From Prevotella nigrescens (GTDB lineage Bacteria; Bacteroidota; Bacteroidia; Bacteroidales; Bacteroidaceae): a DNA stretch of 64,000 nt. The notes beneath the pieces are model-generated. The model searched no databases. It saw only the letters and a program-made list of their open reading frames with translations, and was not told the origin of the DNA. Location of the stretch: the NCBI RefSeq assembly GCF_031191185.1, contig NZ_CP133465.1, forward strand, positions 1,112,001 to 1,176,000, read 5' to 3'. A program made the position numbers and the translations under genes. Below are positions 1-64,000 of the stretch, piece after piece (within the stretch, counting starts at the first letter, position 1; every line of letters begins with the position of its first letter).

Positions 1-623
1 ACCGCTTGCCCAAAATAACGCTGGACGACGATGCAAAACAAATAATGCTGCACTACAAATGGCCTGGAAACGTGCGGCAGCTGAAGAACATTACCGAGCA
101 AATGTCGGTGCTGAGCGAGCAACGTGAGATAACGGCAGACATGCTGACCGACTTTATTCCGCGCGACCCCGATAGCACACAGCTTGCCATTATAGAAAAA
201 GGAGGAAAGCATAGCTACGAGAGCGAACGCGACATACTGTACCAAATACTTTACGAACTGCGTGGCAATGTGAGCGAATTGCGCCGCGATTTAAATACTG
301 TTCGCAAGCAACTGGAAGAAACACGTGCACTGAATGGAGCACGAGGATTTGAGCCTTTGCCCGAGAAACATGATGAGACAATGTCCGTTCCTTCCAAACA
401 CGCTGTCCCGGGGACATCACTTTCCGATGGCATGGTAGAATTTGCAGATGCCGAAGAAATATCCGAGCCTGAGGTTTTGAACCTCAGCGATGTGGGAAGA
501 CAGATGGTGGAGAAGGCTTTGGAACGCAACAACGGCAACCGAAAGAAGGCGGCACAGGAGTTGGGCATCAGCGACAGAACGCTTTACAGAAGAATTAAGC
601 AATATGGCTTGGATAGCAAATAA
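1..623 (+). CDS. Sigma-54-dependent transcriptional activator, C-terminal part (5' truncated by window edge)
   Basis: The reading frame is open from the first bases, so the gene begins upstream of the window. The first residues contain WPGNVRQLKN, the end of the AAA+ sigma-54 activation domain typical of NtrC-family regulators. A charged, probably coiled linker follows. The last 40 residues form a Fis-type helix-turn-helix (GNRKKAAQELGISDRTLYRR). Such proteins open sigma-54 RNA polymerase complexes; any receiver domain lies outside the window, so the signal is unknown. The stop overlaps the start of the LptE-like gene by 20 bp, which suggests co-transcription and translational coupling. The family call is firm; the target genes are not known. 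Confidence 0.9.
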   Translation, partial: RLPKITLDDDAKQIMLHYKWPGNVRQLKNITEQMSVLSEQREITADMLTDFIPRDPDSTQLAIIEKGGKHSYESERDILYQILYELRGNVSELRRDLNTVRKQLEETRALNGARGFEPLPEKHDETMSVPSKHAVPGTSLSDGMVEFADAEEISEPEVLNLSDVGRQMVEKALERNNGNRKKAAQELGISDRTLYRRIKQYGLDSK

Positions 624-1134
624 AACAGAAAAAATACACCTTATATATATAGTAGTGGCGTTGATGTGTCTCACCGCTTGTTCGGTGAGCTATAAATTCA
701 ATGGTGCAAGCATCGATTACAGCAAGGTGCACACCATTCAGATAGCCGATTTCCCAATCCGTTCTGCTTATGTGTGGGGACCAATGGGACCTATGTTCAA
801 CAATAAACTGAAAGATGTCTTTGCCAATCATACCCGCTTGGAGCTGGTGAAACGCAATGGCGACCTGAAGATAGAGGGCGAAATAACACAGTATCAACAG
901 CGCAACAAGAGTGTTTCGAGCGAGGGCTATTCGGCTCAGACAGAACTATCTATCACTGTAAACGTGCGTTTTGTAAACAGTACGAACCGTAATGAAAATT
1001 TTGAAAAGCAATTTACGGCAACAGCCAGCTACGATACCACAAAGAGTTTGAATGCTGTTCAGGAAGAATTGGTGGAACAAATGATAAAAGATCTTACCGA
1101 ACAAATCTTCAATGCAACTGTTGCTAATTGGTAA
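604..1134 (+). CDS. lptE: LptE-family LPS-assembly lipoprotein
   Basis: A 176-residue protein with a short basic N-terminus, a hydrophobic stretch and the lipobox LTAC, so it is predicted to be an outer-membrane lipoprotein. The mature part (SYKFNGASIDY, ANHTRLELV, LKIEGEITQY) fits the Bacteroidetes LptE-like family, thought to plug and assemble the LptD barrel that places LPS on the cell surface. I chose the ATG at 604 because it puts the lipobox about 25 residues from the N-terminus; the longer frame from 490 would bury it. It overlaps the upstream regulator by 20 bp and is followed by a TPR-like gene and secG. This order is familiar in Bacteroidales. The assignment rests on pattern and context. 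Confidence 0.75.
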   Translation: MAWIANKTEKIHLIYIVVALMCLTACSVSYKFNGASIDYSKVHTIQIADFPIRSAYVWGPMGPMFNNKLKDVFANHTRLELVKRNGDLKIEGEITQYQQRNKSVSSEGYSAQTELSITVNVRFVNSTNRNENFEKQFTATASYDTTKSLNAVQEELVEQMIKDLTEQIFNATVANW

Positions 1135-1171
1135 ATATAACGGACATTAACATTGTAAAGGGAATAAAACT

Positions 1172-1942
1172 ATGGACATAGCGCATTATTTTGATAATCC
1201 TGAAGAGTTGAATAAGGAAACATTATACGAACTTCGGAATCTTATCGCGCTCTATCCGTTCTATCAACCAGCTCGCATACTGCTTCTGAAAAACTTGTTT
1301 CTGTTACACGATGCAACGTTTGACGAGGAGTTAAGGCGTGCAGCTATCTATATTACCAACCGTAGAGTACTTTTTAATCTGGTGGAGGCAGCACATTATC
1401 AACTACGTCCGGAGAAAAGCCAAGAGGCGACATTGCAGTCTGCAAAAGAAGAAACACCGACAGAAACAAATACTGACAGAACAGTATCGCTTATTGATAA
1501 TTTCCTCGAACAAATTCCAGACACTCCGGAGAAAACCGAGAATGGTAACAGAAAGCCTACACCCGTCGATGCAACTGTGGATTATGTTGCCTACTTAATG
1601 AACGCTGAAAGACAGGAGGAGGGTAGGGACGAAGCACCCGAATTGCGTGGACAAAGTCTGATAGACAATTTTATCCATAATGAAGGAGGGAAAATTGTCC
1701 TGCAGGAAGAAACAGAATACGAGCCAGAAAATATAGATGAAGGCGATGAAAAAATAGCTACAGCAGAAGAAAATGGCTATTTTACAGAAACTTTGGCACG
1801 AATATACATAAAGCAAGGGAGATATTCTAAGGCCTTGGAAATAATTAATCGATTAAATTTGGTATATCCAAAAAAAAGTCGTTACTTTGCAGACCAAATC
1901 CGGTTTCTACAGAAATTGATAATAAACAATAATAAAAAATAA
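1172..1942 (+). CDS. Hypothetical tetratricopeptide-like protein upstream of secG
   Basis: A 256-residue soluble protein without a signal peptide. The N-terminal third is helical (ELRNLIALYPFYQPARILLLKN). The middle is acidic and low in complexity, with two similar segments (SLIDNFLEQIP and SLIDNFIHNEGG). The C-terminus (ETLARIYIKQGRYSKALEIINRLN) matches one TPR-like helical pair. I recognise it as a conserved Bacteroidales protein found next to secG but know no function. It starts 37 bp after lptE and ends 8 bp before secG, so it probably belongs to the same operon. A role as a cytoplasmic scaffold for envelope biogenesis is only inference. Confidence 0.7.
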   Translation: MDIAHYFDNPEELNKETLYELRNLIALYPFYQPARILLLKNLFLLHDATFDEELRRAAIYITNRRVLFNLVEAAHYQLRPEKSQEATLQSAKEETPTETNTDRTVSLIDNFLEQIPDTPEKTENGNRKPTPVDATVDYVAYLMNAERQEEGRDEAPELRGQSLIDNFIHNEGGKIVLQEETEYEPENIDEGDEKIATAEENGYFTETLARIYIKQGRYSKALEIINRLNLVYPKKSRYFADQIRFLQKLIINNNKK

Positions 1943-1950
1943 CATAGAAA

Positions 1951-2328
1951 ATGTATACGCTTTTAGTAATACTTATCGTTATTGCGGCTATCTTGATGAT
2001 TGGTGTAGTTCTAATCCAGGAATCTAAGGGTGGAGGACTATCATCAAACTTCTCCTCTTCTAATGCCATTATGGGTGTTCGTAAGACAACGGACTTTGTG
2101 GAAAAACTCACTTGGGGTTGTGCAATCTTTATGATTGTTTTGAGTATAATGTCAACACGTATCGCTCCACAAGCTGAAACAGACCAGAGTGTAATTGAAA
2201 AGGCTGCTACGGAAAATGGTTCTGTAAATCCAAATAACTTGCCTAACTTTGGTGCAAGTCAACAAAAGCAAACAGCTCCAGCAGCGCAAGGACAGGCGGC
2301 AAAGACTCCTGCAACCCCTGCAAAGTAA
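1951..2328 (+). CDS. secG: Preprotein translocase subunit SecG
   Basis: A 125-residue protein with two hydrophobic segments (roughly residues 2-22 and 53-70) separated by the conserved SecG stretch VLIQESKGGGLSSNF. SecG is the small auxiliary subunit of the SecYEG channel in the inner membrane and assists SecA-driven export. The C-terminal tail is rich in Gln, Ala, Pro and Thr and is longer than in E. coli, as is common in Bacteroidetes. It lies 8 bp after the TPR-like gene and is the last gene before tRNA-His. Confidence 0.93.
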   Translation: MYTLLVILIVIAAILMIGVVLIQESKGGGLSSNFSSSNAIMGVRKTTDFVEKLTWGCAIFMIVLSIMSTRIAPQAETDQSVIEKAATENGSVNPNNLPNFGASQQKQTAPAAQGQAAKTPATPAK

Positions 2329-2357
2329 TGAAGAGAGGTAAGAAAGTATAATTTTTA

Positions 2358-2389
2358 TTTGTACAGAAAGAATAAAGTTCGTACCTTTG
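2358..2389 (+). promoter_or_regulatory. Promoter for tRNA-His
   Basis: TTTG at 2358-2361 and TACCTTTG at 2382-2389 are separated by 20 bp, the Bacteroidetes sigma-A arrangement. The tRNA begins about 30 bp downstream. Confidence 0.7.
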
Positions 2390-2419
2390 CATTCGCTTTT
2401 GAGAAGCAAAAAAATATAT

Positions 2420-2497
2420 GGTGGACGTAGTTCAGTTGGTTAGAGCGTCAGATTGTGGTTCTGAATGTCGTGGGTTCGAGTCCCACCTTCCACCCCA
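2420..2497 (+). tRNA. tRNA-His (anticodon GTG)
   Basis: A full cloverleaf can be folded. The acceptor stem begins at 2421 and the extra G-1 at 2420 pairs with C at 2494, the hallmark of tRNA-His. The anticodon loop TTGTGGT spans 2453-2459 with GTG at 2455-2457. The T arm is GTGGG-TTCGAGT-CCCAC at 2470-2486. CCA is encoded at 2495-2497. One C/T mismatch occurs in the acceptor stem. Confidence 0.97.
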
Positions 2498-2504
2498 TAA
2501 AGTG

Positions 2505-2546
2505 GACGAGGAGTTTCTGTAAAGATATTCCTCGTCTTTGTTTTTT
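2505..2546 (+). terminator. Rho-independent terminator after tRNA-His
   Basis: GACGAGGA at 2505-2512 pairs with TCCTCGTC at 2529-2536 and is followed by a T-rich run (TTTGTTTTTT). Confidence 0.8.
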
Positions 2547-2608
2547 AGTAAAAGATAAGTAAAAACATCGTTCTGAACGATGTAAATGATTAAGATGAGG
2601 ACACAAAG

Positions 2609-2842
2609 ATGGTACATGGACACGAGGTTCTCCACATGATGGAGGGTAACAACTATAGCACTAAAGAAGGTTTAGTACAGGCAATTATAAGTAAATTTGG
2701 TCCTGATGAGCGTTTCTATACTTGCTCTGCAGAGGGAATGACGGCTGAGGAATTAGTTGATTTCCTTGAAGTCAGGGGAAAGTTTATGCCTTCTGGTAAC
2801 GAAGATTTTACGGTAGATACAACTAAAATCTGTAATCACTAA
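2609..2842 (+). CDS. YecH-family putative metal-binding protein
   Basis: A 77-residue soluble protein. The N-terminus MVHGHEVLHMM and the later TCSAEGMTAEELVDFL match the YecH/DUF2492 family, small proteins with His and Cys residues proposed to bind metal. No biochemical role is firmly established. The gene starts about 60 bp after the tRNA-His terminator and is followed within 11 bp by a glutaredoxin-like gene, so the two are probably co-expressed. The pairing with a CPDC redox protein hints at a thiol- or metal-related job, which is inference. Confidence 0.75.
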   Translation: MVHGHEVLHMMEGNNYSTKEGLVQAIISKFGPDERFYTCSAEGMTAEELVDFLEVRGKFMPSGNEDFTVDTTKICNH

Positions 2843-2853
2843 GGCTAATTGTT

Positions 2854-3150
2854 ATGATAAAGATTTATGGAATGAAGACTTGTCCGGATTGCATTGCAAT
2901 AGATGAACAAGTAAAAGATAACAACCGTTTTGCGGTAATAGATATCGGCGAACACGTTAGATATCTAAAAGAGTTCTTGCGCTTACGCGATAATGACGCT
3001 GTATTTGCAGAAGTTCGGAAGAAAGGTTATGTAGGTATTCCTTGTTTTGTGCTCGAAGATGGCACTGTAACGCTGAACCCCGAAGATGTAGGCTTACAGA
3101 AGAGACAGGAATACAAGACATCTTGTAATATAGATGGGAGCGGTTGTTAA
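2854..3150 (+). CDS. Glutaredoxin-like protein with CPDC motif
   Basis: A 98-residue thioredoxin-fold protein. It starts MIKIYGMKTCPDC, placing a CxxC redox pair at residues 10-13, and has the cis-Pro segment VGIPCFVLEDG near residue 70. It resembles the glutaredoxin-related family of Bacteroidetes and Firmicutes. It likely reduces or senses disulfides in the cytoplasm. The extra cysteines at the C-terminus (CNIDGSGC) could be a second redox or metal site. It follows the YecH-like gene by 11 bp and ends before a clear terminator at 3154. Confidence 0.75.
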   Translation: MIKIYGMKTCPDCIAIDEQVKDNNRFAVIDIGEHVRYLKEFLRLRDNDAVFAEVRKKGYVGIPCFVLEDGTVTLNPEDVGLQKRQEYKTSCNIDGSGC

Positions 3151-3153
3151 GGG

Positions 3154-3186
3154 AAAGAGTTACCAACGAGTAACTCTTTTTTTAGT
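3154..3186 (+). terminator. Rho-independent terminator
   Basis: AAAGAGTTA at 3154-3162 pairs with TAACTCTTT at 3171-3179, followed by a T run. It closes the yecH-glutaredoxin unit. Confidence 0.85.
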
Positions 3187-3234
3187 GTGCTTAACAAAAA
3201 CGAATCCATTTTTCATTATAATCAGTAATTTCCG

Positions 3235-3242
3235 TACCTTTG
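3235..3242 (+). promoter_or_regulatory. -7 box upstream of recF
   Basis: TACCTTTG matches the Bacteroidetes -7 consensus. It lies about 40 bp before the preferred recF ATG, after the preceding terminator. Confidence 0.6.
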
Positions 3243-3282
3243 TAAGGCTAAGTTTTTTTGAACGAAATTTGTGTGGAATACG

Positions 3283-4404
3283 ATGCGGTTGGATAAACTT
3301 TCAATTATAAATTACAAGAACATCGAGGCGGCAACACTCAACTTGTCGCCGAAGCTGAATTGTTTTATCGGGCATAATGGTGAGGGAAAGACGAATTTAT
3401 TAGACGCTGTCTATTACCTTTCGTTTTGCAAGAGCGCATTCAATGCCAAGGATTCGGAGGTAATGCGCCATGAAAGCGACTTCTTTGTGCTGGAAGGAGA
3501 CTATACCGCGGATACTAATGCCTGCGAGCAAGTATATTGTAGCATGAAACGGGGGGCGAAGAAGCATTTCAAACGGAACAAAAAGGAATACAAGAGGCTT
3601 TCGGGGCACATAGGACTGATACCTTTGGTTTTTGTTTCTCCGTCTGACATTTCGATTATAGAGGGAGGAAGTGAAGAGCGCCGCAGATTGATGGACGTAG
3701 TTATATCGCAGTACGACCGTCCTTATATCGAGTCGCTGATGCGATACAACAAGGCTCTGCAACAGCGCAACAGCTTGTTGAAGCTGGAAGAGGAGCCTGA
3801 TGCCACGTTGCTGGAGCTGCTGGAAATGCAGATGGCAGAATACGGAACGGAAATTTATAGGAAGCGTGCTGCCTTCATAGAGCAGCTTGTTCCTGTCTTC
3901 CAGTCAATCTATCAGTCAATCTCGCAGGACCGCGAACAGGTCTTGTTGCAATATGTGTCGCATGGAGAACGGGGGGACTTGCTCGATGTGATACAGCGTG
4001 ACAGGGCGAAGGACCGCATTATGGGCTATTCGCTGCATGGCGTTCATAAAGACGACCTTGCCATGTTGATGAATGGTTTCCCCATGAAGCGTGAGGGAAG
4101 CCAGGGACAGAACAAGACTTTTGTATTGGCATTGAAGCTGGCACAGTTCTATTTCTTAAAGCAGGCAGGTGGGAACAGGACTCCATTGCTGTTGCTCGAT
4201 GATATTTTCGACAAGTTAGATGCTGCCCGGGTAGAGCAAATAGTGAAGTTGGTGTCGGGTGATGGCTTTGGACAGATATTCATTACGGACACCAATCGTG
4301 AGCATTTAGACAGAATTCTGGGTAACGGCAGCTTTGACTATAAGATATTTTCGGTTGGAAATGGGGAAGTAACGGAAAGGAGTGCTACAAATGTTCAGGC
4401 GTAA
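3283..4404 (+). CDS. recF: DNA replication and repair protein RecF
   Basis: A 373-residue SMC-like ATPase that loads RecA on gapped single-stranded DNA with RecO and RecR. The N-terminus has the Walker A loop GHNGEGKTN; the C-terminal part has the ABC-signature region (KREGSQGQNKTF) and Walker B LLLLDDIFDKLD. Length is normal for RecF. I chose the ATG at 3283 (MRLDKLSIINYKN), which matches usual RecF starts; a GTG at 3271 in the same frame is the alternative. The gene overlaps the DUF721 gene by 14 bp, a pairing common in Bacteroidetes. Confidence 0.95.
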   Translation: MRLDKLSIINYKNIEAATLNLSPKLNCFIGHNGEGKTNLLDAVYYLSFCKSAFNAKDSEVMRHESDFFVLEGDYTADTNACEQVYCSMKRGAKKHFKRNKKEYKRLSGHIGLIPLVFVSPSDISIIEGGSEERRRLMDVVISQYDRPYIESLMRYNKALQQRNSLLKLEEEPDATLLELLEMQMAEYGTEIYRKRAAFIEQLVPVFQSIYQSISQDREQVLLQYVSHGERGDLLDVIQRDRAKDRIMGYSLHGVHKDDLAMLMNGFPMKREGSQGQNKTFVLALKLAQFYFLKQAGGNRTPLLLLDDIFDKLDAARVEQIVKLVSGDGFGQIFITDTNREHLDRILGNGSFDYKIFSVGNGEVTERSATNVQA

Positions 4405-4681
4405 GGTGAAGCCTCTCTCGGAAATTCTCGGCAAGCTTCTGCGTGAAGAAGGGCTTGAAGCTCCTCTGCTTCAGAAGCGTATCGTGTCTGCCTGGGATAT
4501 CGTAGCAGGTCCGACAGTCGTACGCTATACGCAAGAGAAGAGTATTCGTAACCAGACTTTATTCGTGAAAATAACTAATCCTGCCCTGCGTCAGGACCTT
4601 TCCATGATGCGCACACAGCTGGTAAAGCGTTTGAACGACCACGTGGGTTCGTTTGTTATTTCCGATATCCGTATCTATTAG
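4391..4681 (+). CDS. DUF721 (DciA-like) protein
   Basis: A 96-residue basic protein. It matches the DUF721 family (LGKLLREEGLEAPLLQKRIVSAWDIVAGP, then LFVKITNPALRQDL). The best-known members, DciA, load or stimulate the replicative helicase in bacteria lacking DnaC; whether this short form does so is not shown. It overlaps recF by 14 bp. I preferred the ATG at 4391 over a GTG at 4382. The downstream gap carries a 22-bp repeat array whose first hairpin may terminate this operon. Confidence 0.8.
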   Translation: MFRRKVKPLSEILGKLLREEGLEAPLLQKRIVSAWDIVAGPTVVRYTQEKSIRNQTLFVKITNPALRQDLSMMRTQLVKRLNDHVGSFVISDIRIY

Positions 4682-5149
4682 CTTCCTTTCCCCATATCAA
4701 ATTGTTCTTTTATTCTTATCAGATGGGAACAAGGTCTCTGCAGGCTTTGTTTTCCGATGGTATGGGCATGATTTTTTATTACAGCAAACGAGGTGCTTTT
4801 CTTATCGTGCAGCTCAATGCGTTCATGGGAAATGTGCATCGCATGCCACCCTCCGGTGTATCGTCCCATACTAACGACAGTGTTTCTTGTGTGGTGCGTA
4901 AATATCTGATATACGATAATTTATAAAATCATACAATGTTCCATAAAAAACGATAGTACTTTTTACTTTAAAAGTACTATCGTTTTTTCTGGGAAGGTAG
5001 TATCGTTCCAAAAAGAAAGTACTATCGTTCTGGAAAAAAGGTAATATCGGATTAAGAAATGTAAACTATTTTCACGGCTTTTATAACCAGCGATTGAGTA
5101 CGAAGGTGTAATGAGATTAGCTGAAAAAGTCGTTTTGCAAATGTGAGAA
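4682..5149. other. Convergent intergenic region
   Basis: The gap lies between the DUF721 gene (+) and the cyclo-ligase gene (-). Short open frames here show no recognisable protein. The main content is the repeat array at 4946-5073; the rest shows nothing I can name. Confidence 0.6.
4946..5073. repeat. Palindromic array 1, about 22-bp period, core AGTACTATCG
   Basis: An inverted unit (CGATAGTACTTT, 4951-4962) is followed by forward units AAAGTACTATCG at 4971, AAGGTAGTATCG at 4994, AAAGTACTATCG at 5016 and AAGGTAATATCG at 5038. Spacings are 23, 22 and 22 bp. The first two units form a strong A/T-flanked hairpin that could terminate transcription in both directions. The array ends in a 17-nt segment (5057-5073) that is identical to the end of array 5 at 58018-58034. 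Confidence 0.9.
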
Positions 5150-5181
5150 AGCCCTTATATGCCTGGTTGCATATAAGGGCT
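5150..5181 (-). terminator. Terminator of the cyclo-ligase operon
   Basis: AGCCCTTATATGC at 5150-5162 pairs with GCATATAAGGGCT at 5169-5181 with a short loop. A stem of 13 bp lies downstream of the minus-strand cyclo-ligase gene. Confidence 0.8.
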
Positions 5182-5240
5182 ATTTGGTAAATCCGTCGGA
5201 CGTTTGAGACGGAAAGTTCTGTTATGCCGGCTGAATGTTC

Positions 5241-5771
5241 CTATAGGACGGCATCGACCTTCTCGTCGTATTCATCTGCAGGTATGCTGTCGAGCTTCTG
5301 AAAATCGAAACAGATGCCTAACTTATAGGCTTGCCTTGCCTGTTTCAGGAAGCGGTCGTAATATCCTTTCCCGCGTCCGAGTCGGTTTCCGCTTGTGTCG
5401 AAGCTCATTCCCGGTACTGCGATGAAATCTATTTTGTCATAGTCGACAAAGGGCTCTCCGACCGGTTCCAGGATATTGAATGAGCTGATTTTCATGTCTT
5501 CCGGACCAGTATAGCGGCGTATTTCCATTTCGGTTTCACTGGTCACTACCGGCAAGAGCACCTCTTTCCCCATTTGCACCATCTCGTCTACAAAGTCGTG
5601 CGTGAACACTTCGTCAGGCAATGAATGGTAAAGCATGACGGTTTTTGCTGCAATGAGCTTAGGGTGATGGCGCAAGCGGTTGATAATTGGTTCCGAAAGT
5701 TCTTTTAATTGTCCTTGAGTGTATTGAAGTTTACGGTTGCGTATTTCCTTTCTCAGTTCTTTTTTGTTCAT
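5241..5771 (-). CDS. 5-formyltetrahydrofolate cyclo-ligase
   Basis: A 176-residue cytoplasmic enzyme that converts 5-formyl-THF to 5,10-methenyl-THF using ATP. The N-terminus MNKKELRKEIRNRK and the C-terminal signature GRLGRGKGYYDRFL-like segment (NRLGRGKGYYDRFL) are typical. I start it at the ATG at 5771; an upstream in-frame start at 5852 would add a non-conserved extension. It is the last gene of a minus-strand group after the S41 protease, 87 bp downstream, and has a terminator hairpin at 5150-5181. Confidence 0.92.
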   Translation of the reverse strand: MNKKELRKEIRNRKLQYTQGQLKELSEPIINRLRHHPKLIAAKTVMLYHSLPDEVFTHDFVDEMVQMGKEVLLPVVTSETEMEIRRYTGPEDMKISSFNILEPVGEPFVDYDKIDFIAVPGMSFDTSGNRLGRGKGYYDRFLKQARQAYKLGICFDFQKLDSIPADEYDEKVDAVL

Positions 5772-5858
5772 AGTCGTGGAATGATGTGCTAATGTTCTTT
5801 TTGTGGGAATAGGGGCCGTTTGCCTGCGGAAGTCCAGCCCCTGTTCTTCCATGTTATG

Positions 5859-7520
5859 TTAATTCGTTCTGTTCTTCTTTTGTTGGCGATATTTCTTTGC
5901 GGGTGCTTTTGGGAAAGCCTTTCCGCTGTCGAGTACCTTGACAGCCATCTTTATCATGTCGTCGTCGTTGTTCAGATATTCATTCCATGCCTGCTCGTCG
6001 AGCATGTTATAGATAATTCGGCTGTGAATGTATTTTTCCAACAATGAATACGACTTGCGAATGAGGTTGTTTCTTCGTTGCAACCCATTCTTTTCTGCGA
6101 AGTTCACGAATCCATTTACAAGTTTTTTACTTCTTAAATATGCTGCGAGCGTCTTCATCTCAGTATATTTATTTAAAGTCTGACGGTTCTCGTCGGTATA
6201 TTTGAACGCATATTGCAAGAGAAGTCCACGCATTACAGCTTCCTTGTAATACGAGGTTACGTCGGTAGTGTCTTCCGGTATGAATATGTCCGGTGTAATC
6301 CCTCCGCCCCCATAAACTATGCGGCCGTTGCCGGTGTGATAAGCGGGACCAGTATGCTTGATGCTGTCCTGATAGAAAAATTCTCCATGTTGATAGCGTG
6401 TCAGCATGTCTTGTTCGTATGCGGCAATGCCTCCCGGTTTGAAAGGTTTCTGTATACATCTGCCCGAGGGAGTATAATAACGTGCGATTGTCAGACGAAT
6501 CATGCTGCCGTCGGGGAACTGTATTTGCTGTTGAACCAGACCTTTCCCAAATGAGCGGCGTCCGATGATGGTGCCACGGTCGTTGTCCTGAATGGCTCCA
6601 GCAAAGATTTCAGAAGCAGATGCCGAACCTTCGTTAATGAGCACTACCAATGGAATTTGTTGATAGCTGCCCTTTCCGCGGCTGCGGTATTCACGCCGCG
6701 GGCTTTTTCTTCCCTGCGTATAGACGACGAGCTGGTTCTTTTTCAGGAATTCTTCAGCCATTTGTACGGCACTTTCAAGGTATCCGCCAGAATTATCGCG
6801 TAAGTCGATGACCAGTTTGTCGGCTCCTTGCAAGTTCAGCTGTTGCAACGATGAAAGCATTTCTGCGTAGGTCCGTTCGCCAAAATTCTTTATGCGGATA
6901 TAACCAATGGAATCGTTAAGCATGTAAGTGGCAGAAATGCTCTTCATCGGAATGTCGTTTCGAGTGAGAACGAAATACTTTATGTTCTTCTCGCCAAAGC
7001 GTTTTATGCCAATCTTCACTTTAGAATCCTTTGGACCTTTAAGTCTGTATTGCGCTTCCTCGTTGGTAACGCTGTCTCCAACGAAAGGTTTGTCGTCTAT
7101 GCTGACAATTTTATCACCTGCAAGAATTCCGGCTTTTTCGGCGGGTCCGTTCTTTATAACGTTCTGAATATGCAGGGTGTCTTGTTGAATGGTAAACTCT
7201 ATACCGACACCGGAGAACGAGCCTTTTAGGTCTTCGGTAGCCATCTGTACATCTTTCGCACTAATATAGACCGAATGAGGGTCGAGTTCTGCAAGAATCT
7301 GAGGTAATGCCTTGTCGACCAATTCGTCAATATTGACCGAATCAACATACTGGTCGTCGATTATGTGAAGCAAGTTGCTCAATCTGCTACTTCCGCTATT
7401 GATGATGTTCAACCGGTTTCCAGAAAAGTGATTGGCATAGAATGTTCCGACGAGGACACCTATCACGACACATAATGCCAGCCATAAAGGCATGAAACGA
7501 TTATTTTTGTTCTGACTCAT
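5859..7520 (-). CDS. S41-family C-terminal processing protease
   Basis: A 553-residue protease with an N-terminal membrane segment (LWLALCVVIGVLVGTFYA), so it is anchored with the catalytic part in the periplasm. A PDZ domain (GVGIEFT, GPAEKAGILAGDKI) precedes the S41 domain. The catalytic serine sits in NEGSASASEIFAGA and the lysine in SFGKGLVQQ. Members trim or degrade envelope proteins by recognising C-termini. The start overlaps the end of the dCMP deaminase gene by 20 bp. The C-terminal 100 residues are basic and have no family motif that I recognise. Confidence 0.93.
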   Translation of the reverse strand: MSQNKNNRFMPLWLALCVVIGVLVGTFYANHFSGNRLNIINSGSSRLSNLLHIIDDQYVDSVNIDELVDKALPQILAELDPHSVYISAKDVQMATEDLKGSFSGVGIEFTIQQDTLHIQNVIKNGPAEKAGILAGDKIVSIDDKPFVGDSVTNEEAQYRLKGPKDSKVKIGIKRFGEKNIKYFVLTRNDIPMKSISATYMLNDSIGYIRIKNFGERTYAEMLSSLQQLNLQGADKLVIDLRDNSGGYLESAVQMAEEFLKKNQLVVYTQGRKSPRREYRSRGKGSYQQIPLVVLINEGSASASEIFAGAIQDNDRGTIIGRRSFGKGLVQQQIQFPDGSMIRLTIARYYTPSGRCIQKPFKPGGIAAYEQDMLTRYQHGEFFYQDSIKHTGPAYHTGNGRIVYGGGGITPDIFIPEDTTDVTSYYKEAVMRGLLLQYAFKYTDENRQTLNKYTEMKTLAAYLRSKKLVNGFVNFAEKNGLQRRNNLIRKSYSLLEKYIHSRIIYNMLDEQAWNEYLNNDDDMIKMAVKVLDSGKAFPKAPAKKYRQQKKNRTN

Positions 7521-7956
7521 TATTTCCCAGATTTAAATATTCAACCTCTATATTGGCGCGCCTAAGCAAGTCGATACCTTCAGTAAGTCTGTATTTCTCT
7601 CCATAAACCACACGTTTTATGCCTGCCTGAATGATGAGTTTGGCACATTCTATACAGGGCGAAGCCGTTACATACAATGTCGAGCCATCGCTGTTGTTAC
7701 CACTCCGTGCCAATTTGGTTATTGCATTGGCTTCGGCGTGCAACACGTATGGTTTGGTAATGCCATTCTCATCTTCGCAAATATTCTCGAAACCGCTTGG
7801 CGTCCCGTTATATCCATCGCTGATGATCATTTTCTCTTTTACCACCAATGCTCCCACCCGTCGCCGTTTACAATAGGAATTTTCCGCCCAGACGCGTGCC
7901 ATGCGCAGGTAACGATAGTCAAGAAGCTCTTGCTTTTCAGTCTTCATGTTGTCCAA
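7501..7956 (-). CDS. dCMP deaminase-family protein
   Basis: A 151-residue zinc deaminase. The zinc and catalytic motifs are HAEANAI (His, Glu) and PCIECAK (two Cys), as in deoxycytidylate deaminases and the ComEB group. It likely converts dCMP to dUMP for thymidylate synthesis. An alternative ATG three codons downstream (7947) is possible. The end of the gene overlaps the S41 protease start by 20 bp, and the M3 peptidase gene ends 22 bp upstream, so transcription is probably shared. Confidence 0.9.
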   Translation of the reverse strand: MDNMKTEKQELLDYRYLRMARVWAENSYCKRRRVGALVVKEKMIISDGYNGTPSGFENICEDENGITKPYVLHAEANAITKLARSGNNSDGSTLYVTASPCIECAKLIIQAGIKRVVYGEKYRLTEGIDLLRRANIEVEYLNLGNNESEQK

Positions 7957-7977
7957 ATAGAATATGTATTGCTTGTT

Positions 7978-10068
7978 TTAGTTTTCTTTTGTTATGCCAT
8001 TGCGTTCTAAAAGTGCGTCGATGGTAGGTTCTTGTCCTCGGAAACGTTTATAGAGTGTCATTGGATGTTCGGTACTTCCCTTGGAAAGAATATTATCCCG
8101 GAAGCTTTGGGCAGTAGCCTGATTAAATATTCCATTCTTCTTGAATAGGCTGAATGCATCAGCATCGAGCACTTCTGCCCATTTATAACTATAATATCCT
8201 GCCGCATATCCCCCCGACATAATGTGAGAGAACTGAGTTGTCATACATGTTCCATCTGTTTGTTCGCCAATAATGGCTTTTTCCCATGCCTTTTTTTCAA
8301 ACGGAATGATATCTGCTTCGAACTTATCTTGCTGTGTATAGTATGCCATGTCCAATAATCCGAAACTAACTTGGCGCAGACAACCCATTGCAACATTGAA
8401 ATTCTGACTGGCTATAATCTTCTCAATAAGTTCGTCAGGCATAGGCTCCCCTGTTTCATAATGGAAGGCAAAAGTACGTAAGAAGTCTTTTTCCACAGCA
8501 AAGTTTTCCATGAATTGAGATGGAAGTTCTACGAAATCCCACCATACATTTGTGCCAGACTGACTTTCGAAACGGCTGTTTGCAAAGATACCATGCAGTG
8601 AATGACCAAATTCGTGCAAGAAAGTTGTAACTTCGCCTAACCGTAATAGTGCAGGCTTCTCGTCTGTCGGTTTAGAGAAGTTCATTACTAACGATACGTG
8701 TGGGCGTATGTTCTCGCCTTCTTTCGTAATACGTTGTCCTTGAAATTCTGTCATCCACGCACCAGCACGTTTACCTTTTCGTGGAAAGAAATCAACATAA
8801 AGCACCGCAAGATAAGAACCATCTTTATCGTAGACCTCGTATGGTTTCACATCTGGGTGATAAACAGGAATGTCTTTATTCTCTTTGAAAGTAATGCCAT
8901 AAAGTCGGGTTGCTAATCCGAACACGCCTTTTATAACGTTGTTTAATTCAAAATAAGGTCTCAACGCCTCTGGGTCAAGATTATATTTTGCCAACTTTAA
9001 TTGATGTGCATAGTATGCTGTATCCCACGGCATCAGCTTAAAACTATCTCCTTCTTGTTCTTTGGCAATAGAGCAAAGTTCGTTATATTCTTTAATTGCA
9101 GCTGGCTTGTAGGCTTCGATAAGGTCGTCAAGCAATTTATAGACATTCTTGACGTTACTTGCCATACGATATTTCATAACGAAATCGGCATAAGTGTCGT
9201 ATCCCAATAATTGTGCCATTTCTCTACGGAGGTTCACTAAGCGTTTGCAAACTTCGATATTATTCTCCGAATTTGCTTTTATGCATAGCGTGTTGTGCGC
9301 CATGTATAGCTCTTTCCTTAGGTCTCGTTGAGTGCTATACATTAGGAAAGGACCGTAACTCGGCGCATCTAACGTGAATATCCAGCCTTCAAGACCTTGT
9401 TCTTTGGCAGTTGCGGCAGCGGCTTCACGGATAGAGTCTGGTAATCCTTCAAGTCTTTCCTCATTGGTAATATGAAGTTTGTATGCTTTGTTCTCTTTTA
9501 ATACATTTTGCGAGAACTTCAATGCGAGCATACTTGCCTCTTCTGTAAGCTTGCGTAGTTTCTCTTTATCAGTTTCATTCAGCAGTGCGCCACTACGTAC
9601 AAAGCCATCGTAACTCTCCTCCAATAGTTTGTTTTCCTCAGGAGTAAGTTCCCTATGGTTATTGTAAACGGCTTTTATGCGCTCAAAAAGTTTGGGATTG
9701 AGACTGATGTCGTTTGCATGCTTAGTGAGAATGGGATTCATTTTTTGCGCCAAAGCGTCCATTTCGTCGTTTGTTTCTGCACTAAGCATGTTGAAGAAAG
9801 CACTTTCTACACGCGAAAGTAAATCGTAATAATGCTTACGTCCTTTTACTTCGTCTTCGCGAATAAGCGTATTTTCAAAAGTAGGTTCTTCCGGGTCGTT
9901 TATTGTTTTCTCTATTTGTTCGTCCTCACGGCGTATTCCTTCTAACATTGCCTCTTCATAATCGGCAAGTGTTATTTTGTCGAATGGAATAGTTTCGTGT
10001 GGTGTATTATACAATCCAAAGAAAGGGTTCAAGTGTTGTTGTCCCTTTCCATTAATATTCTTTGTCAT
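7978..10068 (-). CDS. dcp: M3-family metallopeptidase (peptidyl-dipeptidase Dcp type)
   Basis: A 696-residue zinc peptidase. The HExxH motif is in FLHEFGHSLHG near residue 480, with the third ligand Glu in the following WDFVELPSQFMENF. The order and length fit Dcp/oligopeptidase A proteins, which cleave short peptides. The N-terminus NPFFGLYNTPHETIPFDKI is typical for Dcp. No signal peptide is seen, so it is likely cytoplasmic. It is the first gene of the minus-strand group, with a -7 box at 10094-10101. Confidence 0.93.
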   Translation of the reverse strand: MTKNINGKGQQHLNPFFGLYNTPHETIPFDKITLADYEEAMLEGIRREDEQIEKTINDPEEPTFENTLIREDEVKGRKHYYDLLSRVESAFFNMLSAETNDEMDALAQKMNPILTKHANDISLNPKLFERIKAVYNNHRELTPEENKLLEESYDGFVRSGALLNETDKEKLRKLTEEASMLALKFSQNVLKENKAYKLHITNEERLEGLPDSIREAAAATAKEQGLEGWIFTLDAPSYGPFLMYSTQRDLRKELYMAHNTLCIKANSENNIEVCKRLVNLRREMAQLLGYDTYADFVMKYRMASNVKNVYKLLDDLIEAYKPAAIKEYNELCSIAKEQEGDSFKLMPWDTAYYAHQLKLAKYNLDPEALRPYFELNNVIKGVFGLATRLYGITFKENKDIPVYHPDVKPYEVYDKDGSYLAVLYVDFFPRKGKRAGAWMTEFQGQRITKEGENIRPHVSLVMNFSKPTDEKPALLRLGEVTTFLHEFGHSLHGIFANSRFESQSGTNVWWDFVELPSQFMENFAVEKDFLRTFAFHYETGEPMPDELIEKIIASQNFNVAMGCLRQVSFGLLDMAYYTQQDKFEADIIPFEKKAWEKAIIGEQTDGTCMTTQFSHIMSGGYAAGYYSYKWAEVLDADAFSLFKKNGIFNQATAQSFRDNILSKGSTEHPMTLYKRFRGQEPTIDALLERNGITKEN

Positions 10069-10093
10069 GTTTTGCTTTCTCTCTAATATGCTA

Positions 10094-10101
10094 CAAAGAT
10101 A
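10094..10101 (-). promoter_or_regulatory. -7 box for the M3 peptidase gene
   Basis: CAAAGATA on the plus strand is TATCTTTG on the minus strand, about 25 bp before the start codon. Confidence 0.65.
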
Positions 10102-10138
10102 CAGAAAAACTATGTATGGACGAAAGAGTGTATTAGAT

Positions 10139-10801
10139 TTAACGCAATTTTTCTAATAATGCTATGTTTATTTGTCCTCTTGTTAGTGTGATTGCATTAT
10201 TTCTGTTTAGCATATTGAGCATTTTTGAAATGTTAAGTCTGCTTTCGTGCAACTCGTTTGCCAATGTTTGCATATTTATTTTTATTATTTTTTTACCTGC
10301 CGGATGTGCACAGTGCGTTCTTACAAAGTAGATAAACTTTTCTTTTATATCTTTTGGTTGTTGTTGCCAAGGTAGCCTGCTGCCACGTTGTGCTTGCGAA
10401 GATAGCATATTCAGAAAGTTTAGGCGGAATATCAGATATTTGTTTACAAGATTTAATACTTCACTTTTATCGATATATAAAATATTGCATTTCGTTTCGG
10501 CAATAAAAGTTTTAGAATAAAATTGTACAAGCCCGAATATACGTTCTGGTTGTATGGCAGTTGGGGGGTCAATCTCTTCAATTATACTATAGCTATGATT
10601 GTCGGCACAGCTTTCTATGGACAATCTGCCATCCATAAGAAAATAGAGTTTGTCATTTTTCTCATTTTCTTTAGCCAATGTTTCTTTTGGTTTCAATTTG
10701 AGAAATCCAAATCTTGTAGTTCTAACAATTTCGGCTAAATCGGTAGATCCGATACCAAGAAACAAAGGAAGTTCAAGAAGTTTATCGTATATTTGAAGCA
10801 T
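10139..10801 (-). CDS. Crp/Fnr-family transcriptional regulator
   Basis: A 220-residue protein. The N-terminal half is a cyclic-nucleotide-binding-like beta roll (KETLAKENEKNDKLYFLMDGRLSIES). The C-terminal third has a winged helix-turn-helix (MQTLANELHESRLNISKMLNML). The Crp signature residues for cAMP binding are not obvious, and Fnr cysteines are absent, so the ligand is unknown. It lies 32 bp downstream of the apbE stop on the same strand, so it may be co-transcribed with apbE. Confidence 0.85.
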   Translation of the reverse strand: MLQIYDKLLELPLFLGIGSTDLAEIVRTTRFGFLKLKPKETLAKENEKNDKLYFLMDGRLSIESCADNHSYSIIEEIDPPTAIQPERIFGLVQFYSKTFIAETKCNILYIDKSEVLNLVNKYLIFRLNFLNMLSSQAQRGSRLPWQQQPKDIKEKFIYFVRTHCAHPAGKKIIKINMQTLANELHESRLNISKMLNMLNRNNAITLTRGQINIALLEKLR

Positions 10802-10833
10802 TTATTTAAACGAAGCTCTTTATTGCTAAACTA

Positions 10834-11865
10834 TTATTGTACAATTTTCTTTTTTAGTTCTGGGCTGTACCAAACTTTGAGTTTCCCTTTCTGGTCGGAA
10901 TAAACGAAATAAGCCATAAGTTCCTTATGATTTTCCAAAATCTTTTTGGCTTTCTCTACACCCATTACCATAAAAGCTGTAGCGAAAGCATCGGCTGTTG
11001 CACAATCGTTAGCTAATACTGTAGCTGAAAGCAGAGAATGTTGTACAGGATAACCTGTTTCAGGATCGATGGTATGCGCAAATTTCTTCCCACCTTTATA
11101 GTAGAAGTTGCGATAGTTCCCACTGGTTGCCATTGCTTTGTTGGTAATGCTGAGTATGGTTTGTATTTCGGTATTCATATTAGTACTGTCTTCAACGGGT
11201 TTATTAATGCCAATCTTCCAAGGTTGATTATTTTCGCTAATTCCGCTTACAACTATCTCACCGCCAATTTCTATCATAAAGTTTTTAATATCGTACTTTC
11301 TGAATAACCGTGCCACAACATCTGAACCGTATCCTTTAGCAATAGCTGAACAATCGAGCATTATGCGTGGATCTGTTTTCTGTATTTTTTTCCCCACGAG
11401 CGATATTTTGTCATAGCCAACAAATTGCATTAAACTATCTATTCTTTGTTTTGATGGCTTTTGTCCATGTTTAACCCCGAAGCCAAATCCCCATAAGTTT
11501 ACAAGTGGTGCAACTGTAATGTCGAAAGCACCAACGGTTTCTTTTGATATTGTTTTTGCTTTATCGAAAACATCTATGAACAGTTCGTCGAGCTGAGTAG
11601 GTTCGTTTCTGTTTATTTTTGAAATGATAGACTGTTTATTGAACGTAGACAACGAATTGTCTACGTTCTTCAATTCTGCCTCGATTTCCTTTTGCAAGTC
11701 TTCATTGTTTTGATAAGTTATGTGATAAAACGTTCCAAAAATCTGCCCCTCGTTGTATTGATAGGGTGCAGAATGTTGTTGTTTTATAACGAAAACAGCA
11801 CCTATTATGAGCAACACTAAAAAAGGCAACTGCCAAAGTAGTTTCTTATTTGTTTTTTTATCCAT
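10834..11865 (-). CDS. apbE: ApbE-family FAD:protein FMN transferase
   Basis: A 343-residue protein with an N-terminal membrane segment (LPFLVLLIIGAVFVI). It carries ApbE motifs: the SxxSTFNKQSIISKIN-like start (NSLSTFNKQS), DCSAIAKGYGSD, IGGEIVVSG and the metal/FAD segment ATADAFATAFMVMG. ApbE attaches FMN covalently to threonine in periplasmic redox subunits such as those of Nqr and Rnf. No such complex is encoded in this window. No lipobox is seen, so it is probably membrane-anchored by its N-terminal helix. Confidence 0.93.
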   Translation of the reverse strand: MDKKTNKKLLWQLPFLVLLIIGAVFVIKQQHSAPYQYNEGQIFGTFYHITYQNNEDLQKEIEAELKNVDNSLSTFNKQSIISKINRNEPTQLDELFIDVFDKAKTISKETVGAFDITVAPLVNLWGFGFGVKHGQKPSKQRIDSLMQFVGYDKISLVGKKIQKTDPRIMLDCSAIAKGYGSDVVARLFRKYDIKNFMIEIGGEIVVSGISENNQPWKIGINKPVEDSTNMNTEIQTILSITNKAMATSGNYRNFYYKGGKKFAHTIDPETGYPVQHSLLSATVLANDCATADAFATAFMVMGVEKAKKILENHKELMAYFVYSDQKGKLKVWYSPELKKKIVQ

Positions 11866-11956
11866 AAATCTATTCGAATTCAGCGGTTGGACTACAAAGT
11901 ATAGAAACGAAAGAATAGAAATATGGTATGTGCCATATTCCTATCCTGTATTTACT

Positions 11957-12913
11957 TTATAAGTTTATTTCCTCTTCGATAAGATAGTCGTTTCGTCTAT
12001 CGCTGTTACGACTTATTAAGTCGCCCAGGAAACCGGCAAGGAAGAGTAGTGTTCCTAAAATCATTGCTGTTAATGCAATGAAGAATGTTGCATGGTGGGT
12101 GAGCAAATCGCCATAAATGCCACTAAAAAGATTAATGGTCTTTTCAATAACCAGCCAGAGAAAAGAAATGAACCCAACAAGGAAAACGAAACTGCCCAAC
12201 AGTCCGAATACATGCATAGGTTTTTTTCCGAAGTTGGTTAGAAACCAAAGTGTTATTAAGTCGAGATAACCATTAAAAAAACGATTAATCCCAAACTTTG
12301 TAGTTCCGTATTTACGTGCTTGATGGTGTACTACCTTCTCTCCAATCTTTGTAAACCCGGCTTCTTTTGCCAAGTATGGAATATAACGGTGCATTTCTCC
12401 ATACACCTCGATATTTTTTACGACATCTTTTTTGTATGCTTTCAGTCCACAATTAAAGTCGTGTAAATTTTTTACGCCACTAATTTTTCGTGCTGTAGCA
12501 TTAAAAAGTTTTGTAGGAATGGTTTTTGTTAATGGGTCGTAGCGTTTTTGTTTGTAACCACTTACAAGGTCGTAACCTTCTTCGGTAATCATTTGGTAAA
12601 GTGCAGGAATCTCGTCGGGCGAATCTTGGAGATCTGCGTCCATAGTTATAACAACATTGCCTTGTGCTGCTTTAAAACCACAGAAAAGCGCAGGACTCTT
12701 TCCGTAATTTCTACGAAACTTGATGCCACGCACATTTTTGTTTTCTTTGCTAAGCTGTTGAATGACTTCCCAACTCTTGTCGGTAGAGCCATCATTTACA
12801 AAAATTATTTCGTACGAGAAGTGGTTTGCATCCATTACTCTGCAAATCCAAGCATGCAATTCAGGCAAACTTTCTTCTTCGTTATAGAGTGGTATTATAA
12901 CCGATATATCCAT
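11957..12913 (-). CDS. GT2 glycosyltransferase, DPM1/GtrB-like, membrane-bound
   Basis: A 318-residue protein. The N-terminal GT-A domain has IIPLYNEEESLPELHA, VNDGSTDKSW and the metal-binding MDADLQDSPDEI. Two hydrophobic segments near residues 233-258 and 270-295 anchor the C-terminus in the inner membrane. This layout fits enzymes that transfer a sugar to polyprenyl phosphate for export. It follows the DUF4199 gene by 28 bp, a combination often seen in Bacteroidetes. The sugar cannot be told from the sequence. Confidence 0.9.
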   Translation of the reverse strand: MDISVIIPLYNEEESLPELHAWICRVMDANHFSYEIIFVNDGSTDKSWEVIQQLSKENKNVRGIKFRRNYGKSPALFCGFKAAQGNVVITMDADLQDSPDEIPALYQMITEEGYDLVSGYKQKRYDPLTKTIPTKLFNATARKISGVKNLHDFNCGLKAYKKDVVKNIEVYGEMHRYIPYLAKEAGFTKIGEKVVHHQARKYGTTKFGINRFFNGYLDLITLWFLTNFGKKPMHVFGLLGSFVFLVGFISFLWLVIEKTINLFSGIYGDLLTHHATFFIALTAMILGTLLFLAGFLGDLISRNSDRRNDYLIEEEINL

Positions 12914-12941
12914 ATCTTGATTTTTTCGAGTGTTGTTTCTG

Positions 12942-13469
12942 TTATTTTTTATTACGTGCCATTATAGCCGATACTATAAGACTAATAATTGCTCCAAAAA
13001 GAACTTCGTACATTAAACAATTTATTGCCATTGGTGTTGGCGAAAAAACTTCTGGTAATGTTGCTATAAATTCTTTTCTGCCTATTCCCATTGCTGCAAA
13101 GAAACTGTTATATTCGGGAAGAGATGTTACGGAAGTTATTATTCGTACCACTTTCCCATGGTCTAAGTAGGTCATATAAAGCCATTGCAGCAGACTAAAA
13201 AGCAAAGCAGCATTTACGAAAACACGCATGCAATAAAAATAAGCTCGCTTAAACGAAATAATTCCGTTTAAACCTACTTCCCTGTATATTTTCAATCGGT
13301 AGGCCACAAAGAATGGAGTTGATATTGTGAGCAATGAACTGAAAGTAGAAAAAACAGAAGACAATGGTAATAGCAAGAAGCAGGCGAAACTTGCTGTCCA
13401 TACTATTGCTAAATATATACCGTCGTATCGTGCATAGACACGAAGTTGTTTTATTTCTTCATAATTCAT
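12942..13469 (-). CDS. DUF4199-type membrane protein
   Basis: A 175-residue inner-membrane protein with four predicted hydrophobic segments (AIVWTASFACFLLLPLSSVF, a short one near residue 45, VNAALLFSLLQWL, and LFGAIISLIVSAIMA). It resembles the DUF4199 family found next to GT2 genes. The function is unknown. A -7 box ends 5 nt before the start codon, so the mRNA would begin at or beside the ATG. Confidence 0.75.
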   Translation of the reverse strand: MNYEEIKQLRVYARYDGIYLAIVWTASFACFLLLPLSSVFSTFSSLLTISTPFFVAYRLKIYREVGLNGIISFKRAYFYCMRVFVNAALLFSLLQWLYMTYLDHGKVVRIITSVTSLPEYNSFFAAMGIGRKEFIATLPEVFSPTPMAINCLMYEVLFGAIISLIVSAIMARNKK

Positions 13470-13473
13470 ACTG

Positions 13474-13481
13474 CAAAAATA
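13474..13481 (-). promoter_or_regulatory. -7 box giving a probable leaderless mRNA
   Basis: CAAAAATA on the plus strand is TATTTTTG on the minus strand. Its last base lies 5 nt from the A of the ATG at 13469, leaving almost no room for a 5' leader. Confidence 0.55.
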
Positions 13482-13587
13482 CGGAAATTATATAATATAT
13501 AAGGTGTATAGCTGTTGCAAAAATCGATTTTTTTATTAAAAACACAAAAAGAGGACTGAAAACTTGTTTTATTCAGAAAAAACTTCC

Positions 13588-13595
13588 TATCTTTG
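13588..13595 (+). promoter_or_regulatory. -7 box of the SRP RNA / tRNA-Thr transcript
   Basis: TATCTTTG at 13588-13595, with TTGTTTT near 13564 as the upstream element. A small hairpin (CTTTTCA-GTAA-TGAAAAG, about 13602-13619) stands between promoter and RNA. Confidence 0.75.
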
Positions 13596-13624
13596 CACTC
13601 GCTTTTCAGTAATGAAAAGAGAAA

Positions 13625-13722
13625 TGGGCAAGTCTCTTACGGTCAGCTCCCTTTTAATCCCCCAGGACGGGAACGTAGCAAGGGCAGAAGGTTGTAGCGA
13701 CGCGATAAGAATCGCTTGCCCA
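13625..13722 (+). ncRNA. ffs: Signal recognition particle RNA (small bacterial type)
   Basis: TGGGCAAG at 13625-13632 pairs with CTTGCCCA at 13715-13722 to close a 98-nt hairpin. Inside lie the conserved GGTCAG and the asymmetric loop segments CAGGACGGGAACGTAGCA of helix 8, where Ffh binds. The RNA directs membrane-protein ribosomes to FtsY and SecYEG. Its 3' end is only 5 nt from tRNA-Thr, so the two probably share one transcript. Ends are from pairing, not from measured termini. Confidence 0.93.
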
Positions 13723-13727
13723 CCTTC

Positions 13728-13801
13728 GCCTCTTTAGCTCAGTTGGCCAGAGCACGTGATTTGTAATCTCGGGGTCGTTGGTTCGAATCCGACAAGAGGC
13801 T
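13728..13801 (+). tRNA. tRNA-Thr (anticodon TGT)
   Basis: Acceptor GCCTCTT at 13728-13734 pairs with AAGAGGC at 13794-13800. The anticodon loop TTTGTAA gives TGT, and the T arm GTTGG-TTCGAAT-CCGAC is canonical. The anticodon stem has one T/T mismatch. CCA is not encoded, in contrast to tRNA-His in this window. Confidence 0.96.
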
Positions 13802-13821
13802 CGAAATAAATAGTAATTTTA

Positions 13822-13852
13822 AGGGTACTTTTCACTAAGTACTCTTTTTTTT
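13822..13852 (+). terminator. Terminator after tRNA-Thr
   Basis: AGGGTACTT at 13822-13830 pairs (one G-T) with AAGTACTCT at 13837-13845, followed by a T run. Confidence 0.8.
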
Positions 13853-14059
13853 GCCCAATTATTTTCTTGTTTTATGTATAATGCAGGGTGAATTCATTTT
13901 TACATTTAAAAAAATATGCATATTTTGCTTTTTTTGATGTTCTTTACAAGGTCTATACGACTGAAAAAGAGAAACGAAATATGCAAAAGGTATATAGGTT
14001 TCAAGAAGAAAAATCCTGTAACAATTATCTTTCCCAGTGAGATTTGTAGGACGTTGCCT

Positions 14060-14524
14060 TTATGCTTCCTCTTTATTCTTTTTATAATATAGGTAAGAAA
14101 TGGTAGAAAGTATCATAAACAGACCAATGAATATGCAATCTTTTAAAGATGGGGTATCTCTTACGTTAGCTGCCAGATAAAACGGAACAGAAATAAAGAA
14201 GAGCGAAGATAGCATCTTGGCAATATTTGCAAAGTACGTTTTTCTGAACATTACATTAAGCCCTTCTATATCAATATCTTGATGCTTCTGTTTGAAAATA
14301 TTTCTCTTTATGTCATAATCTTTACTGTAGTGTTGTCCGATACCAAACCAAATGAGTGCCCACGACAGAAAAAGAGTTGCTGATAGAAAACCTCCAGTCT
14401 CTTCGTCTATGAAATAACTAAATGGTCTTTTAGTTATATACAGATATGCTCCCAAAAGGAGTATGACGAACAAATTCCATATACTCATGGATATTATTCC
14501 TCTTTTAAAATGTTTATTCATCAC
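14060..14524 (-). CDS. Hypothetical small membrane protein
   Basis: A 154-residue protein with four hydrophobic segments: ISMSIWNLFVILLLGAYLYI, LSATLFLSWALIWFGIG, ILSSLFFISVPFYLAA-like (MLSSLFFISVPFYLAA) and IFIGLFMILSTISYLYY. A charged cytoplasmic loop (KDYDIKRNIFKQKHQD) splits the pairs. I do not recognise the family. It stands alone between tRNA-Thr and an outer-membrane receptor-like gene, 133 bp from the latter. Confidence 0.65.
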   Translation of the reverse strand: MMNKHFKRGIISMSIWNLFVILLLGAYLYITKRPFSYFIDEETGGFLSATLFLSWALIWFGIGQHYSKDYDIKRNIFKQKHQDIDIEGLNVMFRKTYFANIAKMLSSLFFISVPFYLAANVRDTPSLKDCIFIGLFMILSTISYLYYKKNKEEA

Positions 14525-14657
14525 CTTTTCCTTTCTATTTTAAGTTAGCAGAATTGCTATATTCAACACAAAGGTTATTTCTTCATTTTTAATAGATTAA
14601 ATAAGTTTCGTAATTATGCACAAAGGTATATATATCTTCAAACTATTTTCCCAAATT

Positions 14658-16718
14658 TTAATACACTTTCAAAAGTGCATTATTAATAGACTTGTCTATG
14701 TTTATTTCGCCTCTCTCTGTCTTTTTACCATACCCGAAGTTATATGTCAATTTTAGATTTACACACCTTCCATTGCTTTCGCTATAACTCCAACTATTTT
14801 GATTGTAACAGCCATAGTCCATTGAAATATGTGAGACATCGTAACGTCTGAAAGGATTTCGTACCATTCCCTCAACAGAAAGGTTCTTATGTTTCCAGTT
14901 TACTGAAAGTTCATATTGTGGCTTTCTGTGTGCCAAATAAGGTTCACTCACAAATAAAGCTGTATATGGGGTTTTATAAGTGGCTTTAATTCGTAGTTCG
15001 CCAATGAGACAGGTGGCAGTCAGATGGGCTCTCAATATGTTTTTTGAAATGTTGTAATGCTTACCTTTAAGAGCATTATGTTCTCCAATGCCAGTTAAAT
15101 TCAAACGCAACTTATTGTTAAAAGCATTGTATGCGTAAGATGCCGTTAGCATATTGCCATAAAGGTTCCCCTCATTAACTTTCGTGTCGTATATAACCTG
15201 CCTTTCGGCTGTATACACATGGCAGATATTGTCAAAGTATATGAAATTGTTATAAGATACCGATATTCGCGAATTTCCGAACTGTCCGTTATAAGATAGC
15301 GTGTTATTAAGCACACGCAGTGTTTTAAGATTGGGATTTCCTTTTACAACTTCAAAGAAGGACTTCCTCATTACCATATTATTTTTGTTCGATGGATCGA
15401 AAAGTGTGTGAGTGTAAAGACCATTCAACGACAGCGAATTATGATTGTTTATTATACAGTTTCCACCATAAAAAGCTATTGGGTGGCAATAATTATAATG
15501 ATTTGTATTCAGACTTACTGCTGTGTTGGAAATGCCAGTAGATAGGTAATAATAGTATTTCTCTGAATTCTTGCCAACCTGAAGCATTGCTATTGTAGCA
15601 TTTGTAATAAGCTTTTGTTCGTCACCCCAGTTTCCATTGTAAGTATCCTTATAATAATTATGTTCGTGCGAGGCGACAGCTGTTAAAGTATAGTTGTTCC
15701 TTAAAGTTTTGAAATATTGAACCTTGCCTGTCATTGCATGGTTATTTTCATGACTATTTGTAGCAATAGAAGATTGTGTAGTCTCGTCATATAAGCTTGA
15801 ATATTTATTATGACCATAAGAGAAAGAACCTGTAAAATCGAGCATCTGCTCTTTAGGAAGCCATAGTGTATAGTTTGCAAAAACAGAGGGAGAGATATTT
15901 CTATTCTGTGTTGTAACGTTCTTCATGGTTCTTCCAATGAACATTCCATTATATTCAGTATTACTTATTGAAATGGATTTTGGTACAGCTTGACGAACAA
16001 AAGATGCATATATATTGAGTCGATGTTTACTTCCGATAGACGTAAGCTTAAGTTTCCCACCTTGATTGTTGGTCTTACATAATGACGACATTGATGTATA
16101 ATTCCTTTCAAGTGTATTGCCATCAGAGAAAACATACTTATCTGTTCCTTCGTTATAGCTATGTTCATGGTTCCAGTCAATCGAAGTAGTAAACGAAAGT
16201 GTAACGCCTTTGCGAGTGTAGTCTAAATAGCCAAGATAGTTGCCTTGTTTATAAGCAAATCCTTCTTCTGCTGAGAAATATACATTCCCACCATATTTAT
16301 ATTGTATTGTTATAAAATTGAGAACACCTGCTTTTCCTGCATATTTTCCTCCAGGTGTACGAACATACTCGATAGATTGCACATTCTTTGCCCGGAGCAA
16401 AGCTACTTCCTCGTCTGACACTTCCATTCCGTTAATACATATTACGACACTTCCTCCACTTTTTGTGGTAATGTTATGTAAACGTGTATTAATTTCTAAT
16501 TCAGAAGTGTTCATTACGTCTATTAGTTCAAATCCATTAGTGGCGTGCTTTCTTTCCATTTCTGTCGGGCGCAAAATGACTTTTCGTGAAGTTTCTATCT
16601 GATTACCGCTATTGACAATTACCTCTGGTAAGTTTTTCACCTGCAATGTATCCTGACTCTGGGCAGAAGAAGCAAGACTAAATATAAAGATTATTAGTGC
16701 TGAAAATAGGAGTTTCAT
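14658..16718 (-). CDS. Outer-membrane beta-barrel protein with TonB-receptor-like plug
   Basis: A 686-residue protein with a signal peptide (LLFSALIIFIFSLASSAQS). A plug-like domain follows (NLPEVIVNSG, ICINGMEVSDEEVALLRA, GGKYAGKAGVLNF). The rest is rich in aromatic alternating strands, as in the outer-membrane beta-barrel family of Bacteroidetes. The usual carboxypeptidase-like regulatory domain ahead of the plug is missing. It may import a ligand or act as a peptide receptor; the substrate is unknown. The upstream region has a -7 box and a 9-bp inverted repeat at 16774-16794. Confidence 0.8.
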   Translation of the reverse strand: MKLLFSALIIFIFSLASSAQSQDTLQVKNLPEVIVNSGNQIETSRKVILRPTEMERKHATNGFELIDVMNTSELEINTRLHNITTKSGGSVVICINGMEVSDEEVALLRAKNVQSIEYVRTPGGKYAGKAGVLNFITIQYKYGGNVYFSAEEGFAYKQGNYLGYLDYTRKGVTLSFTTSIDWNHEHSYNEGTDKYVFSDGNTLERNYTSMSSLCKTNNQGGKLKLTSIGSKHRLNIYASFVRQAVPKSISISNTEYNGMFIGRTMKNVTTQNRNISPSVFANYTLWLPKEQMLDFTGSFSYGHNKYSSLYDETTQSSIATNSHENNHAMTGKVQYFKTLRNNYTLTAVASHEHNYYKDTYNGNWGDEQKLITNATIAMLQVGKNSEKYYYYLSTGISNTAVSLNTNHYNYCHPIAFYGGNCIINNHNSLSLNGLYTHTLFDPSNKNNMVMRKSFFEVVKGNPNLKTLRVLNNTLSYNGQFGNSRISVSYNNFIYFDNICHVYTAERQVIYDTKVNEGNLYGNMLTASYAYNAFNNKLRLNLTGIGEHNALKGKHYNISKNILRAHLTATCLIGELRIKATYKTPYTALFVSEPYLAHRKPQYELSVNWKHKNLSVEGMVRNPFRRYDVSHISMDYGCYNQNSWSYSESNGRCVNLKLTYNFGYGKKTERGEINIDKSINNALLKVY

Positions 16719-17040
16719 ATATAATGTTGTAATTCAATCTCTAATGGATTTCTGATGATTAATATCTAATTATATGACATCTGAAAGATGTCATATTCAT
16801 TCATTTTGCAAATATAAACATTCATTCATTATTTTGCAAACGTTTGCTTATGAAAGAAATCGTACGGATAAAATTTTAACATCTTGATGCCAAAAATATT
16901 ACAGTAATTAATTATGAACACCTACTTATAATGAAAATACAGATGATCTTTAATTAAAGTTCTCCTCATTTCTTATTATGAATTTTTATTTTCTTATTAT
17001 AAATTCTACTGTCCGATACAGTGTGAAGAGGATTAGCATG
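16719..17040. other. Intergenic region upstream of the outer-membrane protein
   Basis: AT-rich gap holding the promoter and palindrome at 16774-16816. ATTCATTCAT repeats around 16797-16830. I see no gene. Confidence 0.5.
16774..16816 (-). promoter_or_regulatory. Promoter with adjacent palindrome (possible operator or 5' hairpin)
   Basis: CAAATATA at 16809-16816 is TATATTTG on the minus strand. The palindrome ATGACATCT-GAA-AGATGTCAT at 16774-16794 falls just downstream of the expected start of transcription. It could be an operator or an mRNA hairpin for the outer-membrane protein gene. Confidence 0.5.
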
Positions 17041-17078
17041 AAAAAGGAGGTAAACAGCTGTGAATGTGCTTACCTCCT
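17041..17078 (-). terminator. Terminator of the rsmI-lipoprotein unit
   Basis: AGGAGGTAA at 17045-17053 pairs with TTACCTCCT at 17070-17078. On the minus strand a run of T follows the stem. Confidence 0.8.
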
Positions 17079-17097
17079 ACTTAATAAGTTTATATTC

Positions 17098-18009
17098 TTA
17101 TTTTACTTGTACTACAAGATATTTGCTTGTACTCCAGAAAGTTTGTGGGTCGTTGATGCGAAGAATGTATTGTCCTGCTGCATCTTTCGTAAGTGAATAG
17201 CTGCTGCTTGGGTGAGCTGTAAGAATAGTTGCATTCTTACTGTACAATTTAACTTCACGTGTAGAACGAATATCTATCTTTGTGAAATAGTTTTTGTTGA
17301 AACTGCCTTGTAGTACTTTTCCACCAGAAAGAATTCTTTGATCTTTAAGCTCTTTCTTTGTGCCGAATACATACCAACCAGTATTTAGTTGCATGTCTTG
17401 TGAAGATATAGTTTCACTCTTTTGGTTCGATTCTGTCTGCAAGTTTGCCTTTTCTGTTTCAAGATTCTGTTTTGCAGCTGTCAGATTTTCTTTGTCGGCT
17501 TTTAAATTGGAAACGTCGCTGTTCAAACCAGTAATTGTTTGGTCGAGCTCCTTAATGTGAATATTCTTAGAAGCCAATTCTGTCCGGAGTGCTTTCAGCT
17601 CATTATCCTTCTGTACTAATTGAGCAGTCATTTGACTAAGGGTCTTTTTCATTTCTTCACCCTTGAATCCTGTTTCTTGAAGCTGTTTTTGGAGTTTCTT
17701 TATCAGTTCGCGATTTTCCTGCATACGTTGAGCAATAAATTGTATATTCTCTCTTATCTGTGCAGTCTTATCTCCTTTCTCTCCTTCTTTTGCTAAAGTA
17801 ACACGGTTTTCTGCTGCATTAATCTCTGCAAATCCTTGTTGAATCTGATTGAGTGTTGCCATCATATCGTTTACTTCGTTATCACGGGCATTAATAATAG
17901 CACGCAAAGAATCGTTCTGGATTTCTGCGGGATTAATTGTAGACTTTTCTTGTTTGCAAGAAGCAAGTGCTATAGCACCGCAAGCTGCATAAATTAATAG
18001 CTTTTTCAT
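17098..18009 (-). CDS. Coiled-coil lipoprotein
   Basis: A 303-residue lipoprotein with lipobox LASC at residues 15-18. From about residue 40 to 205 the sequence is a long heptad-rich coiled coil (IKKLQKQLQETG, LKADKENLTAAKQNLETEKANL). A compact C-terminal domain follows (GWYVFGTKKELKDQRIL, FTKIDIRSTREVKLYS, VVQVK) that recurs in Bacteroidetes lipoproteins. It may span part of the periplasm, tied to the outer membrane. The gene begins 3 bp after rsmI, so the two are probably one operon. Its function is not known. Confidence 0.75.
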   Translation of the reverse strand: MKKLLIYAACGAIALASCKQEKSTINPAEIQNDSLRAIINARDNEVNDMMATLNQIQQGFAEINAAENRVTLAKEGEKGDKTAQIRENIQFIAQRMQENRELIKKLQKQLQETGFKGEEMKKTLSQMTAQLVQKDNELKALRTELASKNIHIKELDQTITGLNSDVSNLKADKENLTAAKQNLETEKANLQTESNQKSETISSQDMQLNTGWYVFGTKKELKDQRILSGGKVLQGSFNKNYFTKIDIRSTREVKLYSKNATILTAHPSSSYSLTKDAAGQYILRINDPQTFWSTSKYLVVQVK

Positions 18010-18012
18010 ATT

Positions 18013-18747
18013 CTATCTATTTTCATTATACTTCGAAGAATGTTGCTCTTCGTTAATGTCTTTTCTTTTTCTCTCTTTCTCTTTCCCTGCCAATACTATG
18101 ACAAATTCGCCTTTGGGTGTAGTTTCTTTGAAATGTGCAAGCACTTGGACTAAAGTTCCGCGCACACTTTCTTCGTACACCTTAGATATTTCGCGACAAC
18201 AACTAACCATACGACTTTCACCAAAGCCTTCGATGAATTGTTCCAATGTTTTTACGATGCGATAGGGTGATTCGTAAAATATCATTGTCCGGGTTTCGCT
18301 GGCAAGGCTTTCTATCTGTGTCTTGCGTCCTTTCTTTTGTGGCAAGAAACCTTCGAAACAAAAGCGGTCGCACGGAAAACCACTCGAAACAATTGCTGGA
18401 ATTAGGGCAGTGGCACCTGGAAGTGTCTGGACTGTAATGCCTGCTGAAATAGCTTCGCGAGCCAAATAGAAGCCTGGGTCGCTAATTCCGGGTGTACCTG
18501 CATCGGAGATGAGCGCAATAGTTTCGCCAGCCTTTAGCCTGTCTACTATTTTTGCTGCTGTTCCGTGTTCATTATATTTGTGGTGGGATACTAAATGGTT
18601 TTTTATATCGAAATGTTTCAACAAGTTACTCGACGTGCGAGTATCTTCACAGAGTATCAAGTCTGCTTCCTTAAGAATACGAACGGCACGAAATGTCATG
18701 TCTTCCATATTCCCTACTGGTGTTGGTACAAGATATAAAATTCCCAT
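18013..18747 (-). CDS. rsmI: 16S rRNA (cytidine-1402-2'-O)-methyltransferase RsmI
   Basis: A 244-residue SAM-dependent methyltransferase. Its start (GILYLVPTPVGNMEDMTFRA) and the motifs CEDTRTS, ALISDAGTPGISDPG and LPGATALIPAIVSSG are diagnostic of RsmI. It methylates C1402 in the ribosomal decoding centre. The C-terminal tail is basic and likely disordered. A -7 box TACATTTG on the minus strand (18756-18763) lies 9 bp from the start codon, so the 5' leader is very short. Confidence 0.95.
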   Translation of the reverse strand: MGILYLVPTPVGNMEDMTFRAVRILKEADLILCEDTRTSSNLLKHFDIKNHLVSHHKYNEHGTAAKIVDRLKAGETIALISDAGTPGISDPGFYLAREAISAGITVQTLPGATALIPAIVSSGFPCDRFCFEGFLPQKKGRKTQIESLASETRTMIFYESPYRIVKTLEQFIEGFGESRMVSCCREISKVYEESVRGTLVQVLAHFKETTPKGEFVIVLAGKEKERKRKDINEEQHSSKYNENR

Positions 18748-18914
18748 AAGTGATGCAAATGTAAATGAAAAGTATTGAATGTCAAAATTAATTAGGATTT
18801 TTTACATGTAGTTTTGTTTCATATTCATATAAAAACAAATACTTCTTGGTTTTTCTGTATAATTGTAGTTGTGGAAGAGAAAGTAGAATGCGCAAAGGTG
18901 GGTGTTTAAGATAG

Positions 18915-18970
18915 AAAAAGACCAACAAGTGTTTGTCTGAGAACTAAAACTTGTTGGTCTTGTTGTTTTT
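18915..18970 (-). terminator. Bidirectional-looking terminator after dsbD
   Basis: GACCAACAAGT at 18920-18930 pairs with ACTTGTTGGTC at 18949-18959. T-rich flanks occur on both strands; the gene it closes is dsbD on the minus strand. Confidence 0.8.
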
Positions 18971-19033
18971 ACTGATAAGGCTGTGTTTTCCGCCTTATTG
19001 AGTTATGATGATAGGATATGTTTCCTATGTGGT

Positions 19034-21091
19034 TTACTTCTTGTAGTTTTCAATACCTTTATTCAGGAAGTCAAGATACCCTGGAATATCTTCCTTGTAA
19101 ACGAAGCTGCCGCTAAGTGGATTTCCATGGTTGTCTACCGTTACATAGAATGGTTGTGCCAAGTATCCGAATTTAGATTCTTCCAGATAGCTCCATTTGT
19201 CGCCGACTGTACGTAACGTACGTGTTGTTCCATCGGGACGTTTTACTTTGATAGGTTCTTTCAGCGGAGTCTTGTCGTCTACGTAGAGTGAAATCAATAT
19301 GTAGTCGTTGTTAAGTTTCTCAGCTACTTCTGCATTTGTCCACACTGCGCCTTCCATCTTACGACAGTTTACACAACCAAATCCTGTAAAGTCGAGCAAG
19401 ACTGGCTTTCCGGCTTGTGCAGCGGCACGCATTCCTTCTTCGTAATCTTTGTATTTTGGCTCTACTTCTTGATGGTGCAAGTTGAAGTCTTGTGTGTAAA
19501 TAGGTGGTGCGAATGCACTGACAGCTTTCAAAGGTGCACCCCAAAGACCTGGAATCATATATATGGTGAAGGCTAAAGATATCATGCCAAGCATAATTGC
19601 TGGTACCGGCATGGCTGTTTGTGTCTGGTCGTCGTGTGGGAACTTCACTTTGCCAATGAGATAGAGTCCCATTATTCCGAAGATAACAATCCATATTGCG
19701 AGGAATGTTTCTCTGTCGAGTATGCGCCAGCCGTATGCAAGGTCGGCAACTGACAGGAACTTGAAGGCGAATGCTAATTCTATGAAGCCTAACACTACCT
19801 TGATCATGTTCATCCATGAACCTGATTTAGGTGCTTGCTTCAGCCATGTTGGGAACAATGCAAACAGTGTGAAAGGTAAAGCTAATGCAAATGCAAAACC
19901 AAACATGCCGATTGCCGGTGCTACCCAGTCGCCACTTGTGGCTGCTTGTACAAGAAGAAGTCCTACTACCGGTGCCGTGCAAGAGAATGACACCAAAGAA
20001 AGTGTGAATGCCATCAGGAAGATGGAAAGCAGACCTGTCGTTGCTGCTGCCTTGTTGTCGATTGCATTTCCCCACGATGCTGGCAAACGGAGTTCGAACC
20101 AGCCGAAGAAACTCAATGCGAACACTACCAGCATGAGGAAGAAGAAGATGTTGAACGGTGCGTTTGTTGCCAGTTCGTTCAGCTTCTGCGGACCGAATAG
20201 GGCTGTGATGACGGCTGCCAAACCCATGTAGATTACGATGATGGAGATTCCGTAGGTTACGGCATCGCGGATACCTTTCTTCTTGTCGTCTTTGGCACGT
20301 TTCAGGAAGAAGCTTACCGTCATTGGAATAATAGGCCATACGCAAGGTGTTAGCAAGGCGATGAAGCCTCCCACGATGCCCATGAGGAAGATGCCCCATA
20401 AAGACTTGTCGTTGTTGTCTTTCTCTGCGCCAAACGCTTTCAGCTCTTTAATCACGGGTTGCCAAAGTTCTGAAGCCGTTGCTGCGCCGGTACCTGCAGC
20501 TTGCACAGAGTCGCCTGGCATTGTTCCGCCCAATTCGGCTGTCTTTGCCGTATCTGTCGTTGCACCTGGAGCAGCTGCCGCTTCTCCAATTTCGTTTTCT
20601 CCTTCTTTGGCTGCTGTAGTTTCTGTTGCTGCCGGTGCGTCGGCTGGCCCGTTGCCAGAATAGCTGAACTCTACAGAAGAAGGTGGCATACACATTTCGT
20701 CGTTGCATGCGCCATATTCCATATAGCCTGCAATCTTGTAGGTTTTGCCCGTTATTTTATATTTCTGTACGAAGCTCACACTGTGTTCGAAGTAGCGGAG
20801 TTTCATTTCGAACACCTTGTCGAACACGTTTATTTCTTTACCTCGTGGTGTCAGTTTGCCCATTGGCTGCGCACCTTCTGCCTTTTCAGTGGTGAGTGCA
20901 GCCGATGTTGGTCCTCCGGCTGGAAGTCCTGTTGAATATACGTGCCAGCCTGCATCGATTTTACCTGTAAAGATAACATCTACCTCTGTTGGCGATACTT
21001 TCTTTTGTTGTACACTGAAACGTACAGGGTTTTGCGCCATCGCTGTGAGGCTGAATAACGCAAACAAGGCTAAAAGAATCTTAGATCTCAT
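19034..21091 (-). CDS. dsbD: Thiol:disulfide interchange protein DsbD
   Basis: A 685-residue protein with three parts. A signal peptide and an N-terminal DsbD-alpha-like domain cover about residues 1-150. An Ala/Thr-rich linker follows to about 210. The hydrophobic core has eight or so membrane segments (235-510) with conserved Cys in TPCVWP and SCTAPVVG. The C-terminal thioredoxin-like domain carries FTGFGCVNCRKMEG. It moves electrons from the cytoplasm to periplasmic thiol proteins. It has its own promoter box (21165-21172, minus strand) and terminator (18920-18959). Confidence 0.94.
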   Translation of the reverse strand: MRSKILLALFALFSLTAMAQNPVRFSVQQKKVSPTEVDVIFTGKIDAGWHVYSTGLPAGGPTSAALTTEKAEGAQPMGKLTPRGKEINVFDKVFEMKLRYFEHSVSFVQKYKITGKTYKIAGYMEYGACNDEMCMPPSSVEFSYSGNGPADAPAATETTAAKEGENEIGEAAAAPGATTDTAKTAELGGTMPGDSVQAAGTGAATASELWQPVIKELKAFGAEKDNNDKSLWGIFLMGIVGGFIALLTPCVWPIIPMTVSFFLKRAKDDKKKGIRDAVTYGISIIVIYMGLAAVITALFGPQKLNELATNAPFNIFFFLMLVVFALSFFGWFELRLPASWGNAIDNKAAATTGLLSIFLMAFTLSLVSFSCTAPVVGLLLVQAATSGDWVAPAIGMFGFAFALALPFTLFALFPTWLKQAPKSGSWMNMIKVVLGFIELAFAFKFLSVADLAYGWRILDRETFLAIWIVIFGIMGLYLIGKVKFPHDDQTQTAMPVPAIMLGMISLAFTIYMIPGLWGAPLKAVSAFAPPIYTQDFNLHHQEVEPKYKDYEEGMRAAAQAGKPVLLDFTGFGCVNCRKMEGAVWTNAEVAEKLNNDYILISLYVDDKTPLKEPIKVKRPDGTTRTLRTVGDKWSYLEESKFGYLAQPFYVTVDNHGNPLSGSFVYKEDIPGYLDFLNKGIENYKK

Positions 21092-21418
21092 TGTTGTTAG
21101 CTTATTTAAATTGTTGTTTTGTTTTCATGTAATGCAGTCTTTTATATGGAAAGATTACTGCGTGCAAAGGTAATGTTATTTTTTTAAAAACAAAGCCATT
21201 ATGTTATATTTGTTCTTTTTTATTGTTGTTTTTTCACCTTGCAAATGTTGTAAAGCCATATGACGTGGCTTTAAATGCATATATAATTAAGGTGAAGCCG
21301 GACGGACTGAATGGTTCAACGTATAAAACATAACGAACCAAGCAACGCCAATTCAATGTGTCTCCAGGCGTTCACCATTGATAACGCCCTTGTTCTCTAT
21401 TGACTCATTGCAGATTTC

Positions 21419-21583
21419 TTATTAGCTTATTACAAGTAATTTATAAGCTTTTATTTAAAAGCTCATAAGTTTTTAATTAATAGCTTATAAGCTTTCTATA
21501 AATAGCTTATAAGCTTTCTGCAAATAGCTTATAAGCTTTTCATTTATAGCTTATAAACTCTTTATTGAAAACTTATAAGTTTT
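21419..21583. repeat. Palindromic array 2, exact 22-bp period, core AGCTTATAAGCT
   Basis: The heptamer TTATAAG (or one-base variants) starts at 21419, 21441, 21463, 21485, 21507, 21529, 21551 and 21573: eight units at exactly 22 bp. The full core AGCTTATAAGCT is a perfect palindrome in three consecutive units. Linkers are A/T-rich and variable. The array ends 38 bp before the -7 box of the HU-like gene. Confidence 0.93.
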
Positions 21584-21597
21584 TATGGATCTATTCG

Positions 21598-21628
21598 TTG
21601 TAAAAACCGAAAGAATTAATTATCTTTG
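21598..21628 (+). promoter_or_regulatory. Promoter of the HU-like gene
   Basis: TTG at 21598-21600 and TATCTTTG at 21621-21628. The leader of about 80 nt contains two CTTC/GAAG hairpins (21650-21685). Confidence 0.65.
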
Positions 21629-21712
21629 TGCTGTTAATGTAGTAAGAAGGCTTCTGAAGATTAATTCCTTCGGCTTCGGAAGACAGAATAAGAGAAGGAT
21701 TATTGCTGACTT

Positions 21713-22132
21713 ATGGCAGGAAAATCATTGAGCTATGTTCTGGTGGAGCGTAAACTAAACGTAGGTCCGAAAGGCAAACAGATAATGCAGATTGCACAGC
21801 CGACGAAACGTCGCCGGGTAGATTTTGAAAGCTTTTGTGCGCAAGTGGCTCGTGCAACCACGTTCACCCGGCAAGAAGTTGCGGCTGTTTTGAGCTATTC
21901 TGCAGAGGTAGCACGCGATCTTGTGGCAAGTGGCGACATTGTTGAATATGGCGACCTGGGTACGCTTAAACCATCGTTTAAAAGCAAGGCAGTGCCAAAG
22001 GGCGAAAAATTCAAGCCCAACGTGCATATAGAAAAGGCTATGGTTAAGCTTTCGCCATCGCCTAAATATTTCACGCTGAACGATGTGTCGTACGAACAAG
22101 TGAGCAAGTCGAAGAAGAAAAGTAAGCTGTAG
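21713..22132 (+). CDS. HU-family DNA-binding protein, HU-HIG type
   Basis: A 139-residue basic protein. It matches the Bacteroidetes HU-HIG family: an N-terminal extension (SLSYVLVERKLNVGPKGK), the HU-like dimer helices (DFESFCAQVARATTFTRQEVAAVL) and a strand segment GDIVEYGDLGTLKPSF, with a lysine-rich tail. HU proteins bend and compact DNA. Members are numerous in Bacteroidetes genomes, and the specific role of this copy is unknown. It sits directly downstream of a 22-bp repeat array, which may be coincidence. A strong terminator follows at 22182. Confidence 0.88.
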   Translation: MAGKSLSYVLVERKLNVGPKGKQIMQIAQPTKRRRVDFESFCAQVARATTFTRQEVAAVLSYSAEVARDLVASGDIVEYGDLGTLKPSFKSKAVPKGEKFKPNVHIEKAMVKLSPSPKYFTLNDVSYEQVSKSKKKSKL

Positions 22133-22181
22133 GGAACTGGGTTTGACGGGCTGTCGTACCGACGACGATGCCGACAAATAC

Positions 22182-22228
22182 AAAGCATGCCGCCTCGAAG
22201 TGTCGGGGCGGCATGCTTTGTCTTGTTG
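22182..22228 (+). terminator. Terminator of the HU-like gene
   Basis: AAAGCATGCCGCC at 22182-22194 pairs with GGCGGCATGCTTT at 22207-22219. It also lies at the 3' end of the minus-strand LRR gene and may serve both. Confidence 0.85.
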
Positions 22229-22240
22229 ATGATGTGGCGG

Positions 22241-25200
22241 TTACTGCCGTATAAGTTTCAGCGAGCAACTTCTCTTGGCACCACGGAGTGTAATCACGTA
22301 GACTCCTGAAGGAACGCCAGTTGCATCTATTCGGGCATTGCCTGATTGCACTGCAACTTCTGCGAGCTTGCAGCCAGTAAGGTTGTAGAGTGCAACTGTA
22401 TTGAACTGGGGCTCTACGCCTGATACGACTATGCTGTTTTCGTGGTTCTGCACCGTTGGTTTTTCGCTGTACACGGATTCTATAGCATCTGGCGTGGCCT
22501 CAACAATGTTAAAGTCTTTCCATGTGCGCGATGCACTGTAAGCTTGCTTGCTTCCTGCCGGTACGGTAAGTGTACATGTTTCTCGCTTTACGCCTTCGAA
22601 CACATCGTCCGTGTAAGGGTTTTCCACGGGGGCACTGGTCTTGACCGTCAGACTGTTCAACCCGCTGCAACCGCAGAATGCTCTGTATCCGAACTCGTTG
22701 AAAGCAGGCGAAAACTCTACCTTCTCAAGATTCTTGCAATACCAGAAGGCAAAGTCGGCTACTTTCTTTGTGCTGGCATTCATCGTAAAGTTCTTGTCGT
22801 TCTTTCCGTTCGGATAGATGTAGAGCGTCGTGTAATCCTTTGCGTAGAGCGTACCATTCTCTGCAGCATACTTTTCATTGTTGGCATCAACTTCGAACGA
22901 CTGGAGGGCAGCACAACCCAGGAACGGATTGTCTACAAGTTCGGCAGCCGACATGCCCAGTGCCACTCGCTTCAGTCCGAGGCATTCGGCAAAGGCAGCG
23001 TAGTCTATCTTCTCTGTCGTCTTAGGGATTTCGAGCGATTCTATGCCGTGATTGTGGAAGAATGCTTTCTCGCCAATCGTCTTTAATCCGCTTCCCAACT
23101 TCAGTCCTGCCATGTCGTTGCAATTCAGGAAAGCTTCGTTTTCTATGGTTTCCAATGAGTTTGGAAGCGTAACGTTGTGTAGCTTCTTGCAGTTCTGGAA
23201 CGCATACACGGCAATGTGCTTTAGTCCTTCTTTCAGTTCTATCGTCTCCAAGTTGTGGCAATCCTGGAAAGCATTCTTGTCTATCTTTGTGAGCGATGCG
23301 GGCAGTTCTGCTTTCTTCAGTGCTTCGCACATACCGAAAGCGCCTTCGGGTAAGGTGGTAATGCCGTCGGGAATTTGAATCTGTTCCAATCCGTTCGCAC
23401 CGAAGAAAGCTTCAATAGCTAATTCTCGGAGCGATTTTGGCAGCGTCAGCTTCTTGAGCTTGGGCGTCTGGTCGAATGTCCGCTTGTTTATTTTCGTTAC
23501 GCCATCGGGTATCGTAACCTCTTTCAGCTTCGCACAATAGGTGAATACGTAGTTGCCCATTGTTTTTAGTTTCGATGGCAACTGAATAGTTTCCAATGCG
23601 TCGCAAACGCCAAATGCCGTGTTTTGTATCTCGGTAACTTCGTCTGGAATTAAAACTTCTTTCATGCTGACGCATTTAAAGAATGCACCGATGCCTATTT
23701 CTCGGATATGTTTCGGAAGCACCACCGACTCTATGCTGCAACATTTAAAGAATAGCTTCTCGGGCAGCAAGGTAGGCTTTGCGCCATCAACAAAGTACTT
23801 TCTGTCCTTGCCCATGTCATCGGTAAAGATGTAATAGCTATCCGATGTGTCGCCTGTAGATACAAAGGTAACTTCGGAGAGGTCTATTCTTTTTAGCGTT
23901 GTGGGTATCAGCGCACCGTATTCGTCGGAACCGCAGAACTTTCTTACCCAGCGCAGGTCGTAACTGTTCAGCGGACCAACTATCTTCAGCGTGTCCACAA
24001 CATCGAGCCAAACGTTCTCGGGAATCTTGTCTTCAAGTTCGCCTGCTTTATCCACACTTACCACAACCTTCTTTATTCGGTCGCCTTCTTCTTGGCAACC
24101 TGTTCCGTCGCCTACTACCGAAACCATCCAGCCCTTGTCTGTTGCAATCTGAGTGTTGCTCACTTTGGCTGCTCCTGGCACATTATTATATAGCAGAATG
24201 CCGTGCAAGTCGCTTTCGTCGTCCTCTGGCCGCTTTTCTCTCAACGAACGATACATGGCATTCAGGGCACACGCATCTAACTTTGTGTTGTTCACCGAAA
24301 CATAGCGCAGATTGTTGCAGTTGTTGAAACCAATGCCACCGCTGATGGGATTGCCCGCAATGACAACGTCGAGCAGACTTGTACAGTTGCTGAAATCGAG
24401 CTGTTCAATTTTGTTGTTACCACAATTGATAGCAGTGAGTTTTGTCTGTGCAGTCAGGTTGAGCGTGCCTATTTGGTTACCGTCGCAAGTAAGATTGGTT
24501 AGCAATGGCAGTATTGTTGTTTCTATCTGTGTGAAATTGCAGCTGCTACAATTGAGCGAGGTGAGCGAACGTGGGAAATCTGCCGTGCTTAATTTCGGAT
24601 TTACCGAGCAGTCTAAGTTTTTCATGCTTGTGCAGCCTGTTAGGTTCAGTGTGGCAAGGTCGTTAGAAAAACAGGTAAGTGTTTCTAATTTATTCAGTCC
24701 GCTGACGTCGAGCGTAGTTAGCTGATTGTTGTTGCACACCAGCGACTCAAGGTTTCGGCAGGCTGATAGGTTCAGACTTGTGAGGGCGTTCCCTTCACAT
24801 GACAGAGCTTTAAGTTGTGTCATTCCCGTCAAGTCGAGCTGGGAAAGCTCGTAGTTGTTGTCTATTCCTAACAGTTTCAGCTGCTTTGTTTGCGATAAAT
24901 CTATCGTCTTCAGTCCGGCAGCAGGCACCATCAACGTGTCAATCTTGTTGTTTGTTGGTAGTGAGAGTGTGCGCAATGGCCGTCCTAATCCTACGGCTAC
25001 ATACCTCAGTTCGCTGTTCTTGCTCAAGTCGTATTCGTCCACAAGTGTTTGCAAAGCATCAAGATGTTTCAGCTTGGGACAGTCTTTTAGGTTCAAGTGT
25101 TTTAGTTGTGCGTTCGATGTGCACATTAATAGTTCCAACGTTGGGTGCGATGCAAGCGTCAGTTCCTTAAGTCGGTTATTGGTTAGAATAAGACTGTCTA

Positions 25201-25672
25201 TCTTGGAATTATGCGTTAGGTCGAGTTGTTCTAACGGCGAGTCTTGCACGTAGAGAAGTTTCAGTTCTGGATTGCCCGATACGTCCAAGTCTCTTACAAA
25301 GTTCTTTCGCGAGATAAGATATGTTAGTGCGGACAGTTTCGTAACATCAAGCGTTGTTAGTTGGTTGTTGGAACACTCCAACACTGCAATGTTGCCATAA
25401 ATAGTCAGGTCTTGTGCTTCGATATTTCCTTGTATTCGTGTGGCTGTTTTGTTGAGTTTGCCTTTGTGGGTCTTACCATCTCCCCAGTCAAGCGTGTACT
25501 CTCCTGCTTCTGCACCCATAATCAAGAGCGCATATTTACTACCAGTTTTGCCTGCAAAGTGCATCTTTACACAAGGTGCACCAGGCTGGTTGTGTCCTGC
25601 TCGCATGACATTCAGCGAGCCTAAAATGGCACAAGTAGCCATTAATAACACTCGTTTCATATACTTTTTCAT
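22241..25672 (-). CDS. Large leucine-rich-repeat surface protein (BspA-like) with C-terminal sorting-like domain
   Basis: A 1143-residue exported protein. A signal peptide covers roughly residues 1-25. Residues about 95-480 are 20-22-residue LRRs of internalin-like form (LTSLNLSACRNLESLVCNNN). A linker of about 150 residues follows. Residues about 640-1000 are BspA-type LRR_5 units (LKTIGEKAFFHNHGIESLEIP). The last 80 residues (VALYNLTGCKLAEV, GVPSGVYVITLRG) resemble type IX secretion sorting domains. BspA-like proteins bind host matrix and other bacteria, so adhesion is likely. It is divergent from a TPR/HTH regulator gene 292 bp away. Confidence 0.85.
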   Translation of the reverse strand: MKKYMKRVLLMATCAILGSLNVMRAGHNQPGAPCVKMHFAGKTGSKYALLIMGAEAGEYTLDWGDGKTHKGKLNKTATRIQGNIEAQDLTIYGNIAVLECSNNQLTTLDVTKLSALTYLISRKNFVRDLDVSGNPELKLLYVQDSPLEQLDLTHNSKIDSLILTNNRLKELTLASHPTLELLMCTSNAQLKHLNLKDCPKLKHLDALQTLVDEYDLSKNSELRYVAVGLGRPLRTLSLPTNNKIDTLMVPAAGLKTIDLSQTKQLKLLGIDNNYELSQLDLTGMTQLKALSCEGNALTSLNLSACRNLESLVCNNNQLTTLDVSGLNKLETLTCFSNDLATLNLTGCTSMKNLDCSVNPKLSTADFPRSLTSLNCSSCNFTQIETTILPLLTNLTCDGNQIGTLNLTAQTKLTAINCGNNKIEQLDFSNCTSLLDVVIAGNPISGGIGFNNCNNLRYVSVNNTKLDACALNAMYRSLREKRPEDDESDLHGILLYNNVPGAAKVSNTQIATDKGWMVSVVGDGTGCQEEGDRIKKVVVSVDKAGELEDKIPENVWLDVVDTLKIVGPLNSYDLRWVRKFCGSDEYGALIPTTLKRIDLSEVTFVSTGDTSDSYYIFTDDMGKDRKYFVDGAKPTLLPEKLFFKCCSIESVVLPKHIREIGIGAFFKCVSMKEVLIPDEVTEIQNTAFGVCDALETIQLPSKLKTMGNYVFTYCAKLKEVTIPDGVTKINKRTFDQTPKLKKLTLPKSLRELAIEAFFGANGLEQIQIPDGITTLPEGAFGMCEALKKAELPASLTKIDKNAFQDCHNLETIELKEGLKHIAVYAFQNCKKLHNVTLPNSLETIENEAFLNCNDMAGLKLGSGLKTIGEKAFFHNHGIESLEIPKTTEKIDYAAFAECLGLKRVALGMSAAELVDNPFLGCAALQSFEVDANNEKYAAENGTLYAKDYTTLYIYPNGKNDKNFTMNASTKKVADFAFWYCKNLEKVEFSPAFNEFGYRAFCGCSGLNSLTVKTSAPVENPYTDDVFEGVKRETCTLTVPAGSKQAYSASRTWKDFNIVEATPDAIESVYSEKPTVQNHENSIVVSGVEPQFNTVALYNLTGCKLAEVAVQSGNARIDATGVPSGVYVITLRGAKRSCSLKLIRQ

Positions 25673-25909
25673 ACCGTCGTTTGTTATAAGTTGTTCTATT
25701 TTAGCATTCTAAGTTTATTATTGTCAGGACAAAAATAAAATAAATTACACAACAAATGAAATGTTTTACAAGTTTATTTAAATGCTGCGTTGCAAATCTG
25801 AATATACTGTATGTGGTTGATTTATAGCATGTTATAGTATATATACTAATGTAGTATACTTCTTTTAGGGGCTAAAATGCAACGGAAAATAGGCATATTA
25901 AGTATTACT

Positions 25910-25944
25910 TTTGTTTATCTTTAAGAAAAAAAGATGTACTTTTG
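25910..25944 (+). promoter_or_regulatory. Promoter of the TPR/HTH regulator gene
   Basis: TTTG at 25910-25913 and TACTTTTG at 25937-25944. The spacing is slightly long (23 bp). Confidence 0.55.
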
Positions 25945-25964
25945 TGCAAGAGAAATAAACAGAA

Positions 25965-27542
25965 ATGAAAAGATTCTTCCATATTATATTGTTGTTTACA
26001 ATTATTCTATTCGGTTGTAGGTGCACCTCGACTGAGACGAACCGATGTTTAACTGAGGTAGATTCGTTGGTTCGACGAAACCAAATAGATTCTGCTTTTC
26101 GAATAATAAATAGGGTAGATGTAGCCAATTTAACAAGCAGTACAGATTCTGCTAACTTCTTTCTTCAGAAAACTCGTCTTCTTTATAAACTCTATAAGCC
26201 AATAAAGTCTACCGAAATGATAGACTACAGCATACGTTATTATGAAAATCAGAACGACAATATAGAGAAATTAACCGAAGCATATTTCTATAAGGGAGTA
26301 GTTCTGTACGAACACAAACAAATAAAAGATGCCATTGTCTATATTAAAAAGGCAGAATATGTAGCACGAAAGCTTTCAACACACCCTATAAAACTACAGA
26401 TATACGAAAATCTTTTTGTGATAAACGAAGAATCAGGCGAACGACAACTTGCTTTAAAGTATGCGAAGAAAGTGCTCGACATAGCCAATACACTAAAAGA
26501 TAAGGTGCAATTGGCACGAGCCTACAACAATATAGCGGTGGCGTATAACAAGCTGCACCAAACCGATAGTGCGAATGTTTATATAACAAAAAGCATGAAG
26601 ATGTTGCACTATATACCTCGTAACGAACAAATATATATACTTAACAATATCGGGGCACAACTTATTGGGACCGACCCACAGAGGGCAAAAGTAGTATTAT
26701 TGAAAGCAATAAGCATAGCACCAATGGGAGCTGCATTCGATAATCTTGCTACTATTTATATGCGTGAGGGCAATATGCATAGAGCAAACGAGTTGTGGGA
26801 CAAGGCACTTAAAACGAATAGCATGCAGGTAAGGACCGATGTTATGACTTCAAGGTTCAGACATCAATGTGCTACGGCAGACTATAAAGGAGCTGCAGAA
26901 ACCGCACAGCAACTTATTAGTGCAAAAGACAGCTTGTATAAGAGTTGGAAAGAGAACGACATACGAAACAATCAGATGGCATTCGACAATATAAAAGCCG
27001 AACAAGAATACGAACACAAGACTGAAATGGGAATCTTTACTATTGTGCTATTGTCGCTCTCGCTCGTTGCCATCTTTCTATTCTTGCGCTACAGAACTTA
27101 TAAAGCAAGGAATGCACTTGCCCTGGACCAACTGCGAATTAAAGATTTTGAATGTCAGATTGCAGATTTTGAAAAACAAGGACAGGCAAAAGAAAAGGAG
27201 ATAGAAGAATTGTACAGAAAGCGCAAGAATTTTCTCGAGAAGCATAGAGAAAATCTAAGCGAGGGACACAAGCTTTATATTGATGTTATGGAAGGGAAAA
27301 CCATTGCCCTTTGGAGGAAGAAGGAATTCGAAAACTTTATAGAATACTATCGGCTGATAAATATGAGTTATGTTGATGCATTAGAGGTTGAGTACGATTC
27401 GCTATCCCCGAAAAATCAGTTCTTCCTTATAATGGAACACATAGGTAAAAGCGATAAGGAGATAATGCGTATTATGGGACTTGCTGATGGGTCTATTCGA
27501 TCTATTCGCTCCAGGATTAATAAACGCCGAATTGTTTATTAA
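25965..27542 (+). CDS. Membrane-bound TPR protein with C-terminal helix-turn-helix
   Basis: A 525-residue protein of a form common in Bacteroidetes. The N-terminus is a lipoprotein-like signal (LLFTIILFGCRC). Residues about 70-320 form TPR-like helices (ARAYNNIAVAYNKLHQTDSANVY). A single membrane segment (IFTIVLLSLSLVAIFLFL) is followed by a coiled coil and a C-terminal LuxR-like HTH (KSDKEIMRIMGLADGSIRSI). This suggests a one-component sensor: periplasmic TPRs and cytoplasmic DNA binding. It faces the LRR gene across a shared upstream region, so it may regulate it; that is inference. Confidence 0.75.
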   Translation: MKRFFHIILLFTIILFGCRCTSTETNRCLTEVDSLVRRNQIDSAFRIINRVDVANLTSSTDSANFFLQKTRLLYKLYKPIKSTEMIDYSIRYYENQNDNIEKLTEAYFYKGVVLYEHKQIKDAIVYIKKAEYVARKLSTHPIKLQIYENLFVINEESGERQLALKYAKKVLDIANTLKDKVQLARAYNNIAVAYNKLHQTDSANVYITKSMKMLHYIPRNEQIYILNNIGAQLIGTDPQRAKVVLLKAISIAPMGAAFDNLATIYMREGNMHRANELWDKALKTNSMQVRTDVMTSRFRHQCATADYKGAAETAQQLISAKDSLYKSWKENDIRNNQMAFDNIKAEQEYEHKTEMGIFTIVLLSLSLVAIFLFLRYRTYKARNALALDQLRIKDFECQIADFEKQGQAKEKEIEELYRKRKNFLEKHRENLSEGHKLYIDVMEGKTIALWRKKEFENFIEYYRLINMSYVDALEVEYDSLSPKNQFFLIMEHIGKSDKEIMRIMGLADGSIRSIRSRINKRRIVY

Positions 27543-27812
27543 GTAAGCAGGTAATCATAATTAATACCCAATATATTTTAAGACGAAACGGTGGAACGCA
27601 AATAAGAGAAAAATATTAAAATCGTATTTAGTCGTCCCTTAAAAACTATATTTCAGCATAAAGTTTGTACTGACAAGCTCTATGCTGATTCTTTTTATAA
27701 GGTACAAAAGAACTCTCATAGCTCTTTTGAAGTTATAGGCGTAATGGACATTTGGTAGGCTGAAACCTCTCAAATGTCCTTTATTTATTACCTTTGCAGC
27801 ATTTGAAAGCTT

Positions 27813-28851
27813 ATGAATAAAAAACTGTATATTCTGTAACAGTTCAAATGTTAAAAAGAATGGTCATCGGCGTAATGTCCAAATGTACTTTTGCAGGGAT
27901 TGTGGCAGGCAATTTCAAAGTGGTCAGCGTATAGACAATGTGTGTTTATGGAGTGACTATCTGACCGAGAAGCGAACTATTTCTGAGCTTTCCACTCTTC
28001 ACAAATGCTCAGAAAGAACCATACGCCGTAGGCTAAGTTCAGTGGCAGACAGCTTCACTCCCATCTATCCTGAATCTGCAACAATAATACTGGACACGAC
28101 CTACTTCCCCAAGACCTTTGGTGTGATGCTCTTTCAAGATGCCGCATCAGGCAGGATACTTCATCGTAGGTTTGTCAGGAACGAGACCAACAAGGAATAC
28201 CTTGAGGGACTCAGATGCATTAAGGAGGGTGGAACTCGGATAAAGGCAGTGGTGTGTGATGGACATGTCGGGCTTTTACAAGCTGTAACATCCTGCCCTG
28301 TGCAGATGTGTCAATTCCACCTGTATTTTAAATTTGTCTTTTTAAACTCAGGTGGAACTCGGATAAAGGCAGTGGTGTGTGATGGACATGTCGGGCTTTT
28401 ACAAGCTGTAACATCCTGCCCTGTGCAGATGTGTCAATTCCACCAGTTGCAGATAGTCAGAAGGCTTCTTACCAACAATCCGCATTTGCCAGCAGGCATC
28501 GAGCTGCTGGCATTAATGAGAAGCATGTTCTCTATTGGGAAAGAAGAATTCACATCAGGCTTTGATAAATGGTGTGACGAATGGAAAGAGTTCCTTGATG
28601 AACGAACTCTACTAATCTCAGGCAAGACAACCTATACACATAGAAGGCTGAGAAGTGCAAGGCGTTCGGTAAAGACACACCTTAAATGGCTCTATACGTA
28701 TGAAGAATATCCTGAATTAGAGATACCCAATACAACAAATCTATTGGAAGGATTCAACTCACAACTTAAAAAGGCACTGCGTAATCATAATGGAATGAAG
28801 GAGGTTAATAAAAAGAAGTTCATAGATGGGTTCCTGAATATAAAAAAGTAG
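27813..28851 (+). pseudogene. Mutator-type transposase with an A-run frameshift and an internal 41-codon duplication
   Basis: The main frame encodes a zinc ribbon (CIFC and YFCRDC), a DDE core (ILDTTYF, VVCDGHVG, LLEGFNSQLK) and the CQFHQ motif of mutator transposases. In the main frame no ATG occurs before 27883, inside the zinc ribbon. An ATG at 27813 reads MNK and would join the frame if the A6 run at 27819-27824 were one base shorter. A 94-bp segment is repeated 123 bp later, adding 41 in-frame codons and doubling the second catalytic Asp and the CQFH motif. The enzyme is probably inactive. Confidence 0.75.
28228..28444 (+). repeat. 94-bp direct duplication with 29-bp spacer
   Basis: 28228-28321 is repeated without a visible difference at 28351-28444. 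The 29-bp spacer (28322-28350) is AT-rich and unrelated. Each copy begins GGTGGAA and ends TTCCACC, so each has 7-bp inverted ends. The offset of 123 bp keeps the reading frame. Confidence 0.95.
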
Positions 28852-29425
28852 GCTGGAATTACCAGCCTACCAAATGTCCATTACTAAAATACGAGAGGTT
28901 TTCAGCCTACCAAATGTCCATTACGCCAAGTTATGCTGCGGCAGCTAATAATACATTGATAGCATCTCCTTTGACACCTTTATAAAAGTTGCGAGATAAT
29001 CGGTGGTCTTCTTTAAGATGTCCCATCGTTGGCTCTATACCAGCTCGTTTACAAAATAGTTTGTGTTTCTTTCTCTTTTGGTAGTAGCTGTCTTTAGCTT
29101 TAGGAGTGTCTGGGATGAGTATCTTTGTCTGCCCCATCTGCCTTATACCTCTATACCCTCTATCTCCTGCTAACTTATCAACCTGCCTTCCTGTCATCCT
29201 TTGGGTTTGTTCTAGCGTCTTTTCGATAGTATGCCCATCATATTCATTCCTAAAAGAACATGCACCAAGAATAAGTCCTGACCATGAGCGAAGAATAGAT
29301 ACTTTATTGCCAAACTCATATTGCTTATGGTCCTTACCCTTGCTGACGCAAACTACATCTGGTTCGTGCAGAGAATATACTTTGTTCTTTGACTTCCTAT
29401 TCTGAGAAAGAACTCTGTAATATAG

Positions 29426-31028
29426 CCTCAATTCCGCAGCATAAAATCTTTTAAGAAATCCAAGTGCCTGAGAAACAAAGTCCTCAAAACACTTGGATAT
29501 GTCAGAATTTTCACCTAATCTTAGTGCAACAAACATAACAAGTAAGCAAAAATCTGACATGACAAAGGTAGCAATTAAAAACGAGAATATCACTTCTTTC
29601 GGAGGAATTTATCACATTATGGATGTTTTTTCAAAGTTGGGCTTTGAAAAACTTACCGAATCCGTGTTGGGCAGACGCGGAAGCAGTGGCAAGGCATTCA
29701 GCCATGGAAGCATTTTCGGCTCTCTCTTCTTCAGTTACCTTTGTGGTGGAGAATGCCTTGAGGACATCAATGCGCTTATAGGGCAGTTCAAGCAGAGGCC
29801 TGACACGCTATTACCCGGTGCCGACACCGTGGGACGTGGACTGAAGGAGCTTGCCGAAGAGAACATTATCTACAAGAGCGAGACATCAGGCAAGTCTTAT
29901 AGTTTCAATACTGCAGAGAAGCTGAACACCTTACTTTTACGGATGATACGTAGAATGGGGCTTATAAAGGCGGGCAGTCATGTTGACTTGGACTTTGACC
30001 ACCAGTTTATTCCATCCCGCAAGTTCGATGCAAAGTATTCCTACAAGCAGGATCATGGTTATTTCCCAGGCTGGGCTTCCATCGGGGGCATCATAGTCGG
30101 AGGTGAGAACCGTGACGGGAACACCAATGTGAAATTCCATCAGGAGGACACGCTCCGTCGCATTATGGACCGTGTGACCTCCGAACTTGGTGTTGTGATA
30201 GAGCATTTCCGTGCCGACTGCGGGTCGTTCTCGAAGGAAATCATCCAGACCGTAGAGCCGCGCTGCAACACGTTCTATATACGTGCTGCCAACTGCGGCA
30301 GCCGGTGTGAGGACTTCCGCCAGCTGGAAGAATGGAAGAGCGTTGAGGTTGGTTATGAGAGGTGCGATGTCACCTCCGTCAGCATGGACGACCTCATCGA
30401 AGGAAAGTCATACAGGCTTGTCGTACAGCGTACTCCCTTGAAAGACAAGCACGGCAGGGAACAGACGGATATGTTCGGAGTGATATACACATACCGCTGT
30501 ATCCTTACCAACAACCGGACATCTACCGAGAAGGACATCATTACATTCTACAATGAACGTGGAGCGAGCGAAAAGAACTTCGACATACAGAACAATGACT
30601 TCGGCTGGGCACATCTGCCATTTTCCTTTATGGCTGAGAACATGGTTTTCATGATGGTTACCGCCATGCTGAAAAACTTCTATCTCTATCTCGTCCGTCA
30701 TATCAGCGAGAAGGTCAAGCCATTGAAAAAGACAAGCAGGCTGAAAGCCTTTATCCTGCATTTTGTCAGTGTACCAGCAAAATGGGTACGAACAGGAAGG
30801 CGGAACGTTCTGAACCTATATACAAATAAAGCATACTACTCTGAGGTATTCCTTGAATAAACAGCATGTCTTTGTGGTTCTCACATTCCCCATTGGTTTG
30901 GGTGGGGGATTTCATGTCTATGCAAGAACCAAAAATCCCAGAAAATCCCCATATCAATGGATAGAGCCCAAAAATGTCACTTCAATATATAAAAGTACCT
31001 CACAAGGAATAATGCTGCGGAATTAAGG
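29426..31028 (+). mobile_element. IS1380-family insertion sequence
   Basis: The left end CCTCAATTCCGCAGCAT (29426) and the inverse right end (ending 31028, CCTTAATTCCGCAGCAT) are terminal inverted repeats with one mismatch. TATAG flanks both ends (29421-29425 and 31029-31033). The element is 1603 bp and contains one transposase gene on the plus strand. It is inserted in the IS5-family transposase. Confidence 0.93.
29559..30860 (+). CDS. IS1380-family transposase
   Basis: A 433-residue DDE transposase that looks intact. The catalytic carboxylates lie in VDLDFDHQFI, FRADCGSFSKE and NERGASEKNFDIQNNDFGW, as in the IS1380 group. I start it at the ATG at 29559; the frame continues upstream to 29493 but that extension is not conserved-looking. 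About 170 bp of non-coding sequence follow before the right inverted repeat. Base composition is more GC-rich than the neighbouring IS5 fragments, consistent with separate origin. Confidence 0.93.
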   Translation: MTKVAIKNENITSFGGIYHIMDVFSKLGFEKLTESVLGRRGSSGKAFSHGSIFGSLFFSYLCGGECLEDINALIGQFKQRPDTLLPGADTVGRGLKELAEENIIYKSETSGKSYSFNTAEKLNTLLLRMIRRMGLIKAGSHVDLDFDHQFIPSRKFDAKYSYKQDHGYFPGWASIGGIIVGGENRDGNTNVKFHQEDTLRRIMDRVTSELGVVIEHFRADCGSFSKEIIQTVEPRCNTFYIRAANCGSRCEDFRQLEEWKSVEVGYERCDVTSVSMDDLIEGKSYRLVVQRTPLKDKHGREQTDMFGVIYTYRCILTNNRTSTEKDIITFYNERGASEKNFDIQNNDFGWAHLPFSFMAENMVFMMVTAMLKNFYLYLVRHISEKVKPLKKTSRLKAFILHFVSVPAKWVRTGRRNVLNLYTNKAYYSEVFLE

Positions 31029-31920
31029 TATAGCTCAAACATCTTCTCATATCCTTTCCTTCCCACAAGATTACGCTCTAGCTCTCTTACTAATCTACCT
31101 GCTATGGTCTTCAGTTGCCTATCTGCCTTAAGAGCTTTCTTACGATTCTTGGGATGATTACGAAAACGTTGGGAACGGTAAATTCCTTTCAAGGTACGCG
31201 TATAACTCTGTCGTAGAGGGAGACAATTGTCATGAACTATCTTCAGAACGTTTTTGATTATCTTTTTATGCAACTTCGCATCTGTAGGATAGGTTATATT
31301 CTTCTCCTGCACGGTAGAATCAATGAAAGCCGTATCAAAATGGTCTTCGTTATCATGGTCAGTATTAACGCGGATGCTCTCGGCTAATATTAACTCCATA
31401 CCTTTCTCACCTATACGATTTCTGAAATGAACTAACTCAGAAGCGTCACAGGGTTCTTTTGGCATAAATTCAAGTCCACCACAGAAATATTGGTAGTAAG
31501 CATTCTCGCTCCATTGAGAAACCACCATTTCATCTGACACATTACGCAAATGTTTTAAAATTAAAAGACCACACATCAAGCGAATAGCATGGGCAGGGCG
31601 ACCATTAGTGCTGCAATACAAAGGAGAAAAAGCATTTTCAAAACATTCCCAATTAATCTTATTACTAAGTTGGAAAAGGGGATGTTCATGGCTAAGCATG
31701 TCCTCTAAAGAAGAGAACATAGAAAGCTGTTTGGATGTACGTTTAAGCATAAATATCTGCAAGATTTATAATGTAAAGGTACAAAAACTTGCAGATATGA
31801 GCAAATAATTTACAGGATAATATACTATGAATCAGGAGAATATTAGGTTTTTAAGGGAGAACTATTTAGTTTCGCTGCTGAAGCAGCATAATATTTAACG
31901 GACTATTGTTGAATAGAAAA

Positions 31921-31959
31921 ACGAACAAATGATTAATGAGAAATTAATCATTTGTTCGT
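31921..31959 (-). terminator. Terminator of the tmRNA gene
   Basis: ACGAACAAATGATTAAT at 31921-31937 pairs with ATTAATCATTTGTTCGT at 31943-31959. On the minus strand the stem is followed by TTTTCTATT. Confidence 0.88.
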
Positions 31960-31965
31960 TATAAG

Positions 31966-32362
31966 TGGACCTGCGGAGAGTCGAACTCCGGTCCGCACAA
32001 GGAAACCATACGCTTTCTACATGCTTATTTCAGCCTTTTGTTTTCGAGCATTGGCAAGACCTGAACCACCAACCAATGCCTTATCCTCTAAATTTCATTT
32101 GGGCAGCGAGGCATACCCAAACTATTTCCGATTTAACCTGCACCGCTTTACCCTCCGATTCGGAACAACATCTTTGGAGCAGTGTCTCGTTCAACTATCT
32201 AATAGTCGAATAAAGCCAGTAATCTACTGTACTTCGATTAGGCAGCGAGAGCGTAATTGTTTTCGCCAATTAACTGTTTGATAACCGATATTTAGGAGCC
32301 AGCTACCAATGCTCCGCATGCTTACATACCATTTCGTCTTGCCGTCAAATCCATACAAGCCC
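31966..32362 (-). ncRNA. ssrA: tmRNA (ssrA)
   Basis: Read on the minus strand, the 5' end GGGCTTG (32362) pairs with CAGGTCC near the 3' end, and a T arm GGAG-TTCGACT-CTCC precedes it, forming the tRNA-like domain. The tag frame reads GENNYALAA then stop (32267-32238). The ending YALAA is the usual degradation signal. Length is about 397 nt. tmRNA with SmpB frees stalled ribosomes and tags the nascent chains. A -7 box (32388-32395) and terminator (31921-31959) frame it. CCA is not fully encoded. Confidence 0.95.
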
Positions 32363-32387
32363 GAATAAATATTGCGATATGCGAGTG

Positions 32388-32395
32388 CAAAGGTA
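32388..32395 (-). promoter_or_regulatory. -7 box of the tmRNA gene
   Basis: CAAAGGTA on the plus strand is TACCTTTG on the minus strand, about 25 bp from the mature 5' end. Confidence 0.7.
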
Positions 32396-32485
32396 TTGTA
32401 AGTTTCTGATATAACAAAACTTTCGGCTATCTTTTTAAGAAGGTTACAAGGCTATAAAGTGTAATTGTTTTACAGAATATAAAAC

Positions 32486-32523
32486 AAATCCCTGTCTCAA
32501 ACAGTCAAATGAGACAGGGATTT
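32486..32523 (-). terminator. Terminator of the M20 dipeptidase gene
   Basis: AAATCCCTGTCTC at 32486-32498 pairs with GAGACAGGGATTT at 32511-32523 with a 12-nt loop. Confidence 0.85.
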
Positions 32524-32538
32524 TATATGTTGGTATGC

Positions 32539-33906
32539 TTACGCTTCCTTATCGTATTCCAAATGGAAATTGACAACAGCTTCTATGCCTTTCTTCCAAA
32601 GGTCTACTGGCATATTTTCGTTTGGAGAGTGGATTGCGTTTGACTCCAAACCGAAGCCCATGAGCACACTCTTTGTGCCGAGCAATTTCTCGAATGTAGA
32701 GATGATAGGAATACTACCACCTATGCGAACTGGCAATGGACGCTTGCCAAAGACAGCTTCGAAACCACGTTCAGCAGCTTTATAAGCAGGGAAGTCGATA
32801 GGACAAACGTAGCCATAACCACCGTGAAGCATTTCTATCTTCACGCTAACGGTATCGGGAGCTACCTTATTGAAATAGTCTACAACGAGCTGACCAATCT
32901 TCTTGTAGTCCTGATGTGGCACAAGACGTGAAGAAATCTTTGCGTACGCCTTTGAAGGAATTACGGTTTTTGCACCCTCGCCCTGATAACCACTCCAAAG
33001 TCCGCATACGTCGAACGATGGACGGTAGCCTGTACGCTCGATTGTGCTGTAACCTTCTTCGCCAAATATATTCTTTATGCCGAGCGACTTCTTGTATTCA
33101 TCTTCATCGAAAGGTATAGAAGCAACAAGTTCGCGTTCTTCTTTTGATGCCTCTTCAACATCGTCGTAGAATCCTGGGAAGCGTATTTTGCCGTCAGGAC
33201 CCGTTACATCGCCTATCAACTTGCACAGAACGTTCGCAGGGTTAGCCACTGCACCGCCGAATGTACCAGAGTGAAGGTCGCGATTTGGACCGGTAACTTC
33301 AATCTGCCAATAAGCCAAACCGCGCAATCCTGTTGTAATAGAAGGCACGTCAGCACCGATAAGCGATGTATCTGATACGAGAATAACGTCGCACTTCAAC
33401 AGCTCTTTGTGCTCTTCGATGAACGGACCGAGGCTGCTTGAACCGATTTCCTCTTCGCCTTCAAAGATGAACTTCATATTGTGCTTCAACAAGTCGTGCT
33501 TGTTGATGTATTCAAATGCCTTAGCCTGAATGAACGACTGCCCTTTATCGTCGTCAGCACCACGCGCCCAGATGTGTCCGTCTTTTACAACTGGCTCGAA
33601 TGGCTCGGTCTTCCAAAGCTCGAATGGTTCAGCTGGCATCACGTCGTAGTGGCCGTAAACCAAAACCGTCTTGGCATTTGGGTCTACTATTCTTTCTGCA
33701 TAAACCATAGGATTGCCATTTGAAGGCATCACTTCTGCTTTGTCTACACCAGCTTCTAAAAGCAGTTCCTTCCATCTTTCGGCACAGCGCACCATATCTT
33801 CCTTATGGTCTGGTTGTGCACTTACGCTTGGAATGCGTATCAGGCTGAAAAGCTCTTCGAGCATTCTCGCCTCGTTTTCTTCTACATATTTCTTTATCAT
33901 AGTCAT
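32539..33906 (-). CDS. M20-family dipeptidase
   Basis: A 455-residue di-zinc peptidase. The metal motifs are VYGHYDVMP, RGADDDKGQ and EGEEEIGSSS, followed by a dimerisation domain (ITGLRGLAYWQIEVTGPNRD) and the last ligand His near AIHSPNE. No signal peptide is seen, so it is cytoplasmic. It hydrolyses dipeptides, which fits the peptide-based metabolism of oral Bacteroidales. A -7 box (33963-33970, TATATTFG-like reading TATATTTG) stands about 57 bp upstream, and a terminator follows at 32486. Confidence 0.93.
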   Translation of the reverse strand: MTMIKKYVEENEARMLEELFSLIRIPSVSAQPDHKEDMVRCAERWKELLLEAGVDKAEVMPSNGNPMVYAERIVDPNAKTVLVYGHYDVMPAEPFELWKTEPFEPVVKDGHIWARGADDDKGQSFIQAKAFEYINKHDLLKHNMKFIFEGEEEIGSSSLGPFIEEHKELLKCDVILVSDTSLIGADVPSITTGLRGLAYWQIEVTGPNRDLHSGTFGGAVANPANVLCKLIGDVTGPDGKIRFPGFYDDVEEASKEERELVASIPFDEDEYKKSLGIKNIFGEEGYSTIERTGYRPSFDVCGLWSGYQGEGAKTVIPSKAYAKISSRLVPHQDYKKIGQLVVDYFNKVAPDTVSVKIEMLHGGYGYVCPIDFPAYKAAERGFEAVFGKRPLPVRIGGSIPIISTFEKLLGTKSVLMGFGLESNAIHSPNENMPVDLWKKGIEAVVNFHLEYDKEA

Positions 33907-34023
33907 TGATGTTTTGAGATTTCTTTTTCCATAGTTGCAACGCTACGAAAGCGAATGCACCGCAAATATACTACTTTTTTTCCTAATGCAAGTGGAAAAA
34001 GAGAATATCTTTAAGACAAGTTC

Positions 34024-35106
34024 TTATTTCACGCTTACTTTTACTTGTTTATTGCCTGCTTTAACTACATATACGCCACTCTGCACAGGCAGCGAAACAT
34101 TGGTTGCAGTTGGTACAATGCAACTGTAAACGAGCGTTCCTGCCACATTATATATATGTATGTTGGCAGCATTGCCTTTTGTTGCTATGAGTATTTTACC
34201 GCTTTCGCTTCTGACAGAGATGTCCGAATTTGAAACGACACCGATTCCTAACGTTTCGTCTTCCACGATGTTGGGAACGAATTTCTTCCATTGGTCAGCT
34301 TCTTCATACGCTTTTTTGCTGCCAACAGGAACATACAACTTGCAAGAACCGCCGATGTCGCCCGTGCTGACTTGCTCGAAAACTTCTGTTCCCATTGCTA
34401 TCCCTGTTAAAGGTTCCTTCAGTTCGCATTTGATAGTTCTCAACTTCACACAGCCGTAAAAAGCATCGTTTCCAATGTATACAACATTGTGCGGTATTCT
34501 CATTGCTGTCAATCCGACGCACCCATAAAAGGCTTGTGCTGATATTTTCGTTACGCTTTCGGGGATATTGCAATCGCCCTTCTTCCCACTGGGACATTGT
34601 ATCACTATCGACACATCTTTGTTAAACAACACACCGTCCTTGCTACAATACTTCTTATTGCTCTCTTCCACGTCTATTCGTTCCAACTGGGCACAAGACA
34701 TAAAAGCCCATTTCCCAATTTTCTCAACAAGACTGGGGATTTTAATAGACGTCAAACCATGGCAACCTAAAAAGGATTTGTCGCTAATAGCTTTCAGTGT
34801 ATTTGGCAAAGTTACGGCTGTCAGCCCCTCGCACATATAAAAAGCCTGTTTCCCAATTCCTGTAACGGCATACGCAGTTCCCTCGTGAGTGGCTGATTCG
34901 GGTATCGTAAGTGCGCCTTTTAGTTTTACAGTATAGACTCCTCTCGGCTTTTCCGATGCCACATAAACCTCCTTGCCTTCCTTACTGGTTATTTTGTAGA
35001 AAAGCTTTCCATCGGTAAAGTCATACGGTTTAACTTGTGCTTTCACATTCATTTGTACGCTTGCCAATAACAAACAAGCAAGTGCTAATAAGAATTTCTT
35101 TTTCAT
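34024..35106 (-). CDS. Small BspA-like leucine-rich-repeat surface protein
   Basis: A 360-residue exported protein with signal peptide (LLALACLLLASVQMNVKA). Residues about 75-235 hold LRR_5 units (GKQAFYMCEGLTAVTLPNTL, KISAQAFYGCVGLTAMRIP). The last 75 residues (GNAANIHIYNVAGTLVY, VQSGVYVVKAG) look like a type IX secretion sorting domain. It is related in form to the 1143-residue LRR protein at 22241 but much shorter. The likely role is surface binding. The promoter box is at 35280-35287. Confidence 0.8.
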   Translation of the reverse strand: MKKKFLLALACLLLASVQMNVKAQVKPYDFTDGKLFYKITSKEGKEVYVASEKPRGVYTVKLKGALTIPESATHEGTAYAVTGIGKQAFYMCEGLTAVTLPNTLKAISDKSFLGCHGLTSIKIPSLVEKIGKWAFMSCAQLERIDVEESNKKYCSKDGVLFNKDVSIVIQCPSGKKGDCNIPESVTKISAQAFYGCVGLTAMRIPHNVVYIGNDAFYGCVKLRTIKCELKEPLTGIAMGTEVFEQVSTGDIGGSCKLYVPVGSKKAYEEADQWKKFVPNIVEDETLGIGVVSNSDISVRSESGKILIATKGNAANIHIYNVAGTLVYSCIVPTATNVSLPVQSGVYVVKAGNKQVKVSVK

Positions 35107-35402
35107 AATTAAATAGTTTATCGTACATCTGTACGTTGGTTAATATTTCAATAGATTTTGATACAAACATTGATAAATACTGCAAACGGCATCGAGAAGT
35201 TCAGCAAACTCATTTGCAATAACCGAATACCGCCACATTTTGGAAATCAATTGGTAATTACAGATTTATGCGTCTTTCGCAAATATAGACATTAAAATTC
35301 ATATTTCCAAATTTATCTGACACTTTTCCAAGTAGCCAGTGCTTTTCTTCAGCCTGCTGTTTTGCCAGCTCTGTCCCATTTCAACGCTTGTCGCAGAAAT
35401 TA

Positions 35403-35482
35403 TTTACACGTAAATAAATATTTCTTTACGTGTATGGAAATTATTACTTACGTGTAAATAAATATTTTTCTACACGTAAAGA
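35403..35482. repeat. Palindromic array 3, 22-bp register, core TACACGTAAA
   Basis: Units: TACACGTAAA at 35405, inverse TTTACGTGTA at 35425, inverse-type CTTACGTGTA at 35447 and TACACGTAAA at 35471. The two forward units are 66 bp apart (3 x 22) and the two inverse units 22 bp apart. So all four keep one 22-bp register when orientation is taken into account. Confidence 0.85.
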
Positions 35483-35654
35483 AATCGTCAATGTTCGGTT
35501 TGTAAAGAAACATACCAATTTTTCTAATTCACTGAAGCTTCACTTTCATAGTATTAAAGAATACAAAGAAGCCGCTTCCGACCATACTTATATTTGCAAT
35601 TAAGCTTCTTTTCTGTTTTTCTTCCATTCATTTGGTATTTAAATGGTTTTTGTT

Positions 35655-35662
35655 TAACTTTG
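35655..35662 (+). promoter_or_regulatory. -7 box of the lipoprotein gene
   Basis: TAACTTTG, with TTTTTG just upstream, about 48 bp before the start codon. Confidence 0.6.
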
Positions 35663-35709
35663 CAAATGAGTATTAATAATATCAAAAAACTAACTAGAAA
35701 CAATCTCAT

Positions 35710-36318
35710 ATGAAAAAAGTAATTGGCTTTATTTTCTGTCTAATGGCATTAGGTGCCTGCAGTAGAACACAAGAAGAGAAGGCTAACCTTCTTATTAAGG
35801 AAGATATTCAAAAAGTATTAGTGAAACCTGATACTTATGAACCTATTGAAACGAAGTTAGACAGTGCATTTGCACCGTATGAAACACCAGAGTGTATGGA
35901 AAACATATTAAAATGTGTGCAATTATTTATAGAATTTAAAAGATATGAAGAGAACATCAAAGATGCAAAATCTATGATGACTCTATATGAAGATAACTTA
36001 GGTTCTCCCTATGTAAAGAACAAGTATAATGAACATAAAGCTGAATATAAGGAAGCAACAAATAAAAAGAACGAAATAGAAAGACGTTTAAAGCGTTCGG
36101 GCAAAAAAATAAAAGAACTTGTAAATGCTAAACGTGAGTTTATTGGATACAAAACTATGCATCATTATCGTGCTGATAATAACGAAGGAAATACGTTCTT
36201 AAGAACAGGTTTTTATCTTTTTGATAAAGACATAAATACTATACTTGTATCTTTTTCCGAAACAGAATTCGAACTTATTCAAGAAGCTTTTGAAGAGCTG
36301 GGAGAAATAGAAGAATAA
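35710..36318 (+). CDS. Hypothetical lipoprotein
   Basis: A 202-residue protein. The N-terminus MKKVIGFIFCLMALGACS has a lipobox (LGAC). The mature part is charged and helical, with a coiled-coil-like stretch (YKEATNKKNEIERRLKRSGKKIKEL), and ends in an acidic tail (AFEELGEIEE). I do not recognise a domain family. The segment MHHYRADNNEGNTFLRTGFYLFDKD recalls small Bacteroidales lipoproteins of unknown role. It stands alone: array 3 upstream, a strong terminator shared with mfd downstream. Confidence 0.7.
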   Translation: MKKVIGFIFCLMALGACSRTQEEKANLLIKEDIQKVLVKPDTYEPIETKLDSAFAPYETPECMENILKCVQLFIEFKRYEENIKDAKSMMTLYEDNLGSPYVKNKYNEHKAEYKEATNKKNEIERRLKRSGKKIKELVNAKREFIGYKTMHHYRADNNEGNTFLRTGFYLFDKDINTILVSFSETEFELIQEAFEELGEIEE

Positions 36319-36345
36319 GTAAAAACGAATAATCTACTGAACAAA

Positions 36346-36390
36346 AAAGAGCAATTATAATCGCTGATGAAACGATTATAATTGCTCTTT
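36346..36390. terminator. Bidirectional terminator between the lipoprotein gene and mfd
   Basis: A perfect 18-bp stem (36346-36363 with 36373-36390) flanked by A on one side and T on the other, located between convergent genes. Confidence 0.9.
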
Positions 36391-36411
36391 ACTATACAGA
36401 CAAATCGGATT

Positions 36412-39400
36412 TTATAGTCCTTTGTCTATCTCACGCAGCACGAAAACGGCGTCGCCAACCGACTTTACGCCTGTAACTACCATTGAACGTTTGCCGTTTC
36501 TCTCCTTGATGTTGCAACGGCGGGGATTGTTTCCGATGTAGTCGATGCACTTTCCGAACGCCCGACTCTTATAATAGGCACTGTCGGGATTTGATATGAA
36601 CTGCATCTGGAGGGTGCTTTGCTTCAGTATCAGCTTTTCGCAGCCAAGACGTTTGCCCACTCGGCGGAGTGCAACTACCTGCATCAGCTCGATTCCCTGA
36701 CGTGGTACAGGACCGAAACGGTCTTCCAATCGCTTGCGGTAAGCATCGAGGTCAGTATCGTTTTCAATGTTGTCGAGTTCGCGATAGAGCAACATTCGCT
36801 CCGAACTTCCAGGCACATACGTGTCGGGGAAATACATTTCGAGGTCGCTTTCCACCGCACAATCGTCAATGAAGTCATCGCCCGTAAGTTCTTTTCCCTC
36901 TGCCATTTCCTCCGTATAAAGGTCTTGGAACTCGTCGTTCTTGAGTTCGGTAACTGCTTGGTTCAATATCTTCTGATAGGTTTCGTAGCCTAAATCTTCC
37001 ATAAAGCCACTTTGTTCAGCCCCAAGAAGATTGCCTGCACCACGAATATCGAGGTCTTGCATCGCCAAACTGAAGCCACTGCCAAGGTCGGAGAATGTTT
37101 CCAAAGCCTCCAAACGACGGCGTGCATCGGGATTCAGGGCTGCCAATGGCGGTGCAAGCAAGTAGCAGAAAGCTTTCTTGTTGGAACGTCCCACACGCCC
37201 ACGCATTTGGTGAAGGTCGGAAAGTCCGAACTTATGCGCATCGTTTATTATAATGGTGTTGGCGTTGGAAATGTCGATACCGTTTTCAACGATGGTTGTT
37301 GAAAGCAGCACATCGTAGTCGTGGTTCATAAAACCAATGATGGTTTCTTCCAACTCTTCGGGTTTCATTTGTCCGTGCCCAATCGCTACACGGCAATCGG
37401 GTACGTATTTCTTGATAAGACTTGCCAATTCGGGTAAGTTTGCTATACGGTCGTTCACGAAAAATACTTGTCCGTTTCGGCTCATCTCAAAGTTTATCGC
37501 GTCGGCGATTACTTCTGACGAGAAAGAAGCTATTTCCGTCTGAATTGGATAGCGGTTGGGCGGTGGCGTTCGCATAATGCTCATATCCCTTGCGCCCATC
37601 AACGAGAACTGCAAAGTGCGGGGAATGGGCGTTGCCGACATCGTTAGCGTGTCGATATTGTTCTTCAGTTGGCGCAGTTTCTCCTTTGTCGATACGCCGA
37701 ACTTCTGTTCTTCGTCGATAATCAGCAAGCCAATATCCTTCCATTTTACGCTCTTGCCTATCAGTTTATGCGTTCCCACGAGAATATCAATCTTTCCTTC
37801 GGCCAAGTCTGCCAATACTTGCTTGGTTTGTTTGGCTGTTCTTGCTCGCGAAAGATAGTCTACCGTAACGGGCATATCCTTCAGTCGCTTACTGAAAGTT
37901 TGGTAATGCTGGAATGCAAGCACCGTAGTTGGCACGAGCACAGCCACCTGTTTTCCGTCGGTAGCTGCCTTGAAAGCTGCCCGCACCGCTACTTCGGTCT
38001 TGCCAAAGCCAACGTCGCCGCACACCAATCTGTCCATTGGGCGGCTACTTTCCATATCGTGTTTCAGGTCTTGCGTCGCTTTCAGCTGGTCGGGCGTATC
38101 TTCGTAGAGGAACGAAGCCTCCAATTCGTGCTGCATAAACGAGTCAGGCGAGAAGGAAAAGCCCTTTTCGTGGCGTCGTTTGGCATAGAGCTTTATCAAG
38201 TCACGAGCAATATCCTTGATGCGTTTCTTCGCCTTTTCCTTGAGTCTGTCCCACGCTCCCGAGCCAAGAACCGAAAGACGTGGGGCAGCATCGCCACTAT
38301 CGGCACGGCGATACTTGCTTATTTTGTAGAGCGAATGTATAGAAACGTCCACAATATCGTTGTGCTGATACACCAAGCGTATCATTTCCTGATAGGATTC
38401 GCCTGCCGGAACACGCACCAAACCTGCAAACTTACCAATGCCAAAGTCTACGTGAACAAGGAAATCGCCTGGTTCCATCTCTTGCAACTCTTTCATTGTA
38501 AGTGCCATCTTGCCCTGTCGAGCCTTGTCGGACTTTAGGCTGTACTTGTGGAAGCGGTCGAAAATCTGGTGGTCGGTGAAGAAACAAACTTTCAAATCGT
38601 TGTCGATGAAGCCCTCGTGAATGGTTCTGTTCACGGGCATAAAGGGGATATTGTCTGCCACAGAGGTCGTCTCGGCTTTGCTGTCAGCCCCCTTACTGTC
38701 GAATATATCGCGCAAACGCATTGTTTGTTTTTCGCTGTCGGCAAGAATATAGAGTTTGTATCCTTGCAGCAGATAGTCTTTCAATGACTGCGTAAGCAAC
38801 TCAAAGTTCTTGTGAAAGAGCGGTTGCGGCGAGATATTAAAACGTATAATCGCCTTGCTTTCCTCGTTCTTTGCACGGTTCGCACCAAACTCTATGCGCT
38901 TGAAGTTCAAGGCATCGTCGGTAAACTGTTGCGCCGTTATGAGTTGAAGATTAGCCTGCAACTGCTTTCTCAACTCGTTTTGCTCTGTTTCCGTTTTACC
39001 TTCGAGCTGCTCGGTCAGTGCTTGTGCAGTGAAACCATCGTTATAAATGCGTTCGATAGTATCGTGAATATACAGCAAATCCTTCATTACGAGGACAGAA
39101 TCTTTCGGCAGAAACTGCAAGAAAGGTATTTTCTCTTCGCTCAATGTAGCCAATTCCGGCACAATCTCCACCTTTTCTTTCTTGTCTTTCGATAACTGCG
39201 TTTCCACCTCAAAAGTACGAATCGTGTCTACATCGTTGCCGAAAAAGTCGATACGATAAGGCAGTTCGCTCGAAAAGGAATAGACATCGAGAATGCTGCC
39301 ACGTACGGCAAACTGCCCTGGCTCGTACACATAGTCTACTTGTTGGAAGCCATACAAGCGCAAAGTCTTCTCTGTTTCAGTTAAATCCATCGTCTGTCCG

Positions 39401-39885
39401 ACACTCACAGACAAGGTATGCTCGTCCAACTTGTGCTTGGCAACCACCAATTCTGCCAACGCCGAAGGCTCGGTAACGATGCAAAGAGGCAACGAAGCGG
39501 TAGCTTTTGCCTCGTTGATGACCGACAAATGCGACAGAACCTCCGTACGCAGTATCTCGTTTCCTGCATCGCGCTGACCATATTTCACCGCCCTGCGATA
39601 CGAAGAGGGGAAAAACAACACCTCAGCAGCCTGCCCCTGCCCATTTTCGGGCATGGCAATTGTTTTCAAATCGTTGTAGAAATAGCCCGCTTCGTCGTTA
39701 TCGTTCAGTACGAAAAGCATTGTTTTTTGCCATCGTTTCACTATCGAAGCAAAGAACATTGGTGTGGCAGAAGCCAATAATCCTTGAAGAAAAACCGTGC
39801 GAACCGACTTTTCTTCCATTGTTTTCATCAAAGCATCGCCCTGTGGCAACACTCCATATAGTTTCTGTATGTCTTGTATATTCAT
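36412..39885 (-). CDS. mfd: Transcription-repair coupling factor Mfd
   Basis: A 1157-residue ATPase that removes stalled RNA polymerase and recruits UvrA. The N-terminus carries the UvrB-like homology module. A CarD-like RNA-polymerase-interacting domain contains PGDFLVHVDFGIGKFAGL. The helicase motor has Walker A GDVGFGKTEVAVRAA, motif II DEEQKFG, and the RecG-like TRG region near GRVGRSNKKAFCYLL. A C-terminal TRCF domain ends the protein. Length is as expected. I chose the ATG at 39885; 39894 is an alternative. The -7 box is at 39933-39940 (minus strand). Confidence 0.97.
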   Translation of the reverse strand: MNIQDIQKLYGVLPQGDALMKTMEEKSVRTVFLQGLLASATPMFFASIVKRWQKTMLFVLNDNDEAGYFYNDLKTIAMPENGQGQAAEVLFFPSSYRRAVKYGQRDAGNEILRTEVLSHLSVINEAKATASLPLCIVTEPSALAELVVAKHKLDEHTLSVSVGQTMDLTETEKTLRLYGFQQVDYVYEPGQFAVRGSILDVYSFSSELPYRIDFFGNDVDTIRTFEVETQLSKDKKEKVEIVPELATLSEEKIPFLQFLPKDSVLVMKDLLYIHDTIERIYNDGFTAQALTEQLEGKTETEQNELRKQLQANLQLITAQQFTDDALNFKRIEFGANRAKNEESKAIIRFNISPQPLFHKNFELLTQSLKDYLLQGYKLYILADSEKQTMRLRDIFDSKGADSKAETTSVADNIPFMPVNRTIHEGFIDNDLKVCFFTDHQIFDRFHKYSLKSDKARQGKMALTMKELQEMEPGDFLVHVDFGIGKFAGLVRVPAGESYQEMIRLVYQHNDIVDVSIHSLYKISKYRRADSGDAAPRLSVLGSGAWDRLKEKAKKRIKDIARDLIKLYAKRRHEKGFSFSPDSFMQHELEASFLYEDTPDQLKATQDLKHDMESSRPMDRLVCGDVGFGKTEVAVRAAFKAATDGKQVAVLVPTTVLAFQHYQTFSKRLKDMPVTVDYLSRARTAKQTKQVLADLAEGKIDILVGTHKLIGKSVKWKDIGLLIIDEEQKFGVSTKEKLRQLKNNIDTLTMSATPIPRTLQFSLMGARDMSIMRTPPPNRYPIQTEIASFSSEVIADAINFEMSRNGQVFFVNDRIANLPELASLIKKYVPDCRVAIGHGQMKPEELEETIIGFMNHDYDVLLSTTIVENGIDISNANTIIINDAHKFGLSDLHQMRGRVGRSNKKAFCYLLAPPLAALNPDARRRLEALETFSDLGSGFSLAMQDLDIRGAGNLLGAEQSGFMEDLGYETYQKILNQAVTELKNDEFQDLYTEEMAEGKELTGDDFIDDCAVESDLEMYFPDTYVPGSSERMLLYRELDNIENDTDLDAYRKRLEDRFGPVPRQGIELMQVVALRRVGKRLGCEKLILKQSTLQMQFISNPDSAYYKSRAFGKCIDYIGNNPRRCNIKERNGKRSMVVTGVKSVGDAVFVLREIDKGL

Positions 39886-40019
39886 CGCAATCATTGCGTT
39901 CCGACAAACCGTCGGATTTCTTTTTTGAAGTACAAAGGTACAACTTTTACCTTATATCCCGATAAGTTCTAAATATTTATGGGGTTTCAGTGGCTTCTAT
40001 GCTCATATATATTCTTGTT

Positions 40020-40621
40020 ATACCATTCCTATGGCTGAATAGTTTGCCCTCTATATATTGTTGCATTCCAAGTCTTGGTAATTACCATTCGTCGAACTTA
40101 TGTTATAATAAACCTCTTTAGAGATCTGCTTGCCCCTGAGATTGGCAATGAAAGTGGCATCGATATAAACTGCCAAATAATGGGAGGGGAGAAAGCGATT
40201 GAGTCATTACTCAACATCTTCACGGTAGCTATTGCTCAAGTAAGATACCTGCTGTTTACTATAGATGTGTCCATAAATAGCTTCAGAGTTTCCGTCTATC
40301 TGCCCTGAGTAAGACCTTTGGTGTAAAATAGGTTGGAAACCTTGCATGTTCTTTGCTTTCACTACGGATCAAGCATGAAAAAACCAGATAGAAATTACCA
40401 CTGCGACTGCGTGGAATACGAAGAGAAAACTCAAAGGCATGACTATACCAACGACGGGAACGAAGGCCATTACATTGCTTGTGCTCATTCGCTTTGACAA
40501 ATAAATCACGTTCATGCCCCATCAGAGAATTCATGATTAAAGACTGAAGAGTAATAAAACCCTTGCTACTGCTTGTGTAGTTGGAAATAATTTCTGAAAT
40601 TTGTGCTTGTGTAAGTTCCAT
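40020..40621 (-). pseudogene. Decayed IS256-family transposase remnant
   Basis: The minus strand begins MELTQAQISEIISNYTSS at 40621, the usual N-terminus of IS256-type transposases, and continues through GHERDLFVKANEH and a GNFY...LIRSESKEHAR-like segment. Beyond 40283 the frame is broken, but pieces such as YLSNSYREDVE and AVYIDATFIANLRGKQISKE are readable in shifted frames; the latter holds the first catalytic Asp. The C-terminal half is absent. No intact inverted repeats were seen. Confidence 0.75.
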
Positions 40622-40700
40622 TTTTCTGTTATTTTTTGCTTTATGCAAAGATAAGAAAAATATGGTCTTACACACTTTTTAAGACACTACCACAATGAAG

Positions 40701-40734
40701 AAGAGAATGTATCCACGATAGGATACATTCTCTT
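40701..40734 (-). terminator. Terminator of dps
   Basis: AAGAGAATGTATCC at 40701-40714 pairs perfectly with GGATACATTCTCTT at 40721-40734. Confidence 0.88.
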
Positions 40735-40758
40735 AAAATACCGTATTTATTCTGTTAC

Positions 40759-41268
40759 TTATTTGTTTTCGCAGCAACTACCGTTCTTGCCGTGGTGCTG
40801 AACAAAGGCGAGGAGCATCCAAACAGTCTTCTCCTGTCCTTTGATATAGCCCGTCATAAGGTCTGCCGTAACGTCATCGTGAGCATCATTAGCCAAGTCG
40901 ATGAGTTTACGTTCTTGTGCAATGAGATTCTTGAAGTAGCCTAATACGTCTTTCATACCTTCTTGACCACACTCAACTTCCTTAAGTTCTTTGATTGTTG
41001 CAATTTTTAAATACTCGCTGAACTTACTTTCCGGTATGCTACCAAGCTGGAGAAGACGTTCTGCAATCTCATCTACTTTCTCTGCAGCATCGTTGTATAG
41101 TTCTTCATACTTAGCGTGCAAAACAAAGAAGCCATGTCCTTTTACGTTCCAGTGGAGGTTGCGAAGATTTGTATAATAAATCTGGAAATCTGCCAATAAC
41201 TGTGCAAGTCCTTTTCTAACTGCGTTAACCTTATTCTCTTCCAATCCTAAAATTTCTAAGTTATTCAT
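40759..41268 (-). CDS. dps: Dps-family DNA-binding ferritin-like protein
   Basis: A 169-residue protein with the Dps ferroxidase segment NLHWNVKGHGFFVLHAKYEE and the partner acidic residues YNDAAEKVDEIAERLL. Dps dodecamers store iron and protect DNA from peroxide. The C-terminus ends NGSCCENK with a Cys pair, which is unusual and might bind metal. It is monocistronic: a -7 box (41317-41324) lies about 50 bp upstream and a strong terminator follows. Regulation by an OxyR-type factor is common for dps but no site can be shown here. Confidence 0.93.
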   Translation of the reverse strand: MNNLEILGLEENKVNAVRKGLAQLLADFQIYYTNLRNLHWNVKGHGFFVLHAKYEELYNDAAEKVDEIAERLLQLGSIPESKFSEYLKIATIKELKEVECGQEGMKDVLGYFKNLIAQERKLIDLANDAHDDVTADLMTGYIKGQEKTVWMLLAFVQHHGKNGSCCENK

Positions 41269-41316
41269 ACTTTTTCCTTTCTAATTTAATTATTAGTTAT
41301 CTGTTTAATTGTATTG

Positions 41317-41324
41317 CAAAGATA
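41317..41324 (-). promoter_or_regulatory. -7 box of dps
   Basis: CAAAGATA on the plus strand is TATCTTTG on the minus strand. Confidence 0.65.
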
Positions 41325-41459
41325 GGTAAGGTTCACCTAACTACCAAATGTTTTTATCTATATGCCTATAGAATTAATCTATATTAACTTGTAAGAATCG
41401 GATAATAAGTGTTTTATAACGATATAGAAAAAGATTTAGATAGTGTTTTTAGATGAGAA

Positions 41460-41538
41460 ATACCATTTGAACTACAGATATATCTGATCAGAAATGGTAT
41501 TAAAAATCCCCACAAACAGCGATTGTTTGTGGGGATTT
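41460..41538 (-). terminator. Double hairpin and terminator of rpsO
   Basis: AAATCCCCACAAAC at 41504-41517 pairs with GTTTGTGGGGATTT at 41525-41538. A second hairpin (TACCATTT at 41460-41468 with AAATGGTA at 41492-41499) lies further downstream. Confidence 0.85.
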
Positions 41539-41555
41539 GTATGCTTTCTGAAACC

Positions 41556-41831
41556 TTATCTACGAAGGCCGAGCTTCTTGATGATTGCACGGTAACGTTC
41601 GATGTCGCGCTTGTACAGATAGTCGAGAAGCGCACGACGCTTACCTACAAGACGTGTAAGTGAACGGGTTGTAACGAAGTCCTTGTGATTCTTCTTTACA
41701 TGTTCTGTCAAGTGCTTGATGCGATAGGTGAACAATGCGATTTGGCTTTCTGCTGAACCTGTGTCCTCTACCTTCTGTGCTTTGCCGTACTGGCCGAAGA
41801 TTTCTTCTTTCTTTTCTTTGCTTAAATACAT
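41556..41831 (-). CDS. rpsO: 30S ribosomal protein S15
   Basis: A 91-residue protein matching S15 throughout (TGSAESQIALFTYRIKHLTEH, then SLTRLVGKRRALLDYLYKRD and RYRAIIKKLGLRR). It binds 16S rRNA in the platform early in assembly. Length is two residues above E. coli S15. It is monocistronic, with a -7 box at 41942-41949 (minus strand) and a leader of about 110 nt, long enough for the autogenous control known in other bacteria, which I cannot demonstrate here. Confidence 0.98.
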   Translation of the reverse strand: MYLSKEKKEEIFGQYGKAQKVEDTGSAESQIALFTYRIKHLTEHVKKNHKDFVTTRSLTRLVGKRRALLDYLYKRDIERYRAIIKKLGLRR

Positions 41832-41941
41832 TTTACTTTGTTGATTAATGTTGTTTGCAATTACATCTTTCCATTGTAAAAGCCGCCTTAATCGTAACGG
41901 CTCACAATGTCAAATGCATCGGTATTTCCGAAAGTGCGCTG

Positions 41942-42000
41942 CAAAGTTACAACATTTTATTTATTCCACAATACTTTTACGATTATTATTTGTAATTTTG
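41942..42000. promoter_or_regulatory. Divergent promoters of rpsO (-) and typA (+)
   Basis: CAAAGTTA at 41942-41949 is TAACTTTG for rpsO. TAATTTTG at 41993-42000 is the typA -7 box, 36 bp before its ATG. Confidence 0.65.
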
Positions 42001-42035
42001 CACCCACAATTGAGTGTGGATTTAAGACATAATAA

Positions 42036-43838
42036 ATGCAAGATATTAGGAACATCGCAGTAATTGCGCACGTAGACCACGGTAAAACAACGTTGGTAGA
42101 CAAGATGATGCTCGCTGGTAAACTCTTCCGTGATGGACAAAATAACAGCGACGAAGTGTTAGACTCCAATGACTTGGAGCGCGAACGAGGGATAACAATT
42201 CTTAGCAAAAATGTAAGTATCAATTGGAAGGGTACTAAGATTAATATACTTGATACGCCAGGACACTCCGATTTTGGTGGTGAAGTGGAGCGTGTATTGA
42301 ATATGGCAGACGGCTGTTTGCTATTGGTAGATGCTTTTGAGGGACCAATGCCACAAACACGCTTTGTGCTTCAGAAGGCTTTACAACTTGGTTTGAAGCC
42401 TGTAGTGGTTGTAAATAAGGTAGATAAACCTAACTGTCGGCCCGAAGAAGTATACGAAATGGTGTTCGACCTTATGTGCGATTTGAATGCAACAGAAGAC
42501 CAATTAGATTTTCCTGTTGTGTATGGCTCGGCTAAGAATGGTTGGATGGGAGCTGATTGGAAGACTCCAACCGATAATATTGATTATCTTTTAGACCTTA
42601 TTATTAAGGCTATTCCTGCACCTGAGCAGTTAGAAGGTACACCGCAGATGCTTATTACATCGTTAGATTTCTCTAGTTACACAGGTAGAATTGCTGTCGG
42701 TCGTGTGCATAGAGGCACGTTGAAAGATGGTCAGAATATTACTGTATGCCATAGAGACGGCAGCAAGGAACGCACAAAGATTAAGGAACTGCACACCTTC
42801 GAGGGTATGACGCACCGCAAGACCGATGCTGTTGGCTCGGGCGATATATGTGCAATTATTGGGTTAGAGCATTTCGAGATAGGCGATACTATTGCCGATT
42901 ACGATAATCCTGAAGCATTGCCACCAATTGCTGTGGACGAACCAACTATGAGTATGCTCTTCACTATCAATGATTCGCCATTTTTCGGAAAGGAAGGCAA
43001 GTTCTGTACGTCGCGCCATATTAACGAGCGTCTTGAGAAAGAGCTTGAAAAGAACCTCGCTTTGCGTGTTGCACCTGTAGAGGGATATACAGATAGATGG
43101 CTTGTAAGTGGTCGTGGTGTGTTGCATCTTTCGGTTCTAATAGAGACAATGCGCCGTGAGGGCTACGAATTGCAGGTGGGACAGCCACAAGTAATATATA
43201 AGGAGATAGACGGACAGCGTTGCGAGCCTATTGAGGAGCTTACAATAAACGTTCCCGATGAATTTTCGAGCAAGATGATTGATATGGTAACGCGTCGCAA
43301 GGGCGAACTCTTGAGTATGGATACGGAGGGCGACCGTGTGAACATAATGTTTGAAATACCTTCTCGTGGTATAATGGGACTCCGCACAAACGTGCTTACT
43401 GCGAGTCAGGGCGAGGCGATTATGGCGCATCGTTTCAAGGAATATCAGCCTTTCAAGGGCGAAATCACACGCCGTACCAACGGTTCTATGATTGCTATGG
43501 AAAATGGAACGGCATACGCTTACTCTATCGACAAGTTGCAAGACCGTGGCAAATTCTTCATCGACCCGGGCGAAGAGGTTTATGGCGGGCAGGTTGTCGG
43601 CGAGCATGTGCACGAGAAAGACTTGGTTATCAACGTAACGAAGGCGAAGCAACTTACCAATGTGCGTGCGTCGGGCTCTGACGATAAGGCGCGCGTGATA
43701 CCGAAAGTGGAGATGAGCCTTGAAGAATGTATAGAATATATAAAGGTAGATGAGTATATCGAAGTAACGCCGAAGAGCATTCGTATGCGCAAGATACTGC
43801 TCGACCACCTTGAGCGTAAGCGCGAAAGCAAGGAGTAA
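42036..43838 (+). CDS. typA: Translational GTPase TypA/BipA
   Basis: A 600-residue ribosome-associated GTPase. The G motifs are AHVDHGKTTLVD, the switch segment RERGITILSKN, DTPGHSDFGGEVER and NKVDKPNC. Domains II, III, V and a C-terminal domain follow (GRVHRGTLKDGQN, SGRGVLHLSVLIE, LTNVRASGSDDKAR). It acts in 50S assembly and stress growth. The family call and full length are clear. An inverted repeat about 75 bp downstream overlaps the next start codon. Confidence 0.97.
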   Translation: MQDIRNIAVIAHVDHGKTTLVDKMMLAGKLFRDGQNNSDEVLDSNDLERERGITILSKNVSINWKGTKINILDTPGHSDFGGEVERVLNMADGCLLLVDAFEGPMPQTRFVLQKALQLGLKPVVVVNKVDKPNCRPEEVYEMVFDLMCDLNATEDQLDFPVVYGSAKNGWMGADWKTPTDNIDYLLDLIIKAIPAPEQLEGTPQMLITSLDFSSYTGRIAVGRVHRGTLKDGQNITVCHRDGSKERTKIKELHTFEGMTHRKTDAVGSGDICAIIGLEHFEIGDTIADYDNPEALPPIAVDEPTMSMLFTINDSPFFGKEGKFCTSRHINERLEKELEKNLALRVAPVEGYTDRWLVSGRGVLHLSVLIETMRREGYELQVGQPQVIYKEIDGQRCEPIEELTINVPDEFSSKMIDMVTRRKGELLSMDTEGDRVNIMFEIPSRGIMGLRTNVLTASQGEAIMAHRFKEYQPFKGEITRRTNGSMIAMENGTAYAYSIDKLQDRGKFFIDPGEEVYGGQVVGEHVHEKDLVINVTKAKQLTNVRASGSDDKARVIPKVEMSLEECIEYIKVDEYIEVTPKSIRMRKILLDHLERKRESKE

Positions 43839-43911
43839 ACACTTTCTTTATTATCCCTGCCTATTCGGTTGTAGAGCTGAAAAAGCCAGCCTATAATATA
43901 ATAATAAGGTG

Positions 43912-43961
43912 AAAAGGTCGTTTTATAAGTAAAACAAAACATACTTATGAGACGACTTTTT
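43912..43961 (+). promoter_or_regulatory. Inverted repeat covering the start codon of the outer-membrane protein gene
   Basis: The 19-nt arm at 43912-43930 (AAAAGGTCGTTTTATAAGT) pairs with 43943-43961 with three mismatches (one is G-T). The second arm contains the ATG at 43947-43949 and the following T run. In RNA the start codon would be in the stem. It could instead work as a terminator for typA. Confidence 0.7.
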
Positions 43962-44636
43962 TTATTATGTTTATTTGTGCTCACCCTTTTTGGTGCACAG
44001 GCACAACCTAAGTGGGGAACGTGGTCGGTGGTACCACACGTTGGCGTTAGCTTTGCTAATTTAACTAAAGATGCTATCTATGTTCCATATAATGGAACTT
44101 CGCATTCGCAGACAAGAATAGGTTTCTCGGGCGGTGCAGACGTGTATTACCAGCTGACAGACAAGTTGGCGCTGTCTGGTGGTGTTGCTTACACACAGGC
44201 TGGTTGCAACTTTAAAGATATTCCTGCCGACCTGTCAGCAAGGAGTGGCACCGTTCTCCACGATTCATATTACAATTTGGGATATGTTGATGTTCCACTG
44301 CTTGCTCACATTTATATATCAAAAGACTTGGCACTCTCTATAGGGTGTCAGCCATCTTTCCTTACAAAGGCTACATCGCACACTGAAATGCAAGAGTATG
44401 AAACGGACGGGAAAGGTGGAATAAAGTACGATAAGAATCTAGTCAGTGAAGGCAATGCAAAGTCTTTGTTCAAGAAAACTGCCTTTGCGATACCTGTTGG
44501 CATAAGCTACGAATATGAGAACGTGATGCTGATGGCTCGCTACAACTTCGGGCTTTCAAATGTTTACGGTCACGACTTAGGCGATAGCAAAAACAGAATC
44601 ATCACAGTGTCGGTAGGATATAAGTTTAATCTGTAA
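43947..44636 (+). CDS. Outer-membrane beta-barrel protein (porin-like family)
   Basis: A 229-residue protein with a signal peptide (RRLFLLCLFVLTLFGAQAQ). The mature part alternates short strands typical of an eight-stranded barrel (VSFANLTKDAIYV, IGFSGGADVYYQLTDKLAL, VDVPLLAHIYISKDLALS) and ends in the aromatic-poor strand VSVGYKFNL, as in the Bacteroidetes outer-membrane family with PorT-like members. It has no clear ligand. Its start codon lies within an inverted repeat, and a strong hairpin terminator follows at 44650. Confidence 0.82.
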   Translation: MRRLFLLCLFVLTLFGAQAQPKWGTWSVVPHVGVSFANLTKDAIYVPYNGTSHSQTRIGFSGGADVYYQLTDKLALSGGVAYTQAGCNFKDIPADLSARSGTVLHDSYYNLGYVDVPLLAHIYISKDLALSIGCQPSFLTKATSHTEMQEYETDGKGGIKYDKNLVSEGNAKSLFKKTAFAIPVGISYEYENVMLMARYNFGLSNVYGHDLGDSKNRIITVSVGYKFNL

Positions 44637-44649
44637 AAGTAAACAACAC

Positions 44650-44690
44650 AACAAACCGCCTTGGCAGCTCTGCCAAGGCGGTTTGTTGTA
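44650..44690 (+). terminator. Terminator of the outer-membrane protein gene
   Basis: An 18-bp perfect stem (44650-44667 with 44670-44687), the strongest GC-containing hairpin in this region. Confidence 0.88.
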
Positions 44691-44810
44691 TGCTTTTATT
44701 GCTTTTTATAACCCTCGTGGGGTATAATTGCACTTTATTCGTAGAGTATGGTAAGCTTTGTTGCTTTGTGTTTGGAGGCTGTCGAAATACTTGCCAAATA
44801 GGGACTCTTG

Positions 44811-44922
44811 CCGCAACGGGGTTACGACGATCGTCGTAACCCCGTTGCGGCATTGGTCGTAACTCCGTTGCGATGAATGCCGTAACTCCGTTACGACAAA
44901 CGGCGTTGTTCCGTTACGTGTT
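44811..44922. repeat. Palindromic array 4, exact 23-bp period, core CGTAACTCCGTTGCG
   Basis: A perfect 40-bp palindrome without a loop (44811-44830 against 44831-44850) opens the array. Forward units CGTAACcCCGTTGCGG, CGTAACTCCGTTGCG, CGTAACTCCGTTACG and CGTTGTTCCGTTACG start at 44835, 44858, 44881 and 44904: exactly 23 bp apart. The units are GC-rich in an AT-rich gap, so AT bias does not explain them. The array lies between two convergent genes. Confidence 0.93.
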
Positions 44923-44931
44923 TATTGCTTC

Positions 44932-46416
44932 TTATTTTACAACTTTACGCGTCGTTCCGTCTCTCATACGAACGATATTTACTCCACGCTGCAATTCCTT
45001 CTGTTTCTTGCCATTGACAGAGTAAATAGTTCTTACGGTAGCGTTGTTCGATGACATGCCTGCCGAAATTCCCGATGGTGTTTTTCTTGTGAAATATCCC
45101 GTATCGGGGTTTGCCATCGACCCATCGGTTTTGTTCTTGTCGTATGCGACTGCACCTTTGAGTTTCTCGCAGAAGCTGAACATATCCTTTGCAGTGCTGC
45201 AATTCCATGCATCATTGCAGTAAATGGTGGTCAGAGACTCGCAATGACTGAACATTTCGCTGAACGACACTGTACCTTTCGTGTTGAAATTTGTCAGGTC
45301 GAGCGAAGTCAGTTTCTTGCAGTTCCGAAACATACTCCTCATATGGATTACTTCCTTTGTATTGAAACTCGAAATGTTGAGGGTGGTCAGACTGATGCAT
45401 CCGTCGAACATATTATCCATAAAACCAACTTTAGCCGTGTTGAAGTTTGATAAGTCAAGCGATTTCAGACTGCTGCAACCACGAAACATATTTGCCATAC
45501 TGGTTACGTTAGTTGTGTTAAAGCTTGATAGGTTGAGCGAAGTCAGGTTTTGACATTCAGTGAACATCTCTCCCATGTTTATTGTATTTGCCGTATTGAA
45601 GCTCGAAAGGTCAAGTGCGGTTAGGTTTGAGCAAGCCCGGAACATATAGCCCATACGGGTAACTTTTGCTGTATTGAAGTTTGAAAGATTGAGCGATGTC
45701 AGTTTGGTGCAACTCATGAACATCTCTTCCATATCGGTTACGTTCTCGGTGTTGAAGTTCGAGACATTAATCGAGGTCATATTGGCGCAGACAGAGAACA
45801 TACTGCTCATATTTCTTACGTTCTTCGTGTTAAAACTTGAAAGATTGAGCGAAGACAGTGCTTTGCAGTTGAAGAACATGTGCCTCATGTTGGTTACGTT
45901 CTTTGTGTTGAAACTCGATAGGTCGAGCGCGGTCAGAGCAATGCAGTGCATGAACATCATGCTCATGTTGGTAACGTTTGCCGTGTTGAAGTTCGATAGG
46001 TCGAGCGAGGTTAAGGAAGTGCAAGCAAAGAACATTTCCGTCATATCGGTTACTTCAGACGTGTTGAGATTTTCCCAACCCGTGATATTCTTCAAGGCTC
46101 TGCAATCGCCAAACCAACAACGGGTGGTTGTCGGGCGGTAGTTCTTGAACGATGTATCGAACACGACCGTAGTAGTCCATGTATTATTAGCTTCGGGAAC
46201 TCCTGCCCAAGCTGGACATCTGCCTTGGTATCGGGTTTCCTTGATACCATACACCGTACCCGTTCGGCTCGATTTCTGTGCGTCGTAATAGAACGTGAGC
46301 GTTGCGCCGTCGTCGCTTACTACGACATATGCTTCGTTCTTTTGTGCCTGCGTCGGTAGTGCTGCCATTAGCATTATTGCTATGGCAAACAATGAGAAAA
46401 GTAGTTTTGGTTTCAT
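44932..46416 (-). CDS. BspA-type DUF285 repeat surface protein
   Basis: A 494-residue exported protein with signal peptide (LLFSLFAIAIMLMAALPTQA). Residues about 105-420 are about 13 tandem units of 23 residues of the DUF285 type (NFNTANVTNMSMMFMHC, LTSLDLSSFNT). These form a right-handed repeat rod in Gram-positive and Bacteroidetes surface proteins. The last 35 residues (VRTIYSVNGKKQKEL) look like a short sorting-like tail. The likely role is adhesion. The promoter box is at 46540-46547. The gene ends within 16 bp of array 4. Confidence 0.82.
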   Translation of the reverse strand: MKPKLLFSLFAIAIMLMAALPTQAQKNEAYVVVSDDGATLTFYYDAQKSSRTGTVYGIKETRYQGRCPAWAGVPEANNTWTTTVVFDTSFKNYRPTTTRCWFGDCRALKNITGWENLNTSEVTDMTEMFFACTSLTSLDLSNFNTANVTNMSMMFMHCIALTALDLSSFNTKNVTNMRHMFFNCKALSSLNLSSFNTKNVRNMSSMFSVCANMTSINVSNFNTENVTDMEEMFMSCTKLTSLNLSNFNTAKVTRMGYMFRACSNLTALDLSSFNTANTINMGEMFTECQNLTSLNLSSFNTTNVTSMANMFRGCSSLKSLDLSNFNTAKVGFMDNMFDGCISLTTLNISSFNTKEVIHMRSMFRNCKKLTSLDLTNFNTKGTVSFSEMFSHCESLTTIYCNDAWNCSTAKDMFSFCEKLKGAVAYDKNKTDGSMANPDTGYFTRKTPSGISAGMSSNNATVRTIYSVNGKKQKELQRGVNIVRMRDGTTRKVVK

Positions 46417-46602
46417 AGTCGTATTTTTTTATAATTAGTTAGACAAATTACCCCCGTTTGCCTCATACAATGGGACGGAACGGGGGCAATGTTTATGAAC
46501 GCTTTTGTCAGTGGTAAACGATATCTTTCCGTTCAGTTGCAAATATAATTCTTTTTTTTAAGAACCACAACAATTTGGAATGTAAAAGTGTTTTTTTTCT
46601 TA

Positions 46603-47091
46603 TTATTCTTCGCGGAACGGATAGATTAGGTTGTCTTCGGTAATCTTATTCAATACCTCGTCTACGAATTTGCGACTTTCCCAGCGCGCCATCGGCAGGT
46701 CGTGAAGCAGGTGGTTGCCGCAATCCTTGGGTGTTGCGCCCGGTATTTCGCCCTCGAACGAAGCTACAAACTCGAAGGTGCGGCGCATAAGGTCTACTAT
46801 CTCTGCCGACTTCAGGTCGCCTTTCAGTATCAAGTAGTTGCCCGTCAGGCAGCCCATAGGTCCCCAATAAACCACACGTTCTTTCCATTCGGCATCGTTT
46901 CGCAGGTAGGTTGCCGCCAAATGCTCTATGGTATGGAGCGCACCGATGTGCAATGCAGGCTCTCGGTTAGGCTCTTTCATACGAATGTCGAAGGTTGTTA
47001 CTACTTCGTTGCCTACACAATCCTGTCGGCTGACGTAGATACCACGCAGCAAACGGTCGTGGTCGATGGTGAAAGAAGGTATCTTGTCCAT
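46603..47091 (-). CDS. luxS: S-ribosylhomocysteine lyase LuxS
   Basis: A 162-residue metalloenzyme that splits S-ribosylhomocysteine into homocysteine and DPD, the precursor of AI-2. Metal ligands lie in HIGALHTIEHL (two His) and DCGNHLL (Cys); the catalytic Cys is in GPMGCLTGNY. Length is normal. It starts 14 bp after mtnN ends, so the two successive enzymes of the activated methyl cycle are co-transcribed from the promoter ahead of mtnN. Confidence 0.97.
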   Translation of the reverse strand: MDKIPSFTIDHDRLLRGIYVSRQDCVGNEVVTTFDIRMKEPNREPALHIGALHTIEHLAATYLRNDAEWKERVVYWGPMGCLTGNYLILKGDLKSAEIVDLMRRTFEFVASFEGEIPGATPKDCGNHLLHDLPMARWESRKFVDEVLNKITEDNLIYPFREE

Positions 47092-47105
47092 ATTGTTCTT
47101 TGCGT

Positions 47106-47804
47106 TTAAAGTGTGTTGATAAAATGCTTTGTAACTTCGAAACTGCCTTCGGCAACCTTGTTCCAGAAGTCATAATACATACTCGCGTCGGTGTCTTTGA
47201 GCGGAATGTCGCTGATGACGCGGAACGAAACGAAAGGCACGCCATATACATAGCATACCTGCGCAATGGAGCAACTCTCCATATCGACTGCCGTTGCTTC
47301 GGGAAAATCGTTCATGATAGACTGCATTTTCTCTTTCGTCGTAACGAAATAGTCGCCGCTCACGGTAAGTCCAGCCTTGATGGTGAAGTCGTTTCCGTCC
47401 TTCGTATCGTTCAGCGAAAGTGCTTTCTCTACCAGTTCCGCAGGCGTTGCATAGCGTGCAGGCATACCCATAACTTGTCCTTTGGCGGCTTCGGTACCAC
47501 ACGAAACATCGTGATAGACACATTCCGTAGCCACCACCACGTCCATAACGTTCAGCGTAGTGTCTGCTCCGCCCGCACAACCGCTCGAAACAACAAGGTC
47601 GGGCTTATAATTGTTTATCATTTCCACTGCACCAATGGCAGAGTTTACCTTACCGATGCCGCACTTCTGCAACACTATTTCCTTGTCGCCAACCTTTCCA
47701 AGCACAAACTCCTTATGGTTGCGACACACCGTTTCCGTATGTTCGAGAATGGACTTGAGCTGCGTAAACTCCTTGTCCATTGCCACAATAATGCCTATTT
47801 TCAT
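47106..47804 (-). CDS. mtnN: 5'-methylthioadenosine/S-adenosylhomocysteine nucleosidase
   Basis: A 232-residue nucleosidase. It starts MKIGIIVAMDKEFTQL, has SGCAGGADTTLNVMDVVVATEC and the SAH-binding ATAVDMESCSIAQVCY with the catalytic region SFRVISDI. It removes adenine from MTA and SAH, giving S-ribosylhomocysteine for LuxS. I chose the ATG at 47804; an upstream ATG (47879) would add 25 residues of no family match. The -7 box ends only 5 nt ahead of this ATG, so the transcript is probably leaderless. Confidence 0.95.
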   Translation of the reverse strand: MKIGIIVAMDKEFTQLKSILEHTETVCRNHKEFVLGKVGDKEIVLQKCGIGKVNSAIGAVEMINNYKPDLVVSSGCAGGADTTLNVMDVVVATECVYHDVSCGTEAAKGQVMGMPARYATPAELVEKALSLNDTKDGNDFTIKAGLTVSGDYFVTTKEKMQSIMNDFPEATAVDMESCSIAQVCYVYGVPFVSFRVISDIPLKDTDASMYYDFWNKVAEGSFEVTKHFINTL

Positions 47805-47808
47805 ATTG

Positions 47809-47867
47809 CAAAGGTACGAAAAAGTTAGTAGGAGGCAGTTGTAAGTAACGAGTTTTTTGTATCTTTG
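47809..47867. promoter_or_regulatory. Divergent promoters of mtnN-luxS (-) and the YfhO gene (+)
   Basis: CAAAGGTA at 47809-47816 is TACCTTTG for mtnN. TATCTTTG at 47860-47867 precedes the YfhO gene by 35 bp. Confidence 0.7.
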
Positions 47868-47902
47868 CACGCATATCACGAAGATTTAAACAGAAATAGA
47901 AC

Positions 47903-50416
47903 ATGAATACTTTGAAGAAATGTCTGCCCGATGCGATTGTTGTCGCACTCTTTGCAGTAATCTCTTTTGCTTACTTTTTAGTGCCCGTATCGCAAGGCAA
48001 GATACTTTTCCGTCACGATTCGCAGGCAAGTGTAGGTTTAGGACAGGAACTTACCGAGTACGAACAGCGTACAGGCGAGGTAACACGATGGACAAACTCG
48101 CTTTTCAGCGGTATGCCGACCTATCAAATCTCGCCTGCGTACAGTTCCACCGATGGACTTTCGGCAGCCATGTCGGCATATCACCTTTGGTTGCCCGACT
48201 ATGTTTGGTTCCTCTTTGCCTATCTCTTGGGCTTCTATATCCTGCTTCGTGCGTTTAACTTCCGCCAATCGCTGGCTGCATTAGGCAGTATTTTGTGGGC
48301 ATTCTCTTCCTATTTTCTTATCATTATCGCCGCCGGACACCTCTGGAAGGTAATGGCATTGGCTTATCTTCCGCCGATGATAGCAGGCGTGGTGCTGGCT
48401 TATCGGGGCAAATACCTGTGGGGCTTCATCGTTACAGCGGTGTTCACAGCCTTTGAAGTAAAAGCCAACCACGTGCAAATGACTTACTACTACCTCTTCA
48501 TAGTACTGTTTATGGTAGTTGCCTACCTTGTGCAAGCCATTCGCGAAAAGCGTTTCCAACACTTCCTGAAGGCTTCTGGCGTACTCGTAGCAGCGGCATT
48601 GATAGGTGTAGCCATCAATATTTCGAACCTATACCATACTTGGGAATACCAGAAAGAAAGTATGCGCGGCAAGAGCGAACTGACAAAAGCCAACAGTGCC
48701 AATCAAACCAGTTCGGGACTCGACCGTGATTACATTACACAATGGAGCTACGGAATAGACGAAACCCTGACGCTGCTTGTGCCAGATGCCAAGGGTGGCG
48801 CAAGTGTTCCGTTGAGTCAGAACGCAACAGCAATGGCAAAAGCCAATCCCGAAGTGCAAAATATGCTGCCACAACTCTACGAAGCAGTGCCACAATATTT
48901 CGGAACGCAACCCGGTACGAGCGGTCCAGTCTATGTGGGAGCCTTCGTTCTCTTCCTCTTTGTGCTGGGCTTGTTCATTGTTAAGACTCCGTTGAAGTGG
49001 GCATTGTTGGCAGCAACCATTCTTTCTATATTGCTTTCGTGGGGACACAACTTCATGGGTTTCACCAATTTCTTCCTCGATTATGTACCGATGTACGCTA
49101 AATTCCGCACCGTAGCCAGCATATTGGTAATAGCAGAGTTTACCATTCCGTTGCTCGCTGCCCTTGCCTTGAAGCGCATTGTGGACGAACCGACGGTGCT
49201 TACAAAGAACATGAAGTTTGTTTATGCCAGTCTTGCGCTTACCGCAGGTGTAGCTCTCGTAATGGCATTGATGCCAAGTATGATGGGACCTTTCATATCA
49301 GAGCAAGAGCGTCAGATGCTTTCGGGCATTCAAGGTATGACACCCGATGTTCAGAATATGATGCTTTCGAGCATTGCCACCATGCGTGCTGCAATGGTAA
49401 GTGCCGATGCTTGGCGTTCAATTATCGTCATAATCATTGGTGTTGCCATGCTTTTACTCTTTAAGGCACAGAAGATTAAGGCAATCTATCTTATTATTGG
49501 AATAGCAGCACTCTGCTTGATAGACCTTTGGCAAGTAGACAAACGCTACTTAAACGACGAGATGTTTGTACCTAAGAGCGAACGCGACACACCACAGCAG
49601 GCTACCGCAACCGATATGGAAATATTGAAAGACAAGGCTTTGTCGTACCGTGTGCTGAACTTCGCGTCGGGCGCATTCAACGAAAACAATACGTCGTATT
49701 TCCACAAGAGCATTGGTGGCTATCACCCAGCCAAGCTCCGCCGCTATCAGGAAATGATAGACAAGTACATCGCTCCCGAAATGCAGGCAGCTATGCAAGC
49801 CATTGGAAGCAAGGGAGGTGTAATGTCGGAGGTAGACGGCAGAAAGCTATTCCCCGTGCTGAATATGCTCAACGCCAAATACTTTATTGTTCCGTTGCAG
49901 GGCAATGCCACCACTTCTATCCAAAATCCGTATGCGCAAGGCAACGGCTGGTTTGTAGATAAACTTACCTATGTAGCCGATGCAAATGCCGAATACGCCG
50001 AAGTGGGCAAGATAGACGTCAGCCACGAAGCCGTAGCCGACAAGAAGTTTGAAGCCGTACTCGGGCAAACAGCAGCCAACGACTCTACTGCAAGCGTCGT
50101 GCTGACCAAGTATGAACCAAACAATATGACCTACGCCGTGAACTCTGCAAAGGGCGGAGTGGTTGTGTTCTCGGAAGTTTACTATCCTGGTTGGTCTGCT
50201 ACCATAGACGGACAGCCTGCCGAACTCGGTCGTGTGAATTACATTCTGCGTGCCCTGAACGTGAAGGCAGGCAAGCACGAAGTAGTGCTTGACTTCCACC
50301 CATCGAGCATCAGCATCACCGAAACCATAGCCTACACAGCTCTCGCAGTTCTTCTGCTTGCCATTTGCGCAGCCCTCTTCGTGGAATGGAAGAAGCGAAA
50401 GGCAGCGAACGAATAA
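47903..50416 (+). CDS. YfhO-family multi-span membrane protein
   Basis: An 837-residue inner-membrane protein with about 12 hydrophobic segments in the first 530 residues (such as DAIVVALFAVISFAYFLVP and VALIVMAL-like stretches) and a C-terminal soluble domain with the segments YYPGWSATIDGQPA and NYILRALNVKAGKHEVV. It matches YfhO, a GT-C-like family that in Gram-positives modifies lipoteichoic acid; in Bacteroidetes the substrate is unknown. It is monocistronic: its own promoter at 47860 and terminator at 50454. Confidence 0.88.
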   Translation: MNTLKKCLPDAIVVALFAVISFAYFLVPVSQGKILFRHDSQASVGLGQELTEYEQRTGEVTRWTNSLFSGMPTYQISPAYSSTDGLSAAMSAYHLWLPDYVWFLFAYLLGFYILLRAFNFRQSLAALGSILWAFSSYFLIIIAAGHLWKVMALAYLPPMIAGVVLAYRGKYLWGFIVTAVFTAFEVKANHVQMTYYYLFIVLFMVVAYLVQAIREKRFQHFLKASGVLVAAALIGVAINISNLYHTWEYQKESMRGKSELTKANSANQTSSGLDRDYITQWSYGIDETLTLLVPDAKGGASVPLSQNATAMAKANPEVQNMLPQLYEAVPQYFGTQPGTSGPVYVGAFVLFLFVLGLFIVKTPLKWALLAATILSILLSWGHNFMGFTNFFLDYVPMYAKFRTVASILVIAEFTIPLLAALALKRIVDEPTVLTKNMKFVYASLALTAGVALVMALMPSMMGPFISEQERQMLSGIQGMTPDVQNMMLSSIATMRAAMVSADAWRSIIVIIIGVAMLLLFKAQKIKAIYLIIGIAALCLIDLWQVDKRYLNDEMFVPKSERDTPQQATATDMEILKDKALSYRVLNFASGAFNENNTSYFHKSIGGYHPAKLRRYQEMIDKYIAPEMQAAMQAIGSKGGVMSEVDGRKLFPVLNMLNAKYFIVPLQGNATTSIQNPYAQGNGWFVDKLTYVADANAEYAEVGKIDVSHEAVADKKFEAVLGQTAANDSTASVVLTKYEPNNMTYAVNSAKGGVVVFSEVYYPGWSATIDGQPAELGRVNYILRALNVKAGKHEVVLDFHPSSISITETIAYTALAVLLLAICAALFVEWKKRKAANE

Positions 50417-50453
50417 GACTTTTGCAGCCATCTGAAATTATCTTAAAAAGAAG

Positions 50454-50490
50454 AAGCCACCGCAATGACCTTCGTTGCGGTGGCTTTCTC
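50454..50490 (+). terminator. Terminator of the YfhO gene
   Basis: AGCCACCGCAA at 50455-50465 pairs with TTGCGGTGGCT at 50475-50485, followed by TTCTCT. Confidence 0.8.
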
Positions 50491-50626
50491 TGTATGTGTT
50501 GCACCCTTATCTCGAATATGGGCGGCGTGGTGTGCTTTCCGAAATCGACAGAAAAGAAGATAATAAAGATGTAAATATTTTCTACAAACTTAGTTATTGC
50601 TTAACAGTCTAATCGTCAGAGTATTA

Positions 50627-50712
50627 TAAAACCTATCGTTTTGCGTTCCCAAAGCGGCTGTTTTACACGTTAAAAGCATAGGTTTTACATCACGAAACAG
50701 CCGCTTTCGCAA
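50627..50712. other. Two interleaved inverted repeats (pseudoknot-capable element)
   Basis: Arm A1 TAAAACCTAT (50627-50636) pairs with A2 ATAGGTTTTA (50678-50687). Arm B1 AAAGCGGCTGTTT (50651-50663) pairs with B2 AAACAGCCGCTTT (50695-50707), extended by TTGCG/CGCAA (50641-50645, 50708-50712). The order A1-B1-A2-B2 permits a pseudoknot or two competing hairpins. No gene overlaps it; no promoter consensus is obvious next to it. Confidence 0.75.
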
Positions 50713-50911
50713 TGTCAGAGCACAATTGGTACTTTCCAACAGAATTATCTTTACAAAGTTAAATAGGAAAATCCCCACTATTTCATTGGTGAGTAAAAGT
50801 TTATTAGTGGGTAAAAGAATATCTATAGGATTGCTTGCTTAGCCTGCTTTCTTATATCGAACTAACGTAAACTCCACGTTCCTGGCGTTGTCATACACCC
50901 CCTGAAAGCAG

Positions 50912-50942
50912 TGTTCCGCACCTCGATTACGGGTGCGGAACA
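50912..50942. terminator. Hairpin at the 3' end of the surface protein gene
   Basis: TGTTCCGCACC at 50912-50922 pairs with GGTGCGGAACA at 50932-50942. No T run follows on the minus strand, so termination is uncertain. Confidence 0.55.
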
Positions 50943-50952
50943 TGGTTGTTTC

Positions 50953-51843
50953 TTACTTTTTCACTACCTTTTGTCCGTTCACAATATATATATTCTTAGG
51001 CAGGCTTTCGAGCTTGTCTGATAAGCGCACGCCCTGAAGCGTATAAATACCACGATTATCCTTTATAGCAGTGTCGGTAGTAGACTTGTCGATGCCCGTT
51101 GCGCCCTTGGTAATGGTTACCCAGTCGGTAATAACCTTTTCGCCAGTACCAAAGAGAGAGTAGAAGTTATCGTCGCCAGCTTCGATTTTTTCCCAGTAGT
51201 TTCCTGCAGGGGCAGTAATGGCACAGCCTTTGAATTCGGGCTGTTTTCCCCACATATAGCTGATGCTGCCTATATAGACATCTTCACTTTTGCCACCACC
51301 CTTGGCACGCACGTTACAATTGTCGAATTTCCAATAGCCGAAAGCTATTCCCACTGCTCCTCCCGTTGCCTCGATGGTACAGTTGTTCACGGTGATAGTG
51401 CCGTAGTTGAAAATACCGCTTTGGTAGTATGCGTCGCTTGATGCAGTTGAGCCTTTCACCTTAAGACTGCCATCATTCGTGAACGTGAGGGTCTTGCCGT
51501 CAGCATTCCACACACCCACGCTCTTCTCTGAAGTAACGGTATTGTTGCCAATGAGATGAATGGTTAAACCGTCGGTTTTGTTGTCGATGCCGACTCCACT
51601 GCCGTTATAATCTTCGTCAGCAGTGTTGCTGATGGTGGCATTGTCGAGTGTAAGCGTCTTGGTGGCATTGTCGTACTTCACCTTGCCTGTTACGCCTTTA
51701 ATCTTGGAGAGGTCGTTGCAATTGTCAGAGGTAACCTGCGTGCCGGCAATGTAGAGGTCGTACTTGGTTTGAGCTTGTGCCGTGCCTGTCCACATTGTCG
51801 TCACTGTAGTGAGAATGGACATAAGTAATAGTTGTTTTTTCAT
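50953..51843 (-). CDS. Hypothetical exported protein, beta-rich, with C-terminal sorting-like motif
   Basis: A 296-residue protein with a signal peptide (LLMSILTTVTTMWTGTAQA). The mature part is beta-rich with repeated short motifs (LTLDNATISN, LTIHLIGNNTV, ITVNNCTIEATGG, WKFDNCNVRAKGG), which suggests a beta-helix. The last 35 residues (GIYTLQGVRLSDKL, NIYIVNGQKVVKK) recur at the ends of Prevotella surface proteins. Its role is unknown. The predicted -7 box is 365 bp upstream, giving a long leader. Confidence 0.7.
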   Translation of the reverse strand: MKKQLLLMSILTTVTTMWTGTAQAQTKYDLYIAGTQVTSDNCNDLSKIKGVTGKVKYDNATKTLTLDNATISNTADEDYNGSGVGIDNKTDGLTIHLIGNNTVTSEKSVGVWNADGKTLTFTNDGSLKVKGSTASSDAYYQSGIFNYGTITVNNCTIEATGGAVGIAFGYWKFDNCNVRAKGGGKSEDVYIGSISYMWGKQPEFKGCAITAPAGNYWEKIEAGDDNFYSLFGTGEKVITDWVTITKGATGIDKSTTDTAIKDNRGIYTLQGVRLSDKLESLPKNIYIVNGQKVVKK

Positions 51844-52215
51844 AACTTTTTTGTTTTTAATATTTAATAATTAGAGGAATCATTTCGTCTGGGGTGCCTG
51901 TCCTTAGTATAAGGAGGGCTGATAATGCAGCCCTCCCACTCGCATCTCCTTATAATAGAGATACAGGCGAAGCCTGCGTGGTATATGTTCGATTAAATAT
52001 GCGAAATCCCCAAATAGTGTAAAAGCTGTTGAAACTCTTAAATGGTCGCTCTCTCCGAACGGTTTGGAAAGGTGCACAGAGGGCACGCAAAGCGTGTCTG
52101 CGCTACTGTTTCGGTATGCCCTGCAGAGGCTTGTTGGTATATACTTTGTTAATAGTTTCATCGTAATAGGCTTAGAGAGTTCTACGCTTTATTTAGCCAT
52201 TCACTTGCAAAGATA
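51844..52215 (-). other. Long structured 5' leader of the surface protein gene
   Basis: CAAAGATA at 52208-52215 is TATCTTTG on the minus strand, the nearest promoter box. The 365 nt in between hold the hairpin GGAGGGCTG...CAGCCCTCC near 51915-51939. An 85-residue frame (52161-51904) begins MKLLTKYIPTS but shows no domain and has a coincident frame only; I do not call it a gene. Confidence 0.45.
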
Positions 52216-52482
52216 AACTTTTTTCTTTGAAAGTTGCAATAAATATGAAAAAAATATGCTGAAGTGCTGAAATTGGTAGCAATCTGTTAGATGCCGACTT
52301 TGTCCATTGTCCCGGCTCCCATTGCGAAAAAAGCAAACTCTATTTCTCTCCCTGCCCTATCTGCATCTGTACAAAATGACGAACAGCAAGACAATGTCTG
52401 CTGACAATATCTTGCTGAACAGTACTTTCTGTGGATTACTAATATAATGTATAGAGCAACCTCTATAGTTGCCCGATAGAGG
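52216..52482. other. Intergenic stretch
   Basis: Apart from the hairpin at 52384-52417 I see nothing recognisable. Confidence 0.5.
52384..52417 (-). terminator. Hairpin after the TonB receptor gene
   Basis: CAGCAAGA at 52384-52391 pairs with TCTTGCTG at 52410-52417, about 65 bp past the stop codon. Confidence 0.55.
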
Positions 52483-54555
52483 CTACATCTGTATGCTGAT
52501 GCCGGTAGTGAGCCAAGTGCCGGGTTGAGGCACGTTTCCGTAGTCTACGTACGCTCTGTTAAGCAGATTGTTGGCAGCAACAAAGGCTGTCCACTTGCCT
52601 GCGTTCCACGAAAGGCGTGTGTCGAGTATGCCATACGTTGCATATTTATGGTGCTGATTGGCGGTGTCGATGTAGTTTCCCATGCGGTGGAGCAAGCGGT
52701 AGTTCAGACCGAAGTCGAGGTTTCGCCACAGGTTCAGCTGCAAATCAGCCACCATTTTATTCTTCACATACTCTAAAACGTACTTGCTCGTAATGCCCTT
52801 GTGCTCCTTTTCGTTCTGGTTAAGATAGCAATAGGCTATGCCAAAGTGCTTCAGGAAACGCTGTGAAGGCATCAGGGCACGGAAGTCGAAACGAAGCGAA
52901 GCCTCTATGCCTACGACATTGATGCGTCCGAAGTTCACGCTTTTCCACAGCGTGGCACCGTTCGCGTCGAGTGTTCCGTCAGAAATCCAGTCGATAAGGT
53001 TCTTCTGACGATTATAGAAAATACTTGTCTTACCGCTGATTCCGTGTGCATCGTACTTCATGCCGGCTTCCAGTGCCGAGAGTTCTTCGGGTTTCAGGTG
53101 CTTGTCTGCCTTGTGTCCACCCACAGAATAGAAGAGTTCGGTAAACGAAGGCATACGCAGCGAAGTGTTGTACGACGCATACACCTTCCATGCGTTGCCT
53201 ATCCGGTAGCTTGCATCTATGCCCGGATAAACGCGCATATTCATGTCGGCTTGGCTGTTCTTCACCGCAACGATGCCTGCCGATAACGTAAAGCGCGAAA
53301 GAATTATGTTGTGTTCCAGCACGAATTGCAGGTTGGTGCGGTTAATTCCGTTCGTATAGTCGCGGTCGGTTCCATGAATGTGGTGCTGCCGTCCGAGCTT
53401 TTCGCCAAGGTTTGTGCTCACAAGCTCCTCTTGTCTCAGTTCAGCAGCAAATGCAGTCCGCCCCAAACTCCAGTCGAAATAAGCATTGAGGTTCACACCA
53501 TATACGTCGGTTCTGTGGTAGTTGTACGCATACTTCTGCGGTGCGCCACGGAAAAGCTCGAATCTGTCCATGCTGCGATTCCAATAGATAGACGGACGGA
53601 TGTGGAACCTTCCTTGCTTGTTTTCAGCCTGCAGGGCAGTGAAAGTCTTGAACGTATGTTCAAACTGGTCATCGTATTTTGCCGCATAGAACGTGTTTGC
53701 ACCAAAGTCTTTAACGCTCATTCCAGCATGCCAGTTCACCGCAATTAGGTCGTCATTGTAGTTGCCTTGGTAGAAAACCTTGCCCGTTTTGTAATCGGCA
53801 TTCAGTCTTCCGACCTTGTTTCTCAGATAGCCGTCGCTATGCGTAAACGAACCCGAGAGCTGGTTATTCCAATGTCCCTGCGCAATGTTTGCACGTGCGC
53901 CCGCCGAAAGATAGCCATAAGAGCCACCTTCTATGCGTGCAGAGAGAGAAGAAGATTGGGGAGTCTTGGTTACAATGTTTATCGCACCTAATAAAGAAGA
54001 TGTGCCATAAACGCGTCCTGCCGGACCTTCGAGAACTTCAATGCGTTCGATTTCGCTTATATCGACTGGGAAATCGAAAGTGTTATGGGCTGTTTGGGCG
54101 TCGCAGATGTTGATTCCATTCAGCAAAACAGTAATCTGCTCGGAGTTTCCGCCCCGTATGCTCACATCGGTAAGTGCTCCTAAAGCTCCTTTCTGGCGCA
54201 CGTCTACCCCTACGGCATACTTCAACAGGTCGTTTACACTTTGTACTGGCGCGGCTTGAATGTCTTCACGACTCAGTACAGTTACCATTCTCGCTTGCTG
54301 ACTGACAGTCAGCGGCGCTCGCGTACCCGTTACATTCACTTCTTCGAGCATCACTTGCTTGTTGGTTACTGTGGAATCGCTGCTCGTCTGCAAGGCTTCA
54401 TTACTTGTGTTGTGTGCCGTTGCGTGTTGAAGAGTAGCAACACTCAGTACACCAATTATCACTTCCTTGCCGAGAACAGCAAAGAGCGAATAGCCGTGAT
54501 TGGAGAAGTGGGTAAACTTCAGTACACTACGCTTGTTTAAAATTGGTTTGTACAT
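52483..54555 (-). CDS. TonB-dependent outer-membrane receptor, BtuB-like
   Basis: A 690-residue receptor. The N-terminus contains HGYSLFAVLGKEVIIGVLSV, a stretch typical of Bacteroidales vitamin-type TonB receptors. The plug domain has VNVTGTRAPLTVSQQARMV and DVSIRGGNSEQITVLLNGI, and the barrel ends in a C-terminal strand (GTWLTTGISIQM). BtuB proteins import cobalamin using TonB. The ligand cannot be proved from sequence, but the B12-dependent reductase 4.4 kb away fits. The leader holds a hairpin (54576-54621) behind a -7 box at 54628-54635. Confidence 0.82.
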   Translation of the reverse strand: MYKPILNKRSVLKFTHFSNHGYSLFAVLGKEVIIGVLSVATLQHATAHNTSNEALQTSSDSTVTNKQVMLEEVNVTGTRAPLTVSQQARMVTVLSREDIQAAPVQSVNDLLKYAVGVDVRQKGALGALTDVSIRGGNSEQITVLLNGINICDAQTAHNTFDFPVDISEIERIEVLEGPAGRVYGTSSLLGAINIVTKTPQSSSLSARIEGGSYGYLSAGARANIAQGHWNNQLSGSFTHSDGYLRNKVGRLNADYKTGKVFYQGNYNDDLIAVNWHAGMSVKDFGANTFYAAKYDDQFEHTFKTFTALQAENKQGRFHIRPSIYWNRSMDRFELFRGAPQKYAYNYHRTDVYGVNLNAYFDWSLGRTAFAAELRQEELVSTNLGEKLGRQHHIHGTDRDYTNGINRTNLQFVLEHNIILSRFTLSAGIVAVKNSQADMNMRVYPGIDASYRIGNAWKVYASYNTSLRMPSFTELFYSVGGHKADKHLKPEELSALEAGMKYDAHGISGKTSIFYNRQKNLIDWISDGTLDANGATLWKSVNFGRINVVGIEASLRFDFRALMPSQRFLKHFGIAYCYLNQNEKEHKGITSKYVLEYVKNKMVADLQLNLWRNLDFGLNYRLLHRMGNYIDTANQHHKYATYGILDTRLSWNAGKWTAFVAANNLLNRAYVDYGNVPQPGTWLTTGISIQM

Positions 54556-54575
54556 GATGTAATAAATTTATTAAT

Positions 54576-54635
54576 GGTTCGGGCTATCTGCTCTTAGTGG
54601 GAGGCAGACCTTGCCGAAACCGAGATGCAAAAGTA
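54576..54635 (-). promoter_or_regulatory. Promoter and leader hairpin of the TonB receptor gene
   Basis: CAAAAGTA at 54628-54635 is TACTTTTG. GGTTCGGGC (54576-54584) pairs with GCCGAAACC (54613-54621) apart from one mismatch, with TCTGC/GCAGA inside. It is too short for the standard cobalamin riboswitch, and I do not see its B12 box. Confidence 0.5.
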
Positions 54636-54751
54636 CATAAATTATTACGGAAAAGTCTGCTACTTCGGCTATTTCTTTCCTTTTGTTTCGCTTCTTTCCA
54701 CTAAACAGGAAAATAAATGATAAGATAGGCTGATAGTTTTTTATTATTTAC

Positions 54752-54759
54752 TACTTTTG
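54752..54759 (+). promoter_or_regulatory. -7 box of the xpt operon
   Basis: TACTTTTG, with a 90-nt leader before the ATG at 54850. The leader does not show the purine riboswitch consensus. Confidence 0.6.
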
Positions 54760-54849
54760 CACTTTATATTTCTAACAGACGGATAGTTATATCGTTGTTA
54801 GGCAAATTTAAGTATCAAAAAAGTAGAAAGCTAAGTAAGTAACCGTACA

Positions 54850-55422
54850 ATGAAAACATTGACAGACCGCATTCTTAAGGACGGGAAATGCTATGAAGGG
54901 GGAATATTGAAGGTAGACAAGTTCATTAACCATCAGTTAGACCCTAACTTGATGAAGCAAATAGCCGTGGAGTTTATCCGTCGCTACGCTTCTACGGAGA
55001 TAAACAAGATTATAACAGTGGAGGCAAGTGGCATTGCGCCTGCCATTATGATGGGTTTCCTGCTCGATTTGCCTGTTGTTTTTGCCAAGAAAAAGAAGCC
55101 CTCCACGATGGCAGATATGCTTTCGTCTACCATATTCTCGTTTACGAAGCAGCGCGAATACCATGTTTGCATTTCAAAAGAATACCTTACACCAGCCGAC
55201 AAGGTGCTTTTCGTAGACGATTTCTTAGCTTACGGAAATGCTGCGAAAGGCATTATAGACCTGTGCAAGCAAGCTGGAGCAGAGCTTGTAGGTATGGGAT
55301 TTATCATAGAAAAAGCGTTCCAACACGGTCGCGAGATTATTGAGGCAGCGGGAATACGCTGTGAAAGCTTGGCAATCATCGAGTCATTAGACAACTGCGA
55401 AATAAAGATTAGACAACAATAA
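54850..55422 (+). CDS. xpt: Xanthine phosphoribosyltransferase
   Basis: A 190-residue enzyme that converts xanthine and PRPP into XMP. The PRPP loop is [13 protein letters not shown]. The N-terminal [21 protein letters not shown] and the central AKKKKPSTM fit the Bacillus-type Xpt family. Length is normal. The permease gene starts 5 bp after it, so the pair forms a xanthine salvage operon. The divergent neighbour is the TonB receptor. Confidence 0.93.
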
Positions 55423-55427
55423 AACCC

Positions 55428-56771
55428 ATGGAACAAGCAAAAGAACTTATTTACGGGCTGAACGACCGCCCACCTTTGCGCGAAACAATCTTTGCTGCCG
55501 TGCAGCATCTGTTAGCAATTTTCGTAGCTATCATTACTCCACCACTCATTATCAGCTCTGAGTTACAATTTGATTTGGAAACAACCGGATTCCTTGTTTC
55601 TATGTCTTTGTTTGTTTCGGGCATTGCAACCTTCATTCAGTGCAGACGTTTCGGCAGTCTTGGCGCAGGTTTGCTGTGCATTCAAGGTACATCGTTCTCG
55701 TTCATCAGTCCCATTATCGGAGCCGGCATGCTCGGAATGGTAAACGGGAAGATGAATGTCGAGATGGGACTAAGCTATATATTCGGAGCTTGCATGGTGG
55801 CTTCGGTTGTAGAGATGCTGGTCAGCCGCGTGCTGCCCTATATGCGCAAGATAATAACTCCGTTGGTTTCGGGCATAGTTGTTACGCTTATTGGCTTATG
55901 CTTAATAAAAGCGGGCATAAACTCGTGTGGTGGCGGCAATGCGGCTATGGACGCAGGCACTTTCGGCTCTATGCAAAACCTCGGACTGGCGCTGCTTGTG
56001 CTTGTAAGCATTGTAATATTCAACCGTTCGAGCAATCCGTTCCTGCGAATGGCATCTATCGTTCTGGGCTTGATACTGGGATCTACGGTGGCTTACTTCC
56101 TGGGACTAATCGACTTTTCACGGTTAGGCGACACGGGCGCACTGAACATTCCGGTACCTTTCAAGTATGGTTTGCATTTCGACACCGGCTCCATCATCGG
56201 ATTGGGACTGATATATTTGGTAACAGCAGTTGAGGCCTACGGAGACATTACCGCCAACTCGCTCATTTCGGGCGAACCAGTCGAGGGACCAGTATTCATG
56301 AAACGCGCGCAGGGAGGTATCTTGGCAGACGGTTTCAACTCGTTTCTTGCAGCGGTATTCAATAGTTTCCCGAACTCAATCTTCGCGCAGAACAACGGAA
56401 TGATACAGCTTACGGGCGTCGCCAGCCGCTATGTGGGCTACTTTGTGGCAGGTGCCCTGCTCGTCTTGGGCTTGTTCCCAGTGGTGGGACAGTTCTTTTC
56501 GCTTATCCCCGACTGTGTGCTCGGTGGTGCAACACTGCTGATGTTCGGAACAGTAGCCGCTGCGGGCATTCGCATCATAGCTGCCACAGCCATCAACCGC
56601 AAGGCAGTTCTGGTCATGGCAATCAGCTTTGCGATGGGACTGAGCGTAGAACTCGTGCCGAACATATTGGACAAGATGCCTGAAGTGATACGCAACATAT
56701 TCTCGAGCGGCATAACGATGGGCGGACTGACGGCTATTCTGGCAAACGCACTCATTCGCATCAAGGAATAA
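55428..56771 (+). CDS. NCS2-family nucleobase permease (xanthine/uracil type)
   Basis: A 447-residue inner-membrane transporter with about 12-14 hydrophobic segments. Family signatures include QHLLAIFVAIITPPLI near the start, VTAVEAYGDITANS and NGMIQLTGVASRYVG. It belongs to the NCS2 group that co-transports xanthine, uric acid or uracil with protons or sodium. The position directly behind xpt favours xanthine. Length and topology look complete. Confidence 0.92.
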   Translation: MEQAKELIYGLNDRPPLRETIFAAVQHLLAIFVAIITPPLIISSELQFDLETTGFLVSMSLFVSGIATFIQCRRFGSLGAGLLCIQGTSFSFISPIIGAGMLGMVNGKMNVEMGLSYIFGACMVASVVEMLVSRVLPYMRKIITPLVSGIVVTLIGLCLIKAGINSCGGGNAAMDAGTFGSMQNLGLALLVLVSIVIFNRSSNPFLRMASIVLGLILGSTVAYFLGLIDFSRLGDTGALNIPVPFKYGLHFDTGSIIGLGLIYLVTAVEAYGDITANSLISGEPVEGPVFMKRAQGGILADGFNSFLAAVFNSFPNSIFAQNNGMIQLTGVASRYVGYFVAGALLVLGLFPVVGQFFSLIPDCVLGGATLLMFGTVAAAGIRIIAATAINRKAVLVMAISFAMGLSVELVPNILDKMPEVIRNIFSSGITMGGLTAILANALIRIKE

Positions 56772-56820
56772 AAACAGGTGAAGTATTGTTGCCCCACGCT
56801 TTTTTTCAGTTTTTTATTCC

Positions 56821-56828
56821 TATCTTTG
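56821..56828 (+). promoter_or_regulatory. -7 box of the membrane-anchored hypothetical gene
   Basis: TATCTTTG with a T-rich upstream element, about 36 bp before the ATG. Confidence 0.65.
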
Positions 56829-56864
56829 CAGACGAACATTCAATTGATTTAAAACATAAAAACT

Positions 56865-57341
56865 ATGGCGAACGAAGCGAAGAAACGCAAGTTTATAAGT
56901 TCTTTCACTTTTAAACTGCTCTTGGTACTATTGGTTCTGTTAGGTTTCGGACTGTTCTACAACCTTGTAATAGCCGAAGACGATATAGTTTCGGAACAGG
57001 AACAGCAGGAAGAACAACAACGGAATGCCGTGCTCGACACGGTCGATGTGGTGGGCGACTACCTATGGCAGAACAGAAAGCTACATAAAAACGACATGAC
57101 AGCCGGCGAAGAAACGGCAGCCAACAAGGACGATGCACATAAAGACAACGGAGAAAACAAATCGGACACGCATCGCAAAGAAGCAAACGACAACAGGGCT
57201 GACGCAGAACCAACAGTTCCGCTGCCAACTCCAGCAGCAGATCCTACGGTAAATGCACCCGCAAAAACGACGTCGAAGCCCGCCACGCCGCCAGCCATCG
57301 AGAAAGTTTCGTCGCCAAAAGTAGAGAAGATTGAACAATAG
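56865..57341 (+). CDS. Hypothetical single-span membrane protein with Pro/Ala-rich tail
   Basis: A 158-residue protein. A basic N-terminus (NEAKKRKF) is followed by one membrane helix (LLLVLLVLLGFGLFYNLVI), so the rest is probably periplasmic. An acidic Gln/Glu stretch (DIVSEQEQQEEQQRN) comes next, then a charged low-complexity region and a Pro/Ala/Thr tail (PTPAADPTVNAPAKTTSKPA). No domain is recognised. It could be a spacer or peptidoglycan-crossing protein; this is only a guess from composition. It has its own promoter and no operon partner. Confidence 0.7.
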   Translation: MANEAKKRKFISSFTFKLLLVLLVLLGFGLFYNLVIAEDDIVSEQEQQEEQQRNAVLDTVDVVGDYLWQNRKLHKNDMTAGEETAANKDDAHKDNGENKSDTHRKEANDNRADAEPTVPLPTPAADPTVNAPAKTTSKPATPPAIEKVSSPKVEKIEQ

Positions 57342-57485
57342 CCTCCCCCGTGTCGGGGCATTCCTTGGTATCCAATGGATATGAACGATGAATAATTTCC
57401 GGCAGGAACACAGGGCTTTTGCATATCTTTACAATAGGTTAAAAAACGAACTATAATTCTTTTCATAATTACGACCGACAAGGTC

Positions 57486-57530
57486 AATGCTCCCGAACAT
57501 CGTTCCCGATGCTTTGGGAGCATTCTTTTT
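57486..57530 (+). terminator. Terminator-like hairpin
   Basis: AATGCTCCC at 57486-57494 pairs with GGGAGCATT at 57516-57524, followed by CTTTTTG. It lies about 145 bp past the hypothetical gene. Confidence 0.75.
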
Positions 57531-57840
57531 GTTTGTCCGTTCCTTGCATTCCACCCAAGAGCCGGTAGCCTTCAGTCCGTCCGCCATGCACTTCTTCCGT
57601 CATCACCATTCAGGAAGGCAGACAATGCAGCTCCATACTTTCTTCACCAATAAAATAAACCTGGCTTTTTATTACAGAAAACAAGCCGTCTATCCTATCT
57701 CGCAACTGCATTCGTTGGTAAGATTCATTTGTCGCCTACCACTATTTCCCGACACAGATTTGCTATAAAAGCGACAAACGATGCTACTATTGCTAATATT
57801 TGATATTCAGTAGTTTATGAAAGGATTATGGTTTCCTTAA

Positions 57841-58034
57841 AAAAGGTATATACTTTTTACCAAAAAAGTATATACCTTTTAGGTAAAAAGTATAATGTTT
57901 TTCGATGAAAAGTATATACTTTTTTTATTGAAAGTATATATCTTTTCTATAAAAGGTATAATAGTTTTATTTGAAAGGTATAATCTTTCTATGAAAAAGG
58001 TAGTATCAGACCCCGAAAAATGTAAACTATTTTC
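57841..58034. repeat. Palindromic array 5, exact 22-bp period, core AAAGTATATACTTT
   Basis: An inverted unit (AAAAGGTATATACTTTTT, 57841-57858) opens the array. The G of the GTA core then falls at 57868, 57890, 57912, 57934, 57956, 57978, 58000 and 58022: eight units exactly 22 bp apart. The last unit (TGTAAACTATTTTC) is inside a 17-nt segment identical to the end of array 1. The palindromic core AAAGTATATACTTT is degenerate in most copies. Confidence 0.93.
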
Positions 58035-58089
58035 GACTTGTCTGCAACATGCAGCAGCTTCGGCAAGATGGAACTTTTAGGCAAAAAAA

Positions 58090-58124
58090 GACTTCTTCCA
58101 ACCTGGTTGGGCATGGAAAAAGTC
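58090..58124 (-). terminator. Terminator of the nitroreductase gene
   Basis: GACTTCTTCCA at 58090-58100 pairs with TGGAAAAAGTC at 58114-58124 with one mismatch. On the minus strand a run of T follows. Confidence 0.8.
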
Positions 58125-58166
58125 TTGTCTGGACCGACAAATCGGGAGTCGGTATCCGTTCTTCTG

Positions 58167-58907
58167 CTACGGAATGAAGCCCTGTTGCCTGAGCGTATCT
58201 ATCAGATTGGCAGACATTGCTTCGTTGTCGCTCTTCTTGTATCGTATGTCGGTGAAGACTTGCGCCAGTGTTTCGGTGTGGTTCATCTCTACGAAATGCT
58301 TGTTTTCTTCCAGCGATTCTTTCACCTTATAGTATTGGTCGATGCTTTCCGTCGTGTAGTCGGTGTAGGTTTCTTCGTGCAGAATGCTCTCGACGGGCAG
58401 CCGGTCGGGCTGTGTGGGTGCTTCGTCCGGCCAGCCGATGGTGAGCGTTGCCACGGGCATGACGAGCTTCGGCAGCCGGAGCAGCTCTATAATGGGGCGG
58501 GGGTTATAGATGGTTGTGCCGAGGAAACATGTTCCGATGCCTTCCGCCTCGGCCAGGTTCGTAAAAGTCTGGCAATAGAGCAGGGCGTCGGTGGCGGCGT
58601 TCAGGAACGAAAGGAAGTTGTCGTAGCCCGGCGTTCCCTTTCGGTTTTCCGCCCAGAGGGTTGTTCTGTGGAAATCGGCGCAGAAGGTCAGCACTGCGGC
58701 GGCGTTTTCCACCATCGGTTGGTTGAAGTGTGCGGGTGCCAATCTGCCTTTCATTTCGCTGTCTCGTGTAATCACGACGGAGTAAAGCTGCAGGTTTCCC
58801 ATCGTGGGAGTACGCTCCGCCTTGCTCAGGAGTTCCCTTAAGAGTGCATCGGGCACCTCTCTGCCGGAGTATTTCCTGATGCTTCTTCTGTTTGAAATAG
58901 TGTTCAT
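58167..58907 (-). CDS. Nitroreductase-family flavoprotein
   Basis: A 246-residue protein. The FMN-binding signature at the start is RRSIRKYSGREVPDALLRELL, followed by RTPTMGNLQLYSVVI; the second binding segment is GIGTCFLGTTIYNP. These enzymes reduce nitro groups or quinones with NAD(P)H and FMN. The physiological substrate is unknown. The tail beyond residue 195 is longer than the common domain. It is transcribed alone, with TAACTTTG at 58927-58934 (minus strand) as its -7 box and a terminator at 58090. Confidence 0.88.
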   Translation of the reverse strand: MNTISNRRSIRKYSGREVPDALLRELLSKAERTPTMGNLQLYSVVITRDSEMKGRLAPAHFNQPMVENAAAVLTFCADFHRTTLWAENRKGTPGYDNFLSFLNAATDALLYCQTFTNLAEAEGIGTCFLGTTIYNPRPIIELLRLPKLVMPVATLTIGWPDEAPTQPDRLPVESILHEETYTDYTTESIDQYYKVKESLEENKHFVEMNHTETLAQVFTDIRYKKSDNEAMSANLIDTLRQQGFIP

Positions 58908-58926
58908 TTTAGAAAATTTTAGGCTA

Positions 58927-58972
58927 CAAAGTTAAGCAAAAGTTTTCTGTCATGGAAAACAATTCGTAACTT
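58927..58972. promoter_or_regulatory. Divergent promoters of the nitroreductase (-) and nrdJ (+)
   Basis: CAAAGTTA at 58927-58934 is TAACTTTG for the nitroreductase. TAACTTCG near 58967 is a weak -7 box for nrdJ; the TTTG part is altered to TTCG. Confidence 0.5.
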
Positions 58973-59001
58973 CGCAGGCACATTTTTTACTATACAAACG
59001 A

Positions 59002-61605
59002 ATGAAGGAAAACAAGAAATACTCATTTGATGAAGCATTTGAGGCCTCGCTGAGGTATTTTGGCGGCGACGAGTTGGCTGCGAGAGTCTGGGTAAACAAG
59101 TATGCCATGAAGGATAGCTTTGGCAACATATACGAAAAGTCGCCTGAAGACATGCACTGGCGCATTGCCAACGAGGTTGCCCGTATGGAGCAAAAGTACA
59201 AGAACCCCATAAGCGCGCAGGAAATTTTCGGCCTGCTGGACCATTTCCGCTACATCATTCCTGCGGGAAGTCCGATGACGGGAATAGGAAACGACTACCA
59301 GATAGCCTCGCTGTCGAACTGTTTCGTGATAGGATTAGACGGCGATGCCGACTCTTACGGTGCTATCTTGCGCATAGACGAAGAGCAGGTTCAGCTGATG
59401 AAAAGGCGCGGTGGAGTGGGGCACGACCTTAGCCACGTGCGCCCGAAAGGTTCGCCGGTGAACAATTCAGCCCTTACTTCCACAGGTCTGGTGCCTTTCA
59501 TGGAGCGATACTCCAACAGTACGCGCGAGGTTGCACAAGACGGACGACGCGGCGCGTTGATGCTTTCGGTGAGCATCAAGCACCCCGATGCCGAGGCATT
59601 TGTGGACGCGAAGATGGAAGAGGGCAAGGTTACGGGTGCAAACGTATCGGTGAAGATAACCGACAGCTTCATGGAAGCAGCCGTAAACGACAGGCCTTTC
59701 GTGCAGCAATTCCCCATCGATGCCGAAAGACCAGTTTACAAAAAGGAAATTTCTGCCAGGAAGTTGTGGGAGAAAATAGTGCACAACGCATGGAAGAGCG
59801 CAGAGCCTGGCGTGCTTTTCTGGGATACTATCATCAGGGAGAGCCTTCCCGACTGCTATGCCGACTTGGGGTTCCGCACGGTATCGACCAATCCCTGCGG
59901 CGAAATTCCCTTGTGTCCGTACGATAGCTGCCGTCTGCTGTCTATCAACCTCTATTCCTATGTGAAAAATCCATTCACGGAAGAAGCAGCCTTCGACTTC
60001 GATTTGTTCAGAAAGCACGCTCTTCTTGCGCAGCGACTTATGGACGACATCGTGGATCTTGAGATGGAAAAGATAGACCGTATCATGGAAAAGATAAAAA
60101 GCGACCCACAAAACGACGAAGTGAAGCATGCCGAATACCATCTTTGGGAGAAGATAAAAGAGAAAAGTGGCAAGGGACGCCGCACAGGAGTAGGTATAAC
60201 AGCCGAAGGCGACATGATTGCTGCCATGGGATTGCGCTACGGAACGGAAGAAGCAACGAAGTTTGCAGTAGAAGTGCATAAGACATTGGCATTGTCGGCT
60301 TATCGCTCTTCGGTAACAATGGCGCAGGAACGAGGTGCCTTTTCCATATTCGAAGCCGAACGCGAAAGAAACAATCCGTTCGTTCTACGCATAAAAGAAG
60401 CCGATCCGCAGCTTTATTCCGATATGATGAAGCATGGCCGTCGCAACATAGCCTGCCTGACAATCGCCCCTACGGGTACTACTTCCTTGATGACGCAGAC
60501 CACTTCGGGCATAGAACCAGTATTCTTGCCGGTCTATACACGCCGTCGGAAAGTAAATCCGAACGATACCGATGTGCATGTAGACTATGTAGACGAGGTG
60601 GGCGACTCGTTCGAAGAATACATTGTTTACCACAAGAAGTTCTTGGAATGGATGAAGATAAACGGTCTCGATACTACTAAAAAATACACACAGGCAGAGA
60701 TAAACGACCTTGTGAAACGGTCGCCTTACTACAAAGCCACTGCCAACGATGTAGATTGGCTAATGAAGGTTCGCATGCAGGGAGCTATCCAGAAATGGGT
60801 AGACCACTCTATTTCCGTAACGGTAAACCTGCCAAACAATGTGGACGAAGCATTGGTAAACAAGCTTTATGTAGAGGCTTGGCGTTCCGGCTGCAAGGGT
60901 TGTACAATCTATCGCGATGGTTCTCGTTCGGGCGTAATGATTTCCGTGTCTAAAAAAGACAAGAAAAAGAAGAACGACAACGGAAGAGAAACAAGTCAGG
61001 ACTCTGATTTAAACTCGTCAGAAGAGAAGCACGAACACGTTTGTACGCCACCACAAGTAGTAGAAGAACGCCCACAAGTGTTGGATTGTGATGTTGTCCG
61101 CTTCCAAAACAATAAAGAAAAGTGGGTGGCATTCGTAGGACTTCTTGATGGTTATCCTTACGAAATATTTACCGGATTGCAAGACGACGACGAAGGAATA
61201 GTATTGCCTAAGAGTGTAACAAAGGGCAAGATAATAAAGCAAACCAATGCCGACGGTACGCACCGATACGACTTCCAGTTCGAAAACAAGCGCGGATACA
61301 AGACAACGGTGGAAGGATTGTCGGAGAAGTTCAATCCGGAATACTGGAATTATGCAAAGCTTATCTCTGGAGTATTGCGCTATCGCATGCCAATAGACCA
61401 TGTTATTCACCTTGTAGGTTCGCTTCAGTTGAAAGACGAAAGCATCAATACTTGGAAAAATGGTGTGGAACGCGCTCTGAAGAAATATGTAACCGACGGC
61501 ACAACAGTATCAGGACAAACCTGCCCGATATGCGGACAAGAGACATTGGTCTATCAGGAAGGCTGTCTTATCTGTACAAACTGTGGAGCTTCTCGCTGCG
61601 GATAA
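59002..61605 (+). CDS. nrdJ: Adenosylcobalamin-dependent class II ribonucleotide reductase
   Basis: An 867-residue enzyme that reduces ribonucleotides to deoxyribonucleotides using B12. The active-site segments are LSNCFVIG (first redox Cys), NPCGEIPL (radical Cys and Glu) and, near the end, a TSCPD-like domain. The C-terminus has clustered cysteines (CPICGQE and CLICTNCGASRCG) that could relay electrons. It is of the large NrdJ_Z type. folB starts 20 bp downstream. No cobalamin riboswitch is seen upstream. A role in anaerobic and microaerobic dNTP supply is expected. Confidence 0.95.
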   Translation: MKENKKYSFDEAFEASLRYFGGDELAARVWVNKYAMKDSFGNIYEKSPEDMHWRIANEVARMEQKYKNPISAQEIFGLLDHFRYIIPAGSPMTGIGNDYQIASLSNCFVIGLDGDADSYGAILRIDEEQVQLMKRRGGVGHDLSHVRPKGSPVNNSALTSTGLVPFMERYSNSTREVAQDGRRGALMLSVSIKHPDAEAFVDAKMEEGKVTGANVSVKITDSFMEAAVNDRPFVQQFPIDAERPVYKKEISARKLWEKIVHNAWKSAEPGVLFWDTIIRESLPDCYADLGFRTVSTNPCGEIPLCPYDSCRLLSINLYSYVKNPFTEEAAFDFDLFRKHALLAQRLMDDIVDLEMEKIDRIMEKIKSDPQNDEVKHAEYHLWEKIKEKSGKGRRTGVGITAEGDMIAAMGLRYGTEEATKFAVEVHKTLALSAYRSSVTMAQERGAFSIFEAERERNNPFVLRIKEADPQLYSDMMKHGRRNIACLTIAPTGTTSLMTQTTSGIEPVFLPVYTRRRKVNPNDTDVHVDYVDEVGDSFEEYIVYHKKFLEWMKINGLDTTKKYTQAEINDLVKRSPYYKATANDVDWLMKVRMQGAIQKWVDHSISVTVNLPNNVDEALVNKLYVEAWRSGCKGCTIYRDGSRSGVMISVSKKDKKKKNDNGRETSQDSDLNSSEEKHEHVCTPPQVVEERPQVLDCDVVRFQNNKEKWVAFVGLLDGYPYEIFTGLQDDDEGIVLPKSVTKGKIIKQTNADGTHRYDFQFENKRGYKTTVEGLSEKFNPEYWNYAKLISGVLRYRMPIDHVIHLVGSLQLKDESINTWKNGVERALKKYVTDGTTVSGQTCPICGQETLVYQEGCLICTNCGASRCG

Positions 61606-61625
61606 ACAAATGGTTCAGTAGAAAA

Positions 61626-62009
61626 ATGAAATTAGAATCGAGCTATATATATATAAAAGGTGTGAGGTTTCGTGCCTACATCGGTGTAAGCGAATTGGAA
61701 CGAAAGGTTGGCAACGATTATGTTGCCGACCTTCGTTTGCGTTATTCTATAGAAAAAGCAATGACGACAGACAATGTAAACGACACCATAAGCTATGCCG
61801 ATGTATATAATATAGTAGAAGAAACAATACTTCAGCCCGCTAAACTGTTGGAACACGCTGCATATCGGATAGCAGAAGCTATAATGAAAGCGTTCCCGGA
61901 CATAGAAGCAATAGACCTTGACCTGACAAAATTAAACCCGCCAATGGGAGCAGATTGCAGTGGAGCAGGTGTAGAATTACATTTAATAAATGAAAAAACC
62001 AAGCGTTAG
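61626..62009 (+). CDS. folB: Dihydroneopterin aldolase
   Basis: A 127-residue enzyme of folate synthesis that splits dihydroneopterin. Family motifs are GVRFRAYIGVSELERKVG, TDNVNDTISYADVYNIVEE and LLEHAAYRIAEAIM, followed by LTKLNPPMGADC. I start it at the ATG at 61626, because the frame from 61452 would overlap nrdJ by 150 bp. It follows nrdJ by 20 bp and is probably co-transcribed with it. Confidence 0.93.
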   Translation: MKLESSYIYIKGVRFRAYIGVSELERKVGNDYVADLRLRYSIEKAMTTDNVNDTISYADVYNIVEETILQPAKLLEHAAYRIAEAIMKAFPDIEAIDLDLTKLNPPMGADCSGAGVELHLINEKTKR

Positions 62010-62034
62010 CCTAATCTATTCGAACGAAAATGCT

Positions 62035-62042
62035 TAACTTTG
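62035..62042 (+). promoter_or_regulatory. -7 box of the amidase-MCE operon
   Basis: TAACTTTG lies 19 bp before the amidase ATG. It overlaps a TTG (62040) that could otherwise be read as an earlier start, which argues for the ATG at 62061. Confidence 0.7.
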
Positions 62043-62060
62043 CGTACAATTACACGAAGT

Positions 62061-63320
62061 ATGAATAGACGAATTACTTTATTCCTTATAATATTCTCTT
62101 TGTTTGCACTCGTAAAAATAAGTGCAAAAGATAAGTTTACACTTGTTATCGATGCCGGTCATGGTGGAAAAGACGTGGGAGCCTTAGGCGCATTCTCGAA
62201 TGAAAAAGATATTAACTTGAATGTAGCTTTAGCTTTTGGTCGTTTGGTAGAAGACAATCTGCCTGACGTTAAAGTCATTTATACGCGCAAGACAGACGTC
62301 TTCATACCATTGAAAAGCAGAGCCGAAATAGCCAACAGAGCAAAAGCCGACTTGTTTATATCGGTTCATACAAATTCTGTTCCTCCCACTAAAACACCAC
62401 CACAAGGCTTCCAGGTTTACACTTTAGGTATGCATCGTGCTAAAGATAACCTTGATGTAGCTATGCGCGAAAATAGCGTTATCTCTTTGGAGAAAGGATA
62501 TGAGCGGACTTACGAAGGTTTCGACCCAAAGTCTTCGGAAAGCTATATAATGTTCGAAATACTTCAGTCGGGCAATATGGAGAAGAGTGTCGAATTGGCA
62601 CGACTTATTCAACGGTCCGTTTGTTCCAAAGCCAATCGAAACGATAAGGGGGTGCACCAAGCCGGATTTCTTGTTCTACGCGAAACGTCCATGCCCAGTT
62701 GCCTTATCGAATTAGGCTTTATTACGTCCGAAGAAGAAGAGCAGTTCCTTAACTCTCAACGAGGAATAGACCTTATGGCACGTGGTATTTACGAGGCTTT
62801 TGTAGAATATAGAAACAAGTACGATGGCAAAGTAACCATTCCTTATCGTGCTTCAACACGAAATCAGTTACCAATAGAAAATGTGTTAGGACGTTTATCG
62901 AACAATGCGACGAAGCCCCCTGCAAAGGAAGGAACGTCTAAAAGAATGAACGTTGTAGCAAAACCGCAATTAGAAAAGAAATCTGCAGTAAAGCAGAAGC
63001 AGGTGTCGCAACGAAAGCAACCGACAGTTGAAAGCAATTCTACAAACGTTCCGGTTTTCAAAATACAGATATTTGCCATAAACAGGCAGTTGGCTTCCGA
63101 TAGCGAATTATTTAAAGGACATAAGAATGTATCTTCCGAAACAGAAGGAAATCTCCGAAAATACATGATAGGAAGCAGCACAAACTATAATGAAATTCTA
63201 CGTTTGAAGGAAAGTTTAAAGCAAGATTTCCCACAAGCCTTCATCGTAGCGTTTAAAAACGGCAAGCGAATGAATACAGGCGAAGCCGTAAAAGAATTTG
63301 TAAAGAATAAGAGAAAATGA
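62061..63320 (+). CDS. N-acetylmuramoyl-L-alanine amidase with C-terminal SPOR-like domain
   Basis: A 419-residue exported enzyme with a signal-like N-terminus (ITLFLIIFSLFALVKISA). The Amidase_3 domain has the zinc His in VIDAGHGGKDVGA, a further ligand in FISVHTNS, and ends near LIELGFITSEEE with the catalytic Glu. A basic, Pro/Lys-rich linker leads to a C-terminal domain (VPVFKIQIFAINRQLASDS, FPQAFIVAFKNGKRM) that fits SPOR. It cleaves the stem peptide from peptidoglycan during cell division. The stop overlaps the MCE start by 4 bp. Confidence 0.93.
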   Translation: MNRRITLFLIIFSLFALVKISAKDKFTLVIDAGHGGKDVGALGAFSNEKDINLNVALAFGRLVEDNLPDVKVIYTRKTDVFIPLKSRAEIANRAKADLFISVHTNSVPPTKTPPQGFQVYTLGMHRAKDNLDVAMRENSVISLEKGYERTYEGFDPKSSESYIMFEILQSGNMEKSVELARLIQRSVCSKANRNDKGVHQAGFLVLRETSMPSCLIELGFITSEEEEQFLNSQRGIDLMARGIYEAFVEYRNKYDGKVTIPYRASTRNQLPIENVLGRLSNNATKPPAKEGTSKRMNVVAKPQLEKKSAVKQKQVSQRKQPTVESNSTNVPVFKIQIFAINRQLASDSELFKGHKNVSSETEGNLRKYMIGSSTNYNEILRLKESLKQDFPQAFIVAFKNGKRMNTGEAVKEFVKNKRK

Positions 63321-64000
63321 ATATGAAGAAATTATTATCGCCCGAAATAAAGATTGCGTTGGTGGCTATTGTTGGCATTGTTGTCTTGTTTTTCGGTATG
63401 AATTTCCTTAAAGGACTTAATCTGTACTCCTCGGATATAGAGTATAATATGCAGTTTAATAAGGTGGACGGACTTACACCGACTACGCCAATTTATGCCA
63501 ATGGCTTTAAAGTGGGAACGGTGAAAGACATTGTTTACGACTATCAGGACCCGTCTAAACCTATCAATGTGTATGTTGCGATAAGTAAGGATATGCAAAT
63601 TCCTGTAGGCTCAACAGCAGAGATAGTGAGCGATATAATGGGAAATGTGAAAGTAAACCTTGTTTTTAGTAACGCAAAGCAGTATCTAAAACAAGACGGA
63701 ATTATCCCTGGTATAGTCAATGACGGTGTGTTCGGAAAGGTAAAAGAGGCTATTCCGGATGTGCAACGAATGATACCGAAAATAGACAGCATACTCTCAA
63801 ACATTGTAGCTTTGACTTCCGACCCTGCATTAGCAGGTACATTGCACAACGCAAACAAGATAAGCAACGACTTGACTGTATCAAGCCGACAACTCAATGT
63901 ATTGTTGGCACAACTCAACGGTTCGCTTCCTGCCATGACACAGAAAGCAAATAGCCTGCTTAACAATACAAATAAAGTAATGACAGAAGCCAAATATGGC
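63317..64000 (+). CDS. MCE/MlaD-family phospholipid-transport protein (3' truncated by window edge)
   Basis: The first 228 residues of a protein starting MNMKKLLSPEIKIALVAIV. One membrane helix (ALVAIVGIVVLFFGMNF) is followed by the MCE domain (VDGLTPTTPIYANGFKVGTV) and helical sequence that continues past the window end. MlaD-type proteins form hexameric periplasmic rings carrying lipids between membranes. The start overlaps the amidase stop in an ATGA junction, and the amidase-MCE pairing is familiar in Bacteroidetes. The mlaE/F partners are not in this window. Confidence 0.92.
   Translation, partial: MNMKKLLSPEIKIALVAIVGIVVLFFGMNFLKGLNLYSSDIEYNMQFNKVDGLTPTTPIYANGFKVGTVKDIVYDYQDPSKPINVYVAISKDMQIPVGSTAEIVSDIMGNVKVNLVFSNAKQYLKQDGIIPGIVNDGVFGKVKEAIPDVQRMIPKIDSILSNIVALTSDPALAGTLHNANKISNDLTVSSRQLNVLLAQLNGSLPAMTQKANSLLNNTNKVMTEAKYG

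What the first reader, a model, noticed from the sequence alone, without database searches (positions are those of the whole stretch)
4946..58034. Five intergenic arrays of locus-private, self-complementary words with a 22-bp (or 23-bp) period
Arrays at 4946-5073, 21419-21583, 35403-35482, 44811-44922 and 57841-58034 have the same architecture but unrelated core words (AGTACTATCG, AGCTTATAAGCT, TACACGTAAA, CGTAACTCCGTTGCG, AAAGTATATACTTT). Each core is nearly a palindrome, repeats at a fixed step of 22 bp (23 at one), and varies mainly in the linkers. All are in convergent or divergent gaps, none inside an operon. 22 bp is about two DNA helix turns, so sites face the same side. A single sequence-specific protein cannot explain five words; a structure-based ligand, a spreading protein, or RNA folding could. 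This may be a repeat class not yet named.
Basis: seen in the sequence. Interest (0 to 1): 0.85.

Follow-up and report, generated by a model that had tools for sequence, protein, structure and literature searches.

The report
Fixed-step palindromic repeats of Prevotella
The spaces between genes in Prevotella bacteria hold many short repeat arrays that keep the same 22-letter step and mirror symmetry although their lettering differs between arrays and species; one lettering already has a name, while the shared design and its purpose remain unexplained.

Summary
The arrays are real: four of five lie far beyond chance; array 1 is weaker (1 of 500 shuffles reaches it). The host is Prevotella nigrescens. 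In 464 kb of it, tandem regions pile up at 22 bp (20 regions; 23 bp 5, 21 bp 4, 24 bp 2); three shuffles give none. The words are not locus-private: they recur at other loci, and arrays 1 and 5 are one family. The commonest family is very probably PINSR, a 188-bp repeat named in 2015; the passages seen mention no 22-bp substructure. The window holds a copy at 50552-50762. The class reaches further: at 80 named loci, nearly all Prevotellaceae, 45 tandem regions have a 22-bp step and no other step exceeds 9; ten genomes of other Bacteroidales families (377 kb) have none. About a third of arrays from other species share a frame AAA-N7..9-TTT, with A/T tracts near 11 bp apart; a subset is predicted to be curved. 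Between two strains, the only indel of at least 8 bp inside 70 kb of aligned blocks is one 22-bp unit. Arrays usually lie beyond 3' hairpins of genes. REP/RAYT, terminator and hairpin-per-unit readings are weakened. A DNA-level architectural role is my first choice, narrowly ahead of a parked mobile repeat.

The parts
4941..5056 (.). Array 1, 22-bp step, weakest of the five; begins with an inverted pair of units (4941-4992)
   Evidence: 23-nt arms, 96% complementary; 36/66; 1 of 500 shuffles; fold z -7.1
5057..5073 (+). Right-end word shared by arrays 1 and 5
   Evidence: (5 places in the genome with up to 1 mismatch)
21420..21578 (.). Array 2, 22-bp step, word AGCTTATAAGCT
   Evidence: 57/66; 0 of 500 shuffles
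35400..35485 (.). Array 3, 22-bp step, word TTTACACGTAAA
   Evidence: 43/66; 0 of 500 shuffles
44809..44922 (.). Array 4, 23-bp step; begins with a perfect 44-bp palindrome (44809-44852)
   Evidence: 22-nt arms, 100% complementary; 48/66; 0 of 500 shuffles
50552..50762 (.).
   Evidence: weak 22-bp signal by itself
57842..58010 (.). Array 5, 22-bp step, word AAAGTATATACTTT; same family as array 1
   Evidence: (49/66; 0 of 500 shuffles)
58018..58034 (+). Right-end word shared by arrays 1 and 5

Best explanation
The arrays belong to a class, widespread in Prevotellaceae, of intergenic, dispersed, noncoding repeats whose body is a short array with a 22-bp step and two-fold symmetry; PINSR is very probably the member with a name. 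What persists is geometry rather than wording: in the commonest type A and T tracts of 3-4 bp alternate about every 11 bp (A4-N7-T4-N7), which predicts curved, two-fold-symmetric DNA, while the 7-bp middle and the linker change. Shown here: the class, the step, the A/T frame in about a third of arrays from other species, one unit-sized difference between strains, and the usual position beyond the neighbouring genes' 3' hairpins. Inferred: that the element acts as DNA, as a bent docking or supercoil-absorbing site for a nucleoid protein of low sequence specificity; that it spreads by copying between sites; and that the step is kept because tracts out of phase would cancel the bend.
For: Tandem regions pile up at 22 bp in this genome and at 80 named loci with differing words. 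AAA-N7/N8/N9-TTT in 19, 16 and 11 of 66 arrays from other species against 0.8 expected each. Predicted curvature exceeds all 25 same-step column permutations in 12 of 24 (P. nigrescens), 42 of 52 (P. falsenii, mostly PINSR copies), 5 of 14 (G003/G010/G016) and 6 of 33 (named loci) arrays, about 1 in 26 expected. At three orthologous PINSR loci the A4/T4 arms differ at 3 of 96 positions, the middle at 17 of 84, the linker at 29 of 84. No preferred direction relative to codirectional genes (18 same, 14 opposite, 5 unclear). 58% of 106 testable gene 3' ends facing an array have their own strong hairpin before it, 50% of 230 ends without array. No compensatory change within units.
Against: The 23-bp arrays are not predicted to be curved (0 of 10), nor are many arrays of other species; under the block permutation the signal in the named loci is gone (1 of 33) and weak in G003/G010/G016 (1 of 14). 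The bend parameters are recalled. Arrays differ between strains about as much as other noncoding DNA (1.95% vs 2.18%). A/T runs outside arrays are also slow to change (86 of 725), and in the wider array set such runs show no excess conservation (23 of 172). Two species (G009, G012) show none in 200 kb together. Curvature alone does not require the inverted symmetry. No protein was identified.
Confidence: 0.38

Rival explanations
1. Parked, non-autonomous mobile repeats with a minisatellite body and no host function: spread by an unknown enzyme, now drifting, with units gained and lost by recombination. The fixed step reflects that enzyme or a common ancestor, not present use.
For: Dispersed copies with conserved flanks (PINSR; family D; longer elements in G016). 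Substitution near the noncoding rate. Presence/absence differences between species (a G000 array at C2a 52662 faces a 29-bp gap in P. falsenii). A 22-bp array with its own word inside a mobilizable element of strain F0103.
Against: No target duplication or clean empty site was shown. No end word common to all. Y1 transposases are absent from this genome. One step shared by many unlike words is not explained.
Confidence: 0.33
2. RNA elements: hairpins at transcript ends that act in both directions as terminators or stabilisers, made by pairing between neighbouring or next-but-one units.
For: The six window elements fold better than dinucleotide shuffles (z -4.5 to -7.2). In PINSR unit 4 complements unit 2 or 3 more than shuffled partners do: P. 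nigrescens 4.68 vs 4.03 of 7 (12 of 2000 shuffles reach it, 22 copies), P. falsenii 6.04 vs 5.51 (0 of 2000, 45 copies). Arrays of named loci fold better than column-shuffled versions (mean z -0.86; 9 of 33 below -1.645). More arrays per kb in convergent than in divergent gaps (34 vs 18; p 0.012).
Against: The control arrays of other steps also lean that way (z -0.36; 4 of 42), and P. falsenii non-PINSR arrays do not (z +0.22, n 10). Arrays lie a median 163 nt past the stop, usually beyond the gene's own hairpin. No direction preference of PINSR. No compensatory change within units.
Confidence: 0.12
3. Operator arrays: each word is the site of its own dimeric DNA-binding protein, with sites stacked two turns apart.
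For: Palindromic units, a constant step, conserved arms at three loci.
Against: About ten words by eye in one genome, each at several unrelated loci and often in convergent or codirectional gaps, does not look like local regulation. The middle of the unit is exchangeable.
Confidence: 0.08
4. By-product of DNA copying: template switching on quasi-palindromes makes inverted copies and recombination multiplies them; no function and no mobility.
For: Inverted first units with shared private variants (array 4: perfect 44-bp palindrome). A whole 7-bp core differs at an orthologous locus (C2a 35832 vs C70 21602). A one-unit difference between strains.
Against: No process known to me sets 22 bp, and ten genomes of other Bacteroidales families show none in 377 kb.
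Confidence: 0.07

Closest known systems
[quoted passage not shown] 2015, PMC4755523; abstract and passages seen)
   Same: Intergenic, noncoding, about 190-210 bp, many copies, P. nigrescens and P. falsenii among its hosts, found at rearrangement points. Family B very probably is PINSR.
   Different: The passages describe one 188-bp sequence in one species group and no 22-bp substructure. Here it is one of many word families of the same step, and arrays of that step occur in many other Prevotellaceae. The published consensus is in a figure and could not be compared.
BrickBuilt MITE of Porphyromonas gingivalis (Klein et al. 2015, PMC4596501; abstract, two sections and passages seen)
   Same: Intergenic minisatellite with a 23-nt step and leader/tail flanks, predicted long stem-loops, unit number differing between strains.
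   Different: One sequence family with small inverted-repeat ends in another family of bacteria; here many words, no common ends, mostly 22 bp. Sequences were not compared.
REP/BIME elements with RAYT transposases (PMC3733652, passages seen)
   Same: Short intergenic palindromes in clusters, both directions.
   Different: No Y1 transposase in this genome; constant 22-bp step.
Phased A-tract DNA in bacterial genomes (PMC3940949, PMC7537859; abstracts and outlines seen)
   Same: Short A or T runs spaced near 11 bp.
   Different: There a diffuse genome-wide signal; here discrete dispersed arrays with inverted symmetry. PMC7537859 questions the bending reading of the genome-wide signal.

Membership tests
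PINSR (family B only) | about 188-bp intergenic noncoding repeat in many copies | tested here: met
   23 PINSR-like regions in 624 kb of P. nigrescens and 55 in 442 kb of P. falsenii
PINSR (family B only) | match to the published consensus | not testable with these tools
   Consensus stands in a figure only
PINSR (family B only) | no terminal inverted repeats | tested here: inconclusive
   Short TGTAAA-type ends face each other in alignment A1; no formal test
PINSR | limited to the P. intermedia/nigrescens group | tested here: not met
   For the 22-bp class as a whole; for the exact PINSR sequence not tested
BrickBuilt-type MITE | common leader and tail with inverted-repeat ends | tested here: not met
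   No end word common to arrays of other species; family D has one shared end
BrickBuilt-type MITE | tandem 23-nt units, intergenic, unit number variable | tested here: inconclusive
   22 bp mostly, 23 bp in family A; one unit difference between strains
REP with RAYT | Y1 (RAYT-type) transposase in the genome | tested here: not met
   PF01797: 0 in P. nigrescens G000 and 0 in G003, both with arrays; 18 of 24 genomes searched have a match
REP with RAYT | GTAG or CGTC tag | not tested
   -
Phased A-tract (curved) DNA | A/T tracts near 11 bp apart | tested here: inconclusive
   Met for 21 of 66 arrays of other species and for PINSR; not for 23-bp arrays
Phased A-tract (curved) DNA | measured curvature | not testable with these tools
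   Prediction only, with recalled parameters
CRISPR | conserved repeats separated by unique spacers | tested here: not met
   Units printed: 22-bp step leaves linkers of about 5-9 bp, no spacers
Intrinsic terminators | first hairpin after the stop codon | tested here: not met
   Median 163 nt past the stop; 58% of 106 ends have another hairpin before the array
Rfam families | match above gathering score | tested here: not met
   4 matches in the window, none at an array

The most novel reading that the evidence does not exclude
Prevotellaceae carry a repeat class that is inherited by its step and symmetry, not by its sequence: a 2 x 11 bp inverted frame under which words change while the geometry stays. 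It would be a sequence-independent architectural code of bacterial chromosomes, read by a family-specific nucleoid protein.
Probability: 0.25. Interest if true: 0.88.

Novelty: new variant of a known kind. Interest (0 to 1): 0.62.

Why it matters
Repeats are usually found and classed by sequence, so a class that shares only its step and symmetry escapes such searches; PINSR was thought confined to one species group. If the step is selected, each genome holds many natural variants on one geometry (31 regions of 21-24 bp in 464 kb here; about 180 per genome by extrapolation), which makes the open question of what phased A/T tracts do in bacteria testable. Arrays also bound an inversion between two species and can differ between strains by a whole unit, so they may serve as strain markers.

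Tried and rejected
REP/RAYT: no Y1 transposase in this genome. A common end or partner: no universal end word; no PINSR match in the phage collection and two P. nigrescens records in the plasmid collection. Hairpin in each unit: compensatory cells are fewer than in shuffles (40 vs 52.9; the control steps show the same, 4 vs 9.9); in PINSR this fits asymmetric 7-bp cores lying in both directions. Terminators: arrays lie beyond 3' hairpins. 'Word turnover in the same gap': of 13 P. nigrescens arrays with an anchor, 6 have the same family and 5 another family at the orthologous side in P. falsenii, 2 none; but alignment ends without an own array have one in the other species almost as often (9 of 15 vs 20 of 41; reverse direction 9 of 29 vs 6 of 27), so no claim is made. 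CAAAA-N7-TTTTG outside arrays: no clear excess in other species. A universal 11-bp A/T pattern: significant but weak in diverse species (z 2.7).

Rows dropped: L108 (P. falsenii) left out of the named-locus set from then on, except, which does not use it; 11 of 78 PINSR-like regions without a clear frame; 3 of 6 orthologous pairs (26-49 of 88 matches, not alignable without gaps) in the arm count, where the frame was chosen for A/T content; arrays under about three units; 27 of 125 arrays not placed in a called gap. One search counted three arrays as inside short ORFs and, by a simple ORF rule, gave wrong neighbours for arrays 2 and 5; one search supports the opposite-strand genes. One search printed runs of N as arrays; later scripts ignore N. 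Bend parameters are recalled. Not every 22-bp region was checked for coding. Three larger differences between the strain blocks (between blocks 0/1, 1/2 and 2/3) were not examined. Literature searches listed no description of a 22-bp class in Prevotella; only open-licence papers are held.

Full report
HOST. The window is C2:1112001-1176000 of a 2.68-Mb genome in six contigs. Contig C1 has the length of NZ_CP082843.1, P. nigrescens FDAARGOS_1486 (567,798 bp). At equal coordinates the two differ, but two 3-kb pieces of that record match C1 at 100%, inverted and shifted by one common offset, so it is the same circular replicon written from another start. The host is therefore taken as P. nigrescens.

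OBSERVATION. The five arrays are present. Lag 22 (23 for array 4) is best in each; array 1 is the weakest. Across the window no other lag between 12 and 60 passes the threshold apart from the doubles.

GENOME-WIDE. In the window plus 20 spaced stretches (464 kb), regions with at least 40 of 66 matches number 20 at lag 22, 5 at 23, 4 at 21, 2 at 24, and one each at 12 and 15; beyond lag 24 the counts are mostly multiples such as 44, 46, 66 and 69. Three shuffles that keep local dinucleotides give none at lags 12-89. Printed by step, the regions fall by eye into about ten word families. Words recur. Arrays 1 and 5 share core and right end with further loci.

PINSR. An all-against-all comparison of the sample shows that the commonest dispersed repeat is about 190-210 bp and contains 4-5 units CAAAA-N7-TTTTG-N5. 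Length, host group and abundance fit PINSR, described in 2015 as 188 bp, 177-184 copies per P. intermedia genome, intergenic, without terminal inverted repeats and of unknown function (PMC4755523, passages). One paper of the held library names it. The 22-bp substructure does not appear in the passages seen, and the consensus itself could not be compared.

OTHER SPECIES. Stretches of relatives show arrays of the same step, many with other words: G010, G016, G003, and G017 = P. falsenii. A scan of named genomes gave 80 loci, titled as Prevotellaceae except two called uncultured Bacteroidales: 45 tandem regions of 22 bp and 2 of 44 bp; 21 bp is next with 9, then 16 bp with 6. 33 of the 80 loci have at least one 22- or 44-bp region. 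Ten genomes, each from another family of the order, have none of 22 bp in 377 kb, where 10.7 would be expected at the rate of the named loci (P = 2.4e-5). Further stretches gave 6 in 198 kb of G004 but none in 200 kb of G009 and G012 together (P = 0.0035). The class is widespread, not universal.

SYMMETRY AND FRAME. Units of 22-bp arrays are more palindromic than their shuffles (6.40 vs 5.02 of 8 pairs, 105 arrays, 42% at p up to 0.05); arrays of other steps between 18 and 30 are not. Within units there is no excess of compensatory change. In PINSR the 7-bp cores are asymmetric, lie in both directions, and unit 4 tends to complement unit 2 or 3; between-unit complementarity exceeds self-palindromy in 43 of 50 P. 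falsenii arrays, but not clearly in P. nigrescens (12 of 21) or the named loci (20 of 33). In arrays of other species the consensus unit holds AAA-N7, N8 or N9-TTT in 19, 16 and 11 of 66 cases (0.8 expected each; 21 arrays in all), with spacings 3-5 and 13 at chance. The A/T tracts thus sit about 11 bp apart. Predicted curvature exceeds nulls with the same step for many 22-bp arrays but for none of ten 23-bp arrays; under block permutation the signal in the named loci is gone.

EVOLUTION. Two P. nigrescens strains were compared over four aligned blocks (70 kb of F0103, 98.2-99.0% identical). The only indel of 8 bp or more inside the blocks is 22 bp, one unit of an array with the word GATATC; larger differences between the blocks were not examined. 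Substitutions: arrays and PINSR 20/1028, other noncoding 304/13944, coding 543/55176. Against P. falsenii, several orthologous PINSR copies keep their length, and at one locus a whole core differs. Arms differ less than core and linker at three loci (3/96, 17/84, 29/84), but A/T runs elsewhere are slow to change too (86/725; Fisher p 0.008 against the arms), and the wider array set shows no excess (23/172). An inversion between the species (P. falsenii C70, about 28.5-34.6 kb) is bounded by arrays, in line with the published remark on PINSRs and rearrangement.

CONTEXT. Of 98 arrays placed in called gaps (27 more not placed), 34 are convergent (24% expected by gap bases, p 0.018), 46 codirectional, 18 divergent. 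ORFs were called by a simple rule, not by a gene finder. Of 121 gene 3' ends facing an array the median distance is 163 nt; 106 have room for a hairpin, and 58% of these have one at -12 kcal/mol or better, against 50% of 230 array-less 3' ends and 28% of 276 upstream regions. PINSR has no preferred direction.

WEIGHING. The data establish a class and its geometry more firmly than its use. A DNA-level role accounts for the fixed step with free words, the A/T frame, the indifference to direction and the place beyond 3' hairpins. Near-neutral change, absence from some species and the 23-bp family speak for parked mobile repeats almost as well. I put the first slightly ahead and mark protein binding as inference.

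Noticed in passing
window 21713-22132 (+): A gene with an HU-HIG domain (a DNA-binding HU relative, PF18291) starts about 130 bp from array 2.
   Followed up: no
window 3271-4404 (+): RecF/SMC-type ATPase gene upstream of array 1 (Pfam SMC_N).
   Followed up: no
window 45674-46035: 78-bp tandem repeats inside an ORF (44932-46416, -) with DUF285 and leucine-rich-repeat matches.
   Followed up: no
L224:21409-21495 (P. nigrescens F0103 record): A 22-bp array with its own word AAAAGGTCTACCTTTT lies between a DUF3408 gene and mobilization genes of an inserted element, so mobile elements can carry the class.
   Followed up: no
L064-L067 (G016): Longer dispersed repeats of about 300-400 bp contain arrays of one word with different flanks.
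   Followed up: partly
L014, L021, L026, L028 (21-bp regions): A separate very AT-rich family with a 21-bp step recurs at four loci of the genome.
   Followed up: no
window 13619-13725 (+) and 31963-32362 (-): Bacteroidales small SRP RNA and tmRNA genes, ordinary.
   Followed up: no
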